Shown here in pieces: positions 1 through 40,420 of a stretch of 40,420 bases of DNA (position 1 is the stretch's first letter; each line of letters opens with the position of its first letter). The position numbers and the translations under genes are program-made. The notes below the pieces were generated by a model, which saw only the letters and a list, made by a program, of their open reading frames with translations, had not been told where the DNA came from and did not search any database. Source of the DNA: a virus; IMG/VR virus record IMGVR_UViG_3300005294_000055, positions 1 to 40,420 of that record; one strand, given 5' to 3'.

Positions 1-6
1 CGGACG

Positions 7-39
7 GCTGATCAGCGGACGTGATCACGAGATCAGCGG
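7..39. repeat. Paired GATC-centred palindromes with direct repeat
   Basis: Two perfect 10-bp palindromes lie side by side: GCTGATCAGC (7-16) and CGTGATCACG (20-29), both centred on GATC. The 9-mer GATCAGCGG occurs at 10-18 and again at 31-39, giving three GATC sites within 25 bases. This could be a protein-binding or replication site, or chance. No function is shown. Confidence 0.5.
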
Positions 40-222
40 CGGACTTAGCAAGGGTAATGGTAGTCATAACATCTACGCTTTCTGGCACTATGTGCCGTTG
101 TGTGATACTACGTGGCATGGGCCACATAGGCCGGACGCAATGCGACTGGCAAGAAAGAGTGTATCACATATACAGACACTGTCAACTGCCGCTTTCAGGT
201 GCAGTGCAGTGTGGTGTGATGT

Positions 223-237
223 GTATAATGATTATAT
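223..237 (+). repeat. Dyad motif copy A (variant)
   Basis: GTATAATGATTATAT differs from the 15-mer GTATAATGAGTATAC at two positions, one of them in the right arm. It lies in the non-coding leader and contains a perfect TATAAT hexamer, but no -35-like box stands 16-18 bases upstream. Confidence 0.6.
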
Positions 238-736
238 GTGGTGTGGTAATTTGTGTGTTATAGGCGATTAAGGCATGGTTGTGCTGATGTGGTTGCGACA
301 ACCCGATTGCACACTCCGCATATTATTCGTTCTCTATTCGTACTAGAATGCATACCGCACAATCGCACAGCGCTGCGCATGGGAGTGGCATACGAGCGTC
401 AGCTAGTAGGGTAGCAGGCATACTCTAGAAACGCACAGGTGACGTTTTCATGTTTTGTTCTTTACCTCTCAAATAGCGTGCAAGTGACCATGCGTCACAT
501 AGTGTGCTTTATAGCATGCTAGCTAGTGCTCTAAGTAGCAATACACATAGCGTTGTGTCGCACCTGTAGTGCAGCGCATGCGTTGCTATTGCTGGCGTTG
601 TCATGGGTGCAACATGGCGCTTCGCTTACCCGGCAGGCCGCTTCAAGTCCGAAGCTGAAACAGGCGCGCGACCATCTCATTCGCACGGCGCGAGCAGTGC
701 TCAGCACCGGCGGCGGACGCGAGCATCTTGCGAGCG

Positions 737-753
737 GTTGTCCAAAGGACAAC
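737..753. other. 7-bp perfect hairpin in GC-rich patch
   Basis: GTTGTCC and GGACAAC pair perfectly around an AAA loop. It sits in a patch (about 620-830) with further inverted repeats: TAGCCT/AGGCTA just downstream, and GTAAGCGAAG (775-784) against CTTTGCTTAC (794-803) with one mismatch. The cluster suggests a structured RNA, or DNA acquired from elsewhere. No known RNA family is recognised. Confidence 0.4.
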
Positions 754-1004
754 ACAGCAAGGTATAGCCTGAGCGTAAGCGAAGGCTATTCCGCTTTGCT
801 TACTTAGTGTCTAGCGTAGTGAGATGTAGTGAGGTAGGTGGGAGGTAGTCCCCGGGTCAATCCCAAAGTGGAGTGCTAATGCTTGGCCGGTCTCAGCGGA
901 GAGAGCGCACTCACAAGCCCATATAAGATGTGAAAAAGATAAAAACCAAAACGCCAACGATGCACAGTGCTTAAGTACTCATACGAAATGAAATGAAAAG
1001 AAAA

Positions 1005-1036
1005 ACACCTCCTGCTATGTGAGTAACAGGAGGTGT
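1005..1036 (-). terminator. Rho-independent terminator, minus strand
   Basis: ACACCTCCTG (1005-1014) and CAGGAGGTGT (1027-1036) form a perfect 10-bp stem with a 12-base loop. Read on the minus strand the stem runs straight into a T-rich tract (TTTTTCTTTTC); on the plus strand no T tract follows. It would stop leftward transcription leaving the 1277 region, and so insulate the leftward early arm if the genome is circular. Confidence 0.7.
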
Positions 1037-1167
1037 AGTAGAAGGGCATGAGGATGCTAGAGTGGAGCGCCAGTTATAGCTTACTGTGTATATGATGTCA
1101 ACATGTGTAGAGCTATGTATGTGTGTATGCTAGCTTGTGTAGTAGAACAACCGGAGGCATACGCAGG

Positions 1168-1185
1168 CCGGCGCTTTCGCGCCGG
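1168..1185. other. GC hairpin with GNRA-type loop on minus strand
   Basis: CCGGCGC and GCGCCGG pair perfectly around a four-base loop, TTTC on plus and GAAA on minus. The minus-strand RNA would therefore carry a stable GAAA tetraloop. No T tract follows on either side, so it is not an obvious terminator. It lies 23 bases before motif copy B and 92 bases before the first rightward gene. Confidence 0.5.
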
Positions 1186-1207
1186 ATGTGTAATATCTCA
1201 ACTTGAC

Positions 1208-1222
1208 GTATAATGAGTATAC
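1208..1222 (+). repeat. Dyad motif copy B (exact 15-mer)
   Basis: GTATAATGAGTATAC, non-coding, 55 bases before the first rightward gene. TTGACG lies immediately upstream (1203-1208), too close to serve as the -35 of the TATAAT inside the motif. The position suggests an operator for the late rightward arm. Confidence 0.75.
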
Positions 1223-1276
1223 TGCTAGCCGACGAAGATAGTTGCAGATGTAACCATTGAACAAAAGGAGATCATC

Positions 1277-1693
1277 ATGCCCTCGTACAGTGGCTTGTTC
1301 GATGGTGTCCACGGTCAGCCTTATGCACCTATCAATGAAGCTGGTGCTGCTTCACGTGGTGTAGCTCGTCTCATGTCACCACAAGGTAATCTCGCATTCG
1401 CACGTGCTGCTGATGCGATGACGACTGCTGCAGCTATTGGTCTGCCTATTGCTAACGGCGGCTACACTCAAGTAGCAGCAGTGCAGGCTGATGGTATGAA
1501 CCAAGGTGGCTTGCGTCCGATCTCTACCTACACCTTTTTGAGTGGCAACGTGACTGCAACACAGCTTGCTCTCGTTGACAATCAACTCAATCCTCGCTTC
1601 ATGCCTGCTATGTCTGTTGCAGGTCAGGAGTGCAGTGGCTATCCCGTCGATAAGTCAGGAAACGGTGGTGGTAGCAAGGTCGGTACGCTCTAG
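1277..1693 (+). CDS. Hypothetical protein, first gene of the rightward arm
   Basis: 138 residues, not recognised. The ATG at 1277 is preceded by a clear ribosome site (AAAGGAG, about 8 bases away), so the start is firm. The protein is rich in Ala, Gly and Met with no membrane segment or signal peptide. The C-terminal region has two Cys-free Gly/Ser stretches after a single Cys (QECSGYPVDK) and ends in a Gly/Ser tail. It overlaps the next gene by one base and opens the operon that leads into the terminase genes. A head, packaging-associated or minor virion role is possible from position only. Motif copy B lies just upstream. Confidence 0.8.
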   Translation: MPSYSGLFDGVHGQPYAPINEAGAASRGVARLMSPQGNLAFARAADAMTTAAAIGLPIANGGYTQVAAVQADGMNQGGLRPISTYTFLSGNVTATQLALVDNQLNPRFMPAMSVAGQECSGYPVDKSGNGGGSKVGTL

Positions 1694-2733
1694 TGGTAGC
1701 TAGCCTACAAGACCTGAAGTTTGAAATGCTTCCTGCTAATATACAGGAAGCATTGCGTGGTTTTGGCATCAGCTCGACTGGTGCAATGCATGCGATGTAT
1801 GAGAAGTATAAAGACTCGCCCACCATGCTCAACATGGGCATGCAAGCTATCGGTCTCTCACCAGCAGCCGTAGATCAGATTGTAGCTCAAGCAAGCGCGA
1901 AGCAGCATTCTGCAGCAGCGCCACCTCAACCTCCCACGAGGACGAGTGCTGCCGCTCCCAAGGCAACCCCTGCTGTAGTTGCGCCTGCTCGTGCCCCTGT
2001 GAGTGCTGCCCCTCAAGCTAACCCCCAACCGAGAGGGGTAGTACCACAGGCGGCTCCTCGACAGCAAGTGCAAGCTCCTGACACTGCGGATGTACCTGTA
2101 GACGATGAAGGACAACCTCAACAGCCGCAAGCAACACCTGATGGCGAAGAAGACAGTGACACACAAACTGATCCGAGCGTCAACACAGCAGCCGCGCCAG
2201 AAGTTGAAGCACCCGCACAGCAGCCAGACGACGAAGCATCCGAAACTCCAGACACAGTTGAACCTCCTGGTGACATTGACAGTCAAGGAGCTGACGATAC
2301 TACTGACGTCGATGCATCCGGCGCAGCTTCTGCAGTATCTGATCAGGACGCCGCGATCGAACAACTCATTGCGAATGGTCGCGATCCAAGTGTATCAGGC
2401 GATGACCAAGCTGGAGCAAGAACAATGGCTAGCAGAGCAATGCCGCGAGGAGCTGGTAAGAGTGCAACTAGAGGCGGCCCAAAGCAGCAAGCAGTAATGG
2501 ATGACATCGTCTCTCAGATGATGGCACAGAATGCAATGCAGCAAGGACCACCGCAAGGTATGCCTCCTGCAGGACCACAAGCGCCGCAGATGCCACCTCA
2601 AGCGCAGCGACCTCCGCCTCCTGTAGCGCAGAGAAGCCAACGCTCTGAGGAGATGATCTCTAATCTAGTGAAGGGCGCAAAGAGCAAGCAAGAGGCGCAG
2701 TCAAAACGTGGTGCTCCTACAGGACGCAGATGA
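1693..2733 (+). CDS. Hypothetical protein with long Pro/Ala/Gln-rich disordered region
   Basis: 346 residues, not recognised. It starts with GTG sharing one base with the preceding stop; an in-frame ATG at codon 12 is an alternative start. The first ~65 residues look folded and helical (around LPANIQEALRGFGI and the GLSPAAVDQIVAQ stretch). The rest is low complexity: Pro/Ala-rich to about residue 130, acidic with many Asp/Glu/Thr to about 215, then Gln/Met/Pro-rich with a basic end (GAPTGRR). Such proteins are often virion-associated or assembly factors in podophages, but that is inference. It overlaps the next gene by 4 bases. Confidence 0.75.
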   Translation: MVASLQDLKFEMLPANIQEALRGFGISSTGAMHAMYEKYKDSPTMLNMGMQAIGLSPAAVDQIVAQASAKQHSAAAPPQPPTRTSAAAPKATPAVVAPARAPVSAAPQANPQPRGVVPQAAPRQQVQAPDTADVPVDDEGQPQQPQATPDGEEDSDTQTDPSVNTAAAPEVEAPAQQPDDEASETPDTVEPPGDIDSQGADDTTDVDASGAASAVSDQDAAIEQLIANGRDPSVSGDDQAGARTMASRAMPRGAGKSATRGGPKQQAVMDDIVSQMMAQNAMQQGPPQGMPPAGPQAPQMPPQAQRPPPPVAQRSQRSEEMISNLVKGAKSKQEAQSKRGAPTGRR

Positions 2734-3386
2734 GCAGTGACACACCTACACATTTACCACTTGCAAATGGACTAATTATCGACACTGCCACAGGGCAGGC
2801 GATGGTCCCCAGCACGTCACCAGATGCTGTCATCGCGCAACAAGCCAAAGAGAAGAAAGCAACCACCAAACCTCCGCGTAGTCACCCTAGCAGTAATAGC
2901 ACTGTGCGTCGGGGCTTGGTTGATCTTCCTGCTGATCATCGAGCGGTTACTACAGTAGGCGTAGTGTGGCTGTACTTCACACTAGGCGTGACAGACGCAG
3001 AGATGGCTGAGGCCACTGGACTGCGTATCAGCCAGATCGAGATGATGAAGCAGATGCAGTTGTTCTCGCAGCTTGATGAGCTGTTGAAGAGCAATCTCGC
3101 ACAGCTTGCACATGCTGATGTACAACAGCGCATTGACAATGCAGCAGGTGATGCACTCGATGCTCTTGAAGTGATGCTGACTGATGAAGATGTCAAGCCT
3201 GCCACTCGCGCTCGCATCCTCATGAACATGCTCGACCGTGGTGGATTTGCTCCTAAGCAGATCATGGAGCACAAGCACTCACTTGAGGGTGGCTTGACTA
3301 TTCGACACATCAAAGACGTAGCACGTCCCAAGGACATGCCAACGATCAACGTGAAGGAGATTAACAATGGCTATCGTCCCGAATAA
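2730..3386 (+). CDS. Putative terminase small subunit
   Basis: 218 residues. The call rests on position, one short gene upstream of terL, and on a helix-turn-helix-like segment at about residues 80-107 (VTDAEMAEATGLRISQIEMM), followed by long charged helices (about 110-170) of the kind used for oligomerisation. The first ~60 residues are a polar, disordered-looking arm. In phages the small terminase binds the packaging site and feeds DNA to the large subunit. Similarity to a named family is not certain; another DNA-binding protein is possible. The ATG overlaps the previous stop (ATGA arrangement). Confidence 0.55.
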   Translation: MSSDTPTHLPLANGLIIDTATGQAMVPSTSPDAVIAQQAKEKKATTKPPRSHPSSNSTVRRGLVDLPADHRAVTTVGVVWLYFTLGVTDAEMAEATGLRISQIEMMKQMQLFSQLDELLKSNLAQLAHADVQQRIDNAAGDALDALEVMLTDEDVKPATRARILMNMLDRGGFAPKQIMEHKHSLEGGLTIRHIKDVARPKDMPTINVKEINNGYRPE

Positions 3387-3573
3387 AGACGGACAAGGCA
3401 TCCTCGCTAATGGAGCAGTTGGCATTGTCGATCCTTCTTACTGCTTGCCTACTACATATGGCACAGGTGTTCCATCTACTGTAGGCTATCCGGGTGAGCT
3501 ACGCACTGACACTGCAACAGGCAACATATACGTCAATCTCGGCGCTAACAGGTGGGCACTTCACCAGTGGTAG
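3367..3573 (+). CDS. Small hypothetical protein between terminase genes
   Basis: 68 residues. The start is firm: AAGGAG stands 8 bases before the ATG. It overlaps the gene before by 20 bases and the terL frame by up to 22. The sequence is Gly/Thr-rich, with a segment reading like a short beta structure near the end (TDTATGNIYVNLGANRW). Similar short pieces occur in phage fibre and head-decoration proteins, but no function is claimed. Confidence 0.65.
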   Translation: MAIVPNKDGQGILANGAVGIVDPSYCLPTTYGTGVPSTVGYPGELRTDTATGNIYVNLGANRWALHQW

Positions 3574-5165
3574 CACGACGCATAGCGCAAGGTGATGAAC
3601 GTCCTGAGTTTATCCTTAAGGAAGGATCACTTCAGGACTTGTTCATGCGTTCGTATGCGAAGGTGCAGCTATACGGAGGTGGCTTTGGTAATGGTAAGAC
3701 ATCAGCAGCAGTCATCAAAGCACTACACCTGTGTGAGTGGTATCCTGGCTCTACTGGTCTCATCGCTCGTTCTACGTATCCAAAGCTCAATGACACTATA
3801 AGAAAAGAGTTCCTCAAATGGTGTCCTAAGAACTGGATCAGAGCCTTCTCTACAGGACAGAACGGCGACAACATCTGTTACTTGAAGAATGGCACTTCTA
3901 TCTATTTCAGATACATCGCACAGCAGGGTGTGAAAGCAGAGAGCAGCTCCTCCAACTTGCTGTCTGCTACATTTGATTGGATCGTTGTAGATCAAGTCGA
4001 AGACCCTGAGATCACATATAAGGACTTCCTCGATTTGTTCGGCCGCTTGCGTGGTCGCACGCGCTACATAGGCGATGACCCCAACATGCCTATCACTGGC
4101 CCACGCACGATGATGCTCACGTGCAATCCAACTAGCAACTGGGTCTATACAAAGTTAGTAAGACCGTTGCATCTATACAAAGCGACGCACGCAATCACTG
4201 ACGACCTCCTCTGTGTACGTGACATCGACCGTCTACCAGTACTTCACGACGACAAGCCTCAGCTCATGCTCGAAGTTGTAGAAGGATCGACATATGAACT
4301 GCGACACGTGCATGAAGTTGATGGTGGTGACTTCATCCAAACCCTTGAGACGATGTACACAGGTCAACAACGTGACCGCTTTCTGCTTGGTGTGTGGGCG
4401 AGTTACGAAGGGCTTGTATATCCCCAATTCAATCTTGTCGGGCACACGCTACAGCAGGGCGATATCGAAGCGCTCCTTGACGGCTACTATAGAGACAATT
4501 ACAAACCCACGTGGATTGAAGGCTACGACTACGGTCAAGCTGTCCCGTCGTGCTACGCACTAGCGTTTGTCACACCAGACAATCACGTCATCATCTGCGA
4601 CGGCTTCTATCAGAAAGAGATGACGATTGATGATCAAGTTGGGCGTATAATCGCTATACGCAAACAGTGGCAGTGTGAGCTTGATGAGCTACACAAGATA
4701 TACGCCGACCCGTCGATCTTCGGTAGGAAGACAGTAGGCAAGCGCACTGTTGGTAAAACAGTTGCAGACATGTTCAAAGAAGATAACATCCACATGCGAC
4801 GTGGTAACAATGACATCAACAATGGCATCATCAAGGTCGGCGCTTATCTCAATGTTTCATCTCGTCTGCAACACCCAATTACCCGAGTGCCGGGATCACC
4901 GAGAATGTTCATCAATGCCGCACTCACGTGGTGGACAGACGAATGCGGTGGCTACTTCTGGCAGCAATCTACTGCAGGCGAACGCATTGACAAACCAGTT
5001 GATCGCAATGACCACGCAATGGACATGACGCGCTACTTGATGTCGCACATGCCAGAGATTGGCAGATATATAACACCGGCTGAAGAACGCATCCCATCCT
5101 ACATGCTGTGGCAGGAGAAAGACGCAGCATACAAGGACGATCCAAGGAAGCATCGCTATGGCTAG
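3552..5165 (+). CDS. terL: Terminase large subunit
   Basis: The packaging motor ATPase and nuclease, about 537 residues, normal for the family. The Walker A loop is GGFGNGKT with Lys49. The Walker B strand is WIVVDQVEDPEI at about residue 140, where Gln follows the Asp in place of the usual Glu. The C-terminal RNase H-like nuclease shows acidic motifs in order: GYDYGQ (about 325), YADPSIF (about 380) and NDHAMDMTRYL (about 493). The start is uncertain: GTG at 3552 lacks a ribosome site, while GTG at 3567 has AGGTGG 11 bases upstream. The gene overlaps the portal gene by 8 bases. It cuts concatemeric DNA and pumps it into the prohead through the portal. Confidence 0.93.
   Translation: MGTSPVVARRIAQGDERPEFILKEGSLQDLFMRSYAKVQLYGGGFGNGKTSAAVIKALHLCEWYPGSTGLIARSTYPKLNDTIRKEFLKWCPKNWIRAFSTGQNGDNICYLKNGTSIYFRYIAQQGVKAESSSSNLLSATFDWIVVDQVEDPEITYKDFLDLFGRLRGRTRYIGDDPNMPITGPRTMMLTCNPTSNWVYTKLVRPLHLYKATHAITDDLLCVRDIDRLPVLHDDKPQLMLEVVEGSTYELRHVHEVDGGDFIQTLETMYTGQQRDRFLLGVWASYEGLVYPQFNLVGHTLQQGDIEALLDGYYRDNYKPTWIEGYDYGQAVPSCYALAFVTPDNHVIICDGFYQKEMTIDDQVGRIIAIRKQWQCELDELHKIYADPSIFGRKTVGKRTVGKTVADMFKEDNIHMRRGNNDINNGIIKVGAYLNVSSRLQHPITRVPGSPRMFINAALTWWTDECGGYFWQQSTAGERIDKPVDRNDHAMDMTRYLMSHMPEIGRYITPAEERIPSYMLWQEKDAAYKDDPRKHRYG
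4645..4659 (+). repeat. Dyad motif copy C
   Basis: GTATAATCGCTATAC inside terL. Both arms are perfect and the centre is ATCGC. The same centre occurs in copy H, which overlaps a promoter. Confidence 0.65.
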
Positions 5166-7506
5166 TCAAGACTACAACGACCCACAGACGATGCCGCGTC
5201 CTCAGGATGCTACAGATGTGACTGACCAAGCGCAGTTCACATCATATGATGGCATTATGCAGCCGACTGATGGCATAGACCAGAATGCGCCCATCTATAG
5301 AGTGATAGGTGAGAGCAAGATACCTGTCTCAAAGTTCAGAGGCCCTCTCTGGCAATCTCGTTACCAGCAAGGGCTGAGCGCAATGCAGAAGAACGTCGAT
5401 GCATGGGACGAAGCATACAGGTATTACCGCCATGACCACACCCGCAGTGACACACGCAGTGGAAGTGAGGACCAACACCCAGAAGGCACTCCACTGCATG
5501 GACCCTTACAATCGACTGAGAACATCGTCTTCGCGAATGTCTCCAGCATGGTGCCGATGCTTTTCACGAAGAACCCTGACGCTGAGTTCACCGTCGAGGA
5601 TGAAGCTGACAAGCCACTTGCCCGAGTGCTGGAGAAACTTGTCAATACTCTTGCATCGAAGAAGACTGCTCCAGGTCTCAACCTCAAACGCAAAGTCAAG
5701 CGCAACATCGTCAGCACAGTGCTCACAAACATCGGCTGGTTCGAGGTTGGTTACACCCTCAGAGAGCAGTCGAGTGAAGCTGCAATGGCAGAGGTGGAGA
5801 AGCTATCGATTGAACTAGAGAAGGCTAAGTCACAGAAAGACATCAAAGAATGTGAAGGCAAGCTGCTAGCACTGGAGTTGACAATAGATGTCCTCACCCC
5901 ATCAGGACCGTGGGTCAAAGTCAGAAGACCTAATCAAATCATTATCGACACAGCAGCTACCGACTTGGATCTCAGTGGAGACTGCAACTGGGTACTGTGT
6001 GAAGATCTCATTTCGACAGCCTACATCCGCGCCCGCTACGGCAGGAAGAAACCTGATAGCGATGAGTGGGAATCTGTATTTGCTCCTACGCACGTCATTA
6101 AGGCTGGCATCTCTCCTGATCAGGGAGAAAGAGGCCAGACTGACAATTTCCAACTCTTTTCTTACTCTACCGCCGAACACACGAAGTACGGATACACAGA
6201 CCAGCGAGCCTTCCTCTCAGCACAAATGACGAAGTGCGTCTATGTGTGGGACAGAGTCACTCGTCGTGTTGAGTTATATAATGCAAATGACTGGTGCTAT
6301 CCACTCTGGGTGTGGGACGATCCTTATCACCTTGACCAGTTTTATCCATTCGTCCCTATGGACTTCCACACTGATCCTATGACGATGTACGCTAAAGGTG
6401 AAGTGACCTACTACCTCGATCAGCAAGATGACATCAACGTCATTAATAATGAGTGGGCAAAGATACGCAAGTTCGCCACTGGTAAGGTTGTCTTCGACAA
6501 GAATGCATTCAAGGACTCATCGCTCATTGAAGAGCTGATAACAGGCACGACAAGTACGAATGCAATCGGCATCGATCTGCCTGAGGGCAAGAAGATTGGT
6601 GACGTGATCGCTCCGCTTCTGCCTCCGAGTGCAGAAGTGATGAAGTTCTTTGACAAGAAACCTGTCATCGAGGCCATAGATCGCTTGTCTGGAGTGGCTG
6701 CAGTGCAGCGAGGTGTTGAGTACAAGACCAACACCACAAATCGTGCCATCGAGTCCTACGAGTCTCAGGTGCAAACTCGTGCTGATGAGAAGATGGATGC
6801 TATTGAAGAGAGCGTAGGTCTAGTCCTGTGGCTCACTGCACAACTGTGCCTGCAAAACATGGAACAGCAAGAAGTGCAGATCATCCTAGGTGACAAGTTC
6901 GCCAAGGATTGGAAGAAGATGACCTCTGACGAGATACGCACCACCATTGTGCCACGTGTTGTAGGTGGTTCGACACTCAAACCAACGTCGCGTGCCAAGA
7001 AAGAGCAGGCGATGCAGATTGCACAGGTCATTGGACAGTTCACTAAAGCAACACCAATGGCTATCGTCGTCGCATTGAAGGTGATGGCACAGGCATTCGA
7101 CAATGTGTTGATAAGTCAAGAAGATTGGGAGATGATCTACAAAGGCGTGATGCAGTCTATTCAAGCGGAGCAAGCAGCAAATGCACCTCAACAAGGACAA
7201 GCACCACCTCCGAGCGGAGGACCTCCTCAGCGAGCAGGTGCTGCGGCAGGTCCGCGCGCAGCAGCAGGTGCTCAAGGCAACCCTCAAGCTGGCGGAGGTG
7301 GAAACCCGCTTGAAAAAGTCGCAGACGCTGCCAAAGGTTTCACTGTTGACGAGATACAGCAACTTGTTCAGCAGGTTTCGGGCATCATTGACAGGCTTCC
7401 TCCACCGATCAAGCAACATCTAGGTGTACAACTCGCGCGTGGTAAGAGTGTAGCTGACATTGCTACTGAGATGATCGCACAGATGCAGCATTCAGCCGCT
7501 GCTTAG
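5158..7506 (+). CDS. Portal protein (head-tail connector)
   Basis: 782 residues, typical size for a large podovirus portal. It is called from its place directly after terL and before scaffold and capsid, its length and its alpha/beta composition. There is a predicted coiled coil at about 211-240 (EVEKLSIELEKAKSQ). A central region around NRAIESYESQVQTRADEKMD fits the helices lining the channel. The tail at about 671-720 is low complexity (Gln, Pro, Gly, Ala) and the end is helical. The portal forms the dodecameric ring through which DNA enters and leaves. ATG at 5158 has AAGGAAG upstream and overlaps the terL stop. Confidence 0.85.
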   Translation: MASQDYNDPQTMPRPQDATDVTDQAQFTSYDGIMQPTDGIDQNAPIYRVIGESKIPVSKFRGPLWQSRYQQGLSAMQKNVDAWDEAYRYYRHDHTRSDTRSGSEDQHPEGTPLHGPLQSTENIVFANVSSMVPMLFTKNPDAEFTVEDEADKPLARVLEKLVNTLASKKTAPGLNLKRKVKRNIVSTVLTNIGWFEVGYTLREQSSEAAMAEVEKLSIELEKAKSQKDIKECEGKLLALELTIDVLTPSGPWVKVRRPNQIIIDTAATDLDLSGDCNWVLCEDLISTAYIRARYGRKKPDSDEWESVFAPTHVIKAGISPDQGERGQTDNFQLFSYSTAEHTKYGYTDQRAFLSAQMTKCVYVWDRVTRRVELYNANDWCYPLWVWDDPYHLDQFYPFVPMDFHTDPMTMYAKGEVTYYLDQQDDINVINNEWAKIRKFATGKVVFDKNAFKDSSLIEELITGTTSTNAIGIDLPEGKKIGDVIAPLLPPSAEVMKFFDKKPVIEAIDRLSGVAAVQRGVEYKTNTTNRAIESYESQVQTRADEKMDAIEESVGLVLWLTAQLCLQNMEQQEVQIILGDKFAKDWKKMTSDEIRTTIVPRVVGGSTLKPTSRAKKEQAMQIAQVIGQFTKATPMAIVVALKVMAQAFDNVLISQEDWEMIYKGVMQSIQAEQAANAPQQGQAPPPSGGPPQRAGAAAGPRAAAGAQGNPQAGGGGNPLEKVADAAKGFTVDEIQQLVQQVSGIIDRLPPPIKQHLGVQLARGKSVADIATEMIAQMQHSAAA

Positions 7507-7520
7507 TAGAGGAGGCCCAC

Positions 7521-8573
7521 ATGGCCGCAGAGAACGAGCTAGAAAGCGCAGTCGGACAGTCGTTTGGTATCCAAGATGCGCCTGCTGATGCAGGAAGTGA
7601 GCAGCAAGGCGATGAACAACAGCAGGAAAGCCACGAACAACAGTCAGATGATGGCTCATCTGCAGAGGGTGAGCAATCTGCAGGTCAGCAAGAAGCAGAA
7701 CGCGACATCTCCGACCCAAATGATCCCAGATATAGGGACAGAGGGCAGTTGTTCGATGACAAACCACGTCGAGGACCAAGAGGAGAGCTGCTTGACAAGG
7801 CCGGCAACATTGTAGCAGGCACGCGTCGTGAGAAACAGCTAGCTTACAACCTCAATCGTGCGCAGTATGCGGCTAATGTAGCAAATCGCGAGAACCGACG
7901 CTTGCTGCAAGCGATGACGCAGTTCAATCAGCTAGGAGAGATGGTCAGGAGATCAAATCTCACACCTCAGCTTGTGCAAGAGGCACTTGAGCTACGTGCT
8001 CGTGCTGAACAAGACCCAATCAACACAGTACGTGACATTGTCTCGCGAGTTCTCGCAAGTGGCGTGACAATGGATCAGATATTTGGTAACGATGCAGTGC
8101 CGAATATCAACGCCAATCTGATAAAGAATGAGCTTGATAAAAGACTAGGCCCGCTGCAGCGGAGAGAAGAGCAAGCTGCACGCAGTGAACGCATCAACCA
8201 GCGAGCTGCTGAGCAACTTGACGACTTCTTGTTCAATCACGAACATGCCAACGTTCATGGTGTCGAGATCAGCCAATTGGTTGATGCTCAGCAGTTGTCG
8301 CCAGAACGTGCGTACTTTGAGCTGCGTAGTTGGGCAGAAAGACGTGGTATGGACTTCTCACAGCCTCTGCGGCCTCAAGTGCTAGCTGCTATGCAGCAAG
8401 CTAGAGGTGGAGGTGGTAGGCAGCAACCACAACGACGCACGACACCAGCAGGCGCACGCGGTAACGGACAGATGGAGACGCTTGAACGTGGCACCGCACG
8501 TGGAGACTTCAAGAGTAATGCACCGTGGGGTGCGATTGCTCGCGCTGTCTACACGGAGATCAACAACAAGTAG
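7521..8573 (+). CDS. Putative scaffolding protein
   Basis: 350 residues, between portal and major capsid, the usual scaffold position. The composition fits: a strongly acidic, Gln/Ser-rich N-terminus (about 1-60), charged helical stretches through the middle (QLAYNLNRAQYAANVANREN; ELRARAEQDP) and a basic Gly/Arg/Gln-rich C-terminus (about 290-320) of the kind that binds the capsid interior. There are no transmembrane segments. It has a very strong ribosome site (GAGGAGG) 8 bases before the ATG, consistent with high expression. In podophages the scaffold guides prohead assembly and then leaves. The call rests on position and composition, not on a motif. Confidence 0.75.
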   Translation: MAAENELESAVGQSFGIQDAPADAGSEQQGDEQQQESHEQQSDDGSSAEGEQSAGQQEAERDISDPNDPRYRDRGQLFDDKPRRGPRGELLDKAGNIVAGTRREKQLAYNLNRAQYAANVANRENRRLLQAMTQFNQLGEMVRRSNLTPQLVQEALELRARAEQDPINTVRDIVSRVLASGVTMDQIFGNDAVPNINANLIKNELDKRLGPLQRREEQAARSERINQRAAEQLDDFLFNHEHANVHGVEISQLVDAQQLSPERAYFELRSWAERRGMDFSQPLRPQVLAAMQQARGGGGRQQPQRRTTPAGARGNGQMETLERGTARGDFKSNAPWGAIARAVYTEINNK

Positions 8574-8588
8574 CTAGTGCGCTAGCTA
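8571..8588. other. Hairpin at scaffold stop / capsid leader
   Basis: TAGCTAG and CTAGCTA form a perfect 7-bp stem with the loop TGCG. The left arm contains the scaffold stop codon; the hairpin ends 16 bases before the capsid ATG. No T tract follows, so an mRNA processing or stabilising site is more likely than a terminator. Confidence 0.5.
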
Positions 8589-8604
8589 GAAAGGCCACAT
8601 TCAC

Positions 8605-9555
8605 ATGCCCGTGCTCCAGAACGTCCTCGCTACGACGATTGAGCGTAGCAGGAAGAAGTTGATCGTTGCAGCCATGCAGTCGAACGCATTGATGGCATGG
8701 TGCTTTGCACGTGATCGCATCGAGAACGAACCCAGTGGGTATAACATCACCAATCCACTGCTGACTGGTCGCAATCCGACTGTAGGCAGCTATAGCTACT
8801 ACGATGCGCTGCCTGTTCAGCAAACTCAAGAGTTCATCAAGTTGGAGTACAGATGGTCCCGTGTTGCTGGTACTGTCATCATCTCCAATCAGGAAGAGGA
8901 CGAGAACAAGGGTGAAGCTGCCGCAGTGAAGCTGCTGCAGGGTAAACTTGAAGCTCTTGAGATGAGCATCAAGGAGAAGTTCTCCATGTATCTCTACGGT
9001 GCAGGAGGTGGCAATGATCCCAACGGTCTTGCTCTTCTGCTCCCTGACGATCCTACAGTAGGCACACTCGCTGGTGTGGATCGTGCGATGGAGCCGCAGT
9101 GGAGGCCATCATCGTATGACTTCGCTGGCACTCTCAGCGCTACGAACATCGAAGAAGGCTACGATGACGTGTTGCTCGACCTGAAGCAGGGCACTGAGCG
9201 GCCGAAGGTGATCATCGTAGGGCGCAATCAGTACAGGCTCTATCGTGCAGCAGTTCGCAGCAAGATCACCATTCCGCTCACCAACACATCGGCTGGTAAG
9301 CGCATGATGGACCTTGGCTTCGACGGCATTAGTCACAACGGCGTGCCGATCATCTATGACGAGAGCTGCCCCGTTGATCGTGCGTTCTTCATCAATGACA
9401 CCTATATGCGACTGCATATCCTCGGTGATAATAATATGAAGAACGTCGATCTCACAGCACCTTGGACTATCGACGGATACGGTCAGCGCGTCATCACGCA
9501 GTGTCAGTTCTGCACGTGGAAGCAGTATCGCACGCATGCAGTGGTGAATGACTAA
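8605..9555 (+). CDS. Major capsid protein
   Basis: 316 residues, directly after the scaffold gene. Length, position and segment order fit an HK97-fold capsid protein: a helical, basic N-terminal arm (TTIERSRKKLIVAAM), an extended loop region (PVQQTQEFIKLEYRWSRVAG) and a long spine helix (EAAAVKLLQGKLEALEMSIK, about 112-131). Then come peripheral-domain strands (PKVIIVGRNQYRLYRAAV) and a beta-rich C-terminus. It would form the icosahedral shell. ATG at 8605 has AAAGG about 11 bases upstream, after a hairpin. The stop shares a base with the next ATG. Confidence 0.85.
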   Translation: MPVLQNVLATTIERSRKKLIVAAMQSNALMAWCFARDRIENEPSGYNITNPLLTGRNPTVGSYSYYDALPVQQTQEFIKLEYRWSRVAGTVIISNQEEDENKGEAAAVKLLQGKLEALEMSIKEKFSMYLYGAGGGNDPNGLALLLPDDPTVGTLAGVDRAMEPQWRPSSYDFAGTLSATNIEEGYDDVLLDLKQGTERPKVIIVGRNQYRLYRAAVRSKITIPLTNTSAGKRMMDLGFDGISHNGVPIIYDESCPVDRAFFINDTYMRLHILGDNNMKNVDLTAPWTIDGYGQRVITQCQFCTWKQYRTHAVVND

Positions 9556-10046
9556 TGGCAGTACATCAAACAAACGCAATGCAGTCTCTCTCGATGGAAG
9601 AGAGACAGAAGGTGTTGCCCTCATACACAGTCACGCCGCTGACTAGAGAGGTGATGTCTACAGTAGCAGTCAAGGACGAACTCGGCTTCCGCACAGTGCA
9701 GAAGAAGATCGAAGTTGAAGGCTACATGGTGCGTACATTGCGTAATGACAGCATCTTCGTCACTCATGAAGAGCTAGTGAGGATGAAGCTGGATCGCAAT
9801 CTCGTGCCTATGGTTGTCGCTGGTGGTGATGACGCTGCAGTTGCAATGCAAGAGAACAATCCTGCATTGTCGAAGGATCAACGGCAAGCGCTCGACGTGT
9901 TGATGAAGCTCGTTGAGCAGAACCCCTCGCTTGTGTCTCAACTCCTCAACGCTAAGGCTGAAGGTGGCGATAAGCCAGCACCAGCAGATGAGGAGCCTGA
10001 AGAAGAAGACGAGGAAGATACAGAACTCGAGAAGAAGGATAAATAG
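9555..10046 (+). CDS. Hypothetical capsid-module protein with acidic tail
   Basis: 163 residues. It starts on the ATG sharing one base with the capsid stop (TAATG), so it is translationally coupled to the capsid gene. A mixed alpha/beta N-terminal part (about 1-90) is followed by a helical segment rich in Leu (QRQALDVLMKLVEQNP) and an extremely acidic C-terminus (about 143-163, mostly Glu and Asp). No family is recognised. A head completion or capsid-associated role is inferred from coupling to the capsid gene. Confidence 0.75.
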   Translation: MAVHQTNAMQSLSMEERQKVLPSYTVTPLTREVMSTVAVKDELGFRTVQKKIEVEGYMVRTLRNDSIFVTHEELVRMKLDRNLVPMVVAGGDDAAVAMQENNPALSKDQRQALDVLMKLVEQNPSLVSQLLNAKAEGGDKPAPADEEPEEEDEEDTELEKKDK

Positions 10047-10048
10047 CA

Positions 10049-10699
10049 ATGGCTGTGCAAGTCGCAGTTCCTAGCATGAAGCGCATCAACTACCGCGTTG
10101 CTGATCTCATGTACGCAGCAGATGTCGGCGTTGATGGTCAGGCAACCGTTGACATCCCTGCGTGTGCTGCAGCAAGCGGCACTGCACTTCTCAATGCGCT
10201 GGTCGTTGCTGCTGCTGGTAACGTCGTTCCTACAGCAGTGCAGACTGAAGCAATCATGGGTCGTTATGGTCGCAACATCACTGTTGTTGGCATTGCTGGT
10301 GCTGCTGGCAATGCTACGCTTGTTGGTGCTGACTATCTCGGTCAGCCTATGCGTGAGACGTTCGTACTTGCTGGTGCTACACCTGTTGTAGGCAAGAAGA
10401 TGTTCAAGGACGTTCAGTATCTTATAGCGCCTATGGCTTCTACCTACAGCATCGGCGTTGGTGTCATCCTTGGTGTGCCTTACAAAGTGCTTCATACGTC
10501 GCTGCTCGGTGAGCTGACGAGTGATGTGACTGCTGGTGCAGGTGCGTTGCTTGCTGGTGTTGTGACGCAGACACTTACCTCAGGTGATCCGAGAGGTGCC
10601 TACACTCCTGCAGCGGCACCTGATGGCACTCGTACTTATAGGTTCACGTGCTTCGTGGATCGCAACAATCTGCATGGCAGCGCGCACGTCATCGCGTAG
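10049..10699 (+). CDS. Putative capsid-associated / head decoration protein
   Basis: 216 residues, starting two bases after the preceding stop. The sequence is rich in Val, Ala, Gly and Thr with alternating hydrophobic stretches (NITVVGIAGAAGNATLVGAD; YSIGVGVILGVPYKVL) typical of beta-sandwich virion proteins. It has no membrane topology despite its hydrophobicity, because the stretches are broken by polar residues. Proteins of this look are common just downstream of the capsid gene in podophages. Function is inferred from context only. Confidence 0.6.
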   Translation: MAVQVAVPSMKRINYRVADLMYAADVGVDGQATVDIPACAAASGTALLNALVVAAAGNVVPTAVQTEAIMGRYGRNITVVGIAGAAGNATLVGADYLGQPMRETFVLAGATPVVGKKMFKDVQYLIAPMASTYSIGVGVILGVPYKVLHTSLLGELTSDVTAGAGALLAGVVTQTLTSGDPRGAYTPAAAPDGTRTYRFTCFVDRNNLHGSAHVIA

Positions 10700-10722
10700 T
10701 TGTCCAAACAGAGGAGATGACA

Positions 10723-10962
10723 ATGGCTGAGCACAAAGCACCTGCACATGAGCAGGCACAACAGCAACCGAAGCAGGAACCGCCGAAGAAGCCTCTGACT
10801 GAGTTTGGAGGCAAGAAGATCGTAGCTCGCAGAGCAGCGCGTCAAGGTGATGATGGCTACCAACTCAGCACGCTTGATGAGCAAGTGACGATCATTCTGG
10901 AGGATGGAAGCGAAAAAGTCCTCAAGGGCAGCGATCTGTTCGAACCCACGACGAAAGCGTAG
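10723..10962 (+). CDS. Small Gln/Lys/Pro-rich hypothetical protein
   Basis: 79 residues from the ATG at 10723, which has GAGGAG 7 bases upstream; longer upstream starts would run into the previous gene and lack such a site. The N-terminal third is disordered (His, Gln, Pro, Lys). The C-terminal half reads like a small beta domain (DGYQLSTLDEQVTIILEDGS). It is followed by a strong hairpin. A minor head or connector protein is possible; no family is recognised. Confidence 0.7.
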   Translation: MAEHKAPAHEQAQQQPKQEPPKKPLTEFGGKKIVARRAARQGDDGYQLSTLDEQVTIILEDGSEKVLKGSDLFEPTTKA

Positions 10963-10976
10963 TGTTCTCAATGAGA

Positions 10977-11007
10977 TAGCTCTCACGGTGTACAGCCGTG
11001 AGAGCTA
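10977..11007 (+). other. 12-bp perfect hairpin between head and tail genes
   Basis: TAGCTCTCACGG (10977-10988) and CCGTGAGAGCTA (10996-11007) pair perfectly around a 7-base loop. It starts 14 bases after a stop codon. No T tract follows on the plus strand (GCTGCGCGCTATATATAAGG), so it may attenuate transcription, be cut by RNase III, or protect the capsid mRNA 3' end, rather than act as a full terminator. Confidence 0.6.
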
Positions 11008-11040
11008 GCTGCGCGCTATATATAAGGTGTGGAACAAACC

Positions 11041-11682
11041 ATGACCACATTTGGTGAGATTGTCACGAAGGTGTTGCAGCGACTATCGCTCGTTGAGGGC
11101 TTAGACGCACAGATATACGCAGAGCCTCGCATCCAGCTAGCTGTACAACACAAGTTCGATACGATGTTCAGGGAGTATTGGTGGCCTGAGTACACAACAT
11201 ATCAGGATGAGTATGTGCTCGATGGTAGCACTGGGAATATCACCGGCGATCTAACTGACAAGCTCAATGACTGGCGTGATCTACACAGCGTGCTGTCAGA
11301 GAACAGCAGCAAGCCACTTCCTATCTTGCCACTCAATACTCGTATAACGGATATACAAGCGCCGACCATTGTGTGGACTATCAGCAATCCGAGCAAGATG
11401 TTCTACATTGCACCTAAGACCACAAGTGGCAAGGTGTGGTTGACATATAGAACAAAGCCAAAGGACTTCGAGGAGGATCATGAAGTCATACTGCTCGATC
11501 CACAGTTGCTGATACTAGGCACATGCTGGGATATACTAGAAGACGACGGCACCAATCCGGGAGCGAGTGACAAGTTCAGAGGACTATATCAAGATCAAAT
11601 CAATCAATCCACGCGCATGTTCCACAACATGAAGCTCGACACTATGATGCCAAACCGCTCAGTCTCAACAAGGTGGTGGTAG
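11041..11682 (+). CDS. Tail tubular protein A-like / head-tail adaptor
   Basis: 213 residues from ATG 11041; a GTG at 11029 in frame is an alternative. AAGGTG lies 11 bases before the ATG. The size, the position before a very large tail protein and segments such as REYWWPEYTTYQDEYVLDGS fit the gp11-like gatekeeper/adaptor family of T7-type and other podophages. That family has helical arms and a beta barrel and joins the portal to the nozzle. The product would sit under the portal as a dodecameric ring and keep DNA inside. Motif copy D is inside the gene. Assignment is by context and general look, not by a diagnostic residue. Confidence 0.7.
   Translation: MTTFGEIVTKVLQRLSLVEGLDAQIYAEPRIQLAVQHKFDTMFREYWWPEYTTYQDEYVLDGSTGNITGDLTDKLNDWRDLHSVLSENSSKPLPILPLNTRITDIQAPTIVWTISNPSKMFYIAPKTTSGKVWLTYRTKPKDFEEDHEVILLDPQLLILGTCWDILEDDGTNPGASDKFRGLYQDQINQSTRMFHNMKLDTMMPNRSVSTRWW
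11342..11356 (+). repeat. Dyad motif copy D
   Basis: GTATAACGGATATAC in the tail tubular A-like gene. Both arms are perfect. The centre ACGGA is one base from copy I read on the minus strand (ACCGA). Confidence 0.6.
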
Positions 11683-11687
11683 TAGCA

Positions 11688-14132
11688 ATGGTGCAGATAC
11701 TCGGCGGTGCCAAGGACAGACAACGCAAGCATAGACCAACTGCACATCTGCAGAATACCACTGTGCGTGACTTCGGAGGTGGTCTCAACGTAGTAGACAG
11801 TGAGCTGAACCTGACGAGCAAGTTCGCTCCTGTGTTTGACAACATGGTCACTTACACCGACAGACGTGTGGGACCGAGGCAGGGTTATGAACTGTGGATG
11901 AAGACGAAGCAAGGTGTTGAGCAGGCTGGTGTCACTGGTTTGTACTTCTCATTTACTACAGGATCACGTCGCATATATATCAACTGGGTAGGACATCCAT
12001 TCTCGATTGGAGCACCTTATCAGAACATTCAGCACATTACATTGAGTGGCTTTGACCCACCTACGTTATACTACGGAGTGCCTGGGAGTGATTTCAATCG
12101 CACGCATGGTGTAGTGGTAGTTGATGCCAACGTGTTGGCGATTATAGTAGCAACTGCAGCTACAGGGACTGCTGCAAATCAAGGTCCGTGGAATGTTGGT
12201 TGGACACGCGACACACATATGTGTGGTGGCAGTCCGATTGAGTGCTTCTACTTCAGCAATCACGTTGTCGTATGGACAGACTGCGGAGAGATATTCGTTG
12301 TCAACTCTGCAAAGGCAATGACACGCATCTGGTCGAACTATGAGGCATATGCGCAAGCAGGTAGTCCTATATCGTGGTCATATAGTCAGATCATTGCGAA
12401 GGACGTATTTGGCAAAGAGCTATTGTGTTGCAATGGTGTAGACAAGCCAATCGCTATCAGCTTCGCACAGTATCCATATGCGAAGTATCAAGTCGACCCT
12501 GGCAACAGCTTTAGTAACGACAAGGTGCCAGTGTTTGACGTGTGCAAGTCAGCGTTCAGATATTGGACTGTGCATGATCCATATAATGACCATGCGACAG
12601 AGATACGCGTAGCTGCTAAGGATACATCTGTTGTGTTCTCAGATGCACCTGACAGTGGTGATGCAGTTGATGTGAATGTGAGCAAGATCACAGCTAGCGT
12701 TGAGCTGACTGTGCGTGCGTATGCGACCATTAAGGATGCACTACTTGTCATCATGCCTAGTGCAACGATCATGATGAAGTACGGCTTCTATGATACACTA
12801 GACAATCACGATCCACAGCCTAATGACATGTTGAATGGCTTCGGTACATCAGCAATGCGCTCTGTCGTTGAGATAGGCAGCGACGTGTTCATGATTGACT
12901 ACAACGGTGTGCCGAGTGCGCGCTTGTCAGCAGTCAGCAACGCAATCGTACCAGAGAGAGTGAGCCAGTTCATTGAGACTATGATGAGCCGTCATATCGG
13001 TCGCATGCAGAAGGAGACAACTAGGCTCAAGTTGTTTGGCTTCTTTGACCCCAAGAACAGACTAATTCACTTCTATCTGCCAAAGTATGACGACAGCGAC
13101 GTGCGTTCGTTGAACTACGACCCGTTCTATTATGACAGCGACATTGCGAAGCAGACACAGTCGCAGCTAGTCGTGAGGCATGACAAGCACCAGCTTGAAC
13201 TTGGCGATGTAGTGAGAATTAGTGGAGCAACAGGCTTCGGTGTTCTTGCAGCAGCAGACATCAATGGAGATAGAACAGTAGCTGGCATCCTCAGCGACGA
13301 CTACATCCTCATCAACATCGACAAGGACCTGCCTGATGGCTCGAATGATGGAGGTGGTGGAGGTGCTGTGAAGCTGCAGCCTATCAACAATGAGACCATT
13401 GGTTATATATATCACTTCGTGCCAGCCATGAAGATGCAATCATGGTCGCGCTTCAAGATGTCGCCGCTGAAATGTGGATGTTCAACTATTCAAGGTCGTG
13501 CATTTGTCTTCGATCCTTCTGGACATATGCTGCGCTACGGCTCACCAGACCAGCCTATATATTCTGATTGGGTTGGTTGGTACGACTATATCTCATGGAC
13601 ACAAGGTCAGACGTACTATCCGGGCAATCGTATATTCGATGCATCTGATGGTCTAGTCTATCTGTGCTTAGAAACAGCAGTCAGTGGTGCTGCTAACTTC
13701 CGTGCAGCCAGACTAGAAGACCCAGATAGCTGGGAGCAGTATGCAGGTGTGCCTGTGAAGTTCGCATGGGAACTACCGTGGGCTGACTTCGGAACACGTC
13801 AGCTTTCTAAAGCTCTACGCTTCGCACATGTCGATGCAACAGGCAATGCGCAGTTTGACCTAGAGCTGTTCAACGACAACATATACAGAGATGCAGCAAC
13901 TGGGACGCTCATACCAGCGAGGAAGGTCACATTCGTACCAAATGATGCATTCGCATTTGGTGGTGGCATTCAGACATATGGTGCTGGCAGGAGGACTAGA
14001 GAGCAACGATTGTGGAGTATGCCTATGAAGTTCAAACTAATGAAGGCACGTTTGAGTGGAAGCACAGTTGCACCTCTGTCTTTCAGCGCGATTTCTTTCC
14101 TGTATCAACGTGGCAGCGCAGTAAGAGGTTGA
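11688..14132 (+). CDS. Tail tubular protein B-like / tail nozzle
   Basis: 814 residues from ATG 11688, with AGGTGGTGG about 8 bases upstream inside the previous gene; GTG at 11673 is an alternative. Length and position match the gp12-like nozzle proteins of short tails. The N-terminal motif NTTVRDFGGGLNVVDSELNL, split by a loop from DNMVTYTDRRVGPRQGYELW, is typical of this class: virion proteins that begin with a short 'gGlN...d..' segment. Near residues 634-668 it carries a small aromatic repeat (YYPGNRIFDASDG, then VYLCLETAVSG) that also occurs twice in the following fibre. Six copies would form the tail tube below the adaptor. Confidence 0.75.
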   Translation: MVQILGGAKDRQRKHRPTAHLQNTTVRDFGGGLNVVDSELNLTSKFAPVFDNMVTYTDRRVGPRQGYELWMKTKQGVEQAGVTGLYFSFTTGSRRIYINWVGHPFSIGAPYQNIQHITLSGFDPPTLYYGVPGSDFNRTHGVVVVDANVLAIIVATAATGTAANQGPWNVGWTRDTHMCGGSPIECFYFSNHVVVWTDCGEIFVVNSAKAMTRIWSNYEAYAQAGSPISWSYSQIIAKDVFGKELLCCNGVDKPIAISFAQYPYAKYQVDPGNSFSNDKVPVFDVCKSAFRYWTVHDPYNDHATEIRVAAKDTSVVFSDAPDSGDAVDVNVSKITASVELTVRAYATIKDALLVIMPSATIMMKYGFYDTLDNHDPQPNDMLNGFGTSAMRSVVEIGSDVFMIDYNGVPSARLSAVSNAIVPERVSQFIETMMSRHIGRMQKETTRLKLFGFFDPKNRLIHFYLPKYDDSDVRSLNYDPFYYDSDIAKQTQSQLVVRHDKHQLELGDVVRISGATGFGVLAAADINGDRTVAGILSDDYILINIDKDLPDGSNDGGGGGAVKLQPINNETIGYIYHFVPAMKMQSWSRFKMSPLKCGCSTIQGRAFVFDPSGHMLRYGSPDQPIYSDWVGWYDYISWTQGQTYYPGNRIFDASDGLVYLCLETAVSGAANFRAARLEDPDSWEQYAGVPVKFAWELPWADFGTRQLSKALRFAHVDATGNAQFDLELFNDNIYRDAATGTLIPARKVTFVPNDAFAFGGGIQTYGAGRRTREQRLWSMPMKFKLMKARLSGSTVAPLSFSAISFLYQRGSAVRG

Positions 14133-14133
14133 T

Positions 14134-14361
14134 GTGAGCATTGACACGACGAGGGAAAAGATGCAGGAATACGCAGGAAGATGCATATTGACAGGTTCCC
14201 TTTTTCCAAGCCACCATAGGGCGGCGGAGGGGACGAGGCGGAGAGATATAAGAGAGAGATGTCGATCTTTCGCGAAGCGAAACATTAGGCGGAACAGAGT
14301 AAGAACAACCAAAAATACAGCGGCTGCATTGCCTGCTTATAGGGTGATGTATGGTCGCTAA
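14134..14361 (+). CDS. Doubtful small Arg-rich ORF between tail genes
   Basis: 75 residues starting with GTG one base after the nozzle stop, with AGAGG 6 bases upstream, and overlapping the fibre start by 11 bases. The product is strongly basic (many Arg: TRRRDIRERCRSFAKRNIRR) and unlike its neighbours. The DNA is a purine-rich stretch (GCGGAGGGGACGAGGCGG) that may instead be an untranslated leader. It also contains a small hairpin, TTTCGC/GCGAAA (14268-14282), and a TTGACA at 14188 without a matching -10. I list it because the frame is fully open and has a ribosome site, at low confidence. Confidence 0.3.
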   Translation: MSIDTTREKMQEYAGRCILTGSLFPSHHRAAEGTRRRDIRERCRSFAKRNIRRNRVRTTKNTAAALPAYRVMYGR

Positions 14362-16654
14362 CATCAGAGGCTACACTCCTAACTACGGCCTCAAGTTAAT
14401 CAACTTTGACACACCTAGGTGGCATACACTAGAGTATAGCAACTGGGAGCTAGTTGATGCAATCATGGCATCTACTGGTTTGCCGGGCCTACGTGGTGAG
14501 TGGATTAATAGTACGACATACACAGCAGGCGAGCGCGTATTTGATAGCGCTGATGGTAAGATATACGGTTGTTTAGTTACACATACATCTGCTGCAACTG
14601 GCACGTTTGCTGCTGATCGCGCAGCACATCCTACATATTGGATGTTGCAGACACTTGACACTCCGCGCTATCGTGGAGGGTGGGCTGCTGATGTTGTGTA
14701 TAGTGTTGCTGATATCGTGTTTGTTAATTCATACGTCTATTACATCTGTATAGCAAACCACACATCAGGTGCAACATTTCCACCTGATGCGCCGAAGTGG
14801 TCAGTTGTCTTTGATGCTACTGCTGCTGTTAATTCAACAAACGCAAGCGCGACCGCTGCCGCAGGCAGCGCGAGTGCTGCAGCTACGTCTGCTACGAATG
14901 CTGCTACTTCTGCTACCAATGCGAACAACAGTGCTATAGCTGCTGCTGATAGTGCTAACAAGCTGTTTGGCACTTCTACATCATCTGTTGTAGTTGGTGT
15001 AGGTGGTAAGACATTCATCACGCAGGCAAGTAAGTATTTCAACGTTGGCAAGTTCGTCATGGTGCGAGCTAATGCCGACCCAGTTAATCAGTGGATGTGG
15101 GGACAAGTCACTTCCTACGCAGGAACGTCACTTGTCATCAACGCATTGACATCAGGTGGTAGTGGCACATTCGCAGACTGGATTATTGATGTATCTGGCT
15201 CGCGAGGTGCTATAGGTCCGCAAGGTCCTCAGGGAGAGCTTGGTCCTCCTCTTGTCATCAAGGGCACAGTTGCTAGTGCTGCTGCACTACCACCTACTGG
15301 CAACACTATAGGTGACATGTACATCGCCACTGACAACCAACACCTCTACATCTGGGACGGCACCATGTGGGATGATGCTGGGCCTCTTGGCACTAGCACA
15401 ACTACAACTGCCGACAATCCTCCGAGCAATCCTAAAGACGGCGACATGTGGTGGGAGAGTGATAGCGGCATCTTCTGGGTCTACTATGATGACGGCAACA
15501 CGTCGCAGTGGGTACAAGCAGGCGGTGCGGCTGCGAGTATCAACCAGAATGCTGTGTTGAAGACTGGCGACACGATGACTGGTGATTTGACAATTGCAAA
15601 GACATTGCCTGTCTTGGTACTTAATAAATCAATAAATGCAACTAACTGTGTCCTACGAGGACAGCTCAACGGATCAACTCGTTGGCAGGTACAACTAGGC
15701 AATGATGATGTTGAGACAGGCAGTGATGCAGGGTCAAACTTCACTATTCAGAATTTCAGCGATGCTGGTGCGTTCAAGGGCTGGCCTGTTGTTATCAATC
15801 GTGCAACAGGTGCTACGTCGCTGACTGGTGATTTGACGATTACTAAGACTACTCCTAACCTTACATTAAATAAGACTACTGCATCTAACGCTGATCTGGT
15901 TGGTGCATTCAACGGCAGCAATCGTTGGACCCTGCGTCTTGGTGATGGCAATGCAGAGACTGGAGGAAACGCTGGAAGTAATTTCAACATCTATCGCTGG
16001 GCAGATAACGGCACGTTTATTGATATACCACTTGGGATTTTACGTAGTACAGGCCAAATAACGATGGGTTCTACAGTAGCTTCCACCTCACCAACAACAG
16101 GTGCGTTGGTTGTAGGTGGTGGTTTGGGTGTTGGTGGTGCGATAAGCGTTGGTAGCCCAACGGCAATGCCTATTAATGCTGCCTCACTTAGAGCAGGAAC
16201 GAATGACACGACGTGGGCAATGGCGTGTCGTCCTACAGGCGCAGTTGGGTATTGTCTTGTTTTTGAAAATTCAGCAGCTGCGAACGTTGGCAACATTACA
16301 TCGGGTGCTACTAACACAGCTTATTCGACTGCATCAGACGCATCACTCAAAGAAGACCTCAAGTCATTCGATGCAGGTAGCATCATTGACAACACGAATG
16401 TGTATGACTTCGCATGGAAGTCTACTAAAGAGCGCAGCTTTGGTGTCATCGCACAGCAAGCAGTTGATGTATATCCGCTCGCAGTCACACATACAGAGAA
16501 GAACGACAAGCAAGATGAGTGGTGGGGTGTTGACTACTCCAAGTACGTGCCTGTCCTATTGCAAGAGCTGAAAGCACTCCGACAACGTGTGGCTGAATTA
16601 GAAGGCAAGTCTACTACACCTGAAGCTCCGAAGCGCGGTAGAGGAAGTAAGTGA
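14351..16654 (+). CDS. Tail fibre with C-terminal S74 self-cleaving chaperone
   Basis: 767 residues. Order of parts: a virion-attachment N-terminus (about 1-45, NWELVDAIM); two tandem small aromatic repeats at about 50-100 and 106-155 (TTYTAGERVFDSADGKIYGC; ADIVFVNSYVYYICIANHTS); an Ala/Ser/Thr stalk (156-205); and a short collagen-like GPQGPQGELGPP stretch near 290. Two copies of a beta module follow (RWQVQLGNDDVETG...AGSNF; RWTLRLGDGNAETG...AGSNF). The C-terminal intramolecular chaperone is of Peptidase_S74 type (662-755). Ser662 and Lys667 match the Ser-Lys spacing used for autocleavage in that family, so the mature fibre would end near 661. GVIAQQ and the VDYSKYVPVLLQELKALR helix are hallmarks. 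It probably binds the host surface. Confidence 0.9.
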   Translation: MVANIRGYTPNYGLKLINFDTPRWHTLEYSNWELVDAIMASTGLPGLRGEWINSTTYTAGERVFDSADGKIYGCLVTHTSAATGTFAADRAAHPTYWMLQTLDTPRYRGGWAADVVYSVADIVFVNSYVYYICIANHTSGATFPPDAPKWSVVFDATAAVNSTNASATAAAGSASAAATSATNAATSATNANNSAIAAADSANKLFGTSTSSVVVGVGGKTFITQASKYFNVGKFVMVRANADPVNQWMWGQVTSYAGTSLVINALTSGGSGTFADWIIDVSGSRGAIGPQGPQGELGPPLVIKGTVASAAALPPTGNTIGDMYIATDNQHLYIWDGTMWDDAGPLGTSTTTTADNPPSNPKDGDMWWESDSGIFWVYYDDGNTSQWVQAGGAAASINQNAVLKTGDTMTGDLTIAKTLPVLVLNKSINATNCVLRGQLNGSTRWQVQLGNDDVETGSDAGSNFTIQNFSDAGAFKGWPVVINRATGATSLTGDLTITKTTPNLTLNKTTASNADLVGAFNGSNRWTLRLGDGNAETGGNAGSNFNIYRWADNGTFIDIPLGILRSTGQITMGSTVASTSPTTGALVVGGGLGVGGAISVGSPTAMPINAASLRAGTNDTTWAMACRPTGAVGYCLVFENSAAANVGNITSGATNTAYSTASDASLKEDLKSFDAGSIIDNTNVYDFAWKSTKERSFGVIAQQAVDVYPLAVTHTEKNDKQDEWWGVDYSKYVPVLLQELKALRQRVAELEGKSTTPEAPKRGRGSK

Positions 16655-16655
16655 G

Positions 16656-18077
16656 ATGGCAATCGACTTCCCTGCTTCTCCAACTGTCGGCCAGACATTC
16701 ACCAGTGGCGGCATGGTGTATGTGTACAATGGCACAGGGTGGACTATTAAAGGAGGAAGTACGACTGACTTTGTGTTGAAAGCTGGCGATGTGATGACTG
16801 GACAGTTGGGGATAACTACATCAGGTCCAAGTCAAATCGTTATAGATAAATCTGGGGGAGGTGCAGGCGGATCAATTATTACAGGAAGAAAGGGCGTTGG
16901 TCTTCCTCGTTGGCAGATGGCACTTGGTGATGCAACTACAGAAACAGGTGTCAACAATGCAGGATCAGATTTTAGCGTCAGCCGATTTAATGATGCTGGT
17001 ACTAACATTGACACTCCACTCTCAATCAGCCGTGCTACTGGTCAGGTGCTATTCAATGGCATACCTGCTGCTCCACTCGATGCGTTGGCTTATAATGGGA
17101 TGCAGGTGAATGGCAGTATGGATGTAAGTCAAGAATATGGTGCAGCATTAGCTAATCCTAATTACGCGTGGATTGTTGACGGTTGGACCTTCTCCAGTAG
17201 TGGGGGGTCTTTGGTTGCTAGCAGGCAACAAGTTGCAGATGCACCTCCAGGTTTTTCTAATTCCTTAAAGATTAGCATTACTACGCCGATTGCTTCCCTC
17301 GCTGCTGGTGATTTATGTCTTGTTGGGCAGAACATCGAAGGGTTTCGTACAGCACGATTAGCACTTGGAGCAGCTTCAGCACAATCATTTACAGTTTCAT
17401 TCTGGGTCAAGGCGAATAGACCGGGGACGTATTCTGTTGCTATTAGAAACTACAACAATGACCGCTGTTATGCCTTCCCATTTACGATAAATGCATCACT
17501 TACATGGGAATATAAATCGGCAACAGTACCCGGAGATACGACAGGAGTGTGGCAAGGCGCAACAAATCTCGCTGGCATGAACCTGTTGTTTGTTATAGCT
17601 GGAGGAACAGCACATCAACGCCCAGCGAATACGTGGGTAACTGGTGCTGGCATGTTTGCTGTTACAGGTATGACAAATGGTGTTGCAGCAGCGACTGACA
17701 CGTTTCAATTCACAGGTGTCTGTGTTACACCCGGCACACAAGCACCAACAGCAGCACAATCGCCGCTGATCATGCGTCCGTTTGATCAGGAGTTGTTGGT
17801 GTGTCAGAGATATTATGAGAAGAACGAGAGTGCTAATACAGGGCTTTTGTATTCTGGCAATGTCACATTAGGAGCTGGATATTATTGTAATGCTGATTTC
17901 AAGACGACGAAGAGAGCATCTCCAACAATGATTATTACTAATACTTCAGCACTCTTGTTTGCTGCTGTTTCCGGTACTGCTAGTGCAAATACGGATGGTG
18001 TTAGTGAGGCTAGAAGTGCAACAGGATCAGGGCAAGGTGCATACTCATCCAATTGGATCGCAGACGCGAGGTTGTGA
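16656..18077 (+). CDS. Second tail fibre / receptor-binding protein
   Basis: 473 residues, starting one base after the first fibre stop. The N-terminus ([20 protein letters not shown]) is a common fibre adapter. Next is one copy of the beta module also present twice in the first fibre ([16 protein letters not shown], then [14 protein letters not shown]). The C-terminal part looks like a jelly-roll carbohydrate-binding domain with the phage-tail signature [14 protein letters not shown] at about residue 380. No chaperone domain is visible. It would be a second adsorption device or a branch on the first fibre. The stop overlaps the next ATG. Confidence 0.85.
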
Positions 18078-18484
18078 TGGCTGAATATCAACTCACACAT
18101 ACAGATGTCGTCATTCGCACTGCTGACGGTGCATTCATTCCGAATGATGCAGCCAATCGTGATCGTGTTGAGTATGATGTGTGGCTCGCTGTTCCTAACA
18201 CACCCGATCCAGCGCCACTCATGCCGCCAGTTGTAGCTGCTGTAGATGCCAATCAACGTCTCGATGATGGCATCGATGCTGCTATAGGTGCTGCTGAAGA
18301 GGTGAGAGACAGCTTGCATGCTATCACTGGCACATTCAACGCTGCGAACTTCAGCAAGTTTCTCACACAGGCCAAGATACTCAGCGATGCGTTTGTAGCA
18401 ATGTTGAATGCACAACAAGCCGTGCCGCTGGCACCGGGAGGTGCTCCTTCTAAACCACCTAGGTTGGAGGGCAAGCCTCAGTAG
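18077..18484 (+). CDS. Small fibre-linked hypothetical protein
   Basis: 135 residues from ATG 18077, which shares a base with the fibre stop (TGATG), so it is translationally coupled. The N-terminus ([20 protein letters not shown], followed by [15 protein letters not shown]) is a pattern widely seen in small proteins next to phage tail fibres. The rest is a helical segment and a Pro-rich tail. A fibre assembly or attachment role is inferred from coupling. Confidence 0.7.
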
Positions 18485-18715
18485 ATGACACGTGTAGCTG
18501 CCATAGTAGTGCTATCAACGATGACAACATCGTGTGCATACACTGCGCCTTATGGTGGCTGGTTTGGATTTCGAGAGCCTATCAGACAGCCAGCGACGAT
18601 TGTGATACCTGAGACATACACAAAGTCTGAAGTAGATGCAATCAACGCTGAGGTCATGTGTAGGACGAATGCAAGGACGACGCTACAAGCTGCACGCTGC
18701 GGCATTAGGAGATAG
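18485..18715 (+). CDS. Small putative lipoprotein, possible spanin
   Basis: 76 residues starting directly after the previous stop. A short signal peptide (RVAAIVVLSTMTTSC) ends in Cys17, a plausible lipobox although Thr rather than Leu stands at -3. The mature part has a Gly/Trp/Tyr patch (YTAPYGGWFG), then a charged helix and two more Cys. Its place before a two-helix membrane protein suggests the lysis cassette, where an outer-membrane lipoprotein such as an Rz1-type spanin would act. It is not embedded in a larger Rz gene, which is unusual, so the role is uncertain. Confidence 0.65.
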   Translation: MTRVAAIVVLSTMTTSCAYTAPYGGWFGFREPIRQPATIVIPETYTKSEVDAINAEVMCRTNARTTLQAARCGIRR

Positions 18716-18717
18716 CA

Positions 18718-18885
18718 ATGCCTATCGGACTCATCTTCTGGGTTATCATGCTGCTCATTCTGATATTCGGCTTCATGCGCAATAATCCAGTGTTTGCGCC
18801 TTATACGTGGGGTTGGGATGTGCTGTTGTACATCCTGCTGTTTCTGCTTGGGTGGAGAGTGTTTGGGTTTGCGATCACCGCTTAG
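18718..18885 (+). CDS. Small two-helix membrane protein, holin candidate
   Basis: 55 residues, ATG at 18718, stop TAG at 18883-18885. Upstream AGGAGATAGCA gives an excellent ribosome site (AGGAG). Two hydrophobic segments are obvious: residues about 3-19 (IGLIFWVIMLLILIFGF) and about 34-52 (WDVLLYILLFLLGWRVFGF), joined by RNNPVFAPYT, which has a single charge. That is a class II holin-like topology. It lies two bases after the lipoprotein gene. Holins open the inner membrane at lysis; no endolysin stands next to it, so a different membrane role cannot be excluded. Confidence 0.75.
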   Translation: MPIGLIFWVIMLLILIFGFMRNNPVFAPYTWGWDVLLYILLFLLGWRVFGFAITA

Positions 18886-18899
18886 TTGGGAGTTGAGAG

Positions 18900-20156
18900 A
18901 TGCCTACCACAGATGTCGGACTTGATGACACACTGCAGGATAATGAAGTAGGCATTCCTGATCCTGTATCTGAGCCAATGCCTCCGGGTGCTGGTGCAGC
19001 GACGATGCCAGCTATGACGCCGAGAGGTGCTCCTCCTTCACCTCCGATGGATAGCATGATCACAGACTTCCTCATCAGGAAGTTTGGAGGTGGTGGTGTG
19101 CAGGGTGCGAATGCGCCTCCTCCTATGCCTCCTATGCCTCCGCCTGCTCCACAGCGTTCGAATGATTTTCAGAACACTCCAACAGGTGGACCTGCTCCTG
19201 CTGTTCCACCGCTGCCACTTCCTCAAAGAGCGATGCCTGCACCACGTAGTGGCAGTGCTAATGCTGCACCTATGCCACCGCAAGCAGCTCCATCGCCGCC
19301 GCAGCGACCGCTGACGATGCAAGACCTGACGCGGAGAGGTGCATTACAGGATTACTTGCCTGCTGTAGTGAATGCGTTCTTGCCTACTCCAGAAGCACGC
19401 AGTGGTAGTGCTACTGGCAGCGCGAATGCCAATCCGGGTGCAAGTGCTATACCTCCTACGCTCACTCCATCGCCAGCTAGTGGCAGTGCTACTGCAGCAC
19501 CTTCATCTGCAGCACCTCCGGGCAGTGCTCCTGCAAGCTCATCGTGGATGGATATCATCAAGAATGCGCTGAAGTATTCAGTTGGTAGTGGTGGTAGGTC
19601 TGATAATTTAGGAGCTTTACAATACTCTATTGGAAGTGGCGGCAGAGATAGTGCTCCTGCAGCAGCTAGTGGCAAGGGCAGTGCCAACGCTAATCCGGGG
19701 GGTAGTACGACTTATCCTCCTAAGGATACTGGTGCAACAGGTGATGAGTTTGCTGCTAGGAGGCAAGGAGAGAAGATAGGTCCACCTAACACGCAGCCTT
19801 ACACTGCAAAACCTAGCACACGCTTCACTAAACCTTATGCACGTGGAGGTGCGAAGGAAGGACAGAGACCACCAGCACAAAAGCAGCAAGCCCGCGCGCA
19901 AGCGCCCCGGGGTGTTGGTGCTTCTGCACCAATGCAAACAAAGCGTGCATCTGCAGCACCTCAAACAGCGCGAAGTGGTCGCTCTGCATACGCGCAGAGT
20001 TTGATAGATAGCATGGGGCCTCGTGGTGCAGGAGTGACTACGTATATCGAGCCTGCGACGGGGAATGAGATACTCACAGGGAACGGGATATATCAGAACT
20101 TAGGCAAGACAAGTACTGGTACAAGCAAGCCAGCATTTACGAAGTTCTTCAGCTAG
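18900..20156 (+). CDS. Large Pro/Ala/Gly/Ser-rich disordered virion-region protein
   Basis: 418 residues, almost entirely low complexity. Short repeats are visible: YSVGSGGRSDNLGA followed by YSIGSGGRD near 225-250, and GSANANPG twice (about 173-180 and 260-267). Only the segment around MDSMITDFLIRKFGG (about 50) and a basic region near 340-390 look structured. No family is recognised. It opens the internal-protein block, so an unstructured virion or DNA-associated protein is possible. GAGAG precedes the ATG. Confidence 0.7.
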   Translation: MPTTDVGLDDTLQDNEVGIPDPVSEPMPPGAGAATMPAMTPRGAPPSPPMDSMITDFLIRKFGGGGVQGANAPPPMPPMPPPAPQRSNDFQNTPTGGPAPAVPPLPLPQRAMPAPRSGSANAAPMPPQAAPSPPQRPLTMQDLTRRGALQDYLPAVVNAFLPTPEARSGSATGSANANPGASAIPPTLTPSPASGSATAAPSSAAPPGSAPASSSWMDIIKNALKYSVGSGGRSDNLGALQYSIGSGGRDSAPAAASGKGSANANPGGSTTYPPKDTGATGDEFAARRQGEKIGPPNTQPYTAKPSTRFTKPYARGGAKEGQRPPAQKQQARAQAPRGVGASAPMQTKRASAAPQTARSGRSAYAQSLIDSMGPRGAGVTTYIEPATGNEILTGNGIYQNLGKTSTGTSKPAFTKFFS

Positions 20157-20166
20157 TAGGCAGACT

Positions 20167-20562
20167 ATGGCAGATCGCAGCAACGCTGTAATGGATAGCA
20201 TCATCGAGGACATGATGATGCAACAACAGCCTCTACAACAGCCAGCTATGCGATTTGTAACTGCTCCTGCATCTGCGCCTGCGCCTGAGTCTGTGCCTGT
20301 TGAACAGCTTCCTAGAAACTTCGTTCCTCCTAATGTTGCTACGAAGAGAAAGTTAGGTCCAACAGCACAGATGTGGGGACAAATAGCGAAGCAGATGTTC
20401 GCTGACTTTGAGAAGACACAAGGGAAGTATCCACTCACTCCACAAGTAGCAGCACAAGCGCAGCAGGAGGAAGGATTTCCACCAATGCAAGAGCAAGATG
20501 CAAGCGCAGTGTCGTTTGCAAATAGGTGGCCTCTTCAAGATGATGAACAGGTGCAGCAGTGA
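20167..20562 (+). CDS. Hypothetical Gln/Pro-rich protein
   Basis: 131 residues, not recognised. The N-terminal segment SNAVMDSIIEDMMMQQQ resembles the NMDSM/ITDFL-type start of the preceding protein in layout (acidic helix, then Pro/Ala-rich linker), so the two may do related jobs. A helical region at about 62-85 (QMWGQIAKQMFADFEKTQGK) is followed by a Gln-rich tail. Its stop overlaps the next ATG (TGATG). Confidence 0.65.
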   Translation: MADRSNAVMDSIIEDMMMQQQPLQQPAMRFVTAPASAPAPESVPVEQLPRNFVPPNVATKRKLGPTAQMWGQIAKQMFADFEKTQGKYPLTPQVAAQAQQEEGFPPMQEQDASAVSFANRWPLQDDEQVQQ

Positions 20563-21095
20563 TGCGCTATGTAGTACGGCAGCTAGACACGCCGAAGCAA
20601 GGTCATGAGCTTGAAGTGATAGCACGTATTCATCATGCTGAGACAGGTGGTAAGAGAGAGTTTCATGAAGACGGCGTGCTTGAGTATTGCAAGCGCTATG
20701 GGCCTCAACGTGTGCGCAGTGAATTGACGTGTTGGCTAGCGTATACTCATTATACAGAGGTCGAGAAAGAGCGCGAATGTGTTGGCTACTTGCTTGCTAA
20801 GATATCACAGCCTTATGGCTCAGTGCGTAGGTTCTCATATGTCGAACACGTCTATACATTGCCAGAGCATCGCAACATACTGGTGTTTTCAGCATTACTG
20901 CGCAAGTTTGATGAATGGTCGATGGAGAATAACTGCGAGAGGCAGCACCTGTGCGTCGAATACGACGATGATGAACTTGGTGCGCTGAAGCAGCTACGCT
21001 TGTATGAGAGACTTGGCTACAAACGATGCGGGTATATCACAGCGAAGTACGTGGACTATAGCAGCAACAGTGGAAACAAGGATGAAGTAGCATGA
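20562..21095 (+). CDS. GNAT-like N-acetyltransferase
   Basis: 177 residues from ATG 20562, overlapping the preceding stop. GNAT fold features include the central strand VGYLLAKIS, the strand YVEHVYTLPEHRNILVFSAL leading into the acetyl-CoA helix, and the C-terminal YERLGYKRCGY, the typical last 'YerlGF' strand. The classic Q/RxxGxG/A pyrophosphate loop is degenerate (HRNILVFSAL), so activity is unproven. It sits between virion genes, where it could modify a virion or host protein or ride in the particle. Motif copy E is inside this gene. Confidence 0.65.
   Translation: MRYVVRQLDTPKQGHELEVIARIHHAETGGKREFHEDGVLEYCKRYGPQRVRSELTCWLAYTHYTEVEKERECVGYLLAKISQPYGSVRRFSYVEHVYTLPEHRNILVFSALLRKFDEWSMENNCERQHLCVEYDDDELGALKQLRLYERLGYKRCGYITAKYVDYSSNSGNKDEVA
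20741..20755 (-). repeat. Dyad motif copy E (exact 15-mer, minus strand)
   Basis: Plus strand GTATACTCATTATAC, the exact complement of GTATAATGAGTATAC, inside the acetyltransferase gene. Confidence 0.7.
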
Positions 21096-22255
21096 TGATT
21101 CCTCCTCACATTGCGCGGTGGAAGCTCGACAAGATGCGTGCATCTGAGGAGCAGCCGCAGCCTGCAGCTCAACTTGAGTTGCCACTTCCTGTAATCTTCC
21201 CTGATGAACGTGATGTCGAGCGTAGGAAGCATGATGGCAATCATGACGGTGATGGTCGTGATACTAACAAGCCAGCGCTTGAGTTCGGTTCTGGCGGTAG
21301 CCAGCCTGCACCTCCGCAACGTCCTGATCCAATGGAAGAAGCGAAGGCACAGGACTGGGCAGCTCAGCAGCAGTTCACAAGAACAGAGGCGACGAGAAAG
21401 GAAGAGCTGGACGCGAAAGCTGCAGAGAAGGCAGCGGCAGATGCAGCTTGGGCTACTGGTCGCACGAGTGCATATAACAGAGCGCAGGCGTATGGCAACG
21501 AGAGATTAGCAGCACTCGGCCTTGATGCGAATGACCAATACGGATTGGGTCAGGCATATCGCAGCAGGTTGGAGAGTGCAAATGCTGGACTGCAGCAGGG
21601 TGGTGATTATGCAGCGGCATATGCACCCAGCACGTTTGATGACGTGATGGGAGGTGCAAGGACTGCACAGAGGAATAAGTACGCGAGTGCATTCAATAAG
21701 GCTGTTGATCCCTACTATGGTGAGACGTTGTTTGGTAGCACTGCAGATGATGCCATCTTGGCAAGCATCCTCGGTGATCAGTACAACGAGGCACTGAGTG
21801 GTATCAACGCAGCGAGGGATCGTGGACAGATCAATCAAGCTGCATACGATCAGGCAATCTCCGGTCTGGGTAAAGCGAAGACCACTGCGAATGACGAGAT
21901 GCAGACAATCGGCGGCGGTGTGTTGTCAGGCTTGCAGGCTGATATTGGAAAGAGGCGACAGTCAGCGCTGGACTCGGCTGCTGAATGGGACTTCGGCTCT
22001 ACTTATGACCCAACTGCAGAAGCTGGACGCATTCAGTCGTATGGTGCAGAGCAGACAGCGGGACTCGGTGGCAAGATACGCAGTGCTATTGGCGACCGTG
22101 AGTTCTTCGACGTTCCTGGGTTGATTGGTAAGGCATCTGCTAAGGCTGGTAATGCGACGACTACAAAGGCAGGTGGCACACTTGATGAAGGAACAGATGC
22201 ACTTGCGGGCACCTTCAAGAACCAAGCTACTAAGGAACAAGAGGGCACCTTCTAA
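21092..22255 (+). CDS. Putative internal virion (ejection) protein
   Basis: 387 residues. It overlaps the acetyltransferase by 4 bases. The N-terminal ~100 residues are polar and disordered. Then comes a strongly charged Ala/Lys/Glu helix (EELDAKAAEKAAADAAWATG, about 108-127) and a long Ala/Gly-rich helical body. This composition and the position ahead of the other internal proteins fit the DNA-ejection proteins of podophages, which leave the head with the DNA and form a channel through the envelope. No diagnostic motif is seen. Confidence 0.6.
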   Translation: MMIPPHIARWKLDKMRASEEQPQPAAQLELPLPVIFPDERDVERRKHDGNHDGDGRDTNKPALEFGSGGSQPAPPQRPDPMEEAKAQDWAAQQQFTRTEATRKEELDAKAAEKAAADAAWATGRTSAYNRAQAYGNERLAALGLDANDQYGLGQAYRSRLESANAGLQQGGDYAAAYAPSTFDDVMGGARTAQRNKYASAFNKAVDPYYGETLFGSTADDAILASILGDQYNEALSGINAARDRGQINQAAYDQAISGLGKAKTTANDEMQTIGGGVLSGLQADIGKRRQSALDSAAEWDFGSTYDPTAEAGRIQSYGAEQTAGLGGKIRSAIGDREFFDVPGLIGKASAKAGNATTTKAGGTLDEGTDALAGTFKNQATKEQEGTF

Positions 22256-22266
22256 GGACGGCACTC

Positions 22267-23331
22267 ATGGTTGAGATGATTGGTGGTCTAGCTGGAGCTG
22301 GTGCCAGCATAGCAGGCGGCATTATGGCAGCGAATGCTGCTGATCGTGCCGCTAATATGAACTGGAATATCAATCTGATGAACTACTATCAGCGTGAAGC
22401 TGAGCGTAGGGAGTCAATACGACGTGCAGATGTCGCATCAGCAGAGCAGAAGCTAGGTACGAGTGACATACGCGGTACTACGACCAAGTTCGTACCGGGT
22501 AAGGGGTGGGTGACTACTGGTGCGCCTGAACTGATGGAGATGATGAAGCTCCAAGATCAAGCGCAACGTGATATACTGACGAAGGACATACCGCAGAGGA
22601 GGAAGGTACAAGAGCGCAACTATGTACGAGGTCTAGGTGATGAGGCACTAGCTGAGACATTCAGGAAGAAGCTAGGCAATGTGTACAGAGGCAACGATGA
22701 AGCTGTTGCTGCTGATCTATACAAGGCTATGTCAGGAGGCATAGCTGAGAGCAATAGAGATACAAGCAAGCGCATGTTCACTCAAGCCATGAGGACAGGA
22801 CAGAACAGCAACTTCGATGATCTCGCAGGTAGCTTAGCAACAGCTAGCAATGAAGCATACTCACGTGCAGCATTGAATGCGAGAATGCAAGCACGTGGTA
22901 AAGCTGATGAGCAGTACAATCAAGAGCGCGGAGCTAATGCGCAGTTGTATAACATGTTCGCTCAACGAGCAGGCCAGCTTCCAGATGCAAGCTACAAGCC
23001 CATGCAGATTGAAGGTGGAGATACGGCTGATGCAGCCAAGCAGTCGCTAGCTGCAGCAGGCATGGGTGCTAGCTATGCAGCGCAGAAGGGCGGCACGATG
23101 GATTACATCCAGCCTAACTATGGATGGGCCAATGCTGTGTCTGGTGCAGGCAATGCTATTGGAAGTCTGGGAAGGATGTTCGGAGCTTCACAACGCCGTG
23201 GTGGTGGTGGGGGTTCTGCTGGTGGTGGTGCTACATCTGGCGGTGTGACTGGGTTCGGTAGCACTAGCACTGAGGGCAGCTTCATGTCTGGTCTCAGTAA
23301 CGATGACTGGTCAAGTGGAAGTGTGGGGTAG
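22267..23331 (+). CDS. Internal virion protein, gp14-like
   Basis: 354 residues. It opens with a Gly/Ala-rich, membrane-active looking segment (MIGGLAGAGASIAGGIMAAN, residues 4-23), as in small internal core proteins of podophages. A helical charged middle (RESIRRADVASAEQKLG) follows, then a Gly/Ser-rich tail with GGGGGSAGGG near 315. Its position just before the transglycosylase supports the ejection-protein assignment. In T7-like phages such a protein inserts in the outer membrane and starts the trans-envelope channel; here that is inferred. Confidence 0.65.
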   Translation: MVEMIGGLAGAGASIAGGIMAANAADRAANMNWNINLMNYYQREAERRESIRRADVASAEQKLGTSDIRGTTTKFVPGKGWVTTGAPELMEMMKLQDQAQRDILTKDIPQRRKVQERNYVRGLGDEALAETFRKKLGNVYRGNDEAVAADLYKAMSGGIAESNRDTSKRMFTQAMRTGQNSNFDDLAGSLATASNEAYSRAALNARMQARGKADEQYNQERGANAQLYNMFAQRAGQLPDASYKPMQIEGGDTADAAKQSLAAAGMGASYAAQKGGTMDYIQPNYGWANAVSGAGNAIGSLGRMFGASQRRGGGGGSAGGGATSGGVTGFGSTSTEGSFMSGLSNDDWSSGSVG

Positions 23332-23336
23332 TTGAT

Positions 23337-24788
23337 ATGGCTGTCATACCGAGCGGCACATCTGAACCTTGGGGAATAATGGCACGTGAGGCGGCTGCGA
23401 ATGACGCACTCGCCAGATTGTTCGTGCAAGAGAACATGCGTCGAGAGATGCAACAGAACCAGTTCGGAGAGAATGCGACTAATCGCAACTGGAGAGGTGC
23501 TCAGCAGGACAAAGCACTGAGTTGGCAAGAGGCGAGACAAGATCGATCTCAGGCATTCACTGCGCAAGAGAACGAAGCGAATAGACGTAATGCAATGGAC
23601 ATGACGCAGTATCGTACTGATGCTGCTACTGCGCGTGCTGGCAATAAAGCAGGCAAGTATCAGGTCGTGTATGGCAATGATGTGCTGCAAGCGTGGAATG
23701 CAATTGAACAGAAGTACAAGATACCTCAAGGCTATCTGGCGACAATCATTGGTCCTGAGAGTGGAGGAGGTGCCAATCAAGTCAGTGCTACTTCATCAGC
23801 ACGAGGGCCTTTTCAATTCATCACAGGCACTGCTAATGAGATGGGACTTGGTGATAGATTTGATCCTATTAAAGCTGGCGAAGCTGCAGCTAAGTTGGCA
23901 GCACAGAATAGAGACTATGCGACGAAGATGAGCAATGGTGCTATCAGGTGGACAGGTGGTCCTCAAGATATCAGGCCACTATATATGCTGCATCAACAAG
24001 GTGGGCCGAATGGATGGAAGCTATTGCTGCCTGCCAATATGACGAGACAAGCTGTTTCAGTTGGACATCCAGCTAACTTGATGGCGAATGGTGTCACACC
24101 GAGCATGACTGTGCAGGATATGCATAACATGTGGGACAGAAAGCTGATCCCGTGGTTTCAGTCATATGGTGCGCGCATGACGCAGATAGGTGGTGGCAAT
24201 CCTCCTGCACCGGGAGCACCGCAGTATGCAGGACAACCACAGCCTCAGCAACCGCAACAGCAGCAACAGCCGCAGCCACAGCAGCAGCAACAGCCTGAAG
24301 GATGGGTGCCTGCTCCACAGTTTAGAGGACAGCCTCCTGTACAAGTACAGAGCACGCCAGCTACCAATCCGTCGCAGCCTGCTACAACACAGCAACCACA
24401 ACAACAACAGACACAGCCTCAACCGGGTAGAGGAAGTGTGCCTCCTTCAACCATCTCGCCGCAAGTGTTTGCTCAGCCGCCGAATGCGGTAGCTGGTGCA
24501 AGCGGTGCTGGTGCTCCGCTCCCGACGCAGGTAGGAGCACCAGCCACTGCTGCTCCTGCTCCTGTTAATCCGTATGCCTCATGGGGAGATGGAGCAGATA
24601 CATCGCAGCTAGGTGGTGCTGTGAATGTGCCTAGTTCGCAGACGACAGTAGTGACTGGAGCGCCAGCAGGAGCACTAGGTGATCGTGCTACTCCTTCTAC
24701 AGCAGCACCACCTCCTCCCGGCACGAGGAAGAAGGTTACTAAGTATATTGACGACGACGGTGTGCTGCGCTTCTCAGCTCCGCAGTAG
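23337..24788 (+). CDS. Internal virion lytic transglycosylase
   Basis: 483 residues. A soluble lytic transglycosylase (SLT, goose-lysozyme-like) domain spans about residues 115-250. The catalytic Glu is Glu141 in GPESGGG, followed by the SARGPFQFITGTANEMG substrate-groove motif and MLHQQGGPNGW. The first 110 residues are a charged helical region, and the part after 270 is Gln/Pro-rich (QQPQQQQQPQPQQQ) with a basic end. It would cut peptidoglycan glycan strands locally during DNA entry, like the transglycosylase domain of T7 gp16, but here it is a separate protein. Motif copy F begins at its last stop base. Confidence 0.85.
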   Translation: MAVIPSGTSEPWGIMAREAAANDALARLFVQENMRREMQQNQFGENATNRNWRGAQQDKALSWQEARQDRSQAFTAQENEANRRNAMDMTQYRTDAATARAGNKAGKYQVVYGNDVLQAWNAIEQKYKIPQGYLATIIGPESGGGANQVSATSSARGPFQFITGTANEMGLGDRFDPIKAGEAAAKLAAQNRDYATKMSNGAIRWTGGPQDIRPLYMLHQQGGPNGWKLLLPANMTRQAVSVGHPANLMANGVTPSMTVQDMHNMWDRKLIPWFQSYGARMTQIGGGNPPAPGAPQYAGQPQPQQPQQQQQPQPQQQQQPEGWVPAPQFRGQPPVQVQSTPATNPSQPATTQQPQQQQTQPQPGRGSVPPSTISPQVFAQPPNAVAGASGAGAPLPTQVGAPATAAPAPVNPYASWGDGADTSQLGGAVNVPSSQTTVVTGAPAGALGDRATPSTAAPPPPGTRKKVTKYIDDDGVLRFSAPQ

Positions 24789-24802
24789 TATAATGAGTAT
24801 AC
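24788..24802 (+). repeat. Dyad motif copy F (exact 15-mer) before the giant virion gene
   Basis: GTATAATGAGTATAC begins on the last base of the transglycosylase stop codon and ends three bases before the next ATG (24806). No normal Shine-Dalgarno sequence is visible there; only GAG within the motif could serve. As RNA it could form a 5-bp hairpin with AUGAG in the loop. Confidence 0.75.
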
Positions 24803-24805
24803 CGC

Positions 24806-27800
24806 ATGGCTGATGAACAAGGATTGACGAAGGAACAGTTCATCAAGCAGTACGGGTATGATCCTGAGCCTGAAGCTGTAGCTGAAGCGCGGCCGAGTAA
24901 GCCTCCTTCATATAGCGTTAGTCAAATACCACGTGACTTAGCGGTGGGTGCGCTCACTGCTATTCCTGATTTGTATGGTGCAATCGACACTGTACCTGCC
25001 GCAGTCCGCGGAGGGTATAACTGGATCACAGGTGGTGAGGGTGGCTTCGGTGGCAAGGTGCAAGAGCGCATCTTCAAGCCCGGCTTTCAAGAGAACATTC
25101 AGAAGCACATAGAAGAGCAAGCGCTCAAGTGGCAGCAAACTGATCCCACGCTCACGAATGATGAGCTGAACGAGTTGGCAGGACAGTACCAGAAGACACG
25201 CGCATTTGAAGACTTCACAAATAGTCAGCAGACACACTTCGCATCCACTGCGTCTGAGTGGAAAGCTGGAGTACGTAGGTTCTTAGGTGATACACGCACA
25301 GATGAGCAGCGAAGTTGGGCAAATGATATAGGTGAAGTAGCTGGTGGTGCGTTGCTTGGAGGTCCATCAGGACTGGTAACACGTGCAGGCGCGACTGGAA
25401 TTGGCAAGGCTATTGCTGGTTCAGCTATCAACAACGTTGTGACACGTGGTGGGTTGCGTGTAGCTGAAGCGCTCACTCCTGTGACGATGCCTTACACACC
25501 AGCAAATGTCATGACGAACTTCGTTATTGGTAGTGGCATAGACACAGCAGCAAAGATGGCATCAGGCAAGCCCAACATGATCACTGGTGGCAGTGAGCTT
25601 GTGCAGCCTGATCATGAAGACCCTGCGGGTGTGGGTGCTGCTGCTTCTATTGCTATTGCTACAGGTGCAACTGCGCTGATCGCTAATGCACTGAGAGGCA
25701 AGATCAAGGGGGGATTGCCTCATGACTTAGAGCAGACATTGCCTCATACAAGTGTCCCATCTGGGATGCCTCAGCCGCCAACAGGAGGAATAGGCAACAA
25801 GATACTCAATGAAGTGCCACAGCCACCACGTGGTCAGGAGGGTATAGCTGCTGGGCCTGACATACCGAGTGAGCCAGTGCCGATGCTGCCTACTATACAG
25901 CCAAAGACAACTGGCTTCTTTGAGCGCATGAACAATGCGTTGAATGATGAGTTCTCAGTTACAGGTGCTGTACTTGAGGCTGTGAAAGGTAGTCGCATAG
26001 CACAGTCGATGGACATGTTGTTCAGCGATCTGACTGGTGCGAGGTTGATTGATAAAGCAGTCAAGGAGGCAGATAGACTAACAGGTCGCTTGCTTGAGAT
26101 TAGAGAAAGCATGCTGCCTGAAGCACAAGCCAAGCTCAATACGTTGCTTCATCATGTGGGTGTGTGGGGCAAGAGGACACAGTTGGACTTTGAGATTGAG
26201 CAAGAGATCAATGAGCTGACAGGTAAGATTGGAAGGACACAGAACCCCACATACCTAGCGAAGCTGCAGCAGGAGTTGGCAGATAAGACAGCAGAACAGA
26301 CGAGGTTGAGGGGTGATCTACGCGCACATCGTCCTTGGCTACAGGACGTGTCTGCTGTTGATGCTGACACTGCGAGGCTTGCGCTTGAGAATGCAACTGA
26401 TCCAGTGACGGTTGAGATACGCGATTTGTTGAAACGAGTAGGCAAGGAGTCGTTAGATTTGGCTGTGAAGAGCGGCAAGATGAAGCAGTCATATGCTGAT
26501 CTGCTGCATGACTTGAACCCCTACTATATACATCTGAAGAAGGATCGACTGGAGGGTGCGACTGGATGGAACCGTGTGTGGATGGGACTGAAGCTCAAAG
26601 CGAAGGAAGCATTCAAGACCGATACAGAGAACGCAGGAGCAGTCAATCCTACGCATCAAGCGCCGCTGTATGCATTGAGAGATACAGTGCCCGAGAGCAG
26701 TGCTGCTCCACGGATCAACAATGCACTTGATCCACTCACTTCATTGCATGACTACGTGCGACAGATGTACATCGACTACGGTCATACTACGCTGAGGAAC
26801 AACATCTTAGGCCACTTGCTATACAACGGCGCGCAGCCTAGCGCACTGATGCAAGGCAATCACGCAAGGATATGGCAGCATCCAGAGGAGTCAGGTAAGA
26901 CGTGGTTCAGTGCTGCACAGATACGCACTGATCCTGCGATCCAGAAGGCGATGTATGATGACAAGTACTTGCCACGTTGGCAGGGTGGCAGGATGCAGCT
27001 TGTGCATCTAGGTGATACGGATATCACTGCTGCACTGAGGCAGTTCTCGCCGACGTGGAATACGATGATGAAGATACTGTGGACTGAGCCTGCGAGGTGG
27101 GCCAAGGCTAACACGACAGGTGTGTTCCAGCCGCTGTTCGCATTCACGAACATGTACATGGACGCAGTGATGACTACGTTCAGGCAGTCGAATAGAGCGT
27201 TCGGAAGTATCAATACGGCAGCGTTCAAGTACTTGCCTGAAGGTGCTGCTAAGACGATCAATGCGATTGCGTTTGACCCTACTGCACTTGTCAATCTGCA
27301 CTGGTACATGGCTAAAGGATTGATGAATGTTGCAGCGTTTCATATGGCACCGAGGATAGCTCGCACACTAGGACAGACACCGGGATTGAATGCGTTTGCT
27401 GCTGCTGTGGGGCAGCAAAACTGGCAAGTGATGGTCAGACGCATGCTTGATGCTGCTGCTAATTCACATGCGATGTATCTGACGGATAGAGGAGCGATGC
27501 ATAGTAGCAGCTACTCGCCCGGTGATATTGGAAAGATGCAAGCTGCAGTAGATGACTTCAAACTCACTCATGCAGTGGTGCCTCCTATGCTGCGTGCTGG
27601 CTTTCAAGCATTCAGTGATCTGCTAGGAGCAATACACAGCGCACCGAAGCTGATGTTCTATAGTCAGAACTATAGCATCTTGAAGCGCAAGTATGGCAAT
27701 AATATACCACAAGCGGAGCTGGACAAGCTGGTGCATGAGACTGCTAATCTGGCTGGTGACATGTCGCGTAAGCCCGGTAGCAAGGTCATGCAAGGTGTTG

Positions 27801-29203
27801 AAGCGGGACTGCCTTATCTGCAGCAGATGCGCGCAGGTACTTACTACATGTTGAAGAACCTACAGTTCGACTCTCCTAATGCGCTGCCAGTGTGGGCACG
27901 TCTTACTACATTGACGATGGGTGTAGCACAGGGGCATCTGATGATGCTCAACTGGGATGAGGAGTCGAAGAAGTACTGGGCCAACATGCCGGGGTGGGAT
28001 CGTTATAGGAAGGTGGCTGTTCCTACATTCGCAACTGCGATGGCATGGGCACGTGGTGAGACTGTGAAGTTCAGTCCTGATAAAGTGTGGATGTTGCCAC
28101 TTGCACCTGATATAGCGCCGGTCATTGCAGGTAGTGTGTACATGTTGCAACAAATGGGACTGGTGCCAAGTGATGCTGCACCTGTATCTCTCGGCACTGA
28201 AGTACCAAAGGTGTTCTTCGATGCAATGACACCAATGATGCCACCCGGTGTACAGGCTGCATTAGGTGCAATGGGCGCTAAGTTAGACCCGCAAGGTGCA
28301 GATGTGCGAGGTGGCAATTGGTTGCGCACTAGTACGAGTGCATTCAGAAAGGGACCGGGTGCAGAGGCGCAAAGTAATTTAGGGGAGGTGTCGCAGTCCA
28401 CTGCGTTGATACTGTCTGGGCTATTCGGTGCGAATGGAGCATACTTGCAGACTGCACTAGATGTCGGCATGCACGCAATGAAGTATCACCCTGAACCGAA
28501 TGCACAAGGTGAGGTGACACAGAAGGCCAATCCTGAGTTTATGAAGGGCTTAGGTGCTGCAATGTCTACAATGGGCAGTCAGGTGTTTGAGCCTAAGACT
28601 GATGTCTTCCCATTGTGGCAGCGTGGTGAGAAGTACTACAAGTCAACACCTGCATGGGAGCATGCAACAGAAGGCAAGAGGCATATAGAGAACATATCGG
28701 GGATGAGAGATGAAGTTGGCAAGACAGGTGTTGCTGGTAGGATCGGCACTGCAGAAGCGGGTGGCATGCCTACTCCGTCGCTACAGGACCAGACGCTTAT
28801 CTCGATTGCTCAAGAGGTGTATGCCTTCAATAGACCGAATGGTGATCTAGGTAGGCTCAAGGGTGCTTACACGGAGTTAGCTAAACAGCAGCGTGGATTT
28901 CAAGTGCAATATAATAAGCCGTACAAGTGGAGACGTGAGCAGGAGAATGAAGTTATTAAGAAGATGCAAGATAACATGCAGCAGCAACAGTTGGCTATCA
29001 TGTGGTTGGAAGGTGATATAGCTGACAACTATGGACAGGTGCTGCAGCCTATCATGCAAGGTCGTGAGATTACAGTTGAGACATTAGATGATGTACTGAG
29101 AGAGGCAAGAGGGAAGACTGCTGCTATTCAGCCAGTAGTCAACCCTCAAGCCAATGCTCCTCTCAGTGTACCAAGTCGTGGTGTGGTGCCACGTGGCAGA
29201 TAG
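24806..29203 (+). CDS. Giant internal virion protein
   Basis: 1465 residues, the largest product and the last rightward gene. Its position after the transglycosylase, its size and its composition fit the large internal core/ejection proteins of podophages. Helical coiled-coil segments are visible at about 440-520 (EINELTGKIGRTQNPTYLAK; ELADKTAEQTRLRGDLRAHR). Hydrophobic Ala/Gly stretches occur near 270-295 (VGAAASIAIATGATALIANA). A region around ARWAKANTTGVFQPLFAFTN (about 765) resembles modules found in large polyvalent phage proteins. I see no transglycosylase, protease or RNA polymerase motif. It probably forms the periplasmic part of the DNA channel. The start lacks a good ribosome site and is overlaid by motif F. 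Confidence 0.75.
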   Translation: MADEQGLTKEQFIKQYGYDPEPEAVAEARPSKPPSYSVSQIPRDLAVGALTAIPDLYGAIDTVPAAVRGGYNWITGGEGGFGGKVQERIFKPGFQENIQKHIEEQALKWQQTDPTLTNDELNELAGQYQKTRAFEDFTNSQQTHFASTASEWKAGVRRFLGDTRTDEQRSWANDIGEVAGGALLGGPSGLVTRAGATGIGKAIAGSAINNVVTRGGLRVAEALTPVTMPYTPANVMTNFVIGSGIDTAAKMASGKPNMITGGSELVQPDHEDPAGVGAAASIAIATGATALIANALRGKIKGGLPHDLEQTLPHTSVPSGMPQPPTGGIGNKILNEVPQPPRGQEGIAAGPDIPSEPVPMLPTIQPKTTGFFERMNNALNDEFSVTGAVLEAVKGSRIAQSMDMLFSDLTGARLIDKAVKEADRLTGRLLEIRESMLPEAQAKLNTLLHHVGVWGKRTQLDFEIEQEINELTGKIGRTQNPTYLAKLQQELADKTAEQTRLRGDLRAHRPWLQDVSAVDADTARLALENATDPVTVEIRDLLKRVGKESLDLAVKSGKMKQSYADLLHDLNPYYIHLKKDRLEGATGWNRVWMGLKLKAKEAFKTDTENAGAVNPTHQAPLYALRDTVPESSAAPRINNALDPLTSLHDYVRQMYIDYGHTTLRNNILGHLLYNGAQPSALMQGNHARIWQHPEESGKTWFSAAQIRTDPAIQKAMYDDKYLPRWQGGRMQLVHLGDTDITAALRQFSPTWNTMMKILWTEPARWAKANTTGVFQPLFAFTNMYMDAVMTTFRQSNRAFGSINTAAFKYLPEGAAKTINAIAFDPTALVNLHWYMAKGLMNVAAFHMAPRIARTLGQTPGLNAFAAAVGQQNWQVMVRRMLDAAANSHAMYLTDRGAMHSSSYSPGDIGKMQAAVDDFKLTHAVVPPMLRAGFQAFSDLLGAIHSAPKLMFYSQNYSILKRKYGNNIPQAELDKLVHETANLAGDMSRKPGSKVMQGVEAGLPYLQQMRAGTYYMLKNLQFDSPNALPVWARLTTLTMGVAQGHLMMLNWDEESKKYWANMPGWDRYRKVAVPTFATAMAWARGETVKFSPDKVWMLPLAPDIAPVIAGSVYMLQQMGLVPSDAAPVSLGTEVPKVFFDAMTPMMPPGVQAALGAMGAKLDPQGADVRGGNWLRTSTSAFRKGPGAEAQSNLGEVSQSTALILSGLFGANGAYLQTALDVGMHAMKYHPEPNAQGEVTQKANPEFMKGLGAAMSTMGSQVFEPKTDVFPLWQRGEKYYKSTPAWEHATEGKRHIENISGMRDEVGKTGVAGRIGTAEAGGMPTPSLQDQTLISIAQEVYAFNRPNGDLGRLKGAYTELAKQQRGFQVQYNKPYKWRREQENEVIKKMQDNMQQQQLAIMWLEGDIADNYGQVLQPIMQGREITVETLDDVLREARGKTAAIQPVVNPQANAPLSVPSRGVVPRGR

Positions 29204-29353
29204 TCATCTCAACCCATCCAGACCAAGCTGTTCAATGATGCGTATTTTAATTAGTTGTGTTGAATGATCCTTGATGAGTTCGAATAGCTTACCTCTCTTC
29301 GTGATGACTAACACACTTCCTTCGTAGTACACCATAGAGACTACTTCATCCAT
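29204..29353 (-). CDS. Small hypothetical protein at the end of the leftward arm
   Basis: 49 residues on the minus strand. ATG at 29353 has a strong ribosome site (AAGGAG, 9 bases upstream); the TGA at 29206-29204 directly abuts the stop of the giant virion gene on the other strand. The sequence is a compact alpha/beta peptide: DEVVSMVYYEGSVLVITKR, then a Lys/Ile-rich helix ending in IIEQLGLDGLR. No family is recognised. It is the last gene of the replication operon, 18 bases after the DNA polymerase stop. Confidence 0.7.
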   Translation of the reverse strand: MDEVVSMVYYEGSVLVITKRGKLFELIKDHSTQLIKIRIIEQLGLDGLR

Positions 29354-29371
29354 CACACTTTCTCCTTGTGA

Positions 29372-31900
29372 CTAGAGTTCAGACTTCTTCATCTTCTTGA
29401 TCGTAGACCAGCGGTGTGTGCCGTCTGCATCTGGCACTGACATGCCGATCTCAGCAGGAATGATTAGCTGCCGTGTCTTCCTGTCAACACCTACGATGTT
29501 GAGCGGTGTCTCTGCGTGTTTGATAAGCACGCGCAACGCCTGACGAGCGACTGACTTGTGAGCTAGACCTATCAAACCATCGTGCGTGTTGAGCGCGATG
29601 CGTGCCTTGCCCTTTGGGAACTTGTCATCATCGTGAGACTTGTATATAACACGACACACGTGATCTCCGATTGTGGACTGGTGATAGAAAGCTACAATGC
29701 TTTCAGTTGTCTCGTCTGTGATCGGTGCGAACTGGTAGTAGCGCCGACCGTATGCGTTGTAGATTGCACGCTTGCTCTTGATGAGGTCTAGGTCATGTTG
29801 CCAGCCCTTCTTAATCTCAGGAGAGAGTCGGTGGTACTTCACGAACGCTTCAGTAGCAGTAGCAAGTGGCAAGCCTGTCGTGAGAGCAAGACGATCAGGC
29901 ATCATCCGGTAGTTCAGCCCATGACGACAGCGTTTCGCGATATAGCGAATGGTAGGTTGCCCAGCGAGTGCAGCATTGTACTCGATGCCATCACGCAGAG
30001 CGGCTGCTTCATCCAATGCGTAACGGTCGAAGGACGGCACTTGGTTGTAAGGTGTGTCGAACATGTCGGCAGCGAGAGCACGGTGCGCATCGTACTTCCC
30101 ATCGATGCGAGCCTTCTCGAATTGCTGCATCCACGTGTCGATGACGTAGCGCCAGCCGACTACTCGAGCTTCAGCTTGAGACCCGTCGATGTAGATGAAG
30201 ACGTAGTCAGGGTCGGTGATGAACATCGACTTCGCCCGGTCAGGGATGTTCTGCAAGTTGCCTCCTGATCCCCACAATGTTTGAGCTGATGATAGACGGC
30301 CCGGAGCATTTTTCACTCCTGTTTGTCTATAGTCACAGCGCATACGTTGATCATAATCAGGACGTGCAGATGCGTAGACACTATAGAACTTGTGATCAGC
30401 AGAGTACTCATCGACAGCACGCAAGATGCGCTTTGCAGCGTCAGATGTTCGGGGATGTTTGTACATCAGACGACGATTTTCTGCATCAGTGGATGTACCT
30501 CTACCCACAAGGCGCAGACGACTGAAGTACAAGTCGCTCATCTGCTTAGGTGAGTTAGGATTAGGGCGGTAGTACTCGTCACCTACTGCGTCTTTGATAG
30601 CAGCATACAACGAGCCGAGCTTCTTCTGTAGATCGTCGTATAGGTTGCCTTCCCTGTCCTCAGCGAGCATGTCTTCACGCAGTGACATGTCATTGAGCAC
30701 ACCACCGACAGTCATACGCACGAGGTGAGCTTGCAAGCGCATGACGTGTTCGAAGTAGAACGCGTCGAGTCCTTGCTCTTTCAGCTCTCTTCTCAAGTGT
30801 ATGTCGGATGCCAGTGTAAGTGCGCAATCTCGACAGTTGTATTGCCAAAAGTTATCGACGCCCCCGGTGTGACGCCACTCATCTTTCTCGTCTTTGTAAT
30901 AGGCATGAGTCGTATACTGCTTGACGATGAAGCCGAGGTCATGCGGCATTGGGGGATAGAGAACATGATGAGCCAGCATCGTGTCTGAGTACGCTGGCTT
31001 AGTATAGATGCGATCTTTGAACCAGAGCCAAGAGGCATCGAACCCTCCATTCTGCCACACTAGTTTGGTGCGTGGTGCTGTGTAGAAGCGCTGTAGTTTG
31101 CGACGGATGTATAGCTCATCAGCTACACTGTAGACGTGCTCTGTCTCACTGCGGAATGGGATACACATCGCGTCGTGTGGTGTGAGAGCAAGACCGACGC
31201 AGGCTGTCTCATTGCTGATGACCTCGATATCACTTGCAACTGGGTGGATGGATGCAGTACAAGCGTCGATGTAGTCGCATGCTTCCTTCAGAGTGGGGTT
31301 GATATGTGTAGTAATTGTATACTCGCTATACCGCCCTTCGACCACAGGCTGCAGCTTATCTCCGAGGTCCATATCAAGGATGCTGTGCTGCAGTGGATCG
31401 TGGAGGCAGGCGGCAGCGTTGACTACACATACAGCGGTCAGTATCTTATTCTCAAGCGGCATAGGCAGAACACTACCACGCCACTTGAGAGCACCCTTCT
31501 TACCGAGGCAGGCTTCAATAGCCATGCCGCCCATTAGTAGCACGTGCTTCAGATTTGGAAGGAGAGATAACTCCCACAGGAGGAGGGCTTGCCAGCTTGC
31601 AAGCTCCTGCTTGCTTACGGGTCTCTTGTTGCCAAGCTCAAACGCTATCTGGCGCTTGACTACGTTGGTGACATACACGTCTTGGCGTTTGATAGTGGGA
31701 CACGTGCGACGAAGTGATGTCCACAGCAAGCTGCCACTTGCACCTACGAGTGGTAGTCCTTGTGCTACTTCACTACGACCGGGTGCTTCTGCAATCACTG
31801 CAAGCGTTGCATTCATCGTGCCTGACATTGCACATTCGACTGAGAGTCCTGCAGTCTGAGCGTGGCGAGTGAACATCTCGCGTAGTTCAGCAGTGTTCAT
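29372..31900 (-). CDS. DNA polymerase, family A, with N-terminal UDG-like domain
   Basis: 842 residues. The start chosen is ATG 31900 (GGAGGG upstream, ATGA overlap with the gene before). The N-terminal domain (about 30-190) matches family 4 uracil-DNA glycosylase: AEAPGRSE at 37-44, then LPLVGASGSLLW. The usual four iron-sulfur cysteines are not obvious. The 3'-5' exonuclease has DIE (224-226), NGGFD and YNCRD. Polymerase motif A is DGSQAEAR with Asp572, motif B is KRCRHGLNYRM and motif C is HDG with Asp774. In the O helix His660 stands where Phe or Tyr is usual, and Arg replaces the Gly after Tyr. A similar UDG-polymerase fusion is known from phage SPO1. It is the replicative enzyme of the phage. 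Confidence 0.93.
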   Translation of the reverse strand: MNTAELREMFTRHAQTAGLSVECAMSGTMNATLAVIAEAPGRSEVAQGLPLVGASGSLLWTSLRRTCPTIKRQDVYVTNVVKRQIAFELGNKRPVSKQELASWQALLLWELSLLPNLKHVLLMGGMAIEACLGKKGALKWRGSVLPMPLENKILTAVCVVNAAACLHDPLQHSILDMDLGDKLQPVVEGRYSEYTITTHINPTLKEACDYIDACTASIHPVASDIEVISNETACVGLALTPHDAMCIPFRSETEHVYSVADELYIRRKLQRFYTAPRTKLVWQNGGFDASWLWFKDRIYTKPAYSDTMLAHHVLYPPMPHDLGFIVKQYTTHAYYKDEKDEWRHTGGVDNFWQYNCRDCALTLASDIHLRRELKEQGLDAFYFEHVMRLQAHLVRMTVGGVLNDMSLREDMLAEDREGNLYDDLQKKLGSLYAAIKDAVGDEYYRPNPNSPKQMSDLYFSRLRLVGRGTSTDAENRRLMYKHPRTSDAAKRILRAVDEYSADHKFYSVYASARPDYDQRMRCDYRQTGVKNAPGRLSSAQTLWGSGGNLQNIPDRAKSMFITDPDYVFIYIDGSQAEARVVGWRYVIDTWMQQFEKARIDGKYDAHRALAADMFDTPYNQVPSFDRYALDEAAALRDGIEYNAALAGQPTIRYIAKRCRHGLNYRMMPDRLALTTGLPLATATEAFVKYHRLSPEIKKGWQHDLDLIKSKRAIYNAYGRRYYQFAPITDETTESIVAFYHQSTIGDHVCRVIYKSHDDDKFPKGKARIALNTHDGLIGLAHKSVARQALRVLIKHAETPLNIVGVDRKTRQLIIPAEIGMSVPDADGTHRWSTIKKMKKSEL
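31317..31331 (-). repeat. Dyad motif copy G
   Basis: Minus strand GTATAGCGAGTATAC, inside the DNA polymerase gene. The arms are perfect; two bases differ from the exact 15-mer. Confidence 0.65.
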
Positions 31901-32169
31901 GGCTTCCCTCCATCCAATGCTGCACAAGCCACATCTACATTGCTCATCAGATTGTCGAGGCATTGTCGCCGCCCGGCGATGATCTCCAACGCCTCGCGCA
32001 GTCGCGCGTTCTCAGTCCGCAGTTGTGTCGTTAGGCGGTCTAACGAAATGCGTAGCTGCTCGATATAGTCGGCGTGCAACAATGACTGATCTGCAATTGC
32101 GCGTAGCAAGGCAGCATTGGCGCGGAGGTTTGCCGGGTGGTCAATCCACGACATGTCATCAGACATCAT
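31897..32169 (-). CDS. Small coiled-coil protein upstream of the polymerase
   Basis: 90 residues, with ATGA overlaps on both sides, so it is translated in a chain helicase-side to polymerase. Residues about 15-65 are a continuous heptad-like helix (LRISLDRLTTQLRTENARLR), with Cys near the end. No family is recognised. The coupling to the polymerase suggests a replication accessory or regulatory subunit, as inference only. Confidence 0.75.
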   Translation of the reverse strand: MMSDDMSWIDHPANLRANAALLRAIADQSLLHADYIEQLRISLDRLTTQLRTENARLREALEIIAGRRQCLDNLMSNVDVACAALDGGKP

Positions 32170-32399
32170 GCTTGCTCCTGTAGAACCGCTTCAGCAGCAG
32201 ACATCGCTGCGTCCCATACATCCCAAGACACACCACCATCCATCCACGGGCGTGGTCCGATCTTTGTGATGGATTGTAGTGCTGCACGGATGCGCTCGCG
32301 CTCTTGGCAGACTTCTTGGTAGCGTGTTTCGGTGCGTGCAATGATCGCGACAAGTTTGAGGTTGTCGGCGCGAAGCCGACTGATCTCGTCATCAGTCAT
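32166..32399 (-). CDS. Small coiled-coil hypothetical protein
   Basis: 77 residues. ATG at 32399 is preceded by AGGAGG (6 bases), a firm start. The first half is a charged helix (DDEISRLRADNLKLVAIIAR); the second half has a Trp-containing segment (PRPWMDGGVSWDVWDAAMSA). Proteins of this pattern (coiled coil, then a short Trp-rich end) are common small phage genes of unknown function. It overlaps the next gene by 4 bases. Confidence 0.75.
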   Translation of the reverse strand: MTDDEISRLRADNLKLVAIIARTETRYQEVCQERERIRAALQSITKIGPRPWMDGGVSWDVWDAAMSAAEAVLQEQA

Positions 32400-32408
32400 A
32401 GCAACCTC

Positions 32409-33785
32409 CTACTTCTTCAACTGCGATGTGAGCTTGTTCTTTGGCTTGAAGCCTAGCGATTTGAGTGAGACTGCAAGTGCTCGCTGATCTGTGATGATGT
32501 CCACATGTGAGTGAGCACGTGTGATGCCTGTGTAGAAGTTAGGTCGCGACAGGTTGAAGAAGGCACATGATGCCATGAGATAGGTGACGTGTGAGTACTC
32601 GCTACCTTGGCACTTGTGAGTGGTGAGTGCGTAAGCGAGGTCGATAGCTTTGCGTGGGTCATAGACGATGTGGCGCTTGTAGCGCATGCTATAGTCAGAG
32701 ATCAGTGGTGGTAGTTCTACAGTGCGATCACCGAAGTCGATCTCTAGTGTGCCAGCTTCGTCGATGCTGAGGATGATGCCGACTTCGCCATTGAGCATCT
32801 GCTTTGTCTCAGGAGGTGGTATGTAGGAGGCAGAGAAGCCAACAGGGTTGCCGAACTCGTCTTCACGAAACTCAGTGTAGCGTTCTTCATAGTCGCGTAG
32901 GTCGTATGAGTTGACAGTGCATACGACTTTGTCACCTTCAGCCACGTAGAGCTTGTTCTTCTGCTCCCACTTGTTGCGTGGTAGCTCTGTGCGATTGAGC
33001 ATTGCAGTGTTGTAGCGTGCTTGCAGCACACCGTTGAGACGGACGGTGCCGATGTCTGTCTTGCGAGCTGGTGATATGATCTGGTTGTCGAGAGACTTCC
33101 AGTCGATGTCAGATGTGTCGAGCATCTTATAGAGCATGTGCAGCACTGCATCATGGACGTGTAGCTTGGCATCTCCGTTGCTTGTGAAGAACTGTCCCTT
33201 GTTGATGCGTCTTGCTGCTTCAATGATGCCATTGCCTTCTGCTTGGCGATAGATGTTGTGAAGCTCGATGCTGTTGGGCATCTGCAAGCAGCGTGTGAAT
33301 GGTGATGTTGTGTCGGCTAGCTCGTTGTTCTCAATCGGCGGGAGCTGTCGCACATCACCGAATGTGCGCAAGCAAGCGCCTGGTCGCATAGCACTGACGA
33401 GGTTACGGTGCAGACCAGTGTGGACCATTGCATACTCATCAACAATGATCACCATCTCATTGAGCGGATTACCACGCACACGGTTAGGACCACTTTCTGA
33501 AGTGGCCTCACCTGTTTCTTCGTCAATGTCAGGGCGATTGTATTCGAGCAGCTTGTGTAGTGTGCTAGCGTGGTAGCCTGTAGCTTCACGAATGCGCCTA
33601 GCTGCCTTGCCTGTGGGTGCAGCTATTGCGAATGACACACCAGCGTCAGCGAGCAGATCGCATGTGTGCTTGATGATTGTAGTCTTGCCTGTGCCTGCTT
33701 CACCTGTCACTGCGACTAGTCGTTTGCTAGTGTCAGCACATAGCTCAACAGCGCGCACTTGCTCTGCGTCGAGAGAGATCGTCAT
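32409..33785 (-). CDS. Superfamily 1 helicase, Dda/RecD-like
   Basis: 458 residues, close to T4 Dda in size. SF1B helicase motifs appear in order: Walker A GEAGTGKTT (28-36, Lys34), Ia PTGKAARRI, Walker B VIIVDEYAMV (about 113-122), III FGDVRQLPP (about 143), a later THKCQGSEYSHV and VI YTGITRAHSHVDII near the C-terminus. It would unwind DNA 5' to 3' using ATP, and start or restart replication or recombination with the neighbouring polymerase. It has its own promoter 35-65 bases upstream. The SLDAEQVRAV start is the typical Q motif. Confidence 0.92.
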   Translation of the reverse strand: MTISLDAEQVRAVELCADTSKRLVAVTGEAGTGKTTIIKHTCDLLADAGVSFAIAAPTGKAARRIREATGYHASTLHKLLEYNRPDIDEETGEATSESGPNRVRGNPLNEMVIIVDEYAMVHTGLHRNLVSAMRPGACLRTFGDVRQLPPIENNELADTTSPFTRCLQMPNSIELHNIYRQAEGNGIIEAARRINKGQFFTSNGDAKLHVHDAVLHMLYKMLDTSDIDWKSLDNQIISPARKTDIGTVRLNGVLQARYNTAMLNRTELPRNKWEQKNKLYVAEGDKVVCTVNSYDLRDYEERYTEFREDEFGNPVGFSASYIPPPETKQMLNGEVGIILSIDEAGTLEIDFGDRTVELPPLISDYSMRYKRHIVYDPRKAIDLAYALTTHKCQGSEYSHVTYLMASCAFFNLSRPNFYTGITRAHSHVDIITDQRALAVSLKSLGFKPKNKLTSQLKK

Positions 33786-33811
33786 GTTGTGATGTCCTTA
33801 CTGCGTTCGCC

Positions 33812-33826
33812 ATATAGCGATTATAC
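33812..33826 (-). repeat. Dyad motif copy H (variant, on promoter)
   Basis: Minus strand GTATAATCGCTATAT: one arm is perfect and the other has one change. Its TATAAT is the -10 box of the helicase promoter, so a bound protein would block RNA polymerase. Confidence 0.6.
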
Positions 33827-33849
33827 AGTCATAGTCGTTAGAATGTCAG
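33820..33849 (-). promoter_or_regulatory. Sigma70-like promoter for the helicase gene
   Basis: On the minus strand -35 is CTGACA (33849-33844, five of six) and -10 is TATAAT (33825-33820, six of six), separated by 18 bases. The -10 box lies 34 bases before the helicase ATG. Confidence 0.6.
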
Positions 33850-33850
33850 A

Positions 33851-33882
33851 AGCCGCCACGTGCTGCTAGACACGTGACGGCT
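33851..33882 (-). terminator. Hairpin ahead of helicase promoter, weak terminator
   Basis: AGCCG-C-CACGTG pairs with CACGTG-A-CGGCT (11 pairs and one mismatch, 8-base loop). On the minus strand it is followed only by TTCT, so termination would be weak. It lies between the stop at 33911 and the helicase promoter, a usual place to end one transcript and start the next. Confidence 0.45.
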
Positions 33883-33910
33883 CCCTCACTGCGTGCTACA
33901 CCTAGCGCAG

Positions 33911-34213
33911 TTAGTTTGACGTGTCGCTCGAGTCGCCGTTATCACCACCGCGCGGTTCGCTCGTCATCTCGTACTTGATGCGCGTGAGACCGAGGTTCGC
34001 GTAGTCAGGAGTGTCGAGGAACTCCACAACTTTACGCGCGTCGGACATGATGCGATCCACGTGCAACTGTGCTCCGGGGATGACGTTGCCCTGTGCATCG
34101 AGGACTTTGACGAAGAAGTGGAACGTGCGCTTCTGCGCCTGTCTGGCTGCAATCTTCTTCTTTGCAGCCGCACCAAATGTGGAGGAGGAAGACGTAGCTG
34201 GCTTGGTAGCCAT
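33911..34213 (-). CDS. Hypothetical protein, Ser-rich N-terminus and acidic tail
   Basis: 100 residues from ATG 34213, which has ATGAGG 10 bases upstream; an ATG at 34225 is less likely because it is part of that ribosome site. A basic, Ser/Ala/Lys-rich N-terminus (about 1-30) leads into a beta-rich core (RTFHFFVKVLDAQGNVIPGA, about 30-49) and a short acidic Gly/Asp/Ser tail (about 86-100). An acidic tail after a beta core recalls single-strand binding proteins, but the core is short and I do not assign it. It lies between the DUF669-like gene and the helicase. Confidence 0.7.
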   Translation of the reverse strand: MATKPATSSSSTFGAAAKKKIAARQAQKRTFHFFVKVLDAQGNVIPGAQLHVDRIMSDARKVVEFLDTPDYANLGLTRIKYEMTSEPRGGDNGDSSDTSN

Positions 34214-34286
34214 ATGATACCTCATTGAGAGTTAGGGATGAAAGTGAGCAGCCGTGAAGCTGCTCACTTGTTGTAGCATGGAGATG

Positions 34287-34694
34287 CTAGAGAGGCAACA
34301 CCTGACCCACTTCGGTGCGGGGGTTGTTCTCAAGGTCGCGACCAATGCGAGTGCGAGCGGATGCCTTCTTGCCCACGAACTCGTTCGGGTCGATCTCAGC
34401 CGACATCGGAACGCCGAAGGCTTTGCATGTGGACTTCATCCTCCACCTGTCGGCAGGGATGTCACGTGCGACGATGTTCAGTGTGAAGGTGAGACTGTCA
34501 ACACCCTCACCCGGATCGAAGTCAGCCGGGAAGTCTTCACGCTCGATCTGCAAGGTGAGCGTCAACATCGGGTTGCCCGATGAAGCAGCCACCTTATCGA
34601 CTGCACCAATACATGTGCAGGGATACACGCCAACGGGGAGCTGCGGAGGTGGCTCAGCGTCAGCGATGTTCTGACTAAAGGAGATAAGCGCCAT
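34287..34694 (-). CDS. DUF669-like putative single-strand binding protein
   Basis: 135 residues from ATG 34694, with TGAGGTAT upstream. The phrase CIGAVDKVAASSGNPMLTLT, the following beta strands, and the late GVPM...FVGKKASARTRIG resemble the phage DUF669-type family. Those genes are usually found next to RecA-fold annealing/recombination ATPases and are thought to bind single-stranded DNA. Here the ATPase gene is immediately upstream, which supports the call. An N-terminal segment (EPPPQLPVGVYPC) is unlike most members. Similarity is judged by eye. Confidence 0.55.
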   Translation of the reverse strand: MALISFSQNIADAEPPPQLPVGVYPCTCIGAVDKVAASSGNPMLTLTLQIEREDFPADFDPGEGVDSLTFTLNIVARDIPADRWRMKSTCKAFGVPMSAEIDPNEFVGKKASARTRIGRDLENNPRTEVGQVLPL

Positions 34695-34723
34695 TGTAGT
34701 ATACCTCATGCTTTGCTGTTATT

Positions 34724-34784
34724 AGCGACTGTTGATTGTAGTTGAGCATGATGCCATCGGCAAGTCGCTAGATGTCGTGGCATC
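34724..34784. other. Interleaved inverted repeats between ATPase and DUF669-like gene
   Basis: AGCGACT (34724-34730) pairs with AGTCGCT (34763-34769), and GATGCCA (34750-34756) with TGGCATC (34778-34784). The pairs interleave, so the RNA could form a pseudoknot or switch between two hairpins. No T tract is seen. A candidate promoter lies in the same bases. Confidence 0.45.
34735..34763 (-). promoter_or_regulatory. Candidate promoter for the DUF669-like gene
   Basis: On the minus strand TTGCCG (34763-34758, four of six) is followed after 17 bases by TACAAT (34740-34735, five of six). The -10 box lies 40 bases before the ATG. It overlaps the interleaved repeats. Confidence 0.45.
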
Positions 34785-34809
34785 ACTTCTGTAGTAGCAC
34801 TAGATGTAG

Positions 34810-35604
34810 CTACTTCGGAAGCTGTAATTTCTTGTGACCATCTGTAGTGTAGATGTGCCACCAGTTTGCGAGCGTCTGTCCTTCGTCTTTGTTCGCGTTG
34901 TAGAACCACGTGAAGGAGGTGGCAGATGTCATGTCGAACATACGTGACTTCATAGGAGAGCGCAGACGTTCAGGTCTGATAGCGATAGTGCGTTTGCCAT
35001 TCTGATCACGCATGTGCCACACTTCGCTGATGTCTTTACTCGTCACGTTAGGTAGCTGTCCACCTAGCATCATCTTCACACTCACGACGCGACCTTGATC
35101 GTCTACGTCGCCGTCGCGCTCATGTGTTATCAAGATCAAGTGCTTGTTCAGCCTGCCAGTGATACGCAGCAAGTTGCTTATAAGAGAACCAACGTAGCTG
35201 TTGCGTAGACCATAGCCAGAGATGCCCGGTGCTTCGTAGGTAGCACGGAAGCGAGCACTCGACGCTTGAGGTTGAGTGACGGCGTAGCGCAGTGCAATCT
35301 CACTGAACTTGGTGAGTGAGTCGAAGATGAGAGTGTCATAGTTCCCGAGTATATCGGTTATACCAAATGGGTCGATGTCATTAGCCCTACGCATGATCTC
35401 GCTGGGTGTGTTGTTGGCGAAGTTGATACGAAACCAGTTAGGCATGTGTCGGATTGACATGTCGCCGTCTGGGTCGAACAGTAGTATGAGCTTCTTGCCC
35501 GGTGCAGTAGCTGCGAGTGTGGTCTTGCCACAGCCACTCTCGCCCCAGAGGATCATAGTCAGACGCGATAGAGCGTCGGTTGGTTGTTCTATCTTTATTT
35601 CCAC
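34810..35604 (-). CDS. RecA-fold ATPase, Sak4-like recombinase
   Basis: 264 residues, starting with GTG at 35604 after GAGGAGATGACTT; an ATG upstream in another frame stops after four codons. Walker A is GESGCGKTTL (21-30, Lys27) and Walker B is YDTLIFDSLTKF (about 89-100). A later LNKHLILITHERD fits the sensor strand of the AAA_24/Sak4 group. Sak4 proteins are phage single-strand annealing or strand-exchange ATPases that work with a single-strand binding protein; the DUF669-like gene follows at once. It would support recombination-dependent replication and repair. Confidence 0.8.
   Translation of the reverse strand: MEIKIEQPTDALSRLTMILWGESGCGKTTLAATAPGKKLILLFDPDGDMSIRHMPNWFRINFANNTPSEIMRRANDIDPFGITDILGNYDTLIFDSLTKFSEIALRYAVTQPQASSARFRATYEAPGISGYGLRNSYVGSLISNLLRITGRLNKHLILITHERDGDVDDQGRVVSVKMMLGGQLPNVTSKDISEVWHMRDQNGKRTIAIRPERLRSPMKSRMFDMTSATSFTWFYNANKDEGQTLANWWHIYTTDGHKKLQLPK
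35349..35363 (-). repeat. Dyad motif copy I
   Basis: Minus strand GTATAACCGATATAC, inside the Sak4-like gene. Both arms are perfect; it is one base different from copy D. Confidence 0.6.
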
Positions 35605-35618
35605 AAGTCATCTCCTCA

Positions 35619-35741
35619 TTACATAAACTTCACACATGTGACAATTGTGATGACAATTATCAACGCGACGATTGTAAATAACTTGAGTACATGCGGTGGA
35701 CGATATAACCACAACATGTGCAACAGGCGTCTGTCTATCAT
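35619..35741 (-). CDS. Small single-helix membrane protein
   Basis: 40 residues. The ATG at 35741 shares one base with the nuclease stop (TGATG), giving translational coupling; TAA at 35621-35619. A basic N-terminus (MIDRRLLHMLWLYRPPHVLK) is followed by one clear transmembrane segment, about 21-37 (LFTIVALIIVITIVTCV). The stop is followed at once by the ribosome site of the ATPase gene. A membrane peptide inside a recombination operon is unusual; it could anchor a complex, affect the host membrane, or be a lysis-timing or exclusion factor. No family is recognised. Confidence 0.7.
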   Translation of the reverse strand: MIDRRLLHMLWLYRPPHVLKLFTIVALIIVITIVTCVKFM

Positions 35742-36820
35742 CAATCGACTGCCAATGTTGGCTCGACACCTGCGAGCGGGTTCCAACGTTCTGCCTTCAT
35801 CTCATTCTCAAACATGTGTTTTCTCATTTCCTCAGTCTCAACGCAGAACGGTATGAATGAGCAACTACGGAAGTAGCGATTGCAGGAGTGAGTGTACATA
35901 GGCGCATTCCACGGTGTGGTGTCATGCTTATCGAGTGTGGATAGGGTGTGATCTACCCATTGCGACCATGCGACGAAGTCTCCTGCGGACCTTGTCACTG
36001 GATAGCGTGTTGAGCCGTCGCCATAGAGCGAGGACTTGGGGACTGGTAGCTGTGTGCCCCATATGTGAGCTTCATCTATCTTCTCCTCCGTGATGGCACA
36101 CATAGCGACGCAATAGCCAGTGACTTGTTGAGATGTATCGAACGAGTTGCTCCACACTGTGTCTATGCGAGCACCTGTCTTGTTCTCATGCACCTCTGGT
36201 GTCTTCTGTGTTTCTTTCATAGTGTCGAAGCACAGAGCATCAATTCGACCAACGAACCTGATTGGGTTGCGGGTGTCGAACTTGACTGTGACATCGAACG
36301 GAATTTCCACACCCACGTGGATGCCGTGGTACTTGTAGACTGGAATGAAGCGACCCAGTGGGTAGCGTTGCACATAGTTGATAGCTGCAGCTTCGAGGTT
36401 GGATTGAGTGCGTTTGGTGTCATTAGGACTATCATGGAAGCCCGATGTTTCGAGGATGTTGAGTGCCATTTGCATGCAGCGCGTTTCAGCGTCTTCAGAG
36501 ACATTGGTGAAGTACTTCATCGCTTGTGTCCACCTATCCACACCGTAGAGAGTGAACGCATAGCTGCTGATGTCGTCTAGTAGTGCGTCAGAGCCATTGA
36601 AGTAGTGCTCAAGCATGTCAAAGAGGCGCACGCAAGCGAACACGTCATGCATTGCTCTGCCCGCCTCAAGGGGCATAGCTCGTTCAACACCGTGTTCGAA
36701 GCGCTTGCCGTGGTAGGCGTGAATGATGCCCCAACGTGGGCACATGTTGATTGCTGTGAGTGTGCTGTAGTCGACCCAGTCTAGTGCTGTGTCTGTTGTT
36801 GGCTCAACGGTGATAGTCAT
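35741..36820 (-). CDS. Cas4-like PD-(D/E)XK exonuclease with Fe-S cysteines
   Basis: 359 residues. Signature residues of the Cas4/AddB-type nuclease group are visible in order: Cys27 (INMCPR), GRAMHDVF with the helix His, Asp194 in FVGRIDAL, Glu212 and Lys214 in VHENKTG, then QVTGYCVA. The C-terminal cysteines are Cys313, Cys320 and Cys326 (SCNRYFRSCSFIPFC). The four cysteines would hold a 4Fe-4S cluster. Such phage nucleases resect DNA ends to make single strands for recombination, which fits the Sak4-like ATPase next door. GAGGACAT precedes the ATG; the start shares a base with the previous stop. Confidence 0.87.
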   Translation of the reverse strand: MTITVEPTTDTALDWVDYSTLTAINMCPRWGIIHAYHGKRFEHGVERAMPLEAGRAMHDVFACVRLFDMLEHYFNGSDALLDDISSYAFTLYGVDRWTQAMKYFTNVSEDAETRCMQMALNILETSGFHDSPNDTKRTQSNLEAAAINYVQRYPLGRFIPVYKYHGIHVGVEIPFDVTVKFDTRNPIRFVGRIDALCFDTMKETQKTPEVHENKTGARIDTVWSNSFDTSQQVTGYCVAMCAITEEKIDEAHIWGTQLPVPKSSLYGDGSTRYPVTRSAGDFVAWSQWVDHTLSTLDKHDTTPWNAPMYTHSCNRYFRSCSFIPFCVETEEMRKHMFENEMKAERWNPLAGVEPTLAVD

Positions 36821-37086
36821 CAGTGGATGTCCTCTGATGCTTCGTTGTCAGGATGATGCTTGCGTTGTAGCTCAGCCCACTCGCGGCGCAGCTTGACACC
36901 AACAGTGGAGATGTCAGCTACGATGTCTGCCATCTTGTCGGTGAGAGTGATGATTTGCTTCATCTCTTGACGCAGCATCTCGTTGTCTTCAGCTAGGCGT
37001 TCAAGCATTATGGTGACGCCCTTCTCCAAGCCGTGAGCACGTAGTGTATGGCGCACATCGCGAGCGCGTTGGACATACTCGACCAT
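36820..37086 (-). CDS. Small coiled-coil hypothetical protein
   Basis: 88 residues from ATG 37086, two bases after the preceding stop, with CAGGAACAT upstream. Longer starts would overlap the upstream gene. Helical throughout, with Met/Glu/Leu-rich heptads (MLERLAEDNEMLRQEMKQII, about 27-46). No family is recognised. It is coupled to the nuclease gene by a one-base overlap. Confidence 0.7.
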   Translation of the reverse strand: MVEYVQRARDVRHTLRAHGLEKGVTIMLERLAEDNEMLRQEMKQIITLTDKMADIVADISTVGVKLRREWAELQRKHHPDNEASEDIH

Positions 37087-37088
37087 CG

Positions 37089-37439
37089 TTATGTTCCTGT
37101 CTTGAATAGGTTGGTTGCTGTTAGTGGATCGTCGCATGAGAGGTCGTCAATGAGCTGTTGCGGTGTATAATGAGTATACACTGAGTTGTCGTTGCCCTGT
37201 CTGACGAGGAGTGTTTGCGTGCTGATTGCGTAGTTGATAGTACGACTGAACCAACGGAAGCCGACGTTACCTGTGCGATGGTCATGCCAGCCTCCTCGGG
37301 CATTGCGGCTGGCATGTAGTGCCATGAGGATGCGTGGCATGTCGAGGAGGATGCGACGTTGTGCTCTTATCTGGTATTCACGTCGCTTGGCTGCGAGTGT
37401 TGCCTTTCTGGCCTTACCAAGTGGGTATTCGGTAGGCAT
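37089..37439 (-). CDS. Hypothetical basic protein
   Basis: 116 residues. The ATG at 37439 has GAGGACTAC upstream. The N-terminus is very basic and helical (KARKATLAAKRREYQIRAQR, about 9-28), suggesting nucleic-acid contact. The centre has a Trp/Gly-rich turn (NARGGWHDHRTGNVGFRWFS), and the end is polar. No family is recognised. Motif copy J lies within it. Confidence 0.65.
   Translation of the reverse strand: MPTEYPLGKARKATLAAKRREYQIRAQRRILLDMPRILMALHASRNARGGWHDHRTGNVGFRWFSRTINYAISTQTLLVRQGNDNSVYTHYTPQQLIDDLSCDDPLTATNLFKTGT
37165..37179 (+). repeat. Dyad motif copy J (exact 15-mer)
   Basis: GTATAATGAGTATAC inside a leftward hypothetical gene, where the minus strand encodes VYTHYT. Confidence 0.7.
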
Positions 37440-37451
37440 GTGGTGTAGTCC

Positions 37452-37838
37452 TCATGTTGGAGGAACGTTTGTGTATTGGAGCTGCATAGCTCGTAGATCG
37501 CGGACGAGTAGCTCGAAGCGTTCAAGCGCTTTGTCTGTTGCAGCAAGTGCGCGCTCTGCAGCAGTGATCTTGCGCTCCATTCTATCACGCTGTGAGATCA
37601 ACGTTGTATGTACGCGAGCTTCGCCTGCTTGCTTGAGAGCTTTAGCAGCTTTCATACGACGCTCGCGCAGTTGGATGATGAACTGTTGCAGCTCGAGGTC
37701 TGTCATCTGCAGCAGTGATTTAGGTGTGACGACGTAGTCAGTAGACGCAGTTAGAGGCTGCGCAGCTAGTTGCTGCACAGCCCCTTTCGTCTTGAGCCTG
37801 ACGACGTTTGTTGCCTGCTTGTCGTCGGGCGCATTCAT
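37452..37838 (-). CDS. Coiled-coil hypothetical protein
   Basis: 128 residues. The start is ATG 37838, which shares one base with the preceding stop (TGATG); a longer frame would overlap the preceding gene completely. The central and C-terminal part (about 50-120) is a long charged helix (LQQFIIQLRERRMKAAKALK; RMERKITAAERALAATDKAL). The N-terminal ~40 residues are polar. No family is recognised. It is one of several short helical proteins in the early operon. Confidence 0.7.
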   Translation of the reverse strand: MNAPDDKQATNVVRLKTKGAVQQLAAQPLTASTDYVVTPKSLLQMTDLELQQFIIQLRERRMKAAKALKQAGEARVHTTLISQRDRMERKITAAERALAATDKALERFELLVRDLRAMQLQYTNVPPT

Positions 37839-38281
37839 CAAGCGACCTCTTGCTTCTTCACAAGCGGAATGGCTTTGATGATAGTTGCTGGAGTGGAGAG
37901 CTTCTCCACCTTCGCAATGCACTCATCGATGAGATCGACCTTGACGCCACGACGCACGAGTTCTGTGCGAAGCTCATCTACACTGACGCGTTTGGACGGC
38001 GTGTTGGCGTTGAACTCGATACGCCAATCTACGCCATCTGTATAATCAGTATACTTCTTCATGTACGACGTTGCACGAGAACGAACTAGACCAATGGTCA
38101 GTTCGTTGTTCTCCATGATATTTCCCTTCGCGTCGTCGTAGCGAGCGTTCGCATTGCTACGCAGTAACTCAGCAGTGTACAGCTCTGCTGCCATCTGGTC
38201 GACTGCATCTTGTGTAGTGCGCACACCTGAGAACCCTTTGATTGCTTCAGATGCACGTTGCTCGACTGATTTAGTAGCCAT
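37838..38281 (-). CDS. Hypothetical protein, first of the mid early operon
   Basis: 147 residues. ATG at 38281 has GAGGAGCTAAAGAG upstream. An extended -10 promoter lies 36-63 bases before it. Mixed alpha/beta: a helical N-terminus (about 1-55), then DWRIEFNANTPSKRVSVDEL and a helix with RRGVKVDLIDECIAKVEK. Not recognised. Motif copy K lies inside. Confidence 0.7.
   Translation of the reverse strand: MATKSVEQRASEAIKGFSGVRTTQDAVDQMAAELYTAELLRSNANARYDDAKGNIMENNELTIGLVRSRATSYMKKYTDYTDGVDWRIEFNANTPSKRVSVDELRTELVRRGVKVDLIDECIAKVEKLSTPATIIKAIPLVKKQEVA
38040..38054 (+). repeat. Dyad motif copy K
   Basis: GTATAATCAGTATAC, one base from the exact 15-mer, with perfect arms, inside the preceding early gene. 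Confidence 0.7.
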
Positions 38282-38316
38282 CTCTTTAGCTCCTCATTTG
38301 TTGTTACGACTGAAGT

Positions 38317-38344
38317 ATTATAGCATAATAGCAGACAAATGCAA
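38317..38344 (-). promoter_or_regulatory. Extended -10 sigma70-like promoter
   Basis: On the minus strand, ATGCTATAAT carries a TGn extended -10 with a perfect TATAAT (38322-38317). TTGCAT (38344-38339) stands 16 bases upstream as a weak -35. It drives the leftward genes from 38281 on. Confidence 0.6.
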
Positions 38345-38346
38345 GG

Positions 38347-39018
38347 TCATGTTCTGGCTGCAGCTCCTTTCTTCTTGCGCGGTTTCAGTTGTGCGACATA
38401 TGTATCTCCCCATTCCCAAGGTATATGCTTGTATAGCTGTCGTAGTCTGATGCGACGTATGACTGACGACTCTACAAACATGTTGTACTCAACACGCATG
38501 CGCTCTGAGATGTAGACAGAGGTTGTGCCTATCTCTAGCATCTGCATGATGCGCTTGACGTGTATCATCTTCATGCCCACGCGCTCACGTTGGAGCATGT
38601 CTTGTACGTTGTCGTGTTGAGTGCCGACCTTGAGGTGGTGTGGATTGCAGCACCAACAGTGGTCACACGAGTGTCTTATCACCTCAAAGTCACCTAGCTC
38701 GCGGCCGTAGTAGAGTTCGTAGACGACGCGATAGGTGTAGTAGTCGTCACCAGCTATAGTAACGCGCGGACGCCGCTCGCCGCGAGTACCAAGGTTGTGA
38801 GCACCTCTCCATTCCCAACACACGTTAGCGTCACCGTCATGCATGTTAATGCGACGAAACACATCGTGTTTCTCATTGCGTGCTTTTGGGCGGATGTGTG
38901 CCTTGAGCTTGCGCGGAAGACGCGGTCGTATGGCTGCAGGATCATCATTGTTTTGGTCGTCCTCTAGATCGTATTTGTACTTGTATTTGATGTTCTTCAT
39001 ACTTCTGGTTTCGACCAT
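38347..39018 (-). CDS. HNH endonuclease (HNH_3 type)
   Basis: 223 residues. A classic phage HNH_3 core runs at about 67-145: VCWEWRGAHN, a middle strand RPRVTIAG with YTYRVVYELYYG, then IRHSCDHCWCC and NPHHLKVGTQ. Likely metal and active-site residues are His116, Cys118, Cys121, Cys124 and His128, plus the NVQDM that follows. The C-terminal ~70 residues are basic with a helix-turn-helix-like segment (VKRIMQMLEIGTTSVYISER). Free-standing enzymes of this type act as homing endonucleases or cut DNA during packaging. Lys/Tyr-rich N-terminus. GGATGAG precedes the ATG. Confidence 0.88.
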   Translation of the reverse strand: MVETRSMKNIKYKYKYDLEDDQNNDDPAAIRPRLPRKLKAHIRPKARNEKHDVFRRINMHDGDANVCWEWRGAHNLGTRGERRPRVTIAGDDYYTYRVVYELYYGRELGDFEVIRHSCDHCWCCNPHHLKVGTQHDNVQDMLQRERVGMKMIHVKRIMQMLEIGTTSVYISERMRVEYNMFVESSVIRRIRLRQLYKHIPWEWGDTYVAQLKPRKKKGAAART

Positions 39019-39027
39019 CTGTCTGTC

Positions 39028-40290
39028 TCATCCTGTTGTGTCTGTGTCATAGACGCGCTCCATGAGCAGAGCGACCTTATCAACGAGCGTGTTCTGCATC
39101 TCTCTGCAGTTGTCTTCGAGGTCTTTCGTCATGTGCAGCCATTCCTCATAGAGGGTGCCAACGAGGCGAGGCATTCCACCTTCAAAGAGGGAGCGAGAGA
39201 TGTAGATGTGTTCGTCAATCATGTCGTACATCCCGAGCTTGGTCTCAGGCAGTTCGAGCACAAAGGTGATCTTGGATGTGTCTATAGACACGCCACTGTA
39301 TTCAAGGATGGCACAAGCACGATGTAGCATTGCAGCTTCATGCTTGAGTAGTTTGATCTTCTTGAGCTGCTCACTGAGCGGCTTCTGGCGTGTATATGCG
39401 CGCAGTGCCCACAGTGGAAGCGGACGCTTGAACGTCATCAAGTGCTCGCATGCAGTGATGAACTGCTTGCTTGTATGAGAAGGCACACTGAAGTGAGCTT
39501 CGAAGTATTTGTCGTTGCTCACCTTCGGCAAGTACTTAATGAGGTCATCGAGCGACATGTGTTGTGCCCACAGCTCAACGAGCTGATGCTCGATGTACCA
39601 TGTGTCCTTGATAGTACGATCCTCAGTCAGTGCAACAGTGGCGATGTAGTCGTATGTGAGGAATGACTCACGCGACAACTTGGTGCCAGTGTACATGCCT
39701 TTGTAGTAGACGACGTTGTCACTGTCCTTCTTCTTGTCGACTGCACGCAGTACACTGTCAGAGACAATCGCAGTGATGCTAGGATTGAGGAAGTACTTGT
39801 CACGGCCATTGTAGACCTCCTCAAACTCAGCACCTACGACGTAGACATAGACGTTGTGTTCGGCTTGCATCTCGTAGGCGTGAGTTGTGAAGTCATCAAC
39901 GTACATCACACCACCGCTCTCATCGAGCGCATTGGTGTATAGCTCTCTGTATGCCTGCCACAGTGACCAGTTGTGGCCGAGGTGAGTGGTGTAGGGGAGT
40001 TCGAAGGTCTTAGTGGTCTCACCTTCTCTCTCAAGGTGACAAGAGATGAAGGAGTGCTTCTTACCGCGGAAGTCCTCTTCACCTATGCTGAAGGTGTATA
40101 CGTCACCAGCAGAGACGATCTGCACATATTGAGCCTCACGCAGCAGGACTGCGAGAGCGTACTTGAAGCCTGTGCCGAAGAAGCCGATCTTCTTAGACTT
40201 GTCTCCCTCCTTCGCAGAGAGGCCAAGCATGGTGAAGGCACGATGATCGATGGTGCCGGGATTGTGGAAGCAGATTGCAGTTGTAGTCAT
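39028..40290 (-). CDS. GHKL-like ATP-binding protein with C-terminal protease-like motif
   Basis: 420 residues from ATG 40290, which has GAGGAAT 8 bases upstream; the ATG at 40305 belongs to that ribosome site. Near the N-terminus FHNPGTID (8-15) and IGFFGTGFKYA (35-45) resemble the G1 and G2 boxes of GHKL ATPases, with LGLSAKEGD between. RELYTNALDESG (Glu116, Asn120, Asp123) resembles the N box but comes after them, so the order is permuted. Near the end TLYEEWLHMTKDLED (from 379) resembles a degenerate zinc-peptidase helix. It is the first leftward gene, so probably expressed early; target unknown. It might remodel a host protein. Confidence 0.65.
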   Translation of the reverse strand: MTTTAICFHNPGTIDHRAFTMLGLSAKEGDKSKKIGFFGTGFKYALAVLLREAQYVQIVSAGDVYTFSIGEEDFRGKKHSFISCHLEREGETTKTFELPYTTHLGHNWSLWQAYRELYTNALDESGGVMYVDDFTTHAYEMQAEHNVYVYVVGAEFEEVYNGRDKYFLNPSITAIVSDSVLRAVDKKKDSDNVVYYKGMYTGTKLSRESFLTYDYIATVALTEDRTIKDTWYIEHQLVELWAQHMSLDDLIKYLPKVSNDKYFEAHFSVPSHTSKQFITACEHLMTFKRPLPLWALRAYTRQKPLSEQLKKIKLLKHEAAMLHRACAILEYSGVSIDTSKITFVLELPETKLGMYDMIDEHIYISRSLFEGGMPRLVGTLYEEWLHMTKDLEDNCREMQNTLVDKVALLMERVYDTDTTG

Positions 40291-40305
40291 AGCTCTATTC
40301 CTCAT

Positions 40306-40420
40306 TGTTGTGTCGTGTTAATAGCATCAACGTCTACAGCGCCATGTTCGACCGTAGTTGACACGCTTCATGCCATGCCTACTACAGATATCACCTCTCC
40401 GCGCCGAAGGCGCGGCTGGG
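40306..40420. other. Non-coding right end with GC hairpin
   Basis: No gene is visible. A perfect 7-bp hairpin, CCGCGCC / GGCGCGG with a GAA loop, lies at 40399-40415. TTGACA occurs on the plus strand at 40358-40363, but no good -10 follows. The stretch should carry the promoter of the leftward arm; on the minus strand TGCTATTAA (40337-40329) is a weak extended -10 without a clear -35. The end probably joins position 1 if the molecule is circular or terminally redundant. Confidence 0.5.

Follow-up and report, generated by a model that had tools for sequence, protein, structure and literature searches.

A dyad motif selected as DNA recurs throughout the genomes of a family of uncultured podovirus-like phages

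Organization of the window and of related genomes

The window, meaning the whole stretch of 40,420 bases analysed here, is an incomplete podovirus-like virus record (40.4 kb). Genes encoding TerL, portal, capsid, tail fibre, transglycosylase, PolA, a Dda/RecD2-like helicase, a Sak4-like protein, an exonuclease and HNH proteins were recognised in it. Late genes are carried by the + strand and early genes by the - strand, and the two arms converge near 29.2 kb. The late arm opens with a gene of family F10 (1277..1693, +), located immediately 3' of a putative late promoter, and the terminase large subunit is encoded at 3552..5165 (+). Neither tRNA genes nor Rfam families were found in the window, and matches to cultured phages were remote only.

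TerL and capsid searches yielded about 120 loci. The relatives G011 and G015, as well as the more distant G027, measure 44-46 kb and feature the same 127 bp at start and end, as is consistent with complete circular assemblies. Since these three genomes are apparently complete, the window is probably about 4 kb short, lacking a segment that includes the early genes F17, F30 (DUF932), F36 and F33. The missing early genes of the window's species were sought via the 15-mer described below, and the same species alone was returned.

Dyad sites in the window

The pattern GTATA-N5-TATAC occurs in the window as nine perfect and two near-perfect sites, about one per 4 kb. A perfect dyad (GTATAATGAGTATAC; 1208..1222, +) occupies the spacer between the -35 and -10 of the putative late promoter. 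Others are located within the terminase gene (4645..4659, +), within gene 11029-11682, which encodes 217 aa (11342..11356, +), and within gene 20559-21095 (20741..20755, with an ATGAG centre on the - strand). The dyad at 24788..24802 (+) has a stop-site-start arrangement, as the stop codon of gene 23337-24788 is followed by the site and by the start codon at 24806. The remaining perfect copies are found within the genes of the PolA-type DNA polymerase (31317..31331) and the Sak4-like protein (35349..35363), within the early ORF 37089-37439 (37165..37179, +) and within the early gene 37838-38281 (38040..38054, +). On recount, all nine were at the coordinates assigned to them by the first-pass annotation, and the two sites that it listed as variants are each a one-mismatch copy: GTATAATGATTATAT (223..237, +) lies in the early/late divergent region, and ATATAGCGATTATAC (33812..33826) lies between 33911-34225 and 32409-33785, directly upstream of the start of the latter. 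Four copies had been described as one identical 15-mer, and so they are (1208, 24788 and 37165 on the + strand, 20741 on the - strand).

When spacers of 0 to 20 bases were scanned in the window, GTATA-Nk-TATAC occurred solely at k=5, and no other 5-bp dyad exceeded three copies. Perfect sites averaged 0.02 in 300 Markov shuffles, with a maximum of one. The 11 sites score 15.9-24.8 with a weight matrix, all other positions 9.4 or below. Codon-preserving shuffles, which had been suggested earlier as a check, were also run: eight sites were observed within called genes, against a mean of 0.34 and a maximum of 2 in 200 shuffles. Sites exceeded codon shuffles in all eight core-bearing genomes tested. 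The remark that coding copies encode Y-T/S-x-Y-T or I-T-D-I does not hold in general, the terminase copy reading R-I-I-A-I-R.

Dyad sites in related phages

Two TerL loci are near-identical to that of the window, and both have the window's sites. The core TATA-N5-TATA was found in about 40 relatives, with 2-26 sites per record and flanking and inner letters that are specific to each lineage: GTATACTGAGTATAC in G012 and G031, TATACAATGTATA in G014, TATACACTGTATA in G006 and G017, TATACAACGTATA in G015 and G045. Apart from the two near-identical loci, the relatives (TerL about 70-75% identical) keep this core but mostly in the form TATAC-N3-GTATA, of which the window has zero copies. Different palindromes are hosted by the distant relative G026 (L087-L089; GTACACGTGTAC, five perfect copies) and by the more distant G027 (TTACACGTGTAA); a 10-mer of the G026 palindrome, ACACGTGTAC, is present in 17 copies over 43 kb. 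The close relative G029 (capsid 93%) has no sites. Site letters diverge between lineages as if they were following a changing binder.

A remote podovirus of 44.4 kb, Desulfofustis phage LS06-2018-MD01 (OP947158, L282), carries nine copies of an unrelated palindrome with the core GTCCCAA-N-TTGGGAC, several with longer arms, at 249, 2251, 7688, 15474, 23059, 29970, 37113, 41281 and 42977. The spacing of the interior copies is unusually even (p=0.0026). Regular spacing was dismissed as a general rule, not being evident from the site positions in the window's family.

Placement, orientation and selection

Among 282 sites, 108 are not fully coding. By our own, approximate gene calls, noncoding DNA accounts for 3.6% of the total, which corresponds to a roughly 16-fold enrichment between genes. 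The typical intergenic order is stop codon, site, ribosome-binding site; in co-directional gaps the site centre is mostly 6-19 nt past the upstream stop, and often 20-35 nt ahead of the next start. Coding sites are 4.5-fold denser in early than in late genes (3.84 and 0.85 per 10 kb, respectively). Sites with symmetric centres show no orientation bias relative to transcription, and those with AnC centres a minor one, in early genes only. The description of the sites as lying in coding and noncoding DNA and in both orientations was borne out, no overall orientation being apparent.

The dyad in the terminase gene occupies a single alignment column, at which 31 genomes have a site. The encoded residues vary (AIRRIR, SIRRIR, RIRSIR, RIIAIR) while the dyad is kept; the copies in the window (GTATAATCGCTATAC) and in G012 (GTATACGCAGTATAC) have the letters of their respective lineages. 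In the second half of the site, a synonymous ATC is found in G014 and G016. The site-free G029 retains AIRRIR, but the codons GCC ATT CGT CGT ATA break the dyad synonymously. Other coding positions with a site are common to up to nine genomes. The same terminase codons bearing the dyad under changing residues, the lineage letters and the synonymous loss in G029 mean that the sites are selected as DNA, as the first-pass annotation had thought more likely than selection on protein.

The putative late promoter

In the early/late divergent region, a G+C-rich hairpin followed by TTGAC-N15-TGN-TANNNN is conserved 5' of the first late gene. Judging from an alignment of 18 distinct promoter sequences upstream of this same gene, the TTGAC-N15-TGN-TANNNN element is a putative late promoter. 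In the window the hairpin is CCGGCGC-TTTC-GCGCCGG (1168..1185, +), and most relatives have an equivalent, CCGGCCCTTCGGGCCGG or a sequence like it. The putative -35 is TTGACG (1203..1208, +), its last G being the first base of the dyad, and the putative extended -10 is TGC TAGCCG (1223..1231, +), with a 17-bp spacer.

A site with a perfect core is present in 10 of the 18 late promoters, starting from -47 to +5 relative to the -35 start, and a one-mismatch site is present at -27 in two more. Six promoters have none, so the site is not essential for the promoter. The offsets (+5, -15 to -19, -26/-27, -47) are about 10.5 bp apart (R=0.81), with p=0.0005 in a helical-phase test over the ten promoters and p=0.05 over five position classes. 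Direct contact with the polymerase, by a repressor or an activator, is hence possible; an initial view, that the offsets are unphased and the binder accordingly a repressor, was weakened by this test.

By eye, a leftward promoter-like TTGCAT-N16-TATACT recurs in the divergent region 5' of 1277 and in its counterparts in relatives, followed by T-run hairpins that look like terminators. Their arrangement suggests an early leader transcript.

Search for the binding protein

The statement that no repressor is recognised in the window agrees with our searches, in a record without about 4 kb of early genes. Neither the window nor the early genes scanned from two relatives yielded a recognisable HTH or repressor family. 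ParA, ParB and MatP homologues were not recognised in the window, the early genes of relatives being partly scanned, and no integrase, parABS or other lysogeny genes were found among the proteins scanned from the incomplete record. Candidates from the relatives fared no better. F17, the first early gene, is divergent and present in relatives whose divergent region is covered, but also in the site-free G029; a fold search with its AlphaFold model returned nothing significant. F30 (DUF932) is absent from the incomplete G029 record, and the fold search of its model was negative. Both were set aside. The similarity of site letters correlates best with that of F26 (r=0.75) and F30 (r=0.67), phylogeny not being controlled, and a comparison of site letters with protein divergence pointed to no clear winner.

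Nature of the dyads

The dyads are genuine and under selection as DNA; they are concentrated in the gaps between genes and occur at the putative late promoter. At a probability of about 0.5, they are best read as the targets of a single sequence-specific DNA-binding protein, probably a dimer, that would regulate transcription genome-wide. This reading is supported by the unique spacer, copy number, excess over codon shuffles, core shared among relatives, terminase column, intergenic enrichment, late-promoter sites and early density. The putative dimeric regulator would bind an operator at the late promoter and, in the window, stand there in the way of RNA polymerase. Its other sites lie at gene boundaries and within genes, most densely in the early arm, and might act as roadblocks or set expression locally. 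We infer that the dimeric protein exists, is phage-encoded and represses rather than activates. The reading is weakened by the failure to recognise a repressor or HTH protein among the window and relatives' early genes searched and by the models of two early candidates, which matched no known fold; by the six of 18 late promoters free of sites; and by the many sites within genes, far from promoters. As to repression in particular, a repressor would have no evident purpose where no lysogeny genes were recognised, and the helical phasing of the late-promoter offsets would also suit an activator.

An activator or enhancer protein, contacting RNA polymerase both at the late promoter and at internal promoters that escaped detection, would account for that phasing. 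In the window, however, a dimer bound within the promoter spacer should clash with polymerase; six promoters built alike are site-free; and the next start codon follows most intergenic sites at about 20-35 bp, too close for a promoter to fit between. Such a role is rather unlikely. Slightly better placed, though still unlikely, are distributed partition or nucleoid-organising sites of the kind known as plasmid KorB or ParB sites, N15 centromeres or MatP matS; the protein on them would spread along DNA or bridge it, and any effect on transcription would be secondary. The matS and KorB sites are likewise 13-bp palindromes, and the occurrence of the dyads in coding and noncoding DNA of both arms, with no overall orientation relative to transcription, fits this function, as do the nine palindromes, evenly spaced in the interior, of the Desulfofustis phage. 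The window, however, gave no recognisable homologue of ParA, ParB or MatP, and neither the 4.5-fold higher early coding density nor the recurrent late-promoter site is needed for such a function. The role in replication or nucleoid binding that the first-pass annotation named as an alternative keeps some probability.

The binder could also be a host regulator or nucleoid protein, the lineage letters then reflecting different hosts. In favour of this, no phage gene could be linked to the sites, but a close relative, G029, is site-free and the site letters differ between members of a single phage family. Both facts fit the loss or divergence of a phage gene at least as well, and a host binder is considered improbable. 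That the dyads are RNA hairpins, serving as processing, translation or termination elements, is suggested by their being inverted repeats that often follow a stop codon and precede the next ribosome-binding site. A stem of five mostly A-U pairs closed by a 5-nt loop would be weak, however. Only 9% of the window sites are complementary at the first inner pair, complementarity of the outer pair across relatives is no higher than the null, and the second inner pair, which a hairpin loop could not use, does tend to complementarity. Inner and outer pairs so unlike a stem favour a protein on DNA and make RNA hairpins highly improbable. Production of the dyads by chance, base composition or protein constraint might be thought of in view of the many copies in coding DNA; chance and codon constraint were rejected by the dinucleotide, Markov and codon-preserving shuffles, and with the dyad kept while residues change the probability of this origin is negligible.

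Comparison with known repeats

KorB operators of plasmid RK2, the N15 centromere sites and the matS sites of MatP are short palindromes scattered over a replicon. The dyads of the present family are spread in the same manner, but they recur at the putative late promoter, and no ParA, ParB or MatP proteins were recognised in the window.

The stoperators of L5-like (Cluster A) mycobacteriophages are scattered genome-wide, including a promoter and the short gaps between genes, and their consensus differs between related phages (PMC6550527). Each is a 13-mer without symmetry that points along transcription and is bound by the monomeric two-domain repressor of temperate phages (PMC6550527, PMC9283540), and the operator promoter is the early one (PMC6550527). 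The resemblance to them that had been proposed holds in part, as a reading of the sites as operators plus roadblocks fits. The window's family similarly has many sites (11, and up to 26 in relatives), several in short gaps with the stop-site-start geometry, and a consensus varying between related phages; the window also has a site at a promoter, but at a putative late one, inferred from conservation only. In contrast, its sites are dyads without overall orientation, found also within genes, and no lysogeny genes were recognised among the proteins scanned. Given these differences in symmetry and orientation, the dyads were not filed as L5-type stoperators. Rather tentatively, they may be a symmetric, dimer-type counterpart, independently evolved in apparently lytic uncultured podoviruses, the fold of their regulator being unlike any recognised one and its specificity having diverged repeatedly, with some 10-25 sites per genome following.

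Many copies of a short repeat are known also from the T1-like phages T1, Stevie and TLS, which are lytic; these repeats are mostly intergenic, 22 bp long, asymmetric and transcription-oriented, and their function is unexplained (PMC4319613, PMC11447400). The window's sites differ in being symmetric 13-15-bp dyads, found also in genes. Genome-wide operator networks have been established mainly in temperate Cluster A phages, whereas the repeats of lytic phages have been recorded but not explained. The present family offers dozens of genomes, site letters that differ by lineage, a relative naturally free of sites and a late promoter that is conserved. The binder and its effect on transcription are therefore testable in it, and it would also show the joint change in specificity of a regulator and many sites.

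Other features of the phages

Some proteins of these phages deserve mention. F36 (L077:10976-11926 and relatives, A2) is a well conserved early protein, with a mean column identity of 65% and no match in cultured phages. The 1465-aa protein encoded at 24806-29203, beside the transglycosylase gene, is about 30-33% identical to its family counterparts and has no PHROG or Pfam match. The early protein of 425 aa encoded at 39028-40305 (PHROG 8203) has relatives in Pseudomonas Yuavirus-type phages, and its G017 homologue weakly matches a sacsin-like ATP-binding domain.

A host search in bacterial genomes yielded no host, its one hit being a phage-like contig from a metagenome bin. Phage proteins ending in a PEP-CTERM-like sorting signal are encoded by G014 (L072:17957-18697) and G020 (L082:2699-3466), both judged by eye only, by G029 (L169:9883-10758), just below the cut-off of the NCBIfam VPLPA-CTERM model, and by G017 (L077:9873-10685), which passes it (28.3 against 25.35 bits). 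Such proteins hint at an exosortase-bearing host.
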